A stretch of DNA of 47,387 nucleotides from the NCBI GenBank assembly GCA_021324255.1, contig JAJPJL010000107.1:1-47387 (forward strand), written 5' to 3'. The notes beneath the pieces were generated by a model, which was given only the letters and a program-made list of their open reading frames with translations, ran no database searches and was not told where the DNA came from. The position numbers and the translations under genes are program-made. Shown in pieces: positions 1 through 47,387 of the stretch (positions within the stretch are counted from its first letter, which is position 1; the number at the start of each line of letters is the position of its first letter). Origin of the DNA: Bacillota bacterium (GTDB taxonomy: Bacteria; Sysuimicrobiota; Sysuimicrobiia; Sysuimicrobiales; Segetimicrobiaceae).

Positions 1-109
1 CGATGCTGATGAAACGTCCCATCACCAAACGCTCCAAGAACAGGATGGTGGCATAGCATGCACGGCGCCCAGCCCGTCAACTTTTACAGGAACTCAGACA
101 CTTGACCAC

Positions 110-130
110 GAGGGTACTCTTCGTACCCTC
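110..130. terminator. Hairpin downstream of the first sulfocyanin gene
   Basis: Perfect 8-bp inverted repeat (GAGGGTAC / GTACCCTC) around a 5-nt loop, 24 bases past the sulfocyanin stop on the minus strand. No T-run follows on either strand, so it may be a weak terminator or a 3' stabilising hairpin. The outermost 1-109 bases show no gene. Confidence 0.4.
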
Positions 131-153
131 GGAGGCGCAGCGTTCTCATACCA

Positions 154-721
154 TCAGTGAATCACGAGCTTGGCCGCGCCACTCGGAGTGACGCTGGGCG
201 CCTTCGCGGACGCCGACACGACGAGCTTGTCCCACATCCCGCTGATGGCATGACCAGGCACGCCACACGCGATTTCGTAGGTCCCCGAATGGCTAATCAC
301 ATTCGTAGGTCCCCGAATGGCTAGTCACAAAGGAGAAGGTGGCCTTCGCATGCTGGGGCAGCCCGGCCGCGAGGTTCGGGGTCGTGGCGCCCGCGAACGC
401 CGGGGTAGTGGGAGGGGCCGGCGGCTGCGCCGTGGCGTAGGGCAGGACAATGGCACTGTGCGGGAGCACGCTCGCGTTCTCGAAGTCCACGACGACCTTC
501 CAGCCGACCGGCACGGTCATGACCAGGTTACCCCGACCGTACCCGTTGAAGTTGAACCCGCCGTCGGTCGGCGTTTGCCCCGCGACCAGCGGAATGGTGA
601 CGGTATGGGGTGCCGCGCCCAATGACGGCGGGCCGAGCAGGAGCGTCACCGCCAGCGTCGTCGACACTCCCGCCAGCCTCCACGCGAACACGATCGCCGA
701 CGCCCGTGCAGATATGAACAT
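154..721 (-). pseudogene. Sulfocyanin-like blue copper protein, broken by a 28-bp tandem duplication
   Basis: Exported type 1 copper protein expected to carry electrons to an oxidase outside the membrane. The start at 721 is set by an AGGAGG ribosome site, and a hydrophobic leader follows. The cupredoxin shows the first copper histidine in VLPHSAIV. The remaining ligands (Cys, His, Met in ACGVPGHAISGMW) lie beyond a frameshift: a 28-bp direct repeat at 273-328 shifts the frame and brings in a TAG right after SHSGTYE. Removing one copy restores exactly 179 codons plus TGA at 154. As written, the product lacks three of four copper ligands and would be inactive. Similar in sequence to the second sulfocyanin at 22734-23275. 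It has its own regulated promoter (797-838). The family call is firm; whether the duplication is real or an assembly artefact is open. Confidence 0.8.
273..328. repeat. 28-bp direct tandem duplication
   Basis: Copies at 273-300 and 301-328 are adjacent and differ at only two positions (first base, and base 24). It lies within the sulfocyanin copper-ligand region; because 28 is not a multiple of three it shifts the frame. Confidence 0.9.
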
Positions 722-796
722 GATGTCCGCCTCCTGTCGTCCTCGATCCACGCGGTTGATCCACGTCTCCGAATGCGCCACCCGCCTTATGCTGCG

Positions 797-838
797 ACAG
801 TACCCGGCCTCGGCGCGACGTACGTTGCGGGGGCGCAA
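797..838 (-). promoter_or_regulatory. Crp/Fnr-type operator with -10 box, sulfocyanin promoter
   Basis: Perfect palindrome TTGCG-GGGG-CGCAA at 825-838, read on the minus strand, followed after exactly 22 nt by TACTGT (802-797) as -10. This geometry centres the operator near -41.5. The start codon is at 721. Apart from this promoter, 722-1214 holds no gene that could be supported. Confidence 0.75.
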
Positions 839-1214
839 ACCCGCCTGCTCCGGGCGCGCCCGCAGCGGATGTTGGATCTCCGCAAGGTCGGCGGCGGACC
901 ACGCGCCGATGATGCCCGGGGACGTGCGGGCACGGTCGAGATCGAGACGAACGATACCCGCGTGAGCGTGGGTCCAGGCCGACCGCGCCGCGCCGGGCGC
1001 GGCGAGCGAGCTTCGACGACGCGCAGGCGGCGGACCTCGGCACGGCGGTCAATCACGACGGGCCCGGGCGGAAGCATGGCGCGACGCCCCGGCCGACCGT
1101 CCAGGCCGGGAGCGGGCTACAGCCGCGCCGCATTCGGCTCGGCGGTGCGCCGAGGATCGAACCGGCCGCAGCGGAGAGGGAACCGGGGCGTGCACCCGAA
1201 ACGTCCTGTCCGCG

Positions 1215-2238
1215 ATGCACCGGATCGAGTTTACCATCGACGCGGTCCCTCCGTTTCGTCTGGATCTGACGGCGTGGGCGCTTCGACGGCGTCCGGGGAA
1301 CCTCATTGACCAGTGGGACGGACATGCGTATCGGCGAGTCCTCGGGGACGACGGCGGACTCGCGGTCGTGCGGGTCGAACAGACGGGGCCCCCCGGAGTC
1401 GGGCCGGCTCCTGGTCACCGCGGTCGTTCCGAAGCGGTCTCAGGACGCGGCGGGCGCGATCACGGCATCGTTGGACCGGCTGTTAGGACTCGGGCGGGAC
1501 CTCAGGGAGTTCTACGCAGTGGCGGCGCACGATCCGAGGTTGCTCGACCTCTGCGCACGGTTCCGAGGGCTCAAACCGCCTCGGTTCGCCACGGCGTTCG
1601 AGGCCCTGGTGAACGCCATGGCTTGCCAACAAGTCTCCCTCGCTGCGGGCATTCACTTATTGAACCGGCTGGCTGAGCGGTATGGGCGATCCTTCGGGCG
1701 CGGCGCCTCGCGAATCTGTGTGCTGCCGCATCCCGAACAACTCGGCCGGTGCCGCGACGATGCCCTCCGGGCCCTCGGATTTAGCCGACACAAGAGCCAA
1801 GCGATCATCGAGCTCGCGAGCGCACTCGTCCATCACGGCCTCGATCTGGAAGCCCTGCAGGCGGTACCCGATGCGGGCCTCGTGCCCTGGCTGCGTAGGC
1901 TGCGTACGTTGCGCGGCGTGGGACCGTGGACCGCCGAGTATACTCTCTTGGGCGGGTACGGCCGCCTGGACAGCTTTCCCGTGGACGATGTCGGCGGCCG
2001 CAACAATTTGCGGCGATGGCTTGGCATCACGGGGCCGTTTGGACCGACACGCGCCCGCCGAGCCCTCGAACGGTGGCGTCCGTACCGGGGCCTGATCTAC
2101 TTCCATCTGCTCCTCGACGCCCTTGATCGCGCCGGACACCTGCGAACTCCGTCGCCCGCCGACACCTCGCCGACACCTGAACAAGCAGCCTCCGCACTCG
2201 CAAGGTCCTGCCCATGCACGACCCGGGATCATTTCTGA
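1215..2238 (+). pseudogene. alkA: DNA-3-methyladenine glycosylase II (AlkA-type HhH-GPD), frameshifted
   Basis: Base-excision repair glycosylase for alkylated purines. The N-terminal AlkA domain (FRLDLTAWALRRRPGN) is read from the ATG at 1215. The catalytic half is in another frame and shows FEALVNAMACQQVSL, the helix-hairpin-helix LRGVGPWTAEY and the catalytic Asp in DSFPVDDVG. The frames meet at a G/C homopolymer (GGGGCCCCCC) around 1384-1394. Total length equals 3n+1, so one extra base would explain it; the repaired protein would be about 340 residues, normal for the family. A single homopolymer indel could be a sequencing error, so the gene may be functional. No regulated promoter was found upstream. 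Confidence 0.8.
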
Positions 2239-2281
2239 TGGAATCCGCGCGCCTGCGCTTGACCTTTGGCGAGTGCACGCA

Positions 2282-3068
2282 TCACCGGCGCGGGGGAGGT
2301 TCCGCCGCCGACGAACTCGGCCATGATTCTGGCATCGAGCCCCCTGGCCGGGCGGTGGGTGCTTCTGACCGGTGCCAAATGACAAGAAGCGAGATCGCGA
2401 GCAACACGATCCCGCTGCCGAACCACATGATCGCGCCGGCAACGTGCTGATCACCGAGTGCGCCAACCGGGGCGAGGCCCGGCACCGCGCCGTAGTGCGG
2501 GTAGAGCACGTGACCGGACAGCGTGATCAGCGTGCCGAGCAACGCGCGCTGGGTCATCCCGGCGATCAGATAGGCGCTCAGCACCGAAGGGCTGAGGGAC
2601 CGGCTGCGCGGCGGGGCCCCAATCACCGGTCACCAGAACAGCAGCCCCGCCGCGAAGAAACAGAGGTGCTGGGCGTTGTGCAGCATCCCGTTGCTCTCGA
2701 CCGCGTCATACGCGGCGGGCAGGTGCCACAGGATAACCGCGCAGACGAGCCACGCCGGTAGCGACCTCGACGGGAGCGCCCGCCGGAATCTCAGTCCGGC
2801 TGAGGGTCCACTGCCACATCCGGGCGGTCACGGCCACCCTATCCGCCGGCACGCCGAGCCGAGCCGCGGCGACCCCGCGGTAGGGCAGCCACCACAGCGA
2901 GGCGAGGAACCCGGCGGCGAGCACGACGATCAGCGCCGCGAAGAGGCGGCGCCGGATCGGCCGCCGCAGTAGATGGGGGCGTAGGCGGCCGGCGGGGCTG
3001 CCCGCCCGCACGATCGTCCAGGCCAGCCCGATGACCAGGAACCCCATAAACGGCACCCAGGGATCCAT
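2282..3068 (-). pseudogene. Deletion fusion: 5' cytochrome c oxidase subunit II joined to 3' CtaG
   Basis: The first about 100 residues from ATG 3068 look like subunit II of a heme-copper oxidase: two membrane segments, then the start of the cupredoxin domain (RMWQWTLSRTEIPAGAPVE). The CuA ligands are absent. Immediately after, in another frame, the sequence becomes the C-terminal half of the oxidase assembly protein CtaG (VESNGMLHNAQHLCFFAAG, then LLGTLITLSGHVLYPHYG). A TGA at 2630-2632 sits where the second Trp of LLFWWPVIG is expected. Subunit I and the rest of the oxidase operon, normally between these genes, are missing. Best read as a non-functional relic of an oxidase operon after a large internal deletion. 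A chimeric assembly is the alternative. Confidence 0.7.
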
Positions 3069-3150
3069 CGCCGCCCCCTTCCGTCGCCCTCCCCGCGTGA
3101 CGCACTTGCACGACCCACAGCCGAGTTTCGTGACGTGGTCACGCCGGTGT

Positions 3151-3164
3151 TCGCGATGGTGCAA
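3151..3164 (-). promoter_or_regulatory. Degenerate operator upstream of the oxidase relic
   Basis: On the minus strand TTGCA-CCAT-CGCGA, then ACACCGG, resembling the operators elsewhere in the window (two half-site mismatches). No good -10 box lies 22 nt downstream. It sits 83 bases above the coxB-like start. Confidence 0.35.
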
Positions 3165-3235
3165 GTACTTGCGCGTCGCGATCGGCAGTCTCGCCCGGGC
3201 CGGCCAATGTCCGAACGCACCAACGTGGTCGGCGG

Positions 3236-3955
3236 TCACATGGCAAACGGCGGGAAGGAATCCTTCGGGTCTGGCGGTTCGTGCGTGCGCCCCTGCGCTG
3301 CCTCGTCGCCGGCGCGGACGGTCTCGACGCGGTAGCGGAGGGCTGCCGTATCGACGGAGAACACGCCCTCAGTCGCGGCCGCTATCCGGCCGGCCAAAAT
3401 CGCATCCGCGTGCGTTTCCACCTGTCCGGCCAGCGTCACGATGTCGTCGCGTACCTGCACCGCCAGATGCGTCGCATCGATCCACAGCTCATGCGTCAGG
3501 CGGTAGCGAATCTCGTCACCAATTGCCGTGTCAGTCCGCACGAGCGTCCGGATGACATCCGCCCGGGCCACAATCCCCCTGAGTACGCCGTCCTCCACGA
3601 TGAGGATCCGATTGATGCCGTGGGTGGCCATCAGTTGAACGAGTTCGCGGACCGGCGCGTCCGGCGTCGCGGTAATCACCGGCGTCGTCATGAAATCAGC
3701 CGCCCGCAGCTCCTGCGGGCTGCGAGCGTTCTCCTCGTTGACCCCGTGGCGCCCAAGAAACCCCCGATGCGGCGTCGCCCCGACATGCGCAATGAAGTCG
3801 GACTCTGTCACGACGCCGATCGGATGGCCGAACTGGTCCACGATCGGCACTCCGCTGACCCGGTGGCCGACCATAAGGTCTGCGACCTCTTTCACGGTGG
3901 CCGCAGGCTGAGCGGTGACCACCGGTGTACTCATGATCTCCCGGGCCCGCAGCAT
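3236..3955 (-). CDS. CBS-pair protein with C-terminal BON domain
   Basis: About 239 residues, cytoplasmic, probably a nucleotide-sensing regulator. Two CBS motifs are clear: MSTPVVTAQPAATVKEVADL at the N-terminus with GVVTESDF, and a second starting DFMTTPVITATPDAPV, ending GIVARADVIRTL at about residue 140. A BON domain follows (DATHLAVQVRDDIVTLAGQV to about residue 215). CBS pairs bind adenosyl ligands; BON domains are linked to membranes or lipids. The start at 3955 follows a purine-rich AAAGGGGCGGGAAG; the open frame continues upstream but without family similarity. No operator of the regulon type was found above it. The target is unknown. Confidence 0.85.
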   Translation of the reverse strand: MLRAREIMSTPVVTAQPAATVKEVADLMVGHRVSGVPIVDQFGHPIGVVTESDFIAHVGATPHRGFLGRHGVNEENARSPQELRAADFMTTPVITATPDAPVRELVQLMATHGINRILIVEDGVLRGIVARADVIRTLVRTDTAIGDEIRYRLTHELWIDATHLAVQVRDDIVTLAGQVETHADAILAGRIAAATEGVFSVDTAALRYRVETVRAGDEAAQGRTHEPPDPKDSFPPFAM

Positions 3956-4215
3956 CGCTTCCCGCCCCTTTCTGGTCGACTGACCACCATCATGTCGAGC
4001 GGCGACGCTGCAGCACCGATCCCGCCGCCAAACCAGACAGCGCCCGCCCTCACTGCTGGAACGACCCTCCGTGGCTGCCGATGCGTCCGACGGCGCACCA
4101 GCCGGCCCCGAATTCGTGCTCGGTCGACCACCGGTGCCGTTAGGGCTGGACGCCACGAGCGCCATCGCCCCAGGGAATCGCGGCCCGCACCGCGACCGCA
4201 CCCCACCGGATGGCC

Positions 4216-4857
4216 TCACATGAACTTACTCGGAAACTGCTTCGCGATGGCCTGAGCGAGCGCATCGGAGATCGTGTCGATGTTCTTCAGCATCGGATCC
4301 CACGTCCCTGCTTCCTCGTCCAGCTTGCCCGCCGCGGCCGCATTGCACTCCGCGATATGCAACGCCACGTGCGAGCCAAGCAGCGACAGCACCGCGTCCT
4401 TCGGCAGGTTGTGGTTCGCAGTGCTCAGGAACGTGGCGAGCGCCTCCCCGTTTTGCGTCATCGCCTTCGCGGCCGCGTTCTCCGCGGCCTCGTCGCCCTT
4501 GAGGTCCGCCAAGCAATAGTTTCTCACTGCATTCACGTGGCCTGCAAACAGCGTCGCGAACTGCTGCCCGGCCGCCTCGCCATAGAAGGACGCGACGGCG
4601 CCGCCGAATGCCTTCGCGTTGCCGAGGGCTTGACGATACGCAACCGTCGCCTCCGCCGCGTTGCCGGCTTTGGTGGCGATCACCATCGACCGGACCCAAA
4701 AGACATGATCGACGAACAGGTTCCGCAGAGTCATGTCCAGGGCCGCGACTTTCGTCGAATTGGGCGCGGCCTGCGCGAAGCTCGCCGTCTGGCCGAGCGG
4801 CAACGTGAACAACACCACCGCCATCAGCACCGCCACCAGGAGTGGAGACCGGCTCAT
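4216..4857 (-). CDS. Secreted two-repeat helical protein of unknown function
   Basis: 213 residues with an N-terminal signal peptide (hydrophobic stretch to about residue 25, then TASFAQA). The mature part is all-helical and appears to hold two related units: LRNLFVDHVFWVRSMVIATK near residue 45 and LLGSHVALHIAEC near residue 160, each with conserved His/Trp-type positions. Proteins of this kind in Gram-positive bacteria are usually annotated as hypothetical. Start chosen at 4857 because of GGGAGGTG upstream. It has one of the clearest regulated promoters of the window (4906-4947), so it probably belongs to the same redox response as the copper and hemerythrin proteins. A metal- or heme-binding helical bundle is possible but not shown. 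Confidence 0.75.
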   Translation of the reverse strand: MSRSPLLVAVLMAVVLFTLPLGQTASFAQAAPNSTKVAALDMTLRNLFVDHVFWVRSMVIATKAGNAAEATVAYRQALGNAKAFGGAVASFYGEAAGQQFATLFAGHVNAVRNYCLADLKGDEAAENAAAKAMTQNGEALATFLSTANHNLPKDAVLSLLGSHVALHIAECNAAAAGKLDEEAGTWDPMLKNIDTISDALAQAIAKQFPSKFM

Positions 4858-4905
4858 GCTTCAGACACCTCCCGAAACGTTGCAAATCGTACGCGATACG
4901 ACCGC

Positions 4906-4947
4906 ACCGTAACACGCGTGATCGCGCTCATCGTTGCGTTTGAACAA
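4906..4947 (-). promoter_or_regulatory. Crp/Fnr-type operator with -10 box
   Basis: TTGTT-CAAA-CGCAA (minus strand, 4947-4934), 22-nt gap, then TACGGT at 4911-4906. The right half-site is perfect. It drives the secreted helical protein starting at 4857. Confidence 0.65.
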
Positions 4948-5015
4948 GCATCGTGGCAAGGCTGCGCGTGGCGCATCCGCTGATCTGCGCGTTCGTCTCC
5001 TGCCGCCGCTGCGCC

Positions 5016-6165
5016 TCAGCGATGGGCCCGTGCGACGGCCGACGTGAGTGCCCGTTTGACGTACACTTGCGCCAGGTGCTCTCGGTACTCGGATGTGGCG
5101 AAGATATCGTCGCTCAGGTCAATGCCTTCGATGGCCCGGTGGCTCGCACGCTCGATCGCCTCGAGCGTAGGCACCTGACCGGTCAACGCCTGTTCGACCT
5201 CCGCGGCGCGGACCGCCTTCGGCCCGGCCCCGGTGATCCCGAGACGGACCGTTTCGGCCGTCCCGTCGGCCGCAAGCGTGATGGCCGCCGCCACGCCGAC
5301 CACCGGGTAGCCGGACGCCGGGTGCGGAAACTCCGCATACGCCATCCCGGTGCGACTTGGCGGTTTCGGCATCACAATCGCGGTCACGACCTCGTCCGGT
5401 CTCAGCGCCGTCGTGAACAGGTCGACAAAGAACTCCGCTGCGGCGACCGTCCGCTCCCCCACCGGTCCGACCGCCGTGATCGCGGCTTCCAGGGCAAGCA
5501 CAACCGCCGGCATGTTCGAGGCCGGATCGGCGTGCACGATGGACCCGCCGATCGTGCCGCGGTTCCGCACCTGGAGGACTCCGACCGTCGCCGCGGCCTC
5601 GGCGAGGCCCGGCAACGACGCCTGAATGACGGGGGACTGCATCAAGGCCCAGTAGGTCGTGGTCGGACCGACCACCACCGAATCGCCAACGTCGCGCACG
5701 CCCGAGAGCTCGCGAAGATATTGCACGGCTCTTACGATGTTCTGGTAGCCTGTACACCGGCAAAGGTTGCCTTCCAGACCGTCTCGGATTTCATCGGCGC
5801 TCGGGCCGGGATTCTTCTGCAGCAGATCACACGGTGCCATGATCATGCCCGGCGTGCAAAAGCCGCACTGCAAAGCCGTGCATCTCCCAGAAGCCGCGCT
5901 GGAGCGGGCGCAGCTCCCGGCCGCGGACCAGCCCCTCGATGGTGGTAATCGCCGCCCCGTCCGCCTGGACCGCCAGGACGGTGCACGACTTGATCGCCGC
6001 GCCGTCGAGCAGGATGGTGCAGGTCCCGCACTGGGTGGTGTCGCACCCGATATGCGTCCCCGTGAGGTTCAGCACGTCACAGAGGTAATGCACCAGCAGC
6101 AGCCGCGACTCCACCTCGTTGGTGTGCGCCGCCCCATTGACAGTGACCGAGAGCCGGTGCTTCAT
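5016..6165 (-). pseudogene. CoxS::CoxM fusion remnant of a xanthine-oxidase/CO-dehydrogenase family enzyme
   Basis: The 5' part is a complete small iron-sulfur subunit: plant-type [2Fe-2S] cysteines in [12 protein letters not shown] and the second cluster in [10 protein letters not shown] and [10 protein letters not shown]. One extra T in a TTT run near 5874 shifts the frame; total length is 3n+1. Directly after the subunit's end (AVQYLREL) the frame runs into the medium FAD subunit, but its first roughly 60-70 residues with the first FAD-binding element are missing; the text resumes at [13 protein letters not shown] and continues through [20 protein letters not shown] to a normal C-terminus. 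The stop of coxS and start of coxM have therefore been deleted. No molybdenum-binding large subunit lies nearby. Start 6165 follows GAGGAGG. Probably non-functional; a natural two-domain fusion would retain the whole FAD domain. Confidence 0.75.
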
Positions 6166-6272
6166 TGAGGTCGCCCTCCTCGCGGGTCGTTGCGCCTTCT
6201 GATTCCCCGCGTATCGCCCCACGCGTGCGGCCGCACCAGCCCGGCGGTCGGGGCGCAGCCCCTCGCGCTCTT

Positions 6273-6314
6273 AAGCCTGCCACGGATCCCGATGTCCGTC
6301 TTGAGAAAACGCAA
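6273..6314 (-). promoter_or_regulatory. Crp/Fnr-type operator upstream of coxS::coxM
   Basis: TTGCG-TTTT-CTCAA (minus strand, 6314-6301) with AGGCTT 22 nt downstream at 6278-6273. One half-site mismatch. It lies 136 bases above the coxS start at 6165. Confidence 0.5.
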
Positions 6315-6372
6315 TCATGCCCGCATCTACCTGCTCACGGGCGCCGAGGTGCGTGTCGCGTCTTCGCCCTCG

Positions 6373-6757
6373 CATCTCAGAGCGCGCGCCTGATTGCGAT
6401 CAGCTGGCCCAATCACTTCTCCAAGAACGAGTACCACATGCGCGATGTGATCCAGAGGGCCAGCCGGGCCATGGGATACCGCGCCAACTGCTGCGTCATC
6501 AGGGCCGCCGGCGCCGTGAGCGACGAGGTCCGCGACCGCCTGCCGGCGTCGGACGACGAGGCGGCCTTCCTGAGCACCTCGGGCGTACGGCGGCGGATCG
6601 GTCATCGTCGACCCCGACGGCAATGCGGCAGCCGCGCTACCCGGCGACGAGGAAGCGATCGTGACTGCGGAGTCGGTCTCGGCGAGATCATCTCCGCCAA
6701 ACTCGTGCGCGACTACACGGCCCACTATAACCGCTCGGAGATCTTCACGTCGTCATG
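6373..6757 (+). pseudogene. Nitrilase (carbon-nitrogen hydrolase) C-terminal remnant
   Basis: Only the C-terminal third remains, in at least two frames. It reads ARLIAISWPNHFSKNEYHMR, AMGYRANCCVIRAAGAVSDE, then in another frame GGSVIVDPDGNAAAALPGDE, then back to GEIISAKLVRDYTAHYNRSE. These are typical distal segments of aliphatic/arylacetonitrile nitrilases. The catalytic Glu, Lys and Cys region is gone and there is no start codon context. Clearly a dead gene. Sequence from 6758 to 7002 shows nothing recognisable. Confidence 0.6.
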
Positions 6758-7002
6758 CACACCGAGCGGCCGCATCTGTTCCACAAACGGTCCCAACCGC
6801 CCTCGCGCGGCGCTGCGGAGGCCTCCGCACGCTCGGCCGAGCCCGCGGGTCTCGGTACCGAGGCGGCGGCCTCGCCGCTTAGGCCGCGCAGGAAGGTGTC
6901 CCGCCCGGTCCGGCACCCCGGATCGCGGAAACGCGGTCGACGTAGCCTCGGCGTCCCAGCGATGCGGAGGAGATACCGGTTGGGAAGGATCCACGAATCC
7001 GG

Positions 7003-7476
7003 CTACCGGCGGTCCGCGGCGACCGCCGCCGGCTGGTACGTCCCGGGAACGGTCCGCATGCTGATGGCTAGGCGGTTCCAGCCGTTGATCGCAACGATCG
7101 CAAGCGTCAAGTCCACCAGTTCCTTCTCCGAAAAGAACCGGCGAGCGTCCTCGTACACGTCGTCGGGCGCGTGGCGGTCGGCGATCAGGGTCACCGCCTC
7201 GGTCCAGGCGAGGGCCGCCCGTTCGCGCGGACTGAAGAACGGCGTCTCCCGCCACGCGGAGAGCGCGTAGAGCCGTTGCTCATGTTCACCCCGGGCGCGT
7301 GCGTCCTTGGTGTGCATGTCGATGCAGTAGGCGCATCCGTTCAACTGCGACGCCCTCGTCCTGATGAGATCGAGCAGCGCGTGGTCGAGCCCGCTCTGCC
7401 GCACATATCCCTCCAGGCCCAGCATCGCCTGCACCGCGCCCGGCGCAATCTTCCCGTAGTCGATCCGCGATTGCAT
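7003..7476 (-). CDS. AhpD-like alkylhydroperoxidase / carboxymuconolactone decarboxylase family protein
   Basis: 157 residues. The thiol centre NGCAYCIDMHTKDA (CxxC with His four residues on) is the AhpD-core signature, and EKELVDLTLAIVAINGWNRL is the usual C-terminal helix. Members reduce peroxides or act as thiol-disulfide redox proteins in the cytoplasm. Start at 7476 follows GAGGAGGGG. It is regulated from 7520-7561, one of the best operator/-10 pairs in the window, in line with a role in oxidative or nitrosative stress. It faces away from a second family member at 7886-8410, which has TGA in place of the second cysteine codon. A further fragment of this family survives near 39010-39100. 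Confidence 0.88.
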   Translation of the reverse strand: MQSRIDYGKIAPGAVQAMLGLEGYVRQSGLDHALLDLIRTRASQLNGCAYCIDMHTKDARARGEHEQRLYALSAWRETPFFSPRERAALAWTEAVTLIADRHAPDDVYEDARRFFSEKELVDLTLAIVAINGWNRLAISMRTVPGTYQPAAVAADRR

Positions 7477-7519
7477 TCCGTCCCCTCCTCGTTCTTCGTG
7501 CCTGCTTCGCGTCACTTCC

Positions 7520-7561
7520 ACGGTAGCGCGTCCGCAGTATGCGGTCTTTGAGGTAGCGCAA
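7520..7561 (-). promoter_or_regulatory. Crp/Fnr-type operator with -10 box, ahpD-like promoter
   Basis: TTGCG-CTAC-CTCAA followed by AGACCG on the minus strand (7561-7548), 22 nt, then TACCGT at 7525-7520. The -10 and the next two bases (TACCGTGG) match the cupin/hemerythrin promoter at 37947-37988. Confidence 0.75.
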
Positions 7562-7773
7562 CCACGATCGGCGCGAGAGGCGCCGCGGGGCGTCGTGGAT
7601 CGTGTGGTGCGGGTGCGGCCGCCTCGAATCGAAACACGTCACGTGAGGCGCCGAGATGCCATCCGGCCGGCCCCGAAATCCCGGTTCATCGTTGACCCCG
7701 TGTTGCGGGCGGCTCTACTGAGAGATCCACCTGTCCAACTTCTAGCCTCGGTGCGGCGCCGATCCCACCGGTG

Positions 7774-7787
7774 TTCGGATACCGCAA
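7774..7787 (+). promoter_or_regulatory. Weak operator candidate above the Sec-type CMD gene
   Basis: TTCGG-ATAC-CGCAA followed by CGACCG. The right half-site and flank match the other sites, the left half has two mismatches, and no convincing -10 lies 22 nt downstream. Confidence 0.25.
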
Positions 7788-7885
7788 CGACCGACGGGAC
7801 AGGAAGGCGACTCAACGCCGCGGAACGAGCTGTGCTGCAGGCGCTGCGCGACCTTCGGTTAAGCGCGCCCGAGGATAGACAACGC

Positions 7886-8410
7886 ATGCGTGTTCAACCT
7901 TTGGAATCCGATCATGCCCCGGCTGCCGTCAAAGAGGTCTACGCGGACCTCGAGCGGCGGCACGGCCGGGTGTCCACGTTCTACAAGATGCTGGCCTACA
8001 AGCCGGCCGTGCTCAAAGCTTGCCTGGAACTCGAGTCGGCGGTCATGGTCGAGGGCGCACTTCCGGACCGGCTCAAGCAACTCGCCTACTTGCGGACCTC
8101 GCTTCTGAACGGCTGCGCTCGCTGAGCGCGGGCCCATGCTGCGCAGGCTGCACGGCGCGGATTCACGGAGGCCCAGATCGCGGCGCTCAAAGAGCCGGAG
8201 GGTGCCCACTCCGAGATCTTCACCCAGGAGGAGCACGCGGTGCTCCGCTTTACGGACTTGTTGACAAGCTACCCGGGCAATCTCGAGCCGACCGACCTTG
8301 ACGCGCTGGGCACGTTCTTCTCGCCGGAACAGATCGTTGAACTCGCGGCCACCATCGCGACCGCAAACTGGACGAACCGCATCAACGAAGGACTACAAAC
8401 CCCCAAGTAG
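7886..8410 (+). CDS. CMD/AhpD-family protein with in-frame TGA at the redox cysteine (selenoprotein candidate)
   Basis: Reading from ATG 7886 to TAG 8408-8410 gives 174 codons with a single internal TGA at 8123-8125 (codon 80). Frame is kept on both sides: upstream LKQLAYLRTSLLNGCAR, downstream ARAHAAQAARRGFTEAQIAA and a normal C-terminus (ELAATIATANWTNRINEG). The TGA falls at the second cysteine of the CxxC...H motif: NGCAR-U-ARAH aligns without gaps to NGCAYCIDMH of the neighbour at 7003-7476. CxxU variants are known in the AhpD-like selenoprotein group. After the TGA a small hairpin can be drawn with loop GCAGGCT starting 17 nt downstream and closed by CTGC/GCA(C)G, but pairing is modest. 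The alternative is a Cys-to-stop mutation, since other genes here do carry nonsense codons. Confidence 0.6.
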
Positions 8411-8699
8411 GCGGATCGACCCGCTGCGGACCGCGTGACGCACCAGGGTGGACCGGGTGATCGACGTCATGGTGCCAGTCCTCCCTTCAGCGACACCTTC
8501 CGCGCGCAGCGCATCGCATCACGATCGCCCGGCGGCGTCGTGCAGGAGAACCAATTGACAGCGGAACATGCGATCATCGACGACGCGCGCCCCCGTATCG
8601 GTGCGGCCGAATCCGGCGTCGCGAGGCCGCTGCAGCCATGACCACGTGCCCGCCGTCGCGCCCAGGCCGAGCGCCATCGCCAGGCGCCGGCCGCCACGC
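8411..8699. other. Intergenic stretch without a supported gene
   Basis: Open frames exist on the minus strand, but none shows family similarity or a convincing ribosome site tied to a full-length protein. The only functional signal seen is the promoter that begins at 8700. Confidence 0.5.
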
Positions 8700-8741
8700 T
8701 TGCGCCCGCGCAAAGACCGGCGCAGAATCGACGTGTAGGTT
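8700..8741 (+). promoter_or_regulatory. Crp/Fnr-type operator with -10 box, molybdopterin protein promoter
   Basis: Perfect TTGCG-CCCG-CGCAA at 8700-8713 followed by AGACCG, then exactly 22 nt and TAGGTT at 8736-8741. The start codon follows at 8785. This is the only strong copy of the motif that serves a plus-strand gene, so the directional geometry is independent of strand. Confidence 0.75.
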
Positions 8742-8784
8742 TGTTCGTGAACGATAGGCCAGGCATTGTAGGAGGGACGCCGCA

Positions 8785-9282
8785 ATGGAGGCGCGATCGG
8801 GCCTGCCCCTTCATCCGTACCCTGAACCAACCTCCGCGCCGTGCCTCCGCATCGACGGGCTCGTCGCGCATCCGACCGAGGTGGACAGCGCGGCGACGGC
8901 CGCGCTGCCGAGGGTCGGGCGCGAAGCGCCGTTCACGTGCGAGGAAGGGTGGACGGTGCCCCGCATCCGATGGGGAGGCGTCCGGCTGGCGGACGTCATC
9001 GTGCTTGCGGCGCCGCGGTCCTCGGCGCGCTACGTCCGCGTGCACGCGGGCGCCTACGTCGTCCCGGTGGCGGTCGCGGAGGCGGCGGAGGCGCTCTTGT
9101 GCGACGAGATGGACGGCCACCCGCTCACGCGCGCGCACGGCGGGCCCTGGCGGCTGGTGGTCCCCGGCCGCGAGTGCTTCACGAGCGTCAAGTGGGTGGC
9201 CCGGCTGGAGTTGACTGACGATGCCGGCGAGTCCACCGGCGAGCGCATCGCCCGCGGCCGGCTCGCCCCGCGAGCCCGTTAA
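8785..9282 (+). CDS. Small molybdopterin-dependent oxidoreductase (sulfite-oxidase fold)
   Basis: 165 residues, much shorter than full sulfite oxidases and lacking the dimerisation domain. The molybdopterin-binding pattern is visible: a central Cys that can ligate molybdenum in FTCEEGWTVPRIRWGGVRLA (residues 50-70), and the C-terminal SVKWVARLEL segment typical of the sulfite oxidase/YedY group. No signal peptide is seen, so it is probably cytoplasmic. ATG 8785 follows GGAGGG. It is convergent with the PrpD-family gene; their 3' ends overlap by a few bases. It is controlled by a perfect operator at 8700-8713, tying it to the same regulon as the sulfocyanins. Substrate unknown. Confidence 0.75.
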   Translation: MEARSGLPLHPYPEPTSAPCLRIDGLVAHPTEVDSAATAALPRVGREAPFTCEEGWTVPRIRWGGVRLADVIVLAAPRSSARYVRVHAGAYVVPVAVAEAAEALLCDEMDGHPLTRAHGGPWRLVVPGRECFTSVKWVARLELTDDAGESTGERIARGRLAPRAR

Positions 9283-10655
9283 GGGTTCGCGCGCGAGGCG
9301 CGGGCAAGCAGTTGCGTCAACTCCGCGACACGGCAATCTTCCAGGCGGGCCACGGCGTCGACGAGCGCTCGGCGCAGGTCGCTGCCGGCATGCGAGGGCG
9401 CGACACGGTGAAACTTCTCCGCCGCACCGGCCCACGACAGCGGGCGGGTGTGAAATCCCTCGTAGTCGGACTTCTCCAACTCGACGGTGAGTCCGCGTTC
9501 GAGCCGGATGCGGATCCGGCAAGGCATGTGCTCGGGAAACTGCCGGCTGTAGTCCGCGGACGGCCGGACCGTCACCCGCCGCAGCAGCGACTGCACATCG
9601 TCGCGCCGGAGACGCTCCAACCGGTACTGCGCCGGGGTCACCTCCCCGTCCAGCAGCGCGACCGCGACCATGTAGGGGAGGCTGTGATCGGCCTCCTCCT
9701 TGGTTCGGACGCGGCGCTTGTCCCCCTCCTCGCCCCCGCCGATGATGTGGTACGCCACGTCGAAGATGTCGATCTCCACCGCGGCGATCTCCGGTCCCGC
9801 CAAGCCGTGCATCCGCTTCAACTCGAGGGCGCCCTCGATGGCCGACTGCGAGTGGATCTCGGCGTTGAACCGCTTCACGATCGTCCGCGTGGCCCGTTCA
9901 AGGTCTTCCGCCGCCCAATCGACGGCGAACCGGCCGGCGATCGCCTCCATGAAGCCCTTGTTACCCTCGAACACCTCAGCCGGGCCCGTGAGCCCGCGCA
10001 TCGCCAGGAACGTCGCGTGGGTGCAGGCAAACGCCGCGTTCGGGAACGCCAGCCCCTTCCAGTGCGAGAGCGCCCCGGTGCGGGTGACGCGGAGCGCGTT
10101 GAACGCCGTGCCGCACATCGCCAGGGCGTTGGCCGTGGCCCGGGCGTCGAGGCCGAGCGCCTTGGACACCCCCGCCGCGACCGAGTACGCGCCGTGCGTG
10201 ACGTGATCGAACCCGCGGGCCCGCACCGGCGCCGCGTCGCTGAGCCGGCACTGCACCTGGTAGGCGACGGCGAGGGCGGCGAGCAGCTCGCGGCCGCTCC
10301 GGCCGGCGTACTCCGCGCCCGCCAGCACCGCCCCCAGGTTGTCGCTCGGGTGGCACGTCTCGCCGGGTGCCAGGTAGCTGTCGTTGAAGTCGAGGTACCG
10401 GACCAGGGCGCTGTTGTAGAAGGCGGCGCGGTCGGGAGCCGTGCGGCCGCCGCCGATCAAGGTGCAGCGCTCCGTGCCGCCGAACTCCTGCACCTGCGCC
10501 AGGACGGCCCTGACCGGCTCGCCGTCGAGCGCGCCGAGCGCGCAGCCGAGGGCGTCCAGGATGCGGACCTTGAGGGCCTGCCGGGCGGCAGCGGAGAGGT
10601 CCTCGTACGACGCGCGCACGACGAACCCCGCGAGATCGTCCACGATCGTCATCAT
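9279..10655 (-). CDS. MmgE/PrpD family protein
   Basis: About 458 residues, full length for the family that includes 2-methylcitrate dehydratase, cis-aconitate decarboxylase and related lyases. The family layout is clear: N-terminal helical half (LKVRILDALGCALGALDG, then ALVRYLDFNDSYLAPGETCH), and a C-terminal domain beginning about residue 270. The start is one of two adjacent ATGs (10655 or 10652) after GGAGGG. Divergent from the ComA-family gene with only 68 bases between starts, so the two may share a control region, but no palindromic operator is seen there. The substrate cannot be told from sequence. Confidence 0.85.
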   Translation of the reverse strand: MMTIVDDLAGFVVRASYEDLSAAARQALKVRILDALGCALGALDGEPVRAVLAQVQEFGGTERCTLIGGGRTAPDRAAFYNSALVRYLDFNDSYLAPGETCHPSDNLGAVLAGAEYAGRSGRELLAALAVAYQVQCRLSDAAPVRARGFDHVTHGAYSVAAGVSKALGLDARATANALAMCGTAFNALRVTRTGALSHWKGLAFPNAAFACTHATFLAMRGLTGPAEVFEGNKGFMEAIAGRFAVDWAAEDLERATRTIVKRFNAEIHSQSAIEGALELKRMHGLAGPEIAAVEIDIFDVAYHIIGGGEEGDKRRVRTKEEADHSLPYMVAVALLDGEVTPAQYRLERLRRDDVQSLLRRVTVRPSADYSRQFPEHMPCRIRIRLERGLTVELEKSDYEGFHTRPLSWAGAAEKFHRVAPSHAGSDLRRALVDAVARLEDCRVAELTQLLARASRANP

Positions 10656-10723
10656 GCGACCCTCCGTCACGACGTACACGCAGGGGAGCGCCGCGGGGCC
10701 ATGCCGGAGGCGAGGTGAGGACG

Positions 10724-11545
10724 ATGAGTGAACGGCCGTTCGCGTTTGTCCGCACAAACGAGCGCGAGGGGAAGCCGCGGTCGCGCGGCGTCACCGAGAT
10801 CCGCGGCCCATACTATACCCCCATGGGGCGCCGCTATCTCGAGGATCTCCTGGAAACGATGGGCGAGTACGTCGACAGTTTGAAATTCGCCGGCGGCTCG
10901 TTCGCGCTCATGCCCGGCGCGGCGCTGCGCGCGATCGTCGACCTCGCCCACCGCCACGCCGTGCTGGTGTCCACCGGCGGCTTCATCGAGCGGATCCTCG
11001 GGCAGGGACGGGAGGCGATCGACCGATACGTGCGGACGTGCACGGACCTCGGCTTCGACATCATCGAGATCTCGAGCGGGTTCATTACGATCCCGACCGA
11101 CGACTGGCTGCGGCTGGTGGACACGGTGCAACGGGCCGGGTTGAAGGCCAAGCCCGAGGTCGGCATCCAGTTCGGCGCGGGCGGCGCGAGCGCCGTGGAG
11201 GCCCTCGCAACCGAGGGGACGCGCGACGTCGGGTGGGCCATTCACCAGGCGAAGCGATTCCTCGACGCCGGCGCGTACATGATCATGATCGAGTCGGAGG
11301 GGATCACGGAGCAGGTCAAGGTCTGGCGCACGGACGCGGCCGCCCGGATCATCCAGGCGCTCGGGCTCGAACAGGTGATGTTCGAGGCGGCCGATCCCGA
11401 CGTGTTCGGCTGGTACGTGAAGAACTACGGTCCCGAGGTCAACCTGTTCGTTGATCACAGCCAGATCGTCCAACTCGAGTGCCTCCGTTCCGGGCTCTGG
11501 GGCACGCAAAGCCTCTGGGGACGCGTGCTGACCTACAAGGGGTGA
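10724..11545 (+). CDS. comA: Phosphosulfolactate synthase family protein (ComA-like)
   Basis: 273 residues. The family joins sulfite to phosphoenolpyruvate to make (R)-phosphosulfolactate, the first step of one coenzyme M route; bacterial members also occur in sulfolactate formation. Conserved blocks visible: RGVTEIRGPYYTPMG, SLKFAGGSFALMP, TGGFIERILGQG, EISSGFITIP, KPEVGIQFGAGG, MIMIESEGIT, and a C-terminal NLFVDHSQIVQLECLRSGLW. Start at 10724 is preferred over an in-frame GTG at 10715 because GAGGTGAGG precedes it. With a sulfite oxidase at 21478-22689, it gives this genome two sulfite-using proteins in one window. No other coenzyme M genes are nearby, so the product's fate is open. Confidence 0.85.
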   Translation: MSERPFAFVRTNEREGKPRSRGVTEIRGPYYTPMGRRYLEDLLETMGEYVDSLKFAGGSFALMPGAALRAIVDLAHRHAVLVSTGGFIERILGQGREAIDRYVRTCTDLGFDIIEISSGFITIPTDDWLRLVDTVQRAGLKAKPEVGIQFGAGGASAVEALATEGTRDVGWAIHQAKRFLDAGAYMIMIESEGITEQVKVWRTDAAARIIQALGLEQVMFEAADPDVFGWYVKNYGPEVNLFVDHSQIVQLECLRSGLWGTQSLWGRVLTYKG

Positions 11546-11573
11546 CCCGAGCGCCCGGACGCGCCCGCCGCCC

Positions 11574-12845
11574 CTATCCCTCGAGCAGGAGCTGCTCCGG
11601 CGCTTCGATCAGCGCGCGGATGTGCGCCAGGAACTGGACCGCCTCCCGTCCGTCCACGAGGCGGTGATCGTACGTGAGCGCCACGTACATCATCGGCCGA
11701 ACGACCACCTGCCCGTCGCGCGCGACCGGCCGTTCGGTGATGCGATGCAGGCCCAGGATCGCGGCCTGCGGCGGGTTGAGCAGCGGCGTGCTCATCAGCG
11801 AGCCGAACACCCCGCCGTTCGTGATCGTGAACGTCCCGCCGCGCAGGTCGTCCAGCGTCAGCGTCCGCTGCTCCGCCCGCGCCGCGACGTCCCGGATCGC
11901 GCGCTCCACCTCGACCATGGACCGGCGATCGGCGTCCCGCACGACCGGCACGACCAGGCCCTCGCGCGCGCCGATCGCGATGCCGATGTCGTAGTAGTGC
12001 TTCACGACGATCTCGTCCCCCTGAATTTCCGCGTTGACGTGAGGGGACGCCCGGAGCGCCGCGACCGCGGCCCGGACGAAGAACGCGACGATCCCCGGCG
12101 ACACGCCGTGGCGCGCCTCGAGCGCCGCCCTGTGCCGGGCCCGCACCTCCATCATCGCGCCCATGTCGATCTCGTTGAACGTGGTGAGCGCCGCGGCGGT
12201 CTCGCGCACCTCGACGAGACGCCGGGCGATCGTCAGGCGCCGCAACGACATCCGGATCCGCTCTTCGGGCCGGGTCGTCGCCGCCGGCATGGCGGCCCCG
12301 GCGGCCGCCGGGGCCGCGGGACGCGGCGGCGTGCTCACGGCGGCGACGCCGGACGCGTCCCGCCGCTGCAGGTAGAGCTCCACGTCCTCCTTGGTCACGC
12401 GGCCGCCCGGTCCCGTCCCGGCGAGCGAGGCGGCGTCGATCCCGTGCTCCGCCGCCAGCCGCCTCGCGATCGGGGTCGGCTGCGGCTTTCCCGGCGGCGC
12501 GGCCGCCTCCTCCGCCGGCGGGGGCGGCTCGGGCAGCGCCGAACGCGGCTGCGGTGCCGCGGGTGAGGCCGGGCGCGCCGCGGCGGCAGGCTCCGCGGGC
12601 GCGGCGGCGGTCTCGTCGATCGTCCCGATGACGTCCCCGGGCCGGACGTCTTCGCCCTCACGCCGCGCAACGCGCGCCAGCGTGCCGGTGGTCTCGGCAC
12701 CGATCTCGAAGTTGACTTTCTCGGTCTCCAGTTCCGCCACCGCCTCGCCGGCATGGACGGCCTCGCCTTCTCGCTTCAGCCAGCGCGCGATCCGGGCCTG
12801 CAGCACGGACTCGCTGAGCGTCGGTACGACGATGTCAACGGTCAT
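11574..12845 (-). CDS. sucB: 2-oxoglutarate dehydrogenase E2, dihydrolipoamide succinyltransferase
   Basis: 423 residues, intact. Domain order: lipoyl domain with the modified Lys in [12 protein letters not shown] (residue about 45), Ala/Pro-rich linker, peripheral subunit-binding domain ([20 protein letters not shown]), second linker, then the acyltransferase domain ending in the catalytic [13 protein letters not shown]. The enzyme transfers the succinyl group from E1 to CoA in the TCA cycle. It overlaps the sucA stop by 11 bases, so the two are translationally coupled. No E3 gene follows; the flavoprotein at 44138-45508 is a candidate E3 in fold but is distant and may serve another purpose. 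Confidence 0.93.
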
Positions 12846-15663
12846 CGGCGCTCACCATGCTCCGTCCTTCCACCCCCGCCGGGGAGAGGGGCAGCTCCGC
12901 CGGCGGCGCCGGCGGCTCGAACGCGCGCCGGAGCAGGCTCCGCTGCGTCGTCACATGCCGCGCGCGCGAGCCGTCAGCCGGGCTTGAGTTCGCCGGCCGG
13001 CTGATGCAGTCGAGGCGCCAGCGGCGCGTCCCCGCGAGCGCGCCGAGCAAGGCCGCCACGAACGGCCACGCCCCCATGTTCCGCGGCTCCTCCTGCACCC
13101 AGCGGACTGTCTCGAGGCGAGGATAGCGGTCCAGCACGGCCCGCAGGGCGGCGGCGGGGAAGGGGTACAGTTGCTCGAGCCGCACCACCGCGACGTCCGG
13201 GCGCCCCCGCCGGAGTTCGCTCTCGTCCAGCTCGACCGTAACCTTCCCGCTGCCGAGCAGCACGCAGCGCACCGCCTCTGCCCGGGCCTCGACGTCGGCG
13301 TCGTCGAGCACCGGCATCCACCGGCCGTCCGAAAGCGTCCGCGGCGGCGACGCGGCGCGCGGATGCCGGAGCAGGCTCTTCGGCGTCATGACCACGAGCG
13401 GCAGCGGATCCGTCCGCAGCAGCGCAGCCTGACGCCGCAGCAGATGGAAGTACTGCGCCGCCGTCGTAGGCACGGCCACCCGCAGATTCGTCTCCGCGGC
13501 GAGTGCGAGAAAGCGCTCGAGCCGGCCGCTCGAGTGGTCGGGCCCCTGTCCTTCCGCGCCGTGCGGCAGCAGCAACACTAGCGACGGGGTCTGCCCCCAC
13601 TTCGCGCGCGCCGAGACGATGAATTCGTCCACCACGGTCTGGGCGTTGTTGACGAAGTCGCCGTACTGGGCCTCCCAGACCACCAGCCGGGCCGGCTCCT
13701 GCACGTTGTACCCGTACTCGAACGCGAGGGCGGCGTTCTCGCTGAGCGGGCTGTTGCAGATCTCAAAAGATGCCCGCGCCCGGGGAAGAGACGCGAGCGG
13801 ACCCCACGCCGCCCCGGTGCGGATATCGTGGAACACCGCGTGCCGCTGACTGAACGCCGCGCGTTCGGTGTCCTGGCCTGTGAACCGCACGGACACTCCG
13901 TCCTCCAGGATCGCAGCTAGCGCGAGCTGCTCCGCAAGCGCCCAGTCGATTCCGGGACGGTCCGGGTCGTCGAGCACCGTGCGCCGCCGCGCGATGCTCT
14001 GGAGAATCTTGGGGTGGCACGTAAATCCGGACGGCACGTCGAGCAGCGCATGGTGCAACGCCCGCAGCCGGTCCGCGGGCACCGCCGTCGGCACGTGTTC
14101 GGTCGGCTCGGCCGGAGGCGGCGGGGGCGGAGCCTCGTCCGGCGCCGCGGCCGGCGACGTGAGCGATGCCAGCGTCTGCTGCAGCGCGGCCAGGCGACTC
14201 CGCACCGCCTCCTGTGCCCGCCGGGCCTCGATCTGCCCCCGCTGGACGAGCGCGCGCACCCACAGCGCGCGCACCGTCGGATGGGCGCGGATGAGTTCGT
14301 ACATGCGTGGCTGCGTGAACGACGGTTCGTCGCCTTCGTTATGGCCGTGCCGACGATAACCCACGAGGTCGATGAGAAAGTCTTTGCCGAATTCGCGGCG
14401 GTAGGCCCAGGCCAGACGCGCGGCCTCGAGGCACCCCTCGGGATCGTCCCCGTTGACGTGGACCACCGGGATCTCGAATCCGCGGGCGAGATCGCTCGCG
14501 TACACGGTGCCGTGCGCGTCCTCAGGCGTCGTCGTAAACCCGAGCTGGTTGTTGAGCACGAGATGGATCGTCCCGCCGACGTTGTACGCGCGCAGGCGGG
14601 CGAGGTTGAGCGTTTCGGCCACCACACCCTGGCCGGGAAACGCGGTATCCCCGTGGATCAGCACCGGGAGCACGGCGCGGGCGTCGACGCGCGGGGGACC
14701 GGGGTGGTCGGTTCGCGTGGCGGCCGCCCGGGCCATGCCGAGCACGACCGGGTCGACCGCCTCGAGATGACTGGGATTGGGCGCAAGCGTTACCGTCATC
14801 CCCCCGGTCGCGTCGGGCGGGCGGCGGGCGCCGCGATGATACGGGACATCGCCCGTCCACCCCAGATCGTCGCGAACGTGCGCGTCTCGGACCGACTCCT
14901 TGAACTCCGCCAGGATCGCCACGTACGATTTGCCCAGGACGTGCGCCAGGACGTTCAGGCGGCCCCGATGGGCCATCCCCACCAGCACCATCCGCACCCC
15001 GTGCTCCGCCGCCCTTGCGATCACCTCGTCGAGCATCGGCACCAGCATGTCCGTGCCTTCGAGCGAAAATCGGGTTCGGCCCGGGAACGCCCGATGCAGG
15101 AACTGCTCGAACGTCTCCACTTCGGTGAGCCGCTCGAGGAGCGCCACGACGTCCACCGGACCCGCGGGAGGCCGCCACCGTGCCGCTTCGATCGCGTCCC
15201 GCAGCCACGCGCGCTCCGCGGGTGCCCGGAGGTGGTCGTACTCGTAGCCGACCGTCGCGGTATACACGCGCCGCAGGGCCGTGATCGCATCCAGCGCATT
15301 CGCACTCCCGGACGCGAGGGGACCTCCCACGACCTCCGCGGGCAAGTCACGCAGGCTCCGCTCGGTCAGGCCGTGCGCTGCCGGGTCCAGGGCGGGGTGC
15401 CCGGGACATGGTCGTCCCAGCGGGTCGAGCTGCGCGGCGAGGTGGCCGTACACGCGGATCGCCCGCGCGAGGCGCACCGCCCCCATCACGGCGGGGAGCG
15501 CCTGACGCCCCGGCGGGACCATCCCGGCCGGACCGGCCCAACGGCCGAAATACGCTCGGGTCGCCGCATCGACGGAAGCCGGGTCGTCCCGGGAGCGCGC
15601 ATACAACTCCGCGAGATATCCGGCGTTGAGCGCTCCGAATTCGTCGCGTGCGTTCATCGTCAT
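12835..15663 (-). CDS. sucA: 2-oxoglutarate dehydrogenase E1
   Basis: 942 residues, intact, thiamine diphosphate-dependent decarboxylase of the TCA cycle. Recognisable blocks: N-terminal [115 protein letters not shown], and the C-terminal [13 protein letters not shown]. The start is ATG 15663 or 15657, both close to the family's N-terminus; the open frame runs upstream into unrelated sequence. Its 3' end overlaps sucB. A long gene without a single lesion, which argues against uniform sequencing error in this window. Confidence 0.94.
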
Positions 15664-15871
15664 CCCGTCCGGGCGCATCTCGGTGGCGGCGTGATCCGCC
15701 TCTCTGGCGGGCGGCTTGATCGCAATCGCGCGCCGACGACGCCAGACCAATGAGCTCCCCGCGTGACAATCACGATGTCTTCGAGACCACTTCCGTGCGC
15801 AGAATCGTGCATCCTGCGCAGAAGACTCGCACTCCCCCCGAGCGCAGGGCCGCGAGGCCGAACCCGCATCT

Positions 15872-16297
15872 CTATCGCCGTCCTCCGTGACGATCTGAGC
15901 ATGGACCTGGCGCGATACGGTCGGACTCACGATACCCGAGCGCGTCATAGAGGTGCAACTTCCGATAGCACCCACCAAAGGTTCCCCCTGGGGTGGCCAC
16001 GACGGCGGTGTTGTAGACACGCCTGGGGTCGCTGGGATTACGCTCGAACATGCCGGCGACGATCGTGATCCGATGTGCGGCCGCCCACGTGCGAAGTTGC
16101 AGCACAAAGGGGCCATCCAGGGGCTCCGCGACCGGCACCAACGATTCGCCCGGATCGCCGAAGTGCGCCATCGCGCCCTCGGGAAACGCGACGAGCTGCG
16201 CCCCGCGCTCCGACGCGTAGACCACCGCCGCGCCGATCTCCCGAAGGTTCGTCTGTTTGTCACCGCCTACTTCGATCTGAGCGAGGGCAATGACCAT
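15872..16297 (-). pseudogene. Carbon-nitrogen hydrolase, N-terminal half only
   Basis: Starts well (AGGAGG before ATG 16297; MVIALAQIEVGGDKQTNLRE) and carries the catalytic Glu in VAFPEGAM and the catalytic Lys in YRKLHLYDALGYRESD. It then diverges after SDRIAPG, before the nucleophilic Cys, and stops at 141 residues instead of about 270. Without the Cys it cannot hydrolyse. It lies between the MFS gene and sucA on the same strand; the lost 3' half fits a deletion between this gene and sucA. Sequence from 15664 to 15871 holds nothing recognisable. Confidence 0.7.
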
Positions 16298-16327
16298 AGC
16301 ATCACACCTCCTGGCATCGTCTAGCGG

Positions 16328-17665
16328 CTACGCCGGCGCACGTGATGCTGCACTCCCGCCCTGGGCGAGCGGGCGCTCCGGGTGGATGAACCACCACAGA
16401 ACCGCCCCAAATACACCGGCCAGGGCCATCACCAACAAGGCCGTCGTCCAGTGCGCGGTCAACCCCACCAGCAGCGCGGTGAAAATGGGGCCGAGCGCAG
16501 ACGCGAAGTTCCCCCAGAAGTTCGTCCAGCCGGCCACCGACGCGGTGAGGGTCGGGGCCAAGTTCTGGGTGGCCGACCAAATGGAGACCTGGGTGAGGCC
16601 GACCGCGTCGAGCGAGATCATGAGGCAGACGATGAGCAGCGCCGGGTCGACCACCCGGGAGGCCAGGATCAGGAAGAGCGCGCTGATGACGAACCCGGCC
16701 ATCGCAAGCGGGACTCGCGCCGCCCATTTGGATCGGGTGCGGCGGTAAATCCGGTCCGCGAGCGAGCCGGTCACGAAAACCATGATGAAGAGCGCGACCC
16801 AGGGCAATGACTGGAGGAAGCCCATTTGGGCGAGCGAAAAGTGACGCTGCTGCACGAGGTACGTTGGCAGCCACGTCGTGTAAAAGCTCTGGATCAGAAT
16901 CAGGAAGAAGTACTGGAGCCCGATCGCCCAGAACTGCGGGCTCCGGATGAACCGCCGCCACGCACGAGGCCCGACCTCCGCCCTGGGCGAGGGGACCTGC
17001 CCCCGTGCGATGTACGCGGCTTCTGCGCGCCCGACCCTGGGATGCTGCTCCGGAGCGTCGCGGAAAAAGTGCCACCATAGGGCTGCGGTGACAAGCCCGA
17101 CGATCCCGTACAGGTAGAATGCCCACTGCCACCCCAAGCTCGTGATGATGAGCACGGTCAAAGGGCCGCCGATGATCGGCCCGAGGTAGAGACCGCCCAG
17201 CAGGATGGAATTCGCCTTGCCGCGCTCCTCGTCAGGAAACCACTCACGAATGGCGTACACTGAGCTGGGCCAATCCGCAGCCTGTCCGATCCCGAGCAGC
17301 CCCCGGACGGCGACGAACGATCCGACGCTCCAGCCGAGCGGGGTCAGGATCGTCAGCAGTGACCACCATCCGTTGGCCCATGTCAGAAGCCGGCGCGCGC
17401 CGAACCGCTCGGCGAGCAGCCCGCCGGGTACCTGGAGAAACGAGTACGTCCAGGCGAAGCTGGTCAGGATCAACGAAACCTCGAACAGCGTGAAGTGGAA
17501 CCGACGCTGGATGATCGGTGCTGCGATGACGATGTTGGTCCTGTCGAGCGACATCACGAACGTGAGCGGAAACAGAATGAACGCCATGATCGCCCACCGG
17601 ACGTGTCCAACAGGAACCCCAGACCTCGGAACCGGTGGCGACATCTGGGTGACGGAATCATTCAT
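16328..17665 (-). CDS. MFS transporter, organic anion:cation symporter type
   Basis: 445 residues with twelve predicted membrane segments. The first segment ends LTFVMSLDRTNIVIAAPIIQ and the loop 2-3 region LLAERFGARRLLTW matches the MFS signature. FSLILTSFAW-like and GLLGIGQAADWPSS motifs fit the anion:cation symporter (phthalate, glucarate, tartrate) group. Start at 17665 overlaps the end of the RraA-like gene by 8 bases, implying one transcript that also covers the truncated carbon-nitrogen hydrolase. The group usually imports small carboxylates, which would suit an aldolase-like partner. Substrate not predictable. Confidence 0.85.
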   Translation of the reverse strand: MNDSVTQMSPPVPRSGVPVGHVRWAIMAFILFPLTFVMSLDRTNIVIAAPIIQRRFHFTLFEVSLILTSFAWTYSFLQVPGGLLAERFGARRLLTWANGWWSLLTILTPLGWSVGSFVAVRGLLGIGQAADWPSSVYAIREWFPDEERGKANSILLGGLYLGPIIGGPLTVLIITSLGWQWAFYLYGIVGLVTAALWWHFFRDAPEQHPRVGRAEAAYIARGQVPSPRAEVGPRAWRRFIRSPQFWAIGLQYFFLILIQSFYTTWLPTYLVQQRHFSLAQMGFLQSLPWVALFIMVFVTGSLADRIYRRTRSKWAARVPLAMAGFVISALFLILASRVVDPALLIVCLMISLDAVGLTQVSIWSATQNLAPTLTASVAGWTNFWGNFASALGPIFTALLVGLTAHWTTALLVMALAGVFGAVLWWFIHPERPLAQGGSAASRAPA

Positions 17666-18340
17666 CTGCCTGACCCGTCTGACGCACGGTCAGACCACGC
17701 TCGAAGTGCTGGCGTGCTCCGCTGAGCGTCGCGAGGGATTCCCCCGCATCGAGACGCTGCCTGAGCGCCACTTCATTTCGCTCTTGCTCGGCCAGAATCG
17801 GCGCAAAATACGCGGCCCGCTCGGCAGGCAAGACCGCGATCCCGTTCTCATCGCCGAAGATGACATCGCCAGGGCGAATCACGACGCCCCCAACGGCGAT
17901 GGGAACATTGATCGCGCCCTCGAGACCGAGAATGCGCGTCGTGAGAGCCGAGATTGTTCGGTAGTATATGGGAAATGCGAGCGCTATGATCTCCGTCACA
18001 TCGGTCATCGCCCCCGAGACCACAGCCCCGGCGACCCGCGCTTCATCGCCGCATAGGAGACACCCCCGCCCCAGCACGCACGGTCGGCACCACCTGACTG
18101 GTCCACGACAACCACATCACCAGGACGGATGAGGTCGAGGGCGCAGTGCACCGCGGTCGAATCCATGTGCGGGATTTTCACCGTCACGGCGGGACCCACG
18201 AGCTTGACGGGGCGTATGGTCGGCGTCAAGCTACGAACAAACCCGAAGTCAGTCAAATGCCCGAGAGTAGACGGGCTCACGTTGCTCAAAGCGTCGATGA
18301 CCGCCGAGTCAACATCGATACGGGGGTGCGCGATAAACAC
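17658..18340 (-). pseudogene. RraA/HMG-aldolase family protein, single-base frameshift
   Basis: The 5' part (GTG 18340 after GGAGGGAGGAG) reads LVGPAVTVKIPHMDSTAVHC and LIRPGDVVVVDQSGG; the 3' part in another frame reads RVAGAVVSGAMTDVTEI, AFPIYYRT and PGDVIFGDENGIAVLP. The frames meet near 18046; total length is 3n+2, so one missing base explains it. The family includes 4-hydroxy-4-methyl-2-oxoglutarate aldolase and RraA regulators. The usual catalytic motif G-x-R-D is GAMTD here, Thr replacing Arg, so aldolase activity is doubtful even if the frame is repaired. Translationally linked to the MFS gene. Confidence 0.75.
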
Positions 18341-18398
18341 GGTGCTCCTCCCTCCCCACGAGCCTCATCGGTACCCCGCGGCGCCACGATCCGGGCGC

Positions 18399-18674
18399 TT
18401 AGTGCCGGGTCTGGCTCGCCGTTATCACCTGTTCGCATCTTGCCTCCGCAGAATACGCGGCCGCCGGGAAGCGACGATAGAATCCCTCGCGCGCCTCCAC
18501 TCGCATCTCCGTTGCCACCGAGCCGACAATCAAGGCGAGCGCCGCCACAAAGTTCGGCAGGCTGCACCCAGTCCGCATCGACTCATCGATCAACTGCAGT
18601 GCGACGGCGTTCGCGCGTTCGCGTCGTGCGCGCAGCGCAGATAGAAATCGTCCTTTCGGTATCTTGTTTTGCAT
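18399..18674 (-). CDS. Small protein of unknown function
   Basis: 91 residues starting MQNKIPKGRFLSALRARRER, rich in Arg at the N-terminus, followed by a hydrophobic segment (SLPNFVAALALIVGSVATEM) that could be a membrane helix, then a charged tail. Start chosen because it is preceded by GGGGAAAG and sits 40 bases below a regulated promoter at 18715-18756. No family recognised. The promoter is the best reason to believe it is real. Confidence 0.5.
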   Translation of the reverse strand: MQNKIPKGRFLSALRARRERANAVALQLIDESMRTGCSLPNFVAALALIVGSVATEMRVEAREGFYRRFPAAAYSAEARCEQVITASQTRH

Positions 18675-18714
18675 AGGCTTTCCCCGCCCCGGCCCAGGAC
18701 ATCTCGGTGGGTCG

Positions 18715-18756
18715 AGCATACGATCAAGGCCTTGGCGGATCGTTGCGATACTGCAA
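18715..18756 (-). promoter_or_regulatory. Crp/Fnr-type operator with -10 box
   Basis: TTGCA-GTAT-CGCAA (minus strand, 18756-18743), 22 nt, then TATGCT at 18720-18715, the closest to a consensus -10 in the set. It drives the small protein starting at 18674. Confidence 0.65.
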
Positions 18757-18850
18757 GCTCCGGGAAGCAAATCGCCGGTCGGATCCGAGAGGCGCCACGG
18801 CGGTGCGTGCGGACGGAAGACAGGACCGTCTAGGCCGAGTGCCCGGATGC

Positions 18851-19769
18851 TCACGCGCTGCGCGTGGCGTACTCGTCGATCTTGCCGATCGCCGCGGCAA
18901 TCGAGGCATCGAGGCGCCCAAGCACCGCCTCGGCGGTCTCGCCAGGCGCCGGGTACGACGCGATCTTGGTGCGCAGCACGAGCCGATCCTCGCCAAACAA
19001 ACGGGTCACCAGCGAGTCGCAGGTCAGCACCGGTTCCATCGCCTTGACGTACTCACGCGCCTTCGCGTCTGAGGCACGCGCAAGCAGCACCACAAACCGG
19101 CCCGTCTCGTCATGGAAGAATAGACTGCCCGCCGGAAGGTTCTGGCCGATCCGTCCGGCGAGATGATGCAGGCTGGCGATCCATACGGCTTCCGTCATGG
19201 CCGCCGGGCGCGTGGCTACCTCCCACAAGACCAACGCCAGTTCGAAGCCGAGCGAGCGCGCTCGACCGATCTCGTCGTCCACCATCATCGGCATCGCTGC
19301 CCAGGGATAGCGCGCGCGCCACGGGCTGTCGGCCCCGTTCCAACCGGCGATCTCGGCCAGGATCCGATCGAGCGCCTCCGGGTCGCGGAGCCGCGCCTCC
19401 TGCGCGGACGCCGATCGTCCGATGCCGTTCGGCGGGTCTTGAGAGTTGGCGCCGAGCTCGGCGCGGGGTTGCTCTTGGCCGACGCACCGTCCCGACAACG
19501 GCTTGAGCGAGACCCACCGGGCCCACTCGAACGGCAGGGTCCGTGATCCCGGTCGCACGGGCCAGTGCGCGCAACGCCCGGCGGTCGGGGACATCCACCC
19601 CGGTTTCCCACGCGTGGACCTGTCCGCGCGGCAGCCGGAGCTGGAGCTCGACTTCGGGAGCGTCCCGGCGCCAGCGAATCCGCCACCGGCGCAGCGAATT
19701 GCCCGCGTACCATTCCTGGACACGGACATCCGTGATGCACCCCTCGCCGCCCTTGCCCATCTCCCCCAC
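18851..19769 (-). pseudogene. HTH (XRE-like) plus degenerate GGDEF-type protein, frameshifted
   Basis: The N-terminal part (RRWRIRWRRDAPEVELQLRL, then GQVHAWETGVDVPDRRALRA) looks like a Cro/XRE helix-turn-helix. In a second frame the C-terminal about 200 residues resemble a diguanylate-cyclase fold (PAGSLFFHDETGRFVVLLAR, KIASYPAPGETAEAVLGRLD) but with no GGDEF signature, so it would not make cyclic di-GMP. Frames meet around 19500-19540; total length is 3n+1. The intended product is probably a sensor/regulator of about 305 residues. The domain calls are by pattern and are tentative. Confidence 0.5.
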
Positions 19770-19964
19770 CCCTCACCGCTCACAGAATATCGCGAGCAGT
19801 TCCGCGGATCGTTGCGCGGCAGCAAACGCGGCTCTGCAGGCGCAGTATCTCCGGGGAGCCGTCGCGGTGCGCGGATGCGGACGGTTACGATGAGACGGGA
19901 GCGCGCTGTCGGCGGCGCGCTCGCCGCGCGGAGCCGCGATCGCGCTCGGGCCGGTGACCGCGGC

Positions 19965-20450
19965 CGCGCCGCGTCCGGCGCGCTGCTGGCGGAACGTCAC
20001 TCGCGGGTCGCGGGCGGAGGCCTTCCCGAGGTGGAACAGAGCGAACCGGAGGGTGAGCGCCGCAGCGGTGCCGAGGGCCGCGGTGAGGAGCCGGCGGGGC
20101 CGAGACCGGCTGCAGGAATCACCGACAGGAACAATCCGGCCACTTCCAGCGCCTTGGCCGTGCTCCAGAGCGTGCCGGCGACGCCTCGCCGCAGCAGACG
20201 CCCCACGCCGTCGATCGCGGAGACGTCCCGCTCGACGGCGGTCATCGCCGCGAGCGCGGCGATCTGGCCGATCGTCCCAAACCGGCGGACCATGGCTGTC
20301 GAACGTCTGCCGCCCCGCGCACTGCGCGACAGCCCAAACGACGGCGGCGGTCCCCGCGACCCCGCCGGTGTAGAAATACGCTGGCACCGTCCAAATCCAG
20401 ACCGGTTCCTTGATCACCGGGCAATCATAATACGTGGGGGTGCTCGCACG
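19965..20450 (-). pseudogene. NrfD/polysulfide reductase membrane subunit remnant with internal deletion
   Basis: The first segment reads YYDCPVIKEPVWIWTVPAYF and YTGGVAGTAAVVWAVAQCAG, the start of an NrfD-type quinol-interacting membrane protein. In a different frame it jumps to MVRRFGTIGQIAALAAMTAV, the C-terminal third, ending LTLRFALFHLGKASARDP in yet another frame. Around 180 residues are missing in the middle. The partner iron-sulfur and molybdenum subunits are absent. Sequence 19770-19964 holds nothing recognisable. Confidence 0.6.
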
Positions 20451-20509
20451 AGGCGGCGTTTTCGTCCACTGCGACACCGGCTCGACGGGCACCCGGGCGG
20501 GTCTGTTGC

Positions 20510-21190
20510 TCAGCCCTCGAGCACGATCCGCGTGCGGGTCGGACCGACGGCCCCGAGGTCGCGGGGCAGCGCGCCGCGCGATATGCGCCAGAGCGCCTGC
20601 GAGTTCCACCCGGTGGGGGCGCCGGGGTGCCGGCCGCGGAGCCCGGCGCCCGAGTATGTTCGTACTGCCGGCCGCGCCGTGCGCGTTGGTGCCGTGTGCG
20701 GGGGCGGCGCGCGCGACCTGTTAAGCATCCCGCCGCTCGCCGCCGGTCCCGTGCCGGCATCGCGCTCCGGCAGTTCGAAGGCGAGGAAAACCCGCCGCCT
20801 GATCTCGAGCGCGTCCTCGGCCGTCTTGAGGCCGGGCGCGAGGGCCTCCCATTCGGGGGGCCCGAAGTATGAATGGCGGGCGCCCGTGGAGACGACGTAG
20901 TCGTAGTCGAGCCACCGTCCGTCGAACGCGATCCGGCGCGCCGCGACGTCGATCTCCGTGACCTCGCCGAGGATCACGTCCACGTTGGTGTGGCACCGCA
21001 GGATCGCTCGAACGGGATAGGCGATCTGGGCACCGTTGGTGCCCACCTGGCAGAGGAGCGGCTGGAACGTGTGGTGGTTCTCGCGGTCCACCAGCGTCAT
21101 GCGGACCGGATGCCGGGCAAAAGCGCGGGCGACCGCCAGGCCGTCAAAGCCGCCGCCGATGATGACCACGCGGCCGGCTTGCCCGTTTAT
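20510..21190 (-). pseudogene. Type II NADH dehydrogenase, 5' remnant
   Basis: The FAD-binding start GRVVIIGGGFDGLAVARAF and the blocks LVDRENHHTFQPLLCQV, AQIAYPVRAILR, GARHSYFGPPEWEALAPGLK and EDALEIRRRV are those of an NDH-2. Frames then wander, with ELAGALAHIARRA and GPTRTRIVLEG recoverable, and the gene ends there at about residue 200, running straight into the nrfD remnant. The codon after the ribosome site (GAGGAGG) is ATA at 21188-21190 where ATG is expected, another lesion. The NAD-binding half is lost. 21191-21477 contains no supported gene. Confidence 0.65.
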
Positions 21191-21477
21191 GCGGGAACGC
21201 CTCCTCAGGCGATCGAATCTCGCGGCGGCACACTCCGCGCGCGGCCATTGGGCGCCATGGCGCGGATAGGTGTTCTCAACACGGGTGCAGTTTCCTCCGG
21301 CGAGCCAGCATCGGGCGCGGATCGAGGGCGCCGAGCGGGACAATCACAGAGGCGCTACCCGCGCCATTGAGAGATCGGCGGCTCAACGAATGCGTGCCGC
21401 CGCGGGCCGGACTGTTGTCGGAGAGTAGGGGGATTGACGTCCGTTCGAGCCGTGGTACTTGTTCAGTATGCGACCGT

Positions 21478-22689
21478 TCAGGACACCCCCACGGTCAGCA
21501 TATCCCAGGCGTTGTAGAAATAGCCTTGCGGGTTCCACAGCGCCTCGCGCGGCTGCGTGCGGCCCCGTGAGTCCGTCGCGCGCACGGCAAGGACGTGGCT
21601 TCCCGGGCCCAGGGTCGCCGCGAATGCCCACTGGTACCACGCATACGCGGTGCCGGGCGTCGTGATTCGGGCCGGCTGCCACGCGCCGCCGTCCACCGAG
21701 ACCTCCACCGCGGCGATCGTCGTCTCCCCCGCGTAGGCGACACCGGTAAAGGCTGCGGGGCCGGCCGGCACCGTCGCGCCCGTGACCGGCGACGTGAAGA
21801 ACGAGTTGACCGGGAACACCGTAGTCGGGACAAAATCCTGCGCGAAGTTGAAGTTCTTGTCCGCCGGATTGATCGGCACCAGGTTGATACGGTACAGGTC
21901 CTTCATGTACGGCCCGTTCCACTCCTGTTCGACCACGTGAACCGACTTGATCCACTTCACATTGACCGACCCCACCCATCCCGGCACCAGGGCACGGACG
22001 GGAAATCCGTGGAGGACCGGGAGGGGTTGCCCGTTCATCTCGAACACGAGGAGCGTGTTCGGATCGAGGGCCTTCTCGATCGGGACGCTGCGGACGTAGG
22101 GCGGCGCCTGGCCGTGCGGGTCGTTCCCCTCGAACGCGACGTGGTGCGCCTTGAGCGTTGGGGCGGCCGACAGGAGCACGTCACGCAAGCAAATGCCTGT
22201 CCATCGGGCGTTTCCGATGGCGCCGCGATCCCATTGGCCGCCCGCCGCCTTCGGCTGGAAGTGCCCGCGCCGGTTGCCGGCGCACTGGAGCCAGGCGGTC
22301 AGTTCGACCCGCTGGAACCGCTGGACGTCCGCCCACCCGAGGCGCAGGGGCTGCCCGACCTCTCCGTCCACGGTCATCTGCCAGGTGTCGCGGCTGAGCT
22401 GCGCGTACCCGGGCAGGTGCAGCCGCACGAAGAACCATTCGTCGGGCGTGATCCAGGTACGTAGCTGCGGGATCGGCGTCTCCAGGTTGATCGGAGACCG
22501 GCTGATGACCCGCATGCCCGCCGCGACCCCGGGGAACCCCGCCTCCTTCGCCAAGGCACGGCGAACCGGCGCCCAGGGCGCACCGAGCGCGGCCGCGCCG
22601 GCGATCGCCCCCGATCGAGCGAGCAGCCCCCGCCGCGTCAGGCGGAGGCCGTCCTCCGCGTCGAGCCATGGAACGTGGATGCGGCTCAT
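21478..22689 (-). CDS. Tat-exported sulfite oxidase (SorA-type molybdenum enzyme)
   Basis: 403 residues, oxidises sulfite to sulfate outside the membrane. A twin-arginine signal (LTRRGLLARSG, then a hydrophobic stretch to about residue 45) directs export. The molybdenum-ligating Cys is in LQCAGNRRGHFQP; GVSLRDVLLSA-like and FPVRALVPGWVGSVNVKWIK blocks and a C-terminal Ig-like dimerisation domain (SVDGGAWQPARI, YAWYQWAF) complete the family layout. Start 22689 follows GAGGAGGGG. The upstream neighbour on the same strand, 45 bases away, encodes a sulfocyanin, an obvious candidate electron acceptor in place of the cytochrome c seen in SorAB systems. Both should be transcribed from 23373-23414. 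Confidence 0.9.
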   Translation of the reverse strand: MSRIHVPWLDAEDGLRLTRRGLLARSGAIAGAAALGAPWAPVRRALAKEAGFPGVAAGMRVISRSPINLETPIPQLRTWITPDEWFFVRLHLPGYAQLSRDTWQMTVDGEVGQPLRLGWADVQRFQRVELTAWLQCAGNRRGHFQPKAAGGQWDRGAIGNARWTGICLRDVLLSAAPTLKAHHVAFEGNDPHGQAPPYVRSVPIEKALDPNTLLVFEMNGQPLPVLHGFPVRALVPGWVGSVNVKWIKSVHVVEQEWNGPYMKDLYRINLVPINPADKNFNFAQDFVPTTVFPVNSFFTSPVTGATVPAGPAAFTGVAYAGETTIAAVEVSVDGGAWQPARITTPGTAYAWYQWAFAATLGPGSHVLAVRATDSRGRTQPREALWNPQGYFYNAWDMLTVGVS

Positions 22690-22733
22690 CTGTCTCCCCT
22701 CCTCGATGCCAGCGTCCCGCGCCCCGCCCCGCG

Positions 22734-23275
22734 TCATTTTGTCGCCGCGGACGGCACCGATAGTCCGTCCACCACATCGAGCTCGTCCCACATGCCGATC
22801 AACGCGTGGCCGGGAACCCCGCAGACGAGGGCGTACATCCCGGCGGTGCGGGCGGTGAACCGGAAGTGCAACGGCGGATCGTGCGCGGTGATGCCGGTAT
22901 CGAAACCCGACGGCGCCGCGTCGGGGAACGCCGGGGTGAAACCGCTGCCCTTCGTGCGCTGATCCCACGGGCAACCAGTACACTGTGGGAGACGTCCGCC
23001 GCCACGTTCCGCATAGTGACCTGCACGGTGGCCCCGGCCGGCACCTTCACGATCAGCGCGCCGCCGGCGTAGCCGTTGAAGTTGTACCCGTTCGCCTGAC
23101 CCGCGGTCAGGTCTAGGGTCACGGTGCGCGCCGCCGCATTGTAGCCGATCGCGGGCGGCGTGCTGGCGGCGAGCGCGGAAGGCCGGACTGCCGCCACCAG
23201 CGTCAGCGCGAGCGCGACCAGCCAGGGGCGGCGCACGTACTTCAGGAACAGCCAGCCGGCGACCACGTTGTGCAT
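22734..23275 (-). pseudogene. Second sulfocyanin-like copper protein, single-base frameshift
   Basis: Exported cupredoxin: signal-anchor (LVALALTLVAAVRPSALA), then YNFNGYAGGALIVKVPAGA, the first Cu-ligand His in ADVSHSVLV, and in another frame the rest of the copper site in LVCGVPGHALIGMWDELDVV. Frames meet near 22965; length is 3n+2, so one missing base would restore about 180 residues. All four ligands would be present in the repaired protein, unlike a random pseudogene. It precedes the sulfite oxidase and probably is its redox partner. The indel may be real decay or a sequence error; the first sulfocyanin is broken near the same protein region by a different event. Confidence 0.78.
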
Positions 23276-23372
23276 CGCCCGTCGCGAGCCTCATGAACCC
23301 GTGCGTGTGACCGCGACTCGACGCCCCCGCCGTTCTGGATAGCCTCTCAGTTACACTGATCCTACAGCGTAC

Positions 23373-23414
23373 AGCTTGCAATTGCGCGCAGGGTACGTCG
23401 TTGCGAATACGCAA
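23373..23414 (-). promoter_or_regulatory. Crp/Fnr-type operator, sulfocyanin/sulfite oxidase promoter
   Basis: Perfect palindrome TTGCG-TATT-CGCAA followed by CGACG on the minus strand (23414-23401). The hexamer 22 nt downstream is CAAGCT (23378-23373), a poor -10. It lies 126 bases above the sulfocyanin start, farther than most. Confidence 0.6.
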
Positions 23415-23487
23415 CGACCCGGCCCGATTGGAAGCCGGATCGCGTGCCGCGCACCACGAGGGTGCGACCGTGGTGACCACGGAAGGC

Positions 23488-23850
23488 TCACGGCATCTTC
23501 TTGACGGCCACGTCCGATGCCGGCCGAGCGCTCCAGAGCAGGTACGGCAGGCCGGTGGCCCGGTTGAGGACGAATCCCTGCGCCAGCACGAGCACCACGG
23601 CCGTCATCAACACCGCGAGCTGGCCGGGCTGCGTGAGCAGGCCCAGGCTCACGATCAGTATGGTGGCGCCACTGGCAGAATCAAGCGCCCATCGCGGCAG
23701 TCCAACTCGCCGGGATCAGAATGCCAGCACAAGGCTGGCGATGGCAGCGATGGAGTAGTGGAACAGCGGGCTATCCCACAAGACAGGTACCGTCGTGCGG
23801 CTGCGTCGAGGAGCGCGTCCGAGAACTCACCGAGGAAGGAGAGAATCGGG
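23488..23850 (-). pseudogene. Decayed partial copy of narI joined to another membrane-protein tail
   Basis: The stretch 23700-23830 is clearly similar at DNA level to narI 24735-24850 (shared GTAGTGGAACAGCGGGCT and flanks), giving SPLFHYS and a following helix like the real gene's SPLFHYGTLAAI. After about 40 residues, in another frame, it becomes an unrelated hydrophobic C-terminus (GFVLNRATGLPYLLWSARPD, stop at 23488). The tail's family is not recognised. No gene is supported between 23851 and 24224. Confidence 0.5.
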
Positions 23851-24224
23851 CGCCCGCCCGATGGTCGCATCGATGCTGCACGGATATGAATACGTATCGA
23901 AGCGGAAATTTGCACGCATTCGCGCGGATCCAGGATGTCGCATGGTGCCTGGGAACGTACACGAGACGGCAGACCGCCCGCCCTTCCGCGAGGCGGGCGG
24001 TGGTTTGAGCGGTCGACGGACGCCGTCCTGTTCATCCTGGCGACGTGACTGATGCTGGCGTGGCGGGTCCGGGCTGCGCTCGACATGCGGGCATCCCGGA
24101 GTGCTGTTTGTACGTCGTCGGGAACACGAGCCCGCGCAAGCGGGATGACCCACCCGTCCGCGGCGAAGTGAGTCGATCCGCATCGTGTGGGCGATGATGG
24201 CGCAGGGCGCGGATGCGGGTCCCG

Positions 24225-24953
24225 TTATCGGCGCGGCGCGGTCGGGGTCAGCGACGGCCGCGGACGCACCGCACTGCGGTACCCCCGGTAGACGATCCAG
24301 GGCCGCCCGAGATAGAGCACGGGATAGCTCCACGCGTGGACGAGCCGGCTGAACGGCCACAGGGCGATGAGGAACCAAGCGCTGATCGCGTGGGCCTGGT
24401 ACAGCCACGGGGCGGTCGCCATCAGTTCCGGGTGCGGGTCGGCCGCGAAGAGGCCACGGAACCAGATCGCGACCGTCGCGCGGTAATCGTACCCCGGCCC
24501 GATCAGGTTGACGGCGATCGTCTCCGCGGCGCCGAGCCCGATGATCACGATCAGCAGCACGTAGACGGCAACGTCCACGCGGCTGGTCGTGACCGCCACC
24601 CGGCGCACCGCCACGCGCCGGTACACGAGGATCACGAGACCGATCCCGATCGCGACGATCGCGACCGTGCCGGCCACGGCCGAGAAGACGTGGTAGGTCG
24701 CTTCGGAGACGCCGATCGCGGCGGTCCAACTGGCCGGGATCAGGATACCGATCACGTGTCCGGCGATAGCGGCCAGGGTCCCGTAGTGGAACAGCGGGCT
24801 GCCCCACATGAGCAGGCGCCGCTCCTGCAGCTGCGTCGAGAGGCTCGTCCAGCCGAACTGGTCGTGCCGCCACCGCCACGCGTGGCCGACCGCAAACACC
24901 GCGATGGCCAGGTAGGGCAACACGATCCAGGCAAGCAAGGTGGCGCTGGTCAC
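24225..24953 (-). CDS. narI: Respiratory nitrate reductase, cytochrome b subunit
   Basis: 242 residues with five membrane segments. Histidines expected to hold the two b hemes are in the first helices (LFHYGTLAAIAGHVIG) and the last (YQAHAISAWFLIALWPFSRL, VHAWSYPV). It oxidises quinol and feeds electrons to NarH. Last gene of the narGHJI order, 13 bases after narJ. A broken partial copy lies just downstream at 23488-23850. Confidence 0.92.
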   Translation of the reverse strand: MTSATLLAWIVLPYLAIAVFAVGHAWRWRHDQFGWTSLSTQLQERRLLMWGSPLFHYGTLAAIAGHVIGILIPASWTAAIGVSEATYHVFSAVAGTVAIVAIGIGLVILVYRRVAVRRVAVTTSRVDVAVYVLLIVIIGLGAAETIAVNLIGPGYDYRATVAIWFRGLFAADPHPELMATAPWLYQAHAISAWFLIALWPFSRLVHAWSYPVLYLGRPWIVYRGYRSAVRPRPSLTPTAPRR

Positions 24954-24966
24954 GTCGTTGGCTCGG

Positions 24967-25617
24967 TCACGCCCGCCCGTCGGGCCACCCCGAGCGCGCC
25001 GGCGCGAACGGCTCGAGCCCCACCGACTCCGTGGGCGCCCCGTCCGCGGCGAGCCGGGTCACGAGCTCGCGCATCCGCCTGTCGAGCGGCGGCAGCGTGA
25101 GCCGGATCGCTTCGACCGCGGCCGCGTACGGACTCCCGGTGTTTACGAGCGCGCGGTGGAGGAGTTCCAGGCCCGGCCGGCACTCGGCCAAGACGGCCAC
25201 GGCGGCCTCCGGCGGAGCCTCCGAGGCGAACTCGAGGACGAGCGGCAGGTAGTCCGGCAGTTCGCGGGTCGTAGGCGCCAACCCGGCGGCGGCGTAGAGA
25301 TGCCGGAGGCGCACCAGCGCCATGCCGCGCTGGCGGCGGTCACCGTAGACATAGTAGGTGAGGTAGAGCGTGCTGCGCTTGCTCAGGTCGAACGTCGCGA
25401 CGTAGTGCTGCAGCAACGCCGAAGCCGGGGTGCCGGTCCAGTACCCTAGGAACGGCTCCAGCGCGCGCCGGGCCGGTGACTCGGGCAACGCACGCCCCGC
25501 GACCGCGAGCTCGGCGCGCGCTTCGAGCATATCGGCCGACGGATACTGCAGCAACGCCGACAGCAGTTTGTAGAGGTGGGCCCACGCCGGGGCCGAGGCC
25601 CGATGCGCGCGCGTCAT
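24967..25617 (-). CDS. narJ: Nitrate reductase assembly chaperone
   Basis: 216 residues of the TorD/NarJ helical chaperone family, which inserts the molybdenum cofactor into NarG before membrane docking. Seen: LYKLLSALLQYPSADMLEAR, ATFDLSKRSTLYLTYYVYGD, then RRQRGMALVRLRHLY, all characteristic of NarJ. Start 25617 overlaps the narH stop by 4 bases (ATGA), so translation is coupled; the open frame upstream is inside narH. Confidence 0.92.
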   Translation of the reverse strand: MTRAHRASAPAWAHLYKLLSALLQYPSADMLEARAELAVAGRALPESPARRALEPFLGYWTGTPASALLQHYVATFDLSKRSTLYLTYYVYGDRRQRGMALVRLRHLYAAAGLAPTTRELPDYLPLVLEFASEAPPEAAVAVLAECRPGLELLHRALVNTGSPYAAAVEAIRLTLPPLDRRMRELVTRLAADGAPTESVGLEPFAPARSGWPDGRA

Positions 25618-27182
25618 GACGGTTGCTCCGGCTCGGCTGCCATGGTCTCGCTCGCGCCGTGATCTGGCCGACGCGGTTGCACATGGACGAATTGGACGTG
25701 ATTGGCCCGGAAGTGACTGGCCGTGGCGGCGAACTGGCTCTCCCACCCGACGCTGCACCCGGTGTGCACCGCCGCGAGCCGGTCGGCGGTCTCCGTGTGG
25801 GCGGACGGGATCACGTACCGGTCCTCGTACTTCGCGATCGCAAGCAGCCGGTACAACTCATCGAGCGCCCCCGGGTCCATGCCGGCGCGGGCCGGAATCG
25901 CGGGGTCCGGCGTGCCACCGAGCTGCTGCTCGCGCATGTACGCTCGCAACGCGGCCAGCCGCCGCAGCGCGGCGCGCACGGGCTCCACGTCGCCGGCCGC
26001 CAGCAGGTTCGCCAGATACTGCAGCGGGATGCGCATTTGGTCAACGGCATAGAAGACATCGTCGGGGTCAGCGTCCGCCGCGCGCCGCGCCACCGCGTTA
26101 ACCACGGGCGACAGGGGCGGCACGTACCAGACCATCGGCAGCGTACGGAACTCGGGGTGCAGCGGCAGCGCCACCCGGTGGCGCACGGCAAGCGCGTAGA
26201 CCGGCGATCGCTGCGCCGCCTCGATCCAGTCCTCCGGAATGCCGTCCCGGCGGGCCTGCGCTTGCACCGTCGGGTCGGCGGGATCGCAGAAGACGCCGAG
26301 CTGCGCGTCGAGCAGCCGATGGGGGTCCCGGACGGACGCGGCCTCCCGGACCCCGTCGGCATCGTACAGGATCAGCCCGAGGTGGCGCAGCCGCCCGACG
26401 CACGTCTCGGAGCAGATCGTGGGCAACCCCGCTTCGATCCGCGGGTAGCAGAACGTGCACTTCTCGGCCTTGCCCGTCTGGTGGTTGAAGTACACTTTCT
26501 TGTACGGGCACCCGCTCACACAGAACCGCCAGCCGCGGCACTTGTCCTGATCGACCAGCACGATCCCGTCCTCTTCGCGCTTGTACATCGCGCCCGACGG
26601 GCACGACGCGACGCACGACGGATTCAGGCAGTGCTCGCAGATCCGGGGCAGGTAGAACATGAACGCCTGAGTGAACTCGAACTGCACCTGCGCTTCCATC
26701 CCGCGCAGATTGGGATCCGCGCCGGCGTGCTCCGGCGCTCCCGCCAGGTTGTCGTCCCAGTTCGCGCCGCCCCGGAGCGCGAGCGGCCGGCCGGTCAGCT
26801 GCGACCGGGCGCGCGCCACGGGATCGTCCGCCGACACGGGTGCCGTGAACAGCGTCTCGTAGTCGTACGTCCACGGCTCGGCGTAGTCGTCGATTGTCGG
26901 CAGGTCGGGATTGGCGAAGATCGTGAGCAGCTTGTACAGCCATCCGCCGCTCCGCAGTCGTAGCCGGCCGCGCCGGTCGAGCTCCCAGCCGCCGCGCCAA
27001 CGGTCCTGGTCCTCGTAGCGTTTCGGGTATCCGAGGCCCGGCTTGGTCTCGACGTTGTTGAACCAGACGTACTCGGTCCCGCGCCGGTTCGTCCACACCT
27101 GCTTGCAGGTGACGCTGCACGTGTGGCAGCCAATGCACTTGTCGAGGTTCATCACCATGCCGACGTTCACCATGATCCGCAT
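25614..27182 (-). CDS. narH: Respiratory nitrate reductase, iron-sulfur subunit
   Basis: 522 residues carrying four clusters. Cysteine groups visible: CIGCHTCSVTC near the N-terminus; CEHCLNPSCVASCPSG; CRGWRFCVSGCPYKK, where Trp replaces a Cys as in the [3Fe-4S] site of NarH; and CTFCYPRIEAG with CSETC. Transfers electrons from NarI hemes to NarG. The start ATG shares a base with the narG stop (TGATG), so it is translationally coupled. Intact. Confidence 0.95.
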   Translation of the reverse strand: MRIMVNVGMVMNLDKCIGCHTCSVTCKQVWTNRRGTEYVWFNNVETKPGLGYPKRYEDQDRWRGGWELDRRGRLRLRSGGWLYKLLTIFANPDLPTIDDYAEPWTYDYETLFTAPVSADDPVARARSQLTGRPLALRGGANWDDNLAGAPEHAGADPNLRGMEAQVQFEFTQAFMFYLPRICEHCLNPSCVASCPSGAMYKREEDGIVLVDQDKCRGWRFCVSGCPYKKVYFNHQTGKAEKCTFCYPRIEAGLPTICSETCVGRLRHLGLILYDADGVREAASVRDPHRLLDAQLGVFCDPADPTVQAQARRDGIPEDWIEAAQRSPVYALAVRHRVALPLHPEFRTLPMVWYVPPLSPVVNAVARRAADADPDDVFYAVDQMRIPLQYLANLLAAGDVEPVRAALRRLAALRAYMREQQLGGTPDPAIPARAGMDPGALDELYRLLAIAKYEDRYVIPSAHTETADRLAAVHTGCSVGWESQFAATASHFRANHVQFVHVQPRRPDHGASETMAAEPEQPS

Positions 27183-30100
27183 CAGAACCGGACCTCCGCC
27201 CGCCGCTTCCGCACCACCGCGATCTCGTCCCGCTGCGACCCGCACGGGCCGTAGTAGTTGAACCCCCACGACAGCTGCGCGTACCCGCCGATCAGGTGGG
27301 TCGGTTTGATCATCAGGCGCGTCAGGGAGTTGTCGGTGCCGCCGCGCCGCCCCGTGGTCTCCGTCCGCGGCGTCTCGAGGTGCCGGTCCTTGGCGTGATA
27401 CATGTAGCACGTGCCCGGCGGCATGCGGTGGGAGACGATCGCGCGGGTCGCCACGACCCCGTTGCGATTGTACACCTCGACCCAGTCGTTGTCCCGCACG
27501 CCCAGGCGCTCCGCGTCTTCGCGGCTCAGCCACAGGCCGGGCCCGCCGCGGAACAGGGTCAGCATGTGCAGGTTGTCCTGGTACTCCGAGTGGATCGAGA
27601 ACTTCGAGTGGGGCGTGAGATACCGCAGCGTCAGCTGCGCCGCGTCCGCATCCCCGGCCCGCTGGTCGCCGTAGTGCCGCGGCAGATTGAGCGGCGGCCG
27701 GTAGGCAGGCAGGCCTTCGCCCAGTTCCAACATCCACTCGTGGTCGAGGTAGAACTGCTGGCGCCCCGTCAGCGTGCGCCACGGCGTGCCGCGCTCCACG
27801 TTTTGGGTGAACGGCGCGTACCGGCGTCCCTCCGCCTCGATGCCGGACCACTCCGGCGACGTGATCACCGTGCGCGGCTGCGCCTGGGTGTCGGCAAAGG
27901 TGACCCGGTCGCCGGCCCGCGGTCCCGCGAGATCGGTGAGCCGTACGCCGGTGCGCTGTTCCAACGCGCGGAACCCCTCCACCGCGAGCCGGCCGTTCGT
28001 CGTGCCCGAGAGCGCGAGGATCGCGTCGCAGACCTGCTCCGCGCGTGCGAGCGAGGGCCGGCCGTCGGACGCGCCGCCGCGCACCGTCCCGTGGCGGCGG
28101 GCGAGCTCCTCGACCTCGCGGTCCGGCACCCAGCGCACACCCTTGGTCGTCGTGCCGAGCCGCTCGAGCAGCGGCCCCAGGGCCGTCAGTTGATCGGCCA
28201 CCGCCCCGTAGTCGCGCTCAACCACGATCAGGCGCGGCATTGTGCGCCCGGGCAGCGGCTCGACCTCGCCGGTCTTCCAGTCGCGGCCCCGCCCCTCGGG
28301 CTGGGCGAGCTCATCGGGCGTATCGTGCAGGAACGGGATCGCCAGCACGTCCCGCCGGACACCGAGGTGCGTCCGCGCGAGGCGTGCAAAGTCGCGCGCC
28401 AGGGTCACGAAGGCATCCCAGTCGGTGCGCGCCTCCCACGGCGGCGCGATCGCGGGGTTGAACGAGTTGACGAACGGGTGGAGATCGGTCGTCGAGAGGT
28501 CGAACTTCTCGTACCAGGTCGCCGCCGGCAGCACGATGTCGGAAAACAGGCACGTGCCGGTCATGCGGAAGTCGATCGTCGTGAGGAGATCGAGCTTCCC
28601 GGTGGGCGCCGGATCGCGCCACACCACCTCCGCGGGTCGCTGTTGGGGCGGCGTCTCGTCCGCCCGCACCGATTCGGCGGGCGCGCCGAGCAAGTGGCGC
28701 AGGAAGTACTCGTGCCCCTTCCCGGACGACGTGAGCAGGTTCGCGCGCCAGACCGTCAACACCCGCGGAACGTTCTCCGGCGCGTCGGGATCCTCCGCGG
28801 CGAAGCGCAATCGGCCGCTTCGCAGTTCATCGACGATGTGGCGTTCGACCGGCACCCTGGCGCGCGCCGCCTCGTCGACCAGGTCGAGCGGGTTCCGGTT
28901 GAACGCGGGATGCGCAGGCAGCCATCCCATGCGCGCAGCCTGCGCGTAGCAGTCGGCAAACGCGCGGCCTGTGAAGAGGCCGCGCCCGAGCGGCGACGCG
29001 AGTGTGCCGGGGCCGAGGACCTCGTAGCGCCACTGATCGGTAGCGAGGTACCAGAAAGGGGTGCCGGCCTGGTGGCGGGTCGGTCGTACCCAATCCGCGG
29101 CGAACGCGAGATGGAACCACCCCGTGAGCGGCCGCACCTTCTCCTGCCCGACGTAGTGCGCCCACCCGCCGCCGTTCTTCCCCTCGCACCCGCAGAGCAG
29201 CACGAGCGCGAGGAACGCGCGATACGTCTGGTCGGAGTGGTACCAGTGGTTCGTGCCCGCGCCCATGGCGATCATGGACCGGCCGCCCGTGCGCTCCGCG
29301 TTGCGCGCGAACTCTCGCGCGATCCGCGCCGCCTGGCCGGCGTCGATCGAGGTGATGGGCGCCTGCCACGCCGGCGTGTACGGCGCGGGGTCGTCGTAAC
29401 CGGCCGGCCAGTCCCCCGGCAGGCCGGCTCGCGCCACCCCGTACTGCGCAAGCACGAGATCGAAAACCGTCGTGACGAGCCGGCCGCTGACCGACCGGAC
29501 CGGCACACCCCGGCGCATGACGCTCCCGCCCTCGGTGTCGCCGACGTCGAAGCGCGGGAGATCAACCGGGATGTCGCGTTCCTGGCGCCCATACAGCGTG
29601 AGGGCGGGCTCGATCCCATCCAGACGCAGGTTCCACCGTCCGGTGCCTTCCTCGCCGTAGCGGAACCCGATCGAACCGTTCGGGACCGCGGGGCCCTCCG
29701 CGGCGGCGTCGAACACCACCGGCTTCCATTCGGCATGCTCGCCGCCCTCGCCGACGTCGGACGCCCGGAGGAAACGGTCCGGCACGTAGGCGCCCTCGCG
29801 CGCCCGCAGGGTGACCAGAAACGGCAGGTCAGTAAAACGGGTCGCGTAGTCGACGAACGCGGGCACCGGCCGGCGCACGTAGCACTCGGTCAGGATCACG
29901 TGTCCCATCGCCATGGCCAGCGCCGCGTCGGTGCCCGGGCGCACCGCCAGCCACTCGTCCGCGAACTTGGTGTGCTCCGCGTAGTCCGGCGAGACAACGA
30001 TGACCTTCTGGCCGCGGTAGCGCGCCTCGACCATGAAGTGCGTGTCGGGCGTGCGCGTGGTCGCCAGGTTGGTGCCCCAGACGATCAGATACCCCGCGTT

Positions 30101-30877
30101 CCACCAGTCTCCGGACTCGGGGACGTCGGTCTGATCGCCAAAGACCTGCGGCGAAGCCGGCGGCAGGTCGGCGTACCAGTCGTAGAAACTGAGTACCACG
30201 CCGCCGATCAGCGACAGGAACCGGGTGCCCGCCGCGTACGAGACCATGGACATCGCCGGGATGGGGGAGAAGCCCACAACGCGGTCCGGACCGTAGCGCT
30301 TGATCGTGTACACGTGGGCCGCGGCGATCAGCTCGCTCACCTCGTCCCAGGCGGCCCGCACGAACCCGCCGCGGCCGCGCTGCGCCTTGTACACGGTCGT
30401 TTTCGCAGGGTCTTCCACAATCGAGACCCACGCGGCCACGGGATCCTGATGCGCCGCGAGCGCGGCGCGCCAGAGGTCGAGGAGCGAACCGCGCACATAC
30501 GGGAAGCGCACCCGCAACGGGGAGTACGTGTACCAGGAGAACGAGGCGCCGCGGGGGCACCCCCGGGGTTCGTACTCCGGCATGTCGGGTCCGACTGACG
30601 GGTAGTCGACGGCCTGGGTCTCCCAGGTGATGATCCCGTCCTTCACAAACACCTGCCACGAGCACGAGCCCGTGCAGTTGACCCCGTGGGTCGAGCGGAC
30701 CACCTTGTCGTGCTGCCACCGGTCCCGGTAGAACGATTCCCAGGCCCGCGGGTCGCGCGTCAGCAGTGCCCAGCCCTGGGCAGACGATTCCGCGCGGCGG
30801 AAGTAGCGATGCGTCTCCATGAGCGCGGTCACGAAGGGCGAAGGCGGAGGGGTTGTGTCGTGGTTCACACGGCTCAC
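27182..30877 (-). CDS. narG: Respiratory nitrate reductase, molybdenum catalytic subunit
   Basis: About 1231 residues, full length. The N-terminal [4Fe-4S] motif HGVNCTGSCSW with its His ligand is present, as are VDYPSVGPDMPEYEPRGCPR, NAGYLIVWGTNLATTRTPD and AMGAGTNHWYHSDQTYRAFL. No Tat signal, so the active site faces the cytoplasm as in classical NarGHI. Reduces nitrate to nitrite with quinol electrons. The open frame begins with a GTG at 30922, but GTG 30877 has a better ribosome site (AGGTG) and is preferred. 30878-31254 holds no gene; it has a half-site (CGCAA) but no full operator, so the control of nar is unresolved. No transporter or nitrite reductase is adjacent. Confidence 0.94.
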   Translation of the reverse strand: MSRVNHDTTPPPSPFVTALMETHRYFRRAESSAQGWALLTRDPRAWESFYRDRWQHDKVVRSTHGVNCTGSCSWQVFVKDGIITWETQAVDYPSVGPDMPEYEPRGCPRGASFSWYTYSPLRVRFPYVRGSLLDLWRAALAAHQDPVAAWVSIVEDPAKTTVYKAQRGRGGFVRAAWDEVSELIAAAHVYTIKRYGPDRVVGFSPIPAMSMVSYAAGTRFLSLIGGVVLSFYDWYADLPPASPQVFGDQTDVPESGDWWNAGYLIVWGTNLATTRTPDTHFMVEARYRGQKVIVVSPDYAEHTKFADEWLAVRPGTDAALAMAMGHVILTECYVRRPVPAFVDYATRFTDLPFLVTLRAREGAYVPDRFLRASDVGEGGEHAEWKPVVFDAAAEGPAVPNGSIGFRYGEEGTGRWNLRLDGIEPALTLYGRQERDIPVDLPRFDVGDTEGGSVMRRGVPVRSVSGRLVTTVFDLVLAQYGVARAGLPGDWPAGYDDPAPYTPAWQAPITSIDAGQAARIAREFARNAERTGGRSMIAMGAGTNHWYHSDQTYRAFLALVLLCGCEGKNGGGWAHYVGQEKVRPLTGWFHLAFAADWVRPTRHQAGTPFWYLATDQWRYEVLGPGTLASPLGRGLFTGRAFADCYAQAARMGWLPAHPAFNRNPLDLVDEAARARVPVERHIVDELRSGRLRFAAEDPDAPENVPRVLTVWRANLLTSSGKGHEYFLRHLLGAPAESVRADETPPQQRPAEVVWRDPAPTGKLDLLTTIDFRMTGTCLFSDIVLPAATWYEKFDLSTTDLHPFVNSFNPAIAPPWEARTDWDAFVTLARDFARLARTHLGVRRDVLAIPFLHDTPDELAQPEGRGRDWKTGEVEPLPGRTMPRLIVVERDYGAVADQLTALGPLLERLGTTTKGVRWVPDREVEELARRHGTVRGGASDGRPSLARAEQVCDAILALSGTTNGRLAVEGFRALEQRTGVRLTDLAGPRAGDRVTFADTQAQPRTVITSPEWSGIEAEGRRYAPFTQNVERGTPWRTLTGRQQFYLDHEWMLELGEGLPAYRPPLNLPRHYGDQRAGDADAAQLTLRYLTPHSKFSIHSEYQDNLHMLTLFRGGPGLWLSREDAERLGVRDNDWVEVYNRNGVVATRAIVSHRMPPGTCYMYHAKDRHLETPRTETTGRRGGTDNSLTRLMIKPTHLIGGYAQLSWGFNYYGPCGSQRDEIAVVRKRRAEVRF

Positions 30878-31254
30878 GGGGGCACCTGATTCACCATGCG
30901 GCACCGGAGGCCTGACGAGCACACCGAGGCCGGCGGTTGCGTTTCAGCTATTCGTGCGACAGGCCGCGCCGGGCGCGCGTCCGCGACGCGATCCCTCACG
31001 TCGCGGAACCGAAGCGACCACGCCGTCAGTCCGGCGTCCCCCCTCGCCTTCACCATCAGCCCCCGACAGGTCCTCCCGAGCGGGCCGGTGGATGCTGGTC
31101 GACTCTGTGTGATGAGGCGCTCCACGGTTACCTGCCGCAAGGCGTCCAGGACATCCCGCGCGTGCGGGACCGCCGGAGCACAGGACGGGCGCCGACGCGC
31201 TCTGCGGTGATCACTGGGGATGATCATGTGTGCCTCATCGGGACGCGGTTCGCG

Positions 31255-32439
31255 CTATGTCGAGGCGGGCAGCCGGCCCTTGAGATTCGCCGCGCGGAAC
31301 GGACCCTGTTCCGCGATCAGGGCTCGGGCCGCGTCCACCTGCCCCCACGTGTTCCACAGCAGCACGCCGCGCACCCGCTCACGCTGAAGGTAATAGACGA
31401 CGCCGGTGCGGTTCGGCTCCTTCCAGTCCTCCACCGTCTCCAGCCGGGCATCGAGCACGCCCACCGCCTCATAGCCGAGGTCGAATAGGTCCGAATAGAA
31501 GAACGGAAGATGATGGTACGGGTCGGGGCGGCCGGCCATGGCGCAGCCGGCCGCCCGCCCCATGACGTTGGCATTGTCCTCATGTTCGACCCGCATGCGC
31601 GTGTCGAGCGCGGGATTGTAGAACTCCGCCACGTCGCCCGCCGCGTAGACGTCCGGGTGGCCCGCCCGCAGCTGCTCATCCACCACGACGCCGTTGCCGA
31701 CGCGCAACCTCGCCGCCCGCGCCAGGTCCACGTTCGGCGCCAACCCGATCCCGGCGATCACCCCGTCAGCGGCCACGGTACGCCCGCTCCCGACGGTCAC
31801 GAGATACCGGCCGTCCTGCCGCGTCACGTCGGCGACGGCCTCGCCACCCCAGAATTGCACGCCGTGCTCCCGGTAGACATCCACGAGAAAGGCCGACAGT
31901 GTCCGGGGCAGCAGTCGCTCGCAGATCCCGCGCTCCAAAGACAGCAGCACGACCTCCTTCTGGTTCATCGCCAGGGCCGCGGCAATCTCCGAGCCGATGA
32001 ACCCGCTCCCGATCACCGCGAACCGCTGGCCGTGCTCCGCCAAGTGCCGGAGGCGCGTATAGTCATCTACGGACCGAAAATAGATGATGTCATCGCCGCC
32101 AACGGGCAGCCGCCGGGGCGCGCCGCCGATCGCGAGCAGCGCCTTGGTCCACGTGTACTCTATCCCATGGTCGTCGACGACACGATGGCCCGCAACATCC
32201 AACGTCCGCGCCGTTCGTCCAAGATGCAGCGTGGCGCCGCGCCGCTCCGTGCCTCGCCAGATGCTCTCCAAGGGCTTTCCCTTCCACAGGGCCTTGGAGA
32301 GCGGAGGCCGGTTGTAGGGCGGTGAAGACTCCGCACCGATTAAGCCCACCGCGGCAGTCGGGTCCGCCTGACGGATCGCCTCGATCGCGGCGTCCGCCGT
32401 CATCCCCCCGCCGATCACAAGGTATTTATAGTGCGGCAT
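31255..32439 (-). CDS. FAD/NAD(P)-dependent oxidoreductase (ferredoxin-reductase/AIF-like)
   Basis: 394 residues. FAD-binding start YLVIGGGMTADAAIEAIRQ, then PPYNRPPLSKALWKGK, a second nucleotide site RFAVIGSGFIGSEIAAALA, and the FAD-closing VYAAGDVAEFYNPAL. The C-terminal domain (GVVYYLQRERVRGVLLWNTW) matches the AIF/ferredoxin-reductase type. It probably passes electrons from NAD(P)H to a ferredoxin or rubredoxin. ATG 32439 follows GGGAGG; a TTG two codons upstream is less likely. Driven by a perfect operator at 32526-32566, so part of the same regulon. The 7-Fe ferredoxin at 45704-45994 is a possible partner. Confidence 0.85.
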   Translation of the reverse strand: MPHYKYLVIGGGMTADAAIEAIRQADPTAAVGLIGAESSPPYNRPPLSKALWKGKPLESIWRGTERRGATLHLGRTARTLDVAGHRVVDDHGIEYTWTKALLAIGGAPRRLPVGGDDIIYFRSVDDYTRLRHLAEHGQRFAVIGSGFIGSEIAAALAMNQKEVVLLSLERGICERLLPRTLSAFLVDVYREHGVQFWGGEAVADVTRQDGRYLVTVGSGRTVAADGVIAGIGLAPNVDLARAARLRVGNGVVVDEQLRAGHPDVYAAGDVAEFYNPALDTRMRVEHEDNANVMGRAAGCAMAGRPDPYHHLPFFYSDLFDLGYEAVGVLDARLETVEDWKEPNRTGVVYYLQRERVRGVLLWNTWGQVDAARALIAEQGPFRAANLKGRLPAST

Positions 32440-32525
32440 CGCCAAACGCCTCCCAGGCCGGTATGTCTGGCGGACTGTGTGGGTTGCGTCTGCGATCGAC
32501 CAACGGTCCCAGCCTTACCCAACAA

Positions 32526-32566
32526 ACCGTACCATGCGGATCAGGTTCGTCGTTGCGCAGACGCAA
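32526..32566 (-). promoter_or_regulatory. Crp/Fnr-type operator with -10 box
   Basis: Perfect TTGCG-TCTG-CGCAA followed by CGACG on the minus strand (32566-32553), then TACGGT at 32531-32526 with 21-nt spacing. It serves the FAD oxidoreductase starting at 32439. Confidence 0.72.
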
Positions 32567-32841
32567 ACTCGATCTACCAACATCGTGTGACACGGTACGA
32601 CAGGTCGCATCACCTCGCCAGCGAGCGGCGGACCCGAGGTGCACGACCCCGGTCGGACGCGCGGCCATCCGAGGGCGGGGGCGGAGGGCAAGCGATGACC
32701 GGGCTCTGAGAACCCCCTCGGGAGCCGCGTCCTCCGCCCCTTGCGACCTATCCAATCGCGTACCATATGGGAGGGAGGCATCGAGCATCGTGGGAAAGCA
32801 GGGGATGGTTGCCCGCCTCATGCGAGGAATGCACGAACCTT

Positions 32842-33130
32842 GTGCCCGGAAGAACGGGGGGAAGGCGCACACCCAAGCGTCTCATCAGGACTGACGAGGC
32901 GCCTGCGACGCCGGGACCCCAGGCACAGGCGATGGGCGCGAACGGACTGGTCTTCGTCGCGGGGCAGCTTCCCCTCGCCCTCCGCTCGCACCCACTGGTC
33001 TTCGGTGACATCCGCATCCAAACAAGGCGGGCCTTGGAGAATCTCAGCGCCATTCTCGCGCCGCCGGCTCCTCGATCCGCAGGATCGTCAAGACCACGGT
33101 CTTTCTCCGAGACTTGAACGATTTCGGGAT
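32842..33130 (+). pseudogene. RidA/YjgF family protein, frameshifted and 3'-truncated
   Basis: Reads LIRTDEAPATPGPQAQAMGA, NGLVFVAGQLPLALRS and DIRIQTRRALENLSAIL, then one base off, AAGSSIRRIVKTTVFLRDLN. These are the conserved strands of the imine deaminase family. It ends at DLNDFGIS, about two-thirds of full length, where sequence switches to the opposite-strand FtsH fragment. The probable start is GTG 32842. Both a frameshift (near 33060) and the missing catalytic C-terminal Arg region make it dead. Confidence 0.6.
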
Positions 33131-33325
33131 CAGCGTACCGCTGGCCGCATCGCCCTGCAGCGTCACCTGGCGCACATCGCCGCGTCCCACGCGGCCAAGG
33201 AAGTCGCTGTACGACACGGTCGTGCGCGGCATGGTGAGCGCCTGTACCAGCACCATCCACAGCAGTGCGGCGACCGCGAGCGTCCAGGCGATCCACCGCC
33301 ATCCCGCCTCGTCGCGTCCTCGCAT
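33131..33325 (-). pseudogene. FtsH protease, 5' fragment only
   Basis: Starts at 33325 with a membrane anchor (WIAWTLAVAALLWMVLVQAL) and the start of the periplasmic FtsH domain (TVSYSDFLGRVGRGDVRQVT, LQGDAASGTL). After about 65 residues it meets the inverted RidA remnant. The AAA and zinc-protease domains are absent. A well-formed regulated promoter (33351-33392) still stands in front. One deletion that removed both convergent 3' ends explains this junction. Confidence 0.6.
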
Positions 33326-33350
33326 CCTGGTTGGCGCCTCCCTCGCTCTG

Positions 33351-33392
33351 AGGGTACGTGCCGTCGCGCACCCGGTCGTTGCGATGGCTCAA
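33351..33392 (-). promoter_or_regulatory. Crp/Fnr-type operator with -10 box, before the ftsH fragment
   Basis: TTGAG-CCAT-CGCAA followed by CGACCG on the minus strand (33392-33379), 22 nt, then TACCCT at 33356-33351. It is intact even though the gene it drives is cut off. Confidence 0.65.
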
Positions 33393-33431
33393 CCTGCCCC
33401 GTGGTGCCCGCATCCAGGAGGAAGAGCGCCC

Positions 33432-34784
33432 CTACGAAATGCGCCACCGCCATTGCAAGGGCAGCGCTCCCAGCACCACTGCCGGGATCCACCGGTACGC
33501 CAGCATATAGGCGAGCAGCACGGCCGACGCCGCGAACAGCATCGCTCCGACTTCGGCCACCACCGCATCCGCGCTCCAGATGCCGCTCGCGATCGCCGCC
33601 GTCCCTAGGTTGCCCAGCCACAGCACGATCCGGCCGGGCCGGGGCGCGTAGAGATCGGGTTTGTGAGAAATGGCCACCACGTCCGGGATTGTCGCGCGAT
33701 AGTACCACATCAGAAACGGCGTGACCTTGTAGAGCTGGCCGATGATCGCCTGCGTCACCCACCCGAGCAGAAACAGCACCACCACGCCTTCGCCGAGCCG
33801 GTCGGGCGGCGTGGTCCGCAGCCAGCCCAGTCCCCACCCGACGCCGACCGCGGCGAGGACGACCGAATACGCGGCGACCGCGCGCCAATGCGCCACGTTC
33901 AGATCGGGGGCCCGGCTGCGCCGGTGCGCCAGGACGTGTCGGATCTCGCCGCTGAACAGCACGAGGGCCGCGGCCGCAAGGAACGCGCACGCGCGCATCA
34001 CCCCAGCCGATCCGCTGCCCACGCCCGCGAGCGTACCGCCGATGGCGAGCACCGCCAGGGTCAGGATCCCCCAGCCTCGGCGGATGCTGGCCACCCGCGC
34101 GCCGTGCATGAGCGGCACGACGCGGTAGAACGTGCCGATCACCATCAGGCCGAACCACCCCCCGAGGCCGAGCGTGAGGTGGATGACCAGGCCGCGCTGC
34201 CACGCGATCGCCCAGGGCCAAAAGGCCCAGCGCAGATTGGCGGCGAGCAGGGTCCCCCACGCCAGGACGAGGATGAAGCAGGCGAAGGCCACCGGAATCT
34301 GCGGACTGACGACGCCGCGGCCCGGCCCGGCCGAGCCCAGCGTCCGGAGCACGAGCACGACGAACCACCACGAGGCCACGTTCACGCCGACGCCCCCGGC
34401 GGCGACCAGCGTGAAGTCCCCGCGCTCGAACCCGAGCACCACGGCCGCGACGCTCAACGTGAACACGCCGTACTGCCACGGGATCGTGCGCTCGCCCCGG
34501 ATCCGGGCACCCAAGAGCGCCTGCGCCATCTGTGCCGCCGCGCCCATGATCGTCATCGTCACCCAGCCGAGCGTCGCCACGTGCGTGGCGGCGAACGTCC
34601 GCGGCGTCTCCACACTCCCCCGGGCCAGGAGCCCTGCCGCCGCGATCAGATACAGCCCCAGAGCAGGCAGGGCCACGCCAACGGCCGTCCACATGAACCA
34701 GCCGCCAAAGGTGAAGGCGAGCGGACTCCCCACTGCGGCATGCGCGCTCGGGGCCACGAACGCCGCCTGATCGTGCTCCGGCAT
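33432..34784 (-). CDS. Polytopic membrane protein, heme-copper oxidase subunit I-like / NnrS-like
   Basis: 450 residues with about twelve membrane helices. Histidines sit in positions suited to heme: FAATHVATLGWVTMTIMGAA, HLTLGLGGWFGLMVIGTFYR and VVPLMHG, and YKVTPFLMWYYRA. The full copper-site His-Tyr set of an oxidase is not seen, so it is more likely a heme protein of the NnrS or oxidase-like group found with nitrogen-oxide metabolism than a working terminal oxidase. Start taken as ATG 34784; a TTG at 34823 is possible. Follows the NDH-2-like gene closely, so likely shares its transcript. Function inferred from context with nar, hemerythrins and NDH-2. Confidence 0.6.
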   Translation of the reverse strand: MPEHDQAAFVAPSAHAAVGSPLAFTFGGWFMWTAVGVALPALGLYLIAAAGLLARGSVETPRTFAATHVATLGWVTMTIMGAAAQMAQALLGARIRGERTIPWQYGVFTLSVAAVVLGFERGDFTLVAAGGVGVNVASWWFVVLVLRTLGSAGPGRGVVSPQIPVAFACFILVLAWGTLLAANLRWAFWPWAIAWQRGLVIHLTLGLGGWFGLMVIGTFYRVVPLMHGARVASIRRGWGILTLAVLAIGGTLAGVGSGSAGVMRACAFLAAAALVLFSGEIRHVLAHRRSRAPDLNVAHWRAVAAYSVVLAAVGVGWGLGWLRTTPPDRLGEGVVVLFLLGWVTQAIIGQLYKVTPFLMWYYRATIPDVVAISHKPDLYAPRPGRIVLWLGNLGTAAIASGIWSADAVVAEVGAMLFAASAVLLAYMLAYRWIPAVVLGALPLQWRWRIS

Positions 34785-34832
34785 CGGTGATGTGCCCCCG
34801 AGCGCGTGATGGATCACGGACAATGGTATTCG

Positions 34833-36098
34833 CTACTCTCCGTGCCTCCCCGAAACCTGCGTCGCGTGCACGACGCCCTCGGGCAAAGGAGGCGAATCCC
34901 ATCGCGCCGGTTGCAGCTCGTCGAGGACGACTCGGGAAGCTGCACCGCGGAGCGCCGCCACCCCCCCGGCCTCCAGCAGATGCCGCAGGATGACGAGCTC
35001 CTTGAAGAGCGCCGGTGCCAAACCCGCGGTCCGCAGCCGCTCGACCTCCAGGATGCCGTACCGCGGACCAAGCCCCATGACGTAGATGTTCGGCCCGGGC
35101 CGATACGGGATCAGCGGCCGATGCCGAAGCCGTGCGAGCACGTTCTGGGCCACGATGTCGGCCTGTGCCTCCGCGCGATGGGCGGACGGTTCTGACGCGT
35201 CGGCACCCCGTTCGACGCTGTATGCGCAATCGCCGAGCGCAAAGATGTCCGCGTCACGCGCCATCGCCAGCGTGTCCATGACGGGAATGCGGCCCGTCTC
35301 ATCCACCAACCCCGAGGTCGCGGCGAGCCCCGGCGCCTGAATGCGGCCGCCCGCCCAGATCACCGTGCCGGCGTCGAGACGGCGGCCGTCGGCCAGCGCC
35401 ACCCCGCCGGCTCGGACGTGCAGCACCTCGGTCCCAAGAGACAGGTGCACCCCGCCCGCGGCAAGCCGCCGCGCCGCCGCGCGCCCCGCCCAGGCGCTCA
35501 ACCGCGGCAACACCCGTTCCTGCGCCTCGACCAGCGTGACGCTCGCGCGACGGTCTCCGTGGGAGATCCTGGTCAACCGCCCCTGCAGCTCGGCGGCCAC
35601 CTCGACACCGACGAACCCTCCGCCAATGACGACCACGTCGAGGTTGACGGCGCGCCCGCGGCGCGCCGCGTCCGTAAGAAACCGCACACGGCGACGGATG
35701 CCGCACGTCTGATCGAACCCCCACACCGGGAGGAGCACGCTCGGGTCTTCGGCCATCCCCGGCGGGATGCACGGCTCCCCGCCGAGCGCAAGCACGAGGA
35801 CGTCCGCTTCCAGCGCGCCATCCTCCCAGCTGATGCGGTGCGCGGCAGGGTCGATGCCGGTGACCTGCTTCGTCAGCAGCCGCACCCGGCTTGACGCGAG
35901 CAGCGCGCTCAGCGGCACGTGCACCGCGCACGCGATGCGCGCGCCCAAGGCCTGCGGCAGCTTCGGGCGAAGGCAATGATAGGGTGATTGATCGATCAGG
36001 ACGACGTCCAGCGCCTCGTGGTCCGCGTACCGCGCGAGACGCTGCGCGACGCGCAGGCCGCCGAATCCACCGCCGATCACCACCGCCCGCCGTCGCAT
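34833..36098 (-). CDS. Type II NADH dehydrogenase-like flavoprotein
   Basis: 421 residues, intact. FAD site AVVIGGGFGGLRVAQRLARY, quinone-reductase signature DQSPYHCLRPKLPQAL, NAD site DVVVIGGGFVGVEVAAELQG, and DADIFALGDCAYSVE near the C-terminus. NDH-2 enzymes oxidise NADH and reduce quinone without pumping protons; sulfide:quinone reductase is related but its paired cysteines are not evident. Start 36098 after a GGAG. It sits between a small Cys protein and the membrane protein above, forming a three-gene operon with promoter at 36393-36434. An incomplete NDH-2 lies at 20510-21190, so this may be the only working copy in the window. Confidence 0.82.
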   Translation of the reverse strand: MRRRAVVIGGGFGGLRVAQRLARYADHEALDVVLIDQSPYHCLRPKLPQALGARIACAVHVPLSALLASSRVRLLTKQVTGIDPAAHRISWEDGALEADVLVLALGGEPCIPPGMAEDPSVLLPVWGFDQTCGIRRRVRFLTDAARRGRAVNLDVVVIGGGFVGVEVAAELQGRLTRISHGDRRASVTLVEAQERVLPRLSAWAGRAAARRLAAGGVHLSLGTEVLHVRAGGVALADGRRLDAGTVIWAGGRIQAPGLAATSGLVDETGRIPVMDTLAMARDADIFALGDCAYSVERGADASEPSAHRAEAQADIVAQNVLARLRHRPLIPYRPGPNIYVMGLGPRYGILEVERLRTAGLAPALFKELVILRHLLEAGGVAALRGAASRVVLDELQPARWDSPPLPEGVVHATQVSGRHGE

Positions 36099-36141
36099 CG
36101 TGCGCTCCGCCGTTGGCCGTGACCTCAACAGACCCCGCCGC

Positions 36142-36354
36142 TTACCGCGCGGGGAGCGCGGCGTTCAGCTCGGCAATGAGGGCATCGACGTTCTTCGCGT
36201 TGCAGTACTCCTCGATGTCGTCCAGGGTGTTGATATCGTACATCCCCACGCAGCGAATCTCGGGGTCGATCCCGTGCTTCATGAACAGGCTCCGCGCCTG
36301 CTCGGAACTGCGGATCGCGTCCTTCACCAGTGTGGCTCGCGTGATGGATGCCAT
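36142..36354 (-). CDS. Small cysteine-containing protein (DUF1858-like)
   Basis: 70 residues: ATLVKDAIRSSEQARSLFMK, then HGIDPEIRCVGMYDINTLDD and IEEYCNAKNVDALIAELNAA. Resembles the short domain found at the N-terminus of ScdA-type iron-sulfur repair proteins and in stand-alone redox proteins; the two Cys (CVGMYD and EYC) could bind metal. Start ATG 36354 has GGAGG ten bases upstream. First gene after the promoter at 36393-36434, leading into the NDH-2-like gene. Confidence 0.7.
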   Translation of the reverse strand: MASITRATLVKDAIRSSEQARSLFMKHGIDPEIRCVGMYDINTLDDIEEYCNAKNVDALIAELNAALPAR

Positions 36355-36392
36355 GGGCACTGCGCCTCCTTCCGCTCCTCTTGCTCGCTTTC

Positions 36393-36434
36393 AGTGCACC
36401 ACACGCCCGAGATCCGGTCTTTGCGGAAGCACAA
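36393..36434 (-). promoter_or_regulatory. Crp/Fnr-type operator, small protein/NDH-2 operon
   Basis: TTGTG-CTTC-CGCAA followed by AGACCGG on the minus strand (36434-36421), 22 nt, then TGCACT at 36398-36393. One half-site mismatch. The flank is shared with several other sites. Confidence 0.6.
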
Positions 36435-36490
36435 CTGGCGCCGGACGTGCCGCCACTAGGCTGTCGAGTTCCAACACGTACACGTTGTGG

Positions 36491-36940
36491 TCAGGGCGCC
36501 CCTACGTACGTCACGCCTCGCCGTTCAGCCCAGCGCGCGCCAAGCTCGCTCAGCACGGCCGCTGGGAGGACCTGATCGGCCAGGGGGAAGCAGAGTTCCT
36601 CTTCGGCGCTGAAATGCTCCCGTGCCAGCGCGATCGCGCTCAGCGCGAGGTCTCGCGCCCCGACGCCGCCCGGGAGCGCGCGAAGCCGCCTAAGGGCGTC
36701 GCCGATGTCCTCGTGCATGCGCTGCATGCTGCGGATGATCCCTTCGGCTTCAGCCGACCGCCGCGCCAGCACGCTGAACAGGACTTCGTCCTCCAACCGG
36801 CTGTGGGCTTCGATCGCCCCCCCGACGATGGCCGCAAGCGCCTGGGCATCCGCGACCGACTCCTGGAGCGTTTGCTCGAGCTGCTCCATCTCCACGTACA
36901 GCGCACCGTGCTCGCCCAACAGCGCGTCGATAATGTTCAC
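36491..36940 (-). CDS. Hemerythrin-like HHE-domain protein (first)
   Basis: 149 residues forming a four-helix bundle with metal-ligand pattern: LLGEHGALYVEMEQLE, EAHSRLEDEVLFSVL, MQRMHEDIGDAL, and REHFSAEEELCFPLADQVLP. Such proteins carry a di-iron centre and bind or sense oxygen or NO, or help repair iron-sulfur clusters. Start is GTG 36940 after GGAGGAAG. Tandem with the second HHE protein upstream; both share the cupin promoter. The two are similar throughout, a likely gene duplication. Confidence 0.85.
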   Translation of the reverse strand: MNIIDALLGEHGALYVEMEQLEQTLQESVADAQALAAIVGGAIEAHSRLEDEVLFSVLARRSAEAEGIIRSMQRMHEDIGDALRRLRALPGGVGARDLALSAIALAREHFSAEEELCFPLADQVLPAAVLSELGARWAERRGVTYVGAP

Positions 36941-36984
36941 GGACGTTCTTCCTCCGGCCCCGCCCGCGTCGGCCACACCGCGCG

Positions 36985-37446
36985 TTACCGCCACATCCCA
37001 AACGCACGCATCACGCCGCGACGATCGGCCCAGGTCGCGCCCAGCGCAGCCCGCGTCTCGTCCGTGAGCAGCGTGCGCGCTTTCGGAAAGAGAAACGTTT
37101 CTTCGCCAAGGAAGTGCTGCCGCGCGAGCCCAATGACGCCGGCGAACTCCTCGCGCGCGGTGTCGAGGTCCCGGGCGGCGCGGACGCGCCCGAAGCCGTC
37201 GGCGATCTCCTCGTGCATCATCCGCAACCCGCGCACATCCGGCGACCCGGCATCGAGGTGCGGCTCGACGGCAGTAAACACCAGGTCATCTTCCAGCGCA
37301 GAATGGGCCTCCACCGCAGCGCCAAGCAGGGCGGCCTGGACCTGCACTTCCTCGGCTGCGGTCGCGAGCGGGAGCGTCCGTTCCAGATCGTCGAATTGGC
37401 CGTAGAAGACGCCGTGCTCGCCCGCCAAAACGTCCAGGATATCCAT
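36985..37446 (-). CDS. Hemerythrin-like HHE-domain protein (second)
   Basis: 153 residues with the same ligand layout as its neighbour: LAGEHGVFYGQFDDLE, EAHSALEDDLVFTAV, MMHEEIADGFGRV, and RQHFLGEETFLFPKARTLL. Both proteins end with the same motif (WADRRGV/WAERRGV), supporting tandem duplication. Probably a cytoplasmic di-iron oxygen or NO binding protein. Sits 44 bases upstream of the first copy, within the cupin operon. Confidence 0.85.
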   Translation of the reverse strand: MDILDVLAGEHGVFYGQFDDLERTLPLATAAEEVQVQAALLGAAVEAHSALEDDLVFTAVEPHLDAGSPDVRGLRMMHEEIADGFGRVRAARDLDTAREEFAGVIGLARQHFLGEETFLFPKARTLLTDETRAALGATWADRRGVMRAFGMWR

Positions 37447-37510
37447 GCGCGCCCCCCCGCCCTCGGCGGCGTAGGCCTCCCTCCTCCTTGAGCCGGGACG
37501 AGCCGGCCGC

Positions 37511-37897
37511 CTATCTGGCCATCGCCACCGTCACCAGGAGCGCGCAGTCGTGGACCGCACGTGCGGTATGCGGCACCTCGGCGTCCAGCGCAATCAACTC
37601 GCCGGCGCGCACCTCGGTGTCGCCGGCACTCGTCGACAGCCTGAAGATCCCTTGCAAGACGTGGATCGTGACCGGTCCGGCGGCATGATGCTCATCCAAG
37701 GCCGCACCCTGCCGCAGCGCCACGAGCGTGACCCGGATCGGCCCTTCCTTCACCAGGGTCTTTGCCGCACGGCCGGTCCCCGACGGCGCCAACTGCCGCC
37801 GGAGCGCGTCGATCTCGGATGCCGTGTCGAACCTCAGCAGCGCCCCCTGCAACTGATGGGTACGCAGGTACACCGGTACGTGCTCATCTTCCGCCAT
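37511..37897 (-). CDS. Cupin-domain protein
   Basis: 128 residues. A small beta-barrel cupin with LDEHHAAGPVTIHVLQGIFR and LIALDAEVPHTARAVHDCAL, containing His residues of the usual metal site, though the first motif is HHAAG rather than the textbook HxHxxxxxxE. Start 37897 follows GGAGGTGGG. First gene after a perfect operator and -10 (37947-37988), followed by two hemerythrins. Role unknown; cupins of this sort often accompany stress or NO-response genes. Confidence 0.78.
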   Translation of the reverse strand: MAEDEHVPVYLRTHQLQGALLRFDTASEIDALRRQLAPSGTGRAAKTLVKEGPIRVTLVALRQGAALDEHHAAGPVTIHVLQGIFRLSTSAGDTEVRAGELIALDAEVPHTARAVHDCALLVTVAMAR

Positions 37898-37946
37898 TCC
37901 GCCCACCTCCGCATGCCCCGTTCGGTCTCGTCGCCGGGGTGGCACC

Positions 37947-37988
37947 ACGGTAGCCTACCGGCGCGCGCCGGTCCTTGCGCGCGCGCAA
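37947..37988 (-). promoter_or_regulatory. Crp/Fnr-type operator with -10 box, cupin/hemerythrin operon
   Basis: Perfect TTGCG-CGCG-CGCAA followed by GGACCGG on the minus strand (37988-37975), 22 nt, then TACCGT at 37952-37947. The -10 extends as TACCGTGG, identical to the ahpD-like promoter. It lies between the operon and the Crp/Fnr gene. Confidence 0.78.
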
Positions 37989-38130
37989 CCGCCACAGCGA
38001 CCGGCTCGCCAACCGTTGCCCCCGGTGGGGATGGCGACTGGCCCGGCCGACCGAGCCATGAATCGACGACGGTACCTCCACACGTCGCCCGCGGCCCGGG
38101 CTGCCCGCGACCCTCGTAAGGCAGGCGGTG

Positions 38131-38889
38131 CTACAGCCTCCCGAACCCGTTCGCCAATGAGCACAACGCCTCGGGGGTCACCACGCGCACTCGCCCGCGG
38201 TGCACGTCGACCACGCCCTCGCGCCGCCAGCGGCTCAGGATGCGGGAGATCGTGTACGGTGACGTGCCCAAGTATTCCGCCATTTGCTGCTCCGTCAGGT
38301 GAAACTCCAACCCGCGGCCGTCACGCGGCGCCGCGTCGAAACCTCGCTGCATCGCGCGGGCCAGGCGCCGTTCGCAGGAATCGATCAATGTTTCTTCGAG
38401 ATGCGCCCACGTTTCGCGATTGTGTTGGACGATCACGGCAGCGAAGTTCTCGACCATGCGGGGATACCGCCGCAGCAGGCTGATGAACGGCTTGCCGTCC
38501 CACGCCAGCACGACGCTGTCTTGACTCGCCTGGAGCGAGGCCGGCGCCGGGGAGCGGCTGACCGCGTGCGCGCAGGCGAAGGCGTCTCCCGGATAATGGA
38601 ATCGCAGCAGCACCTGGCTCCCCCTCGATGAGACGCGAACGACGCTGATCCGGCCACGGAGGAGCACGTAGACGTTTGCGACGACTTCTGCCTGGCGACA
38701 GAGAAACTCGCCCGTCCGGAGACGGCGTGTGTTCGCGGTGCGGGTGAGGTCGTGCCAGGCCGAGGGGGGCAACCGACGAAGAAGGAGACAACGCGACAGG
38801 CTCGTGCGCTCGTCCAGCTCAGGGTGTATCCGAAGGGACTCCGTGACGGACGGAGACTTTGCGACCATAGCCGCCTCCACCTCGTCCAT
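38131..38889 (-). CDS. Crp/Fnr-family transcriptional regulator
   Basis: 252 residues. A cyclic-nucleotide-type sensor barrel spans about residues 30-150 (RTGEFLCRQAEVVANVYVLL, YPGDAFACAH), then a dimer helix, then the DNA-binding domain: HLTEQQMAEYLGTSPYTISR at 198-216, with ISRILSRW as recognition helix. Cys residues (34, 64, 106, 172, 243) do not form the Fnr iron-sulfur pattern, so a direct O2-sensing cluster is unlikely; heme or another ligand, as in DNR-type sensors, is possible. Start 38889 after GGGGAGAG. It is the only family member in the window and lies beside the cupin/hemerythrin operon that carries a perfect TTGCG-N4-CGCAA site, so it is the best candidate to bind that palindrome. 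No copy of the site was found before its own gene. Confidence 0.9.
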   Translation of the reverse strand: MDEVEAAMVAKSPSVTESLRIHPELDERTSLSRCLLLRRLPPSAWHDLTRTANTRRLRTGEFLCRQAEVVANVYVLLRGRISVVRVSSRGSQVLLRFHYPGDAFACAHAVSRSPAPASLQASQDSVVLAWDGKPFISLLRRYPRMVENFAAVIVQHNRETWAHLEETLIDSCERRLARAMQRGFDAAPRDGRGLEFHLTEQQMAEYLGTSPYTISRILSRWRREGVVDVHRGRVRVVTPEALCSLANGFGRL

Positions 38890-39009
38890 ACGCCGCTCTC
38901 CCCAAAACTCCTGCGTCGATCCGCCAACAGAGCCGGTCGCTCAGGATGGCCACGGCGTTTCCGACAGGCGGGCCTCTCCGAACGATGCACGGCCGCGCCG
39001 GCGCGCGTC

Positions 39010-39302
39010 GGTTGATGTTGTGCCCCACACCGCGTGCATGCTGACGTTTCACCGATTCCAGCCGTTGATCGCGATGATCGCGACTCTGAGATCACGACCT
39101 CCCACTCGGAGAAACACCCGCGCGCCTCCGCGTGCGCCTCGTCGGGAACAGCGTCATCGGAAATCGTCGGGTTCGATGTGAGGCCGGTGATCGAGAAACC
39201 GGCGGTGTAGCGCTTGAGCGTGCCGTCGATGAGCAACCGCCGTGTAATGTTGTCGAGCCAGAGGCTCCGGCCAACGTCATGCAGCGGCCGTGTCGGAGGC
39301 AT
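39010..39302 (-). pseudogene. Deletion fusion: transaldolase 5' end joined to an AhpD/CMD 3' end
   Basis: From ATG 39302 (GGGAGG upstream) the first about 52 residues are transaldolase: LHDVGRSLWLDNITRRLLID, GTLKRYTAGFSITGLTSNPT. The text then continues as the C-terminal part of an AhpD/CMD protein: EAHAEARGCFSEWEVV and, one frame over, VAIIAINGWNR, closely matching the gene at 7003-7476. A TGA follows immediately after NGWNR. The catalytic Lys of transaldolase and the CxxC of AhpD are both missing. Region 39303-39667 contains no gene that could be supported. Confidence 0.65.
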
Positions 39303-39667
39303 CGCAGTCCTCCCTGTTCGTCGCTGAAGATGACGCGAACACCCAGACCGGTGCCCGTCAGGCGTCGAATCCGGTGGCCGCCCGGCGGCGTGGCGTCCGG
39401 ACCGAGGGATGTCAGCCGGTGGGGAAGGATGGTCCCAGACCGTTCGGCGCGCCGGACGCCCATGGGGTCAGACGGCGTCGAACGCGGCGTCCACAGGACG
39501 GACGCCGACTTCGTCGAGGTGCCGCCGCAGGTCCTCCGGGCGGCCGATCGGGTACGCGCTCTCGTGCCAGTGGCGCCTGTGTCTTGGAAGACGGCGACCG
39601 GGAGCGCAGGACAAAGACGGCCACCGCGGTGGAGGTACGTGAGCCCACCGCTCCACCGGCAAGCCCG

Positions 39668-41189
39668 TCACGGCACCCGCTCCGCCTGATGCTGGACTTC
39701 CGGATGCCACAGCGGCAACAGCATGTCCACGACGCGGCGATACCGGCGGTAGACGTCGTCGTATGCCCGGCTCGCCGCGGGATTAGGCGTCCGACGTTCC
39801 GGGTAGGTGAGCAGGGCGTGCACGCTGCCGAGGTCTGGCAGCATCTTGACCGCGACGGCCGCCATCACCGCCGCACCGTACGCCGACGCTTCGTCAGTGC
39901 TCGGCAGCCATGTTTCCGTGCCGAAGATGTCCGCAATGAGCGCCCTGAACCCGGGCGCATGGGTCAGACCGCCCGACAAGAGGAGCGCAGACGGCTTCCC
40001 GATAAGGTCGGCCATGATGTCGCCTACGGTCCGCAGGGCCAAGACAATGCTTTCCAGCCCTGCGCGCAGCAAATGACGCCGATCATGAGAGAGGTCGAGG
40101 CCGACAAAGGCGCCGCGGAGGTCGCCGTACCAGTACGGGGCGCGCTCCCCGGACAGGAACGGGAGGAGGGTGAGCCCGTTCGCGCCCTCCCCCACCTCCG
40201 CCGCGAGCGACACCGCCGCGTCGAACCGGCGCTCGATCGGGACCTCCGGGAGCAACAGCGCGCACAGCCAGTCGAACACCCCCCCGGCGGAACTGGTCGG
40301 GCCACCGACGAGGCAGCGCGTGTCGTCGAACACGTAACAGAACGTCCGGCCCGCGTGATCGAACATCGGCACGTCGGCCACCGCCCGGACGGCACCGCTC
40401 GTCCCGAGCGTCAGCGCGGTGGCGCCGTGGTCGATCGCCCCGACCCCGAGATTGGCCAGCGCGCCGTCGCTGGAACACAGGACGAGGGCGGCGTCGGCCT
40501 CGAGGCCCAGCGACCGGGCCACGCCCGAGCGAATCTCACGAAGCGTCGTCGACGGCACCGCCGGAGAGACGGGAGGCGTCGACGCCGGCGAGCGCCAGGG
40601 CTTCCTCGTCCCACCGCCTCGCCTGAAGATCGAACAGGCCCGTCGCCGACGCGATGCCGTGGTCGATGCACCACCGGCCCGTCCACCGGAACACGAGCAG
40701 CTCCTTCAGCGAGACGAAGCGCCGGGCCCGCGTGAACGTGTCGGGCATCTCGGTCGCGAGCCAGCGAAGTTTGCAGAGCGGGAGCATCGGGTGCATGGGC
40801 GCCCCCGTCCGCGCGTACAGCCGGGCGGCGGTGCCGTCGTCGTGCCAGGCCTGCGCGATCGCCGCGGCCCGCCGGTCCATCCAGGTCAGGAACGGCCCGA
40901 TGGGTTCGCCCTGCTCGTCCATCGGGACGAGCCCGTGCATCGCGCTGCTGAATCCGATCACGGCGACCTCACCACCCCGAAGGGTCGCGTCATGGATCGC
41001 GCGTGCGGTCGCGCGGGTCGCCGCCAGGTACACGGCGTTCGCATCCTGCTCCACGTACCCGGGACGCGGGGAGGTCACGCCGTAGCGCTCCGATGCCTCG
41101 GCGACGACGCGGCCATCGACGGCGCACGCCACCGCCTTCGCCGACGTCGTGCCGAGATCGACGCCGAGCGAGACCGGTTGCCCGCTCAC
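39668..41189 (-). pseudogene. FGGY-family carbohydrate kinase, frameshifted
   Basis: Sugar kinase of the xylulose/gluconate kinase group, which phosphorylates a pentose or aldonate with ATP. The N-terminal half (LGVDLGTTSAKAVACAVDGR, FSSAMHGLVPMDEQGEPIGP, TWMDRRAAAIAQ) and C-terminal half (LTLGTSGAVRAV, LPFLSGERAPYWYGDLRGAF, LLLSGGLTHAPGFRALIADI) are both complete but in different frames, meeting near 40575 within DASRLS / PSTTLREI. Length is 3n+1. Start GTG 41189 after GGAG. Repaired length about 506 residues, normal for the family. Next to a phosphoketolase, so a xylulose or gluconate kinase feeding that enzyme is likely. No clear operator upstream; 41190-41540 shows nothing else. Confidence 0.78.
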
Positions 41190-41540
41190 GTTCCAGGCTC
41201 CGGGATCGGCTCGATGCGGCCCAGCAGGAACACGTAGCACAGTCTGTTTGCGAACGACCTGATCCGCAGACGTTCCCAGGCTACCCTACACCAGAAGCGC
41301 ATGTGCGGGGCGCGCCGACGCGGCGGATCGCGCGACGTCGTTCGCAGCCGCTGTGGCAAGCGCCCCGTGCGGGCCGCGTCGGGCCGCGTCTAGAGAACCC
41401 ATTGCTTGATCACCTGCCGGCGGATGGTCCCGCCTTGACCACTCGGCTGGCCGTCACACGACTCGCCACTATGGCTCCACTCAGGTCACCGCGCGCGGAC
41501 GACATGCCGGCCTGAGCGCGGCGAGCGTGACCGCCCGGAG

Positions 41541-43986
41541 CTAGGCATCAGCCCAGGTCCACTTCGCGATCTCCGGCGGGTCCTCGAGCTGTTCGCGCGC
41601 GTACGCCTCCGCGTTGTCGATGCACCGGCGGCACTCGGCGATCAGCGCCTCGGCGCGGCCGCCGAGCCGCGTCGTACGGCGCAGCGCCTCCGCGCAGAGG
41701 TGGTAGCGGCTCATCCCGTTGAGCGAGACCATCTGAAACGGGGTCGTGGTCGTCCCCTGCTCCATGAACCCGCGGACGTGGAGCCGCTCCGTGTCCGGGC
41801 GGCCATGCATGACCTCGTGGATGGCACGCTGGTAGCCGTGAAAGGCGAAGACGACGGGCCGGTCGAGCGTGAACAGCACAGCGAAGTCGTCGTCCGACAA
41901 CCCGTGTGGGTGGACGCTCGGCGGGAACAGCGCCATCAGGTCCACCACGTTGACGACCCGGACGCGCAATTCCGGGGCCCGCCGCCGCAGCCACCACGCC
42001 GCGGCCACGGTCTCCAAGGTCGGGGCGTCCCCGCACGCGGCGAGGACAACGTCGGGCTCGCGGCCCTCGTCGTTGCTCGCCCACGCCCAGGCGGATGCGC
42101 CGCGCCGGCAGTGCTCGATCGCGGCCGGCAGATCGAGCCACTGCAGCTGCGGCTGCTTGTCGATCACGATCAGGTTCACGTAGTTGCGGCTGCGCAGGCA
42201 GTGGTCGGCGACGGACAGGAGGCAGTTCGCGTCCGGCGGCAGGTAGATCCGGGCCACGGTGCCGCGCTTGGACAGCACGACATCGATCAACCCCGGCCCC
42301 TGGTGGCTGAACCCGTTGTGGTCCTGCCGCCAGCAGGTGGACGTGAGCAGGATGTTGAGCGACGCGATCGGCGCCCGTCAGGGCAGCTTGGCCGTGCCTT
42401 CGAGCCACTTGGTGTGCTGCACGGTCATCGAGGCGGACACCATCGCGAACGCCTCGTAGGTGGCGAACAGGCCGTGCCGGCCGGTCAAGAGGTACCCTTC
42501 CAGCCAGCCCTGGCAGAGGTGCTCGCTCAGCACCTCCATGACGCGCCCGTCCGCGGAGACGTGGTCGTCGATCGCGAGCGTGGGCCCGACGAAGCAGCGG
42601 TTCTCCACCTCGAACACGTCCCCGAGGCGGTTGGAGTGGGTCTCGTCGGGACAGAACAGCCGGAAGTTCCGCCGGTCCGTGGTCCGCGCGTACACGTCGC
42701 GCAGCAGCGCGCCGAGGCACCGCGTGGATTCCCGGTGCTCGACGGCGGGACGTGCCACCTCGACGGCGTAATCCCGGAAGTCCGGCAGGTCGAGCGGCTC
42801 GAGCAGCCGGCCGCCGTTGGCGTGCGGATTGGCCCCCATGCGGCGGTCTCCACGCGGCGGGAGCGCCGCGAGATCGGGAGCCGGCGCGCCATCGCGGCCG
42901 AACAACTCCTCCGGCTTGTACCCGCGCAGCCACGCCTCGAGCATCGCAAGTTGCTCGGGCCGCGTCCGTACGTCCGGCAAGGGCACCTGATGCGCGCGGA
43001 ACGTCCCCTCGACGGGGAGGCCGTCGAGTTCCGTCGGGCCGGTCCAGCCCTTCGGGGTGCGCAGCACGATCGCCGGCCACCGGGGACGTCCGATGACGCC
43101 CCGCACGCGCGCCGCAGCCTGGATCGCGCGTATCTCGGCGTAGCACGTCTCCAGCGCCGCGGCGAACGCCGCGTGCATTTCGCCCGGGTCGTCGCCCGCG
43201 ACCAGGTGCACTTCGTAACCGTGTCCCTCGATCACGGCGCGCACGTCGCCGTCGCCGCGGCGGCCGAGTACGGTGGGCCCGCCGATCTTGTAACCGTTGA
43301 GGTGCAGGATCGGCAGCACCGCGCCGTCGCGAGCGGGATTGAGAAAATTGACCCCCTGCCACGACCCGGCGCACGGGCCGGTCTCCGCCTCACCGTCGCC
43401 CACGACGGCGGCGACGACCAGGTCGGGGTTGTCGAACGCCGCGCCGAACGCGTGGATCAGCACGTAGCCCAGTTCGCCGCCCTCGTGGATCGAGCCGGGC
43501 GTCGGCACGCTGACGTGACTCGGGATGCCGCCGGGCGTCGAGAACTGCCGGAATAGGCGCCGCAGGCCCTCCTCGGCGCGGGGCACGTCAGGATAGACTT
43601 CGGAGTAGGTGCCCTCGAGATAAACGTTGGCCACCACCGCCGGCCCGCCGTGCCCGGGGGCCGGCCAGGAAGATCATGTCCACGTCGTGCGCCACGATCA
43701 GCCGGTTGAGGTGGACATAAATGAAGTTCAGGCCGGGCGAGGTGCCCCAGTGCCCGAGCAGGCGCGGCTTGATGTGCTCGGGGCGCAGCGGTTCGCGCAG
43801 CAGCGGGTTGTCGCGCAGGTAGATCTGTCCGACCGTCAGATAGTTGGCGGCGCGCCAGTACCGGTCGATCCGCTCCAGCAGGTCGGCCGAGAACGCTGCC
43901 CCGCCTGGGGCGGCCTCCACCCGGGGCTCTCGTGGCGGCGCGGCGCCGCGCACGGTGCTCGAGATCCTGGCGTCAAAGTGATACAT
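41541..43986 (-). pseudogene. xfp: Xylulose-5-phosphate/fructose-6-phosphate phosphoketolase with one frameshift and one internal TGA
   Basis: Thiamine diphosphate enzyme that splits sugar phosphates to acetyl phosphate. Full family length (about 814 residues). Blocks: [20 protein letters not shown], then after a shift [69 protein letters not shown] and a C-terminal WTWADA. Frameshift: five Cs in place of four near 43655, within [12 protein letters not shown]. Nonsense: TGA at 42378-42380 in KLP-stop-RAPIASLN, where Trp is expected. Start 43986 after GGGAGGG. The rest is well conserved, so decay is recent or the lesions are sequence errors. Preceded by a weak operator at 44015-44056. Confidence 0.85.
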
Positions 43987-44014
43987 GAGGCGTCCCTCCC
44001 GAGCGCACGACCTG

Positions 44015-44056
44015 GCACGTGTGCCGGACGATCACGCGGTCTTTGTCCGCCTTGAC
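44015..44056 (-). promoter_or_regulatory. Degenerate operator upstream of the phosphoketolase
   Basis: Minus strand GTCAA-GGCG-GACAA followed by AGACCGCGTGA, the same 14-base run CAAAGACCGCGTGA as the site at 45582-45595. The left half-site is poor and the hexamer 22 nt on (ACGTGC) is not a good -10. Confidence 0.4.
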
Positions 44057-44137
44057 GATGCGCACGGTCACCGGGCTGTTGGGTGGCGAGATCACCGGGG
44101 CATAATCGTCGCCGCCAGCAACCGCTGTGCCGGCGCC

Positions 44138-45508
44138 TCACGACGGACGCGCCTTGCTCGCCGCCGCCTTCACCCCTTCCGACAGCGTCGGATGAATATA
44201 CACCACATCTCGCAGAGGCGCCGCGGATCCGGTCTGCATCATCAGCACGGCCTGGGGCAGCAGATCGGCGCCCATGGGCGCCAGCAGGTGCATCCCGAGG
44301 AGCCGATCTGTGGCGGCATCGGTCACGACCTTGACGAACCCACGCCCTTCGCCCATCGCCCGGGCTCGACTGATCGCGCGGACGGGGTGCTTGCCAACTT
44401 TCACGCGGTGCCCTCGCGCCTCGGCTTCCTCGGCCGTCCACCCGATGCTGGCGACCTCAGGGTCCGTGAACACGGCCCGCGGAATGCGGAAGGTATCATA
44501 CGTGAGGTGCGCATTCGTCAGGGCGTTCCGTGCGGCCAACCGACCGGTGTAGACGGAGAAGTGTTGATGTTGCATCCGGCCGATCACATCGCCGATCGCC
44601 CACACGTTCGGCGCCGTCGTGCGCAGTGTCTCGTCCACGCTCACCCCGTGTTCCACATCGCCCTCGATCCCGGCGGCATCGAGCCGCAGTCGCCCGAGCT
44701 CGTGAGGCCGGCGCCCCGCGGCGACCAGGATCCGCTCGGTGTCGAATCGCCGAGCTTGCCCGTCAACCGTGGCGACGACGGTGAGCCCCGACGCGGTACG
44801 CTCCACGCGCGTCGGCACCGCGTTGGTGTGGATCGTCACTCCTTCCTCTTGCAGCAGTTCCGCGACCTCCGTGGAGATCTCGGGGTCCTCCCGGGGCAGC
44901 AGGCGGTCCCGCCGCTGGAGAATGACGACGGCGACGCCGAACCGGCGAAAGATCTGCCCGAACTCCACTCCTTCCGGCCCGCCGCCGATGATCACGAGCG
45001 AGGCGGGCAGCGTGTCCATGTCCATGACCGTCTCGTTCGTCAGGCAGTCCACCGCGTCGAGCCCGTCGAGCTTCGGCACCCGTGGCCGGACGCCGGAGGC
45101 CAGAATGATCCGCTCGCTCTCGACCACCCCACCGTTCACGGCGAGCCGGTGCACGTCGAGGAACTCCGCCCAGCCGTGCACGAGCGTCAGGCCCGGGTGC
45201 TGTTCGATGCCGCGCATCAGTCCGCCGACAATCGCCCCGACGACCTCGTTCTTCCGCGCCCGGATGCGCGGCCAGTCCGCCTCGATCTTGGAGGTGCGAA
45301 ATCCGAACTCGGCGCCGCGCCGCGCAGTATGAATCGCCTTCGCAGACCGTACCAGGGTCTTCGTGGGGATGCACCCCACATTGGCTCACGTGCCGCCGAC
45401 CTTGTTCCCCTCGATTAAAGCGACGCGCGCTCCAAGCTCGACCGCCTGCATCGCCGCGTTGAAGCCGCCCAATCCGGCACCCACCACGGCGAGATCGAAG
45501 TGTTCCAT
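44138..45508 (-). CDS. Dihydrolipoamide dehydrogenase/MerA-type flavoprotein with in-frame TGA at the first redox cysteine (selenoprotein candidate)
   Basis: Reading from ATG 45508 to 44138 gives 456 codons with one internal TGA at 45386-45388 (codon 41). The N-terminus is a textbook FAD site (LAVVGAGLGGFNAAMQAVEL, GARVALIEGNKVGGT), then U, then ANVGCIPTKT. In the family this is GGTCxNxGCxPxK, so TGA replaces the first cysteine of the active-site disulfide. The rest is intact: NAD site LVIIGGGPEGVEFGQIFRRF, second FAD motif NVWAIGDVIG, and the C-terminal catalytic pair in IHPTLSEGVK. No C-terminal Cys pair of mercuric reductase. Just after the TGA, GTGGGG/CCCCAC can pair around loop TGCAT, though these bases also encode conserved residues. 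If TGA is read as stop, only a GTG restart without FAD site remains. Function: pyridine-nucleotide disulfide oxidoreductase, substrate unknown. Confidence 0.65.
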
Positions 45509-45553
45509 GGCACAAGCCCTCACGATCACGGTTGATTTTGACGAGTCCGATCA

Positions 45554-45595
45554 GCAACATCCACTACCGCTCACGCGGTCTTTGATCGCGCACAC
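45554..45595 (-). promoter_or_regulatory. Crp/Fnr-type operator upstream of the TGA-containing flavoprotein
   Basis: Minus strand GTGTG-CGCG-ATCAA followed by AGACCGCGTGA (45595-45582), then TGTTGC 22 nt downstream at 45559-45554. Two half-site mismatches, but the flank is shared with five other sites. Confidence 0.5.
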
Positions 45596-45703
45596 CCGAG
45601 CGTCTCGCAGGATCAGCAGCGTCCTGCAGGATGTGTTCCGTTGGCCGGCACGCGATGCCGCGTCGACCGCTCCTCGCGGACGGTCCGCGCGTGCGTCGCC
45701 GCG

Positions 45704-45994
45704 TCAACGGAAGCCGTACGTCGCGACCAACTCTTCCTTGCTCATGTGGTAATACGCGGCGTTCATTTCGATGTGGGTCTTCCACTGGTCGGGCACCCCG
45801 GCCTCCGGGAAGATCGCGGAGACGGGACATACCGACTCGCAGGCGCCGCAATCGATGCACTCCTCGGGATTGATGTACAGTTTGGTCTCCTCTTGTTCCT
45901 CGTCCACCTTCGGATGGATGCAATCGACCGGACATACCTCCACGCAGGAGCGGTCCTTTACGTTGATACACGGCTCCGTGATGACGTAGGCCAT
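45704..45994 (-). CDS. fdxA: Seven-iron ferredoxin ([3Fe-4S][4Fe-4S])
   Basis: 96 residues. N-terminal CINVKDRSCVEVCPVDCI carries the spaced cysteines of a [3Fe-4S] plus shared site; EECIDCGACESVCPVSAI is the [4Fe-4S] motif. The tail (WKTHIEMNAAYYHMSKEELV) matches the 7-Fe ferredoxins of actinobacteria and Thermus. Cytoplasmic one-electron carrier. Start 45994 after GAGGT. A possible operator lies 94 bases upstream (46088-46101). Candidate partner of the FAD oxidoreductase at 31255-32439. Confidence 0.9.
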   Translation of the reverse strand: MAYVITEPCINVKDRSCVEVCPVDCIHPKVDEEQEETKLYINPEECIDCGACESVCPVSAIFPEAGVPDQWKTHIEMNAAYYHMSKEELVATYGFR

Positions 45995-46087
45995 GGCGGT
46001 GTACCTCGTCTCCTCACACCGGATTCACTCTGGGCGGGTCAAGCGAGTCACAGCTCTCACGATGATGAACAATCGAGGCCCACGCGC

Positions 46088-46101
46088 TTGCGCGCGTGCA
46101 C
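46088..46101 (-). promoter_or_regulatory. Weak operator candidate upstream of the ferredoxin
   Basis: Minus strand GTGCA-CGCG-CGCAA; right half-site perfect, left has two mismatches. No good -10 at 22 nt (TCATCG). Confidence 0.35.
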
Positions 46102-46128
46102 ACGGGCGCCGCGGACGCCGCTGCGGCG

Positions 46129-46350
46129 TCAGCCTCGACCCGCCGCGGTGCCTTTCAGCACCTCCTTGATGACCACAGCCTGGTTGCGCTGGATGTCGCG
46201 CGCGCTGTAGACCAGCGTCAACCCTCCGCCGCGTGCATGTCCGGCCAAATCTTGCAACAACCCTGCCTTTTTCGCCAGTTCACGGCGGTACCGGCGACGG
46301 AACTCGGCCCACTTGGCCGGGTCGTGGCCAAACCACCGCTCGTCGTGGCT
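46129..46350 (-). pseudogene. DUF488 family protein, 3' fragment
   Basis: Reading down from about 46350 to TGA at 46129-46131: ERWFGHDPAKWAEFRRRYRR, ELAKKAGLLQDLAG, then GGGLTLVYSARDIQRNQAVV and a C-terminal KEVLKG. This is the distal half of a DUF488 protein. The 5' half and start are missing, the sequence meeting the opposite-strand MFS remnant near 46345. Too short and startless to appear as an open frame, but the match is clear. Confidence 0.6.
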
Positions 46351-47205
46351 CGCAGCGGGACACCGAGCAACGTCGGCGTCGTGATGGTCGTCTTCAGCCT
46401 TGGGAACGTGCTGGCGCCCTTCTACGGGGTGGTCGCCGACCGAACCGCTGGCACCGGACCCTGTTCGCCGGGGGCGCTGCGGTCATGGGCTGCGCAGTGG
46501 TGCTCTTTGCGTGGGCAACGGATCTGGCCGGCATGCTCGCACTCGCGTACGCCGCGGGCGTCGGGTCTGGCGCGGTCTGGCTGCTGATCGCTGCGACGGT
46601 CGCTTGGATCGGGATCCCCGAACACTGGCGATCAACGGGGGGCGGGCCTTGGTGGCAGCGGGTTCCGCGTGGCGGACCGTCCGCGTGCCCCCGCTTGCTC
46701 TCCCCCGTCGCGCACGCCGGGCGCCGAGCGTGACTTGGCGTGCAATCCGGGATACGCTGGCGTCGCCATTTGCGCTCTTCTGACCGCCTGGGCGTTGGCC
46801 TTGACCGGCAGTCAAGTACTCTACGCGCCGTACCCGCTCCTCATGGCGTGGGTCTTTCACGTTGTGCCCGGCGCATCGGCGTTGCTGTATGCCGCTGCCG
46901 TGGGGGTTTCGCTGCCGCTCTTCGCGCCGGCCGGCGCGTAGGCCAACCGCTGGGGCGCACGCCGGATAATGGGCATGGTGCTGGGAAGCCGCGCCATCAA
47001 CCTGCTGGCCATTGCGACGGGGGGCTGAGCGGCCCGTCGGGCGCGCGGTGGGCGGAAATCGCGTTCATCGCGCTCCAGTTCGCCTGGTCAATCCTAAGCG
47101 TCAGCAGCGCGGCGCTCGCCGCGGCCCTCAGTCCTCTGGCCCTCAGTCCTTTGGGAGAGGGGGAAGGCATGGGGCTGTACAATGCGGCGGCCGCGGCCGG
47201 TGGGA
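46345..47205 (+). pseudogene. MFS transporter remnant, several frames and stops
   Basis: Pieces in order: TPSNVGVVMVVFSLGNVLAP with FYGVVADR; LFAGGAAVMGCAVVLFAWAT and YAAGVGSGAVWLLIAATVAW; GYAGVAICALLTAWALALTG and LLMAWVFHVVPGASALLYAA; NRWGARRIMGMVLGSRAINL after a TAG where Trp is expected; and finally GEGMGLYNAAAAAGG. The 5' end is lost at the junction with DUF488. At least three frameshifts and one nonsense codon make it a dead gene. Confidence 0.65.
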
Positions 47206-47267
47206 CATGTCCGATACTGCACCCGCGCCGCCTAGTGCGATGCATCCCTATCCGATCGGGTGATCCC

Positions 47268-47387
47268 ATGCCGAGTCTCTGCCCGACCACCATCGCCCAG
47301 GCCCTCGCGGATCCGGTGCGGTTCCGCATTATGGAGCGCCTGACCGACGGGCCGGCCGCCGTCTCCGAACTCGTCCTGCTCACGGGA
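47268..47387 (+). CDS. ArsR-type HTH regulator, partial (runs off the window)
   Basis: The first 40 residues read IAQALADPVRFRIMERLTDG and PAAVSELVLLTG, the N-terminal winged-helix of ArsR-family repressors. Start at ATG 47268. The recognition helix and effector site lie beyond the end, so the ligand cannot be told. Confidence 0.65.
   Translation, partial: MPSLCPTTIAQALADPVRFRIMERLTDGPAAVSELVLLTG

Follow-up and report, generated by a model that had tools for sequence, protein, structure and literature searches.

The core of the locus described here is narGHJI, which encodes a respiratory nitrate reductase and lies within a window of 47,387 nucleotides, the whole stretch of DNA that was analyzed. 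The window also holds genes for sulfocyanin-like, AhpD-like, hemerythrin, cupin and molybdopterin proteins, a small protein resembling DUF1858, an NDH-2-like protein and P0001, its only Crp/Fnr protein (the genome holds nine homologs), and many of these genes lie behind copies of the palindrome TTGCG-N4-CGCAA (Table 1). No Pfam match was obtained for the 70-aa protein encoded at 36142-36354, and its DUF1858 assignment rests on resemblance.

Table 1. Palindromic operators with their promoter elements, the genes behind them, and two further features of the window
Feature	Position	Strand	Score (bits)	Genes and remarks
Operator 825-838, perfect; -10 TACTGT; no GAC	797..838	-	21.2	Sulfocyanin-like gene (SoxE) 293-721, PF06525
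Operator 4934-4947, imperfect; -10 TACGGT	4906..4947	-	18.1	213-aa gene 4216-4857, no family assigned
Operator 7548-7561, one mismatch; AGAC; -10 TACCGT	7520..7561	-	32.6	AhpD-like gene 7003-7476
Operator 8700-8713, perfect; AGAC; -10 TAGGTT	8700..8741	+	33.8	Small molybdopterin-binding gene 8785-9282
Operator 18743-18756, one mismatch; -10 TATGCT	18715..18756	-	20.3	91-aa ORF 18399-18674, then MFS transporter 16328-17665
Operator 19812-19825; -10 TATTCT	19784..19825	-	21.5	Unnamed gene, start near 19729-19783, end 18851
Operator 23401-23414, perfect; weak -10 CAAGCT	23373..23414	-	19.8	Sulfocyanin-like gene 22799-23275, SorA-like molybdopterin enzyme 21478-22983
Operator 32553-32566, perfect; CGAC; -10 TACGGT, 21-nt spacing	32526..32566	-	27.2	FAD oxidoreductase 31255-32439
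Operator 33379-33392, one mismatch; CGAC; -10 TACCCT	33351..33392	-	22.5	93-aa FtsH-extracellular-like gene 33044-33325
Operator 36421-36434, one mismatch; AGAC; -10 TGCACT	36393..36434	-	28.2	70-aa DUF1858-like gene 36142-36354, NDH-2-like gene 34833-36128
Operator 37975-37988, perfect; GGAC; -10 TACCGT	37947..37988	-	34.9	Cupin 37511-37897, hemerythrins 36985-37446 and 36491-36994
narGHJI, respiratory nitrate reductase	24225..30922	-		narG TIGR01580, 1688 bits
P0001, Crp/Fnr-family regulator	38131..38889	-		PF00027 and PF13545; candidate reader of the operator

An earlier note on this DNA had described five perfect palindromes, and all five lie exactly where it placed them, against 0.06 expected; none of 100 shuffles reached this number. 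Among all 1,024 five-base half-sites at gaps of 0-10, the palindrome formed by TTGCG with a gap of 4 ranks first by over-representation in the window, and five of the nine perfect sites in the 3.74 Mb genome fall on this 47 kb contig, which makes up 1.3% of it. Sites with up to two mismatches occur at chance level in the window (38 versus 34.7 expected), so that the mismatch count alone is uninformative and imperfect sites need independent support. A scoring matrix was built from 16 sites, all of them outside the window (on other contigs of the same genome and in family relatives), and its scan of the window returned 11 oriented sites of at least 17 bits, compared with an average of 0.1 in Markov shuffles. 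The imperfect sites at 4934, 7548, 18743, 33379 and 36421 score 18-33 bits; downstream of each come GA(C/T) and, at 22 nt, a -10-like hexamer.

Ten of the 16 sites listed in the earlier note were thus recovered. The other six, namely the one-mismatch site at 6301 and the weak copies at 3151, 7774, 44043, 45582 and 46088, fell away: they score below 9 bits in the gene direction, a level at which the null yields 3.6 matches per window, and are without -35/-10 support. By eye, 44043 resembles coding sequence. Behind the copies at 45582 and 46088 are genes for a dihydrolipoamide-dehydrogenase-like protein and a ferredoxin; the orthologs of both genes in a relative (G005) carry good sites, whereas the window counterparts have degenerate sequence only, and these two may therefore be decayed sites. 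The site at 19812 was absent from the earlier list. A comparison of the motif inside and outside genes, which the earlier note had suggested, places none of the 11 supported sites within called genes, although genes cover ~76% of the window; starts with a ribosome-binding site follow, mostly 65-150 nt downstream.

On the gene strand, the sites form a promoter unit, TTGCGC-N2-GCGCAA-NGAC, with TANNNT 22 nt past the palindrome. When the -10 hexamer is set at -12 to -7 (start sites being predicted from sequence), the operator is centered at -41.5, and GAC occupies -33, -32 and -31, just as in a -35 element TTGACA that has operator bases in place of its TT. Of 20 family sites, 14 have the G of an extended -10 element (GnTANNNT), two bases ahead of the hexamer. 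A center at -41.5 together with a -35 element that is degenerate except for GAC is the usual class II geometry of activator-dependent promoters (FNR/CRP), and the window promoters fit it. The Crp/Fnr-type spacing (4-bp gap) noticed at the outset is upheld. The palindrome itself is directionless; direction is given by the -10 box, which matches the gene at every supported site. No operator of its own was found for narGHJI in the window scan, and the genes are probably read through from the 32553 operator, an operon extension suggested by gene order.

Beyond the window (G000 denotes this genome; G001, G005, G009 and so on are relatives), a loose pattern that leaves the CG core free, TTG-N8-CAA-NGA-N19-TANNNT, matches this genome 13 times versus 0 for the reversed control, with all matches confined to four contigs (two on C9, three on C46, one on C68 and seven on C73), and matches 12 family genomes 31 times versus 4 for the control. 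Nearly all of these matches have TTGCG or CGCAA in one half or both, although the core was left free. A sequence model that had not been given the window sites places three of them within its six best genome matches (best 150 of 2,694 candidates scored).

The sites are also conserved upstream of orthologs, the second check that had been proposed. In G001, the AhpD ortholog (85% identical) has the same site arrangement (G001:C66:10630), the FAD oxidoreductase ortholog (64% identical) has a site at G001:C66:16464, and site C66:7045 is followed by the SorA-like and sulfocyanin pair as well as by a relative of the gene behind the 19812 operator. Orthologs of the small molybdopterin protein (59% identical) have a site in G005:C48 and G009:C27, the 70-aa DUF1858-like ortholog (59% identical) has one at G005:C89:98289, and a second cupin copy in this genome (90% identical, G000:C72) likewise has a site. 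With no supported site in coding sequence and with this conservation, the multi-gene regulon of redox genes that the earlier note had proposed withstands both of the refuting outcomes named there and is upheld. Across the order, the co-occurrence of regulator and perfect site is imperfect: the regulator occurs in G022, G028 and G034, which lack any perfect site, and G017, G026 and G036 each carry a single strict site and lack a close NnrR-like gene.

A genome collection was then scanned with the regulator alignment, yielding loci from Chloroflexota, Acidobacteriota, Desulfobacterota, Planctomycetota and other phyla. In a motif-free test of these loci, TTGCG was the sole strong outlier among 1,024 half-sites, with 60 sites in 53 of 79 loci versus 1.4 expected (z-score 42.5; second-best half-site 4.8), and TTGAT was not enriched near these regulators in the same test. 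An offset of exactly 22 nt between palindrome and TANNNT is seen in 40 of the 120 orientations, against about one for most of the other offsets; the cross-phylum consensus is TTGCGC-YR-GCGCAA-AGAC. Behind these sites are genes for NirK, Hcp (hydroxylamine reductase), NrfH, flavorubredoxin-like/flavodiiron proteins, ScdA_N and DUF1858 (hybrid-cluster-associated), along with AhpD and hemerythrin-like genes identified by eye; the cross-phylum targets are a nitrosative/nitrogen-oxide program. A literature search for NnrR operators in Chloroflexi gave nothing beyond incidental mention.

As to the regulator, the best characterized relative of P0001 among those tested is a Crp/Fnr protein encoded on pSymA of S. 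meliloti, the gene for which adjoins nirK (TIGR02376, 553 bits), an NnrS-like gene and norB/C/Q/D-like genes. It is taken to be nnrR, the gene of a regulator known to respond to nitric oxide, from this neighborhood, nirK and nor being likewise assigned from their sequences. P0001 is 28% identical to this NnrR (107 bits, E 5e-33); against FixK it reaches 47 bits, and against the best-scoring PDB chain 58 bits. A paralog on contig C9 of the same genome is closer to NnrR than P0001 (39% identical, E 1e-55), and next to it are NnrS-like, hemerythrin-like and DUF59-like genes (names assigned by eye) and two operators of its own. A third paralog, C46a, carries a separate, fused N-terminal sensor-like region. 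The recognition helices read GTTLYTASR (C9), GTSPYTISR (P0001), STTQFTVSR (C46a) and GTTLHTVSR (NnrR), so that the specificity position equivalent to CRP Glu181 is His, Tyr or Phe in NnrR-like proteins and Glu in CRP, FNR and FixK. In a tree computed without DNR and HcpR, 33 NnrR-like proteins, P0001 included, are set apart from CRP and from FNR/FixK with moderate support (85/94); CRP and FNR are represented in it by those of E. coli. By homology and by this grouping, the regulators belong with NnrR rather than with FNR, FixK or CRP, as judged from their sequences. A Tyr (Tyr93 in R. sphaeroides) is reported to be important in NnrR (PMC8510549); the aligned Tyr, equated with Tyr93 by way of S. 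meliloti position 92, is present in C9 and absent in P0001 and C46a.

The published NnrR consensus of alphaproteobacteria is ctTTGcgnnnncgCAAag (PMC1274295), and the window operator matches it. The specificity is therefore that of NnrR and not new, so that the "distinct specificity" put forward in the earlier note has to be given up: TTGCG-N4-CGCAA is the published NnrR motif (PMC1274295, PMC6710368), and the genome encodes NnrR homologs. Because of the site statistics, the outside-trained matrix, the conservation at orthologs, the cross-phylum enrichment, the homology to NnrR and this identical consensus, we consider the sites, with a probability of about 0.85, to be operators of an NnrR-type Crp/Fnr activator governing a nitrosative-response regulon around narGHJI. 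Building on the computed sites, architecture, conservation and link between operator and regulator family, the mechanism would be as follows. A dimer, for which the target genes suggest NO or a kindred nitrogen-oxide signal as the probable activator, would bind the 14-bp palindrome built into a class II promoter and centered at -41.5, and contact RNA polymerase on a weak promoter in which the adjoining GAC would serve as -33 to -31 of a -35 element without TT, followed by the extended -10 GnTANNNT. In this way narGHJI would be switched on together with the AhpD, hemerythrin, cupin, DUF1858-like, NDH-2-like, molybdopterin and sulfocyanin genes. Counting against the NnrR reading are the divergence of P0001 and its missing Tyr, the lack of a Cu nitrite reductase, the imperfect co-occurrence and the moderate clade support of 85/94.

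An unlikely alternative, yet one to which the position of P0001 lends some weight, is that this lineage has a Crp/Fnr specificity of its own, with P0001 as the reader of the sites and with oxygen or redox state instead of NO as the signal: P0001 lies in the cluster next to the strongest site, sits on a long branch in the tree and has lost the NnrR Tyr. The identity of the operator to the NnrR consensus (PMC1274295) and its use near NnrR-like proteins in many phyla argue against this, as do two relatives. G001 retains the sites although its protein in the position of P0001 has a degraded N terminus; in G005, the orthologous genes and their sites are grouped around a regulator of the C9 type. 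Together, these two cases weakly favor C9 as the acting paralog, with C9, P0001 and the fused-sensor C46a all candidates at each site.

Under a second alternative, which we regard as quite improbable, a Crp/Fnr-family protein over the -35 region would block the promoters until a signal releases it; occlusion is conceivable in that the palindrome touches the -35 element. The -41.5 center and the -35 element degenerate save for GAC are the usual signs of class II activators. NnrR of Bradyrhizobium (B. diazoefficiens), moreover, is an activator (PMC6710368), and we infer activation over repression here. The notion that the palindromes reflect chance or the composition of 69% G+C sequence, to which the two-mismatch counts and the six unsupported sites might seem to point, is refuted for the eleven sites by the perfect-site shuffles, the outside-trained matrix, the half-site ranking, the loose pattern (13 versus 0) and the cross-phylum enrichment of TTGCG and TANNNT, and can hardly be entertained.

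With the NnrR-type reading, an uncultured lineage gains a concrete, testable nitrosative/nitrate regulon, and otherwise unexplained neighbors (DUF1858-like, cupin, hemerythrin, sulfocyanin and molybdopterin proteins) would be tied to nitrogen-oxide physiology. With the unit TTGCGCYRGCGCAA-AGAC-N18-TANNNT, such regulons could be recognized straight from the metagenomes of Chloroflexota, Acidobacteriota, Desulfobacterota and Planctomycetota, and Tyr and Phe join His as residues accompanying the TTGCG core at the known specificity position. More tentatively, and at somewhat less than even odds, NnrR-type control may be a nitrosative/nitrate module shared widely across phyla beyond proteobacteria, with one rigid operator-promoter unit; here, paralogs including P0001, with its Tyr lost, and C46a, with its fused sensor-like region, would share the operator, and different signals would converge on one regulon.

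Compared with known systems, the regulon resembles those of FNR and DNR in the Crp/Fnr family, the 14-bp operator with a 4-bp gap, the class II position and the link to anaerobic nitrogen-oxide respiration. Their operator is, however, TTGAT-N4-ATCAA, and FNR has Glu at the specificity position, whereas the operator here is different and the helix carries Tyr or Phe; FNR further contains an Fe-S cluster, the N-terminal Cys motif of which is not apparent in either P0001 or C9. HcpR controls hcp and other nitrosative-stress genes, which are apparent targets of the present operator in other phyla as well, but the HcpR operators wTGTGA-N6-TCACAw, TTGAC-N4-GTCAA and GTAAC-N4-GTTAC (PMC1274295) differ from TTGCG-N4-CGCAA. 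FixK2 of Bradyrhizobium is also of the Crp/Fnr family, and its 14-bp palindrome, TTG(A/C)-N6-(T/G)CAA (PMC6710368), overlaps the present motif; unlike the regulators here, FixK has Glu at the specificity position, and the match of P0001 to FixK of S. meliloti (47 bits) is weaker than that to NnrR (107 bits).

The closest likeness is to the NnrR regulon, with which the core TTGCG-N4-CGCAA, a homologous regulator with a near-identical recognition helix (GTTLHTVSR versus GTTLYTASR) and nitrogen-oxide gene targets, a DUF1858 gene included, are held in common. In Bradyrhizobium, the NnrR-dependent genes with such boxes include norE (TTGCGTCGGCGCAA), nnrR (TTGCGCTATCGCAA) and a DUF1858 gene (PMC6710368), and upstream of S. 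meliloti nirK we found TTG-N8-CAA-AGA with TANNNT at 21 nt. Cu nitrite reductase, the classic NnrR target, has no gene in this genome, and a search for heme-copper oxidases (PF00115) gave one divergent NOR-like candidate only, with no site nearby. Different here, relative to the known NnrR of alphaproteobacteria, are the phylum, a target set of nar, Moco, sulfocyanin, hemerythrin, cupin and AhpD genes, Tyr or Phe in place of His at the CRP Glu181 position, and the presence of several NnrR-like paralogs in one genome.

The window protein of 463 amino acids is perhaps an unnamed nitrogen-oxide membrane protein. The product of a gene adjoining the NnrR-like gene on contig C9 of the same genome, a Crp/Fnr paralogue 39% identical to NnrR of Sinorhizobium meliloti, is 61% identical to it, and a protein from the nir/nor region of the S. 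meliloti replicon pSymA shows weak similarity (E = 3e-12). The divergent oxidase homologue L091, in which the helix carrying the active-site histidine reads HNMVN, is possibly an unusual NO-reductase-like enzyme; no operator (TTGCG-N4-CGCAA) was found near this gene.

Features discussed here, with coordinates in the window or on other contigs of its genome (G000)
Feature	Location	Strand	Remarks
463-aa protein	window 33432-34823	minus	Pfam and NCBIfam searched, no match in either
Heme-copper oxidase subunit I homologue, divergent (L091)	G000:C85:45423-46709		
CO-dehydrogenase/xanthine-dehydrogenase-type enzyme, Fe-S and FAD pieces	window 5016-6222	minus	two overlapping frames
ComA-type (2R)-phospho-3-sulfolactate synthase	window 10715-11545	plus	PF02679
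Crp/Fnr-domain fusion protein (L040)	G000:C46:4988-6310		
SorA/SorT-like molybdopterin enzyme and sulfocyanin-like ORF	window 21478-23275	minus	
Phosphoketolase (XFP)	window 41541-43986	minus	three ORFs, different frames
FGGY-family carbohydrate kinase	window 39668-41240	minus	two ORFs (N-terminal domain, C-terminal domain)

The sulfocyanin-like ORF overlaps, in another frame, the N-terminus of the SorA/SorT-like enzyme gene, and this pair is kept in the relative G001. No large molybdopterin subunit for the Fe-S and FAD pieces was found among the adjacent called genes. The phosphoketolase is also encoded on contig C68 of the same genome, as a single long ORF (837 aa), and its alignment with the window copy spans 418 aa at 79% identity; the split in the window reflects either frameshifts or a decayed paralogue. 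The sulfolactate synthase gene, which adjoins an MmgE/PrpD gene, is apparently unrelated to the operator regulon.

Finally, L040 joins an N-terminal extra region to a Crp/Fnr domain whose recognition helix is NnrR-like, a type of fusion that recurs within the family; judged by eye, the N-terminal region resembles the sensory (MEDS) domain of the DcmR type.

Follow-up and report, generated by a model that had tools for sequence, protein, structure and literature searches.

We describe a gene for an FAD/NAD(P)H disulfide oxidoreductase in which an in-frame UGA, codon 41, is almost certainly read as selenocysteine (Sec) at the position of the first redox cysteine. It lies in a window of 47,387 nucleotides, i.e., the whole stretch of DNA analyzed. 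The best overall explanation, which we regard as likely, is a Sec41 enzyme whose UGA would be decoded by SelB and tRNA-Sec with the aid of a SECIS hairpin. The Sec reading, already proposed in an initial annotation of the window, is supported because the TGA is shared with four other loci, the Sec machinery is complete and synonymous sites downstream of the codon are constrained.

The minus-strand frame runs from an ATG (45508–45506) to a TGA (44140–44138) and encodes 456 residues, with codon 41 (45388–45386) as its sole internal stop (Table 1). The Pfam domains Pyr_redox_2 and Pyr_redox_dim together span its whole length. As the initial annotation had stated, the TGA falls on the first redox cysteine. 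It reads VGGT-U-ANVGCIPTK in context, is the first Cys of a CxxxxC motif and aligns with the first Cys of this motif in the closest solved chains, the mercuric reductase 5x1y and the lipoamide dehydrogenases 2eq7 and 2eq6. From what is known of glutathione reductase and lipoamide dehydrogenase, we take Sec41 to replace the interchange thiol, which contacts the substrate, and Cys46 to be the flavin-proximal charge-transfer thiol. The earlier description of the Sec as flavin-proximal hence fits the redox pair but not the replaced residue, as the flavin-proximal Cys46 is kept and is invariant in an alignment of the five TGA loci.

Table 1. Features of the predicted Sec41 flavoenzyme locus. Positions refer to the window.
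Feature	Position	Strand	Evidence or remark
Predicted selenoprotein flavoenzyme, coding sequence	44138..45508	−	Translation, 456 aa with Sec41; Pfam domains
In-frame UGA, predicted Sec41, at first (interchange) redox Cys	45386..45388	−	TGA also in L014, L015, L040 and L046
Cys46 (TGC), retained, presumed flavin-proximal charge-transfer Cys	45371..45373	−	Alignment to MerA and lipoamide dehydrogenase chains
HPTLSE motif, His439/Glu444, acid-base dyad	44177..44194	−	Same motif at the aligned position in dihydrolipoamide dehydrogenase 2eq6
Candidate bacterial SECIS core AGACCCUGGUACGGUCU, GGU loop 32 nt after UGA	45344..45360	−	One C.C mismatch, at 45349, in the window copy
Hairpin of the initial annotation, GUGGGG-UGCAU-CCCCAC	45363..45379	−	Overlap with the VGCIPT codons; loop at 12 nt from the UGA
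Ferredoxin, 4Fe-4S dicluster domains, upstream neighbor; putative link to flavoenzyme	45704..45994	−	Pfam Fer4 families

The fold is settled because the protein is 30–40% identical to many solved enzymes. It has the features of a class I FAD/NAD(P)-disulfide oxidoreductase, i.e., FAD/NAD(P) and dimerization domains, a two-residue redox site and a His-Glu dyad, with a redox pair that is U/C and not C/C. The best NCBIfam models were TIGR01350 (lipoamide dehydrogenase; 395.7 and 383.9 bits against a curated cut-off of 408.8) and TIGR02053 (MerA; 382.1 and 374.9 bits against 454.45). The flavoenzyme is therefore a superfamily member that passes neither the lipoamide dehydrogenase nor the MerA equivalog. 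We rejected the role of housekeeping lipoamide dehydrogenase because of the score below the cut-off and because the genome contains other homologues, at least two of which (40% and 36% identical) have no internal stop.

A disulfide reductase is the probable function, favored because the His-Glu dyad is kept and the C-terminal Cys pair of MerA is missing, the C-terminus (...KAAASKARPS) containing no Cys. A true selenoprotein that reduces mercury or another soft metal instead of disulfides is unlikely, yet has several observations on its side: the top PDB match is the mercuric reductase 5x1y, the TIGR02053 score reaches 382 bits and the top plasmid matches are annotated merA. Moreover, the G041 gene is preceded by a MerR-type regulator that adjoins a CcdA-like membrane protein with a fused HMA domain (L160, 1433–2527 (−); here and below, CcdA-like is a reading of the sequence, for which Pfam gave no match). 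Against a metal substrate, the score stays below the MerA cut-off, the C-terminal Cys pair is missing, the dyad is absent from the aligned MerA and no such metal genes were seen adjoining the flavoenzyme at the other loci.

We carried out a six-frame search of 100 genomes for homologues of the flavoenzyme. Full-length homologues were found in G005 (L014, 68% identical) and G036 (L015, about 61–62%), and a contig-end fragment in G041 (L040, about 63–64%). Each contained one internal TGA, which in all three fell on the first redox Cys codon. A second scan, of an independent genome collection and with patterns that left out the Sec codon, yielded L046 (JACQGX010000080.1, labelled Chloroflexi; about 52–53% identical), again with the TGA. 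The homologue search suggested in the initial annotation thus returned the same codon in four further loci. The remaining 79 kept matches were at most 40% identical and had TGC (57) or TGT (22) at the site, and no Cys homologue above 50% identity was found in either search. G003 and G042 contained further fragments from which the N-terminus is absent. A search in the phylum of L046, covering 400 genomes, gave only the genome of L046 itself, and a plasmid search gave no relative of at least 60% identity.

The five TGA loci are 52–73% identical among themselves, and the relatives of the window gene belong to other genera, other families and one differently labelled phylum, a recurrence well beyond what chance would give. 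We thus observe, in several species, an in-frame UGA aligned with the conserved Cys of homologues, as expected of a selenoprotein. A tree of 92 proteins placed the four full-length Sec proteins in one clade (SH-aLRT 100) amid 88 Cys rows; as they are monophyletic among Cys enzymes, this is consistent with a single change from Cys to Sec. Along the frame, pN/pS values of 0.32–0.64 indicate purifying selection.

The host of the window has SelA, SelB, SelD and tRNA-Sec(UCA). The initial annotation had named the absence of Sec genes as grounds for giving up the reading, and all of them were present: selA (526.8 bits), selB (321 bits) and tRNA-Sec (74.2 bits, anticodon TCA) lie inside 5 kb on one contig (C83), and selD has an in-frame TGA of its own (Sec-type selD). 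Also, the formate dehydrogenase alpha subunit of this genome has a TGA at its U-H site, and downstream of it lies a hairpin whose loop reads GGUCU. In the phylum, selA was found in 34 of 43 genomes. Each of the four other host genomes has a tRNA-Sec above 70 bits with anticodon TCA, including G036 (77% complete), where selA was not found, and G100, where it was not found above the cut-off; we attribute these missing genes to incomplete assemblies, without proof.

Loops of bacterial SECIS elements lie 16–37 nt from the UGA (PMC13188914). The hairpin noted in the initial annotation exists and, as stated there, overlaps conserved codons, but it is probably not the SECIS core: its loop lies outside this range and the codons it covers are dictated by the VGCIPT residues. 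Synonymous sites in this hairpin are also conserved, so that it could belong to a larger element. The likely SECIS is instead a second hairpin, AGACCCU-GGU-AGGGUCU with CCCU-GGU-AGGG at its center, whose loop is GGU or GGC. Its position and the GG in the loop are conserved. SECIS prediction, which had been proposed as a check, gave a divided result: the published rules (PMC13188914) hold for three of the five loci (L014, L015 and L040), L046 is borderline, with an energy of −7.0 that misses the bound, and the window copy, weakened by its mismatch, falls outside the strict rules. In L046, stem bases are altered on both sides (GCGCU-GGU-AGCGU). Rfam gave no match across the window.

Synonymous codons agreed in 75% of pairs over the 16 codons that follow the UGA, compared with 49% elsewhere (permutation p = 0.0001; shuffle p-values assume independence and are rough for related sequences). 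At the hairpin loop, four of five loci use the rare Val codon GTA. Equal conservation was seen in one other stretch of the gene, at the end of the L040 fragment (window starts about 137 to 144 codons downstream), and the constraint test alone is therefore not conclusive.

Other frames of the window contain irregular stops as well. A phosphoketolase gene (XFP, 41541–44031 (−)) is frameshifted near 43600, has a TGA (42380–42378) at an expected Trp and is either a damaged gene or affected by assembly errors. An FGGY carbohydrate kinase (39668–41285 (−)) is split between two frames, and a membrane-protein frame has a TGA at 2632–2630 (−) that resembles a Trp position (GLLFW*PVIG). The initial annotation had also counted a second TGA at a redox cysteine in the window. 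This is probably the one at 8123–8125 (+), in a frame of about 7463–8410, where it takes the place of the second Cys in a CMD/AhpD-like protein (NGCAR-U-ARAH, PF02627); this CxxU protein is a selenoprotein of an already described kind.

Some window UGA codons at expected Trp sites could point to a selenium-free reading of codon 41, in which leaky readthrough or a suppressor tRNA would insert Cys or Trp. We consider this very improbable, as TGA is an ordinary stop for window genes, the codon falls exactly on the redox Cys, tRNA-Sec(UCA), SelA, SelB and SelD are present and synonymous constraint follows directly downstream of the UGA. A lone TGA would warrant suspicion because the window is not error-free (frameshift and TGA in the phosphoketolase, split kinase), but the chance that the TGA arose from a Cys codon by sequencing error or pseudogene mutation is negligible given the identical codon in five divergent loci, which refutes an error at the level of the family, the purifying selection along the frame and the complete Sec machinery.

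A 2026 review lists 119 prokaryotic selenoprotein families (PMC13188914). This table has no Sec at the CxxxxC site in the group of lipoamide dehydrogenase, glutathione reductase and MerA, in agreement with the earlier statement that the enzyme is not a standard selenoprotein class. The Sec motifs in the table include UGxP, in a CoA-disulfide reductase, UxxU, in a metal-binding 'putative mercuric reductase', and HxxU, in a type III sulfide:quinone reductase (PMC13188914). Of these, the CoA-disulfide reductase (TIGR03385) is likewise a Sec-containing FAD/NAD(P) disulfide-type oxidoreductase but belongs to another subfamily, with UGxP where the Sec41 enzyme has UxxxxC. The 'putative mercuric reductase' (NF041115) resembles it in name only, having two Sec in the UxxU motif of a protein listed as metal-binding and not a CxxxxC flavin site. 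The Ndh-type flavoenzyme of deep-Sep is also distinct (PMC12013277).

Dihydrolipoyl dehydrogenase (TIGR01350) shares the fold, the FAD and NAD motifs, the CxxxxC site and the HPTLSE dyad with the Sec41 enzyme, which differs from it by having Sec, not Cys, as the first redox residue and by its score under the cut-off. MerA (TIGR02053) is alike in fold and redox motif, with 5x1y as the closest PDB sequence; in contrast to MerA, the Sec41 enzyme has neither the C-terminal Cys pair nor an N-terminal HMA domain, and it has the His-Glu dyad. Mammalian thioredoxin reductase belongs to the same flavoprotein superfamily and also uses selenium in catalysis. It keeps both N-terminal redox Cys and carries its Sec in a C-terminal tail, whereas the Sec41 enzyme has Sec in the flavin-site pair and no such tail. 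The openly readable literature combining selenocysteine with these enzyme names gave nothing closer. The families of Haft and Tolstoy (2025), from their work on selenoprotein neighborhoods, are reportedly contained in the review table. We therefore call the Sec41 enzyme unreported in the sense that it was not found in the literature searched.

Gene neighborhoods differ between the loci. In the window, the flavoenzyme gene lies between a ferredoxin and the damaged phosphoketolase. In G036 (L159), it is followed by an AhpC/TSA-type redoxin with the motif ADW-U-PYC (TGA at L159:7326–7328 (−)), and genes for a TlpA-like protein and a CcdA-like membrane protein are nearby. At L046, a redoxin with ADW-U-GFC (TGA at L046:4769–4771; ADWUxxC in both) and a CMD protein are encoded upstream, and at L162 TlpA-like and CcdA-like genes come after the flavoenzyme gene. 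A deiodinase-like UPYC protein (L161, 4187–4189) is found about 2.5 kb from the flavoenzyme fragment of G003. Relatives of the Sec redoxin with TGA at the same place occur in several more genomes of the phylum. The Sec redoxin (E < 1e-90) was present in 4 of 6 flavoenzyme genomes compared with 3 of 37 others of the phylum, a co-occurrence that is suggestive only. At the window and G005 loci, no thiol redoxin gene is directly adjacent to the flavoenzyme gene, and the G036-type Sec redoxin was not found in either genome.

Because redoxin, TlpA and CcdA-type genes adjoin the flavoenzyme gene in several genomes, we favor as substrate a low-molecular-weight disulfide or a thioredoxin-fold partner, such as the Sec AhpC/TSA redoxin or proteins of TlpA/CcdA type, although any particular partner is doubtful. 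In the proposed mechanism, SelB and tRNA-Sec(UCA) would insert Sec at UGA41, aided by the SECIS hairpin starting about 25 nt downstream. NAD(P)H would reduce FAD, which would hand electrons to Cys46 of a Sec41–Cys46 selenenylsulfide. The freed Sec41 selenolate, as the interchange residue facing the substrate, would then attack the substrate disulfide, assisted by the His439–Glu444 dyad of the partner subunit.

As a more tentative proposal, the enzyme may represent an undescribed family with a Sec interchange residue, a glutathione-reductase-like enzyme that would feed Sec redoxins and form with them a selenium-based reductase/redoxin chain in uncultured bacteria. The family has probably been missed in databases because such genes are prone to being split or truncated in automated annotation. 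If true, our reading would place Sec directly in the redox-active pair of a much-studied flavoenzyme superfamily. With many Cys counterparts available for comparison, this natural Sec enzyme would moreover allow direct tests of what selenium adds in rate, reversibility, resistance to over-oxidation or substrate range.
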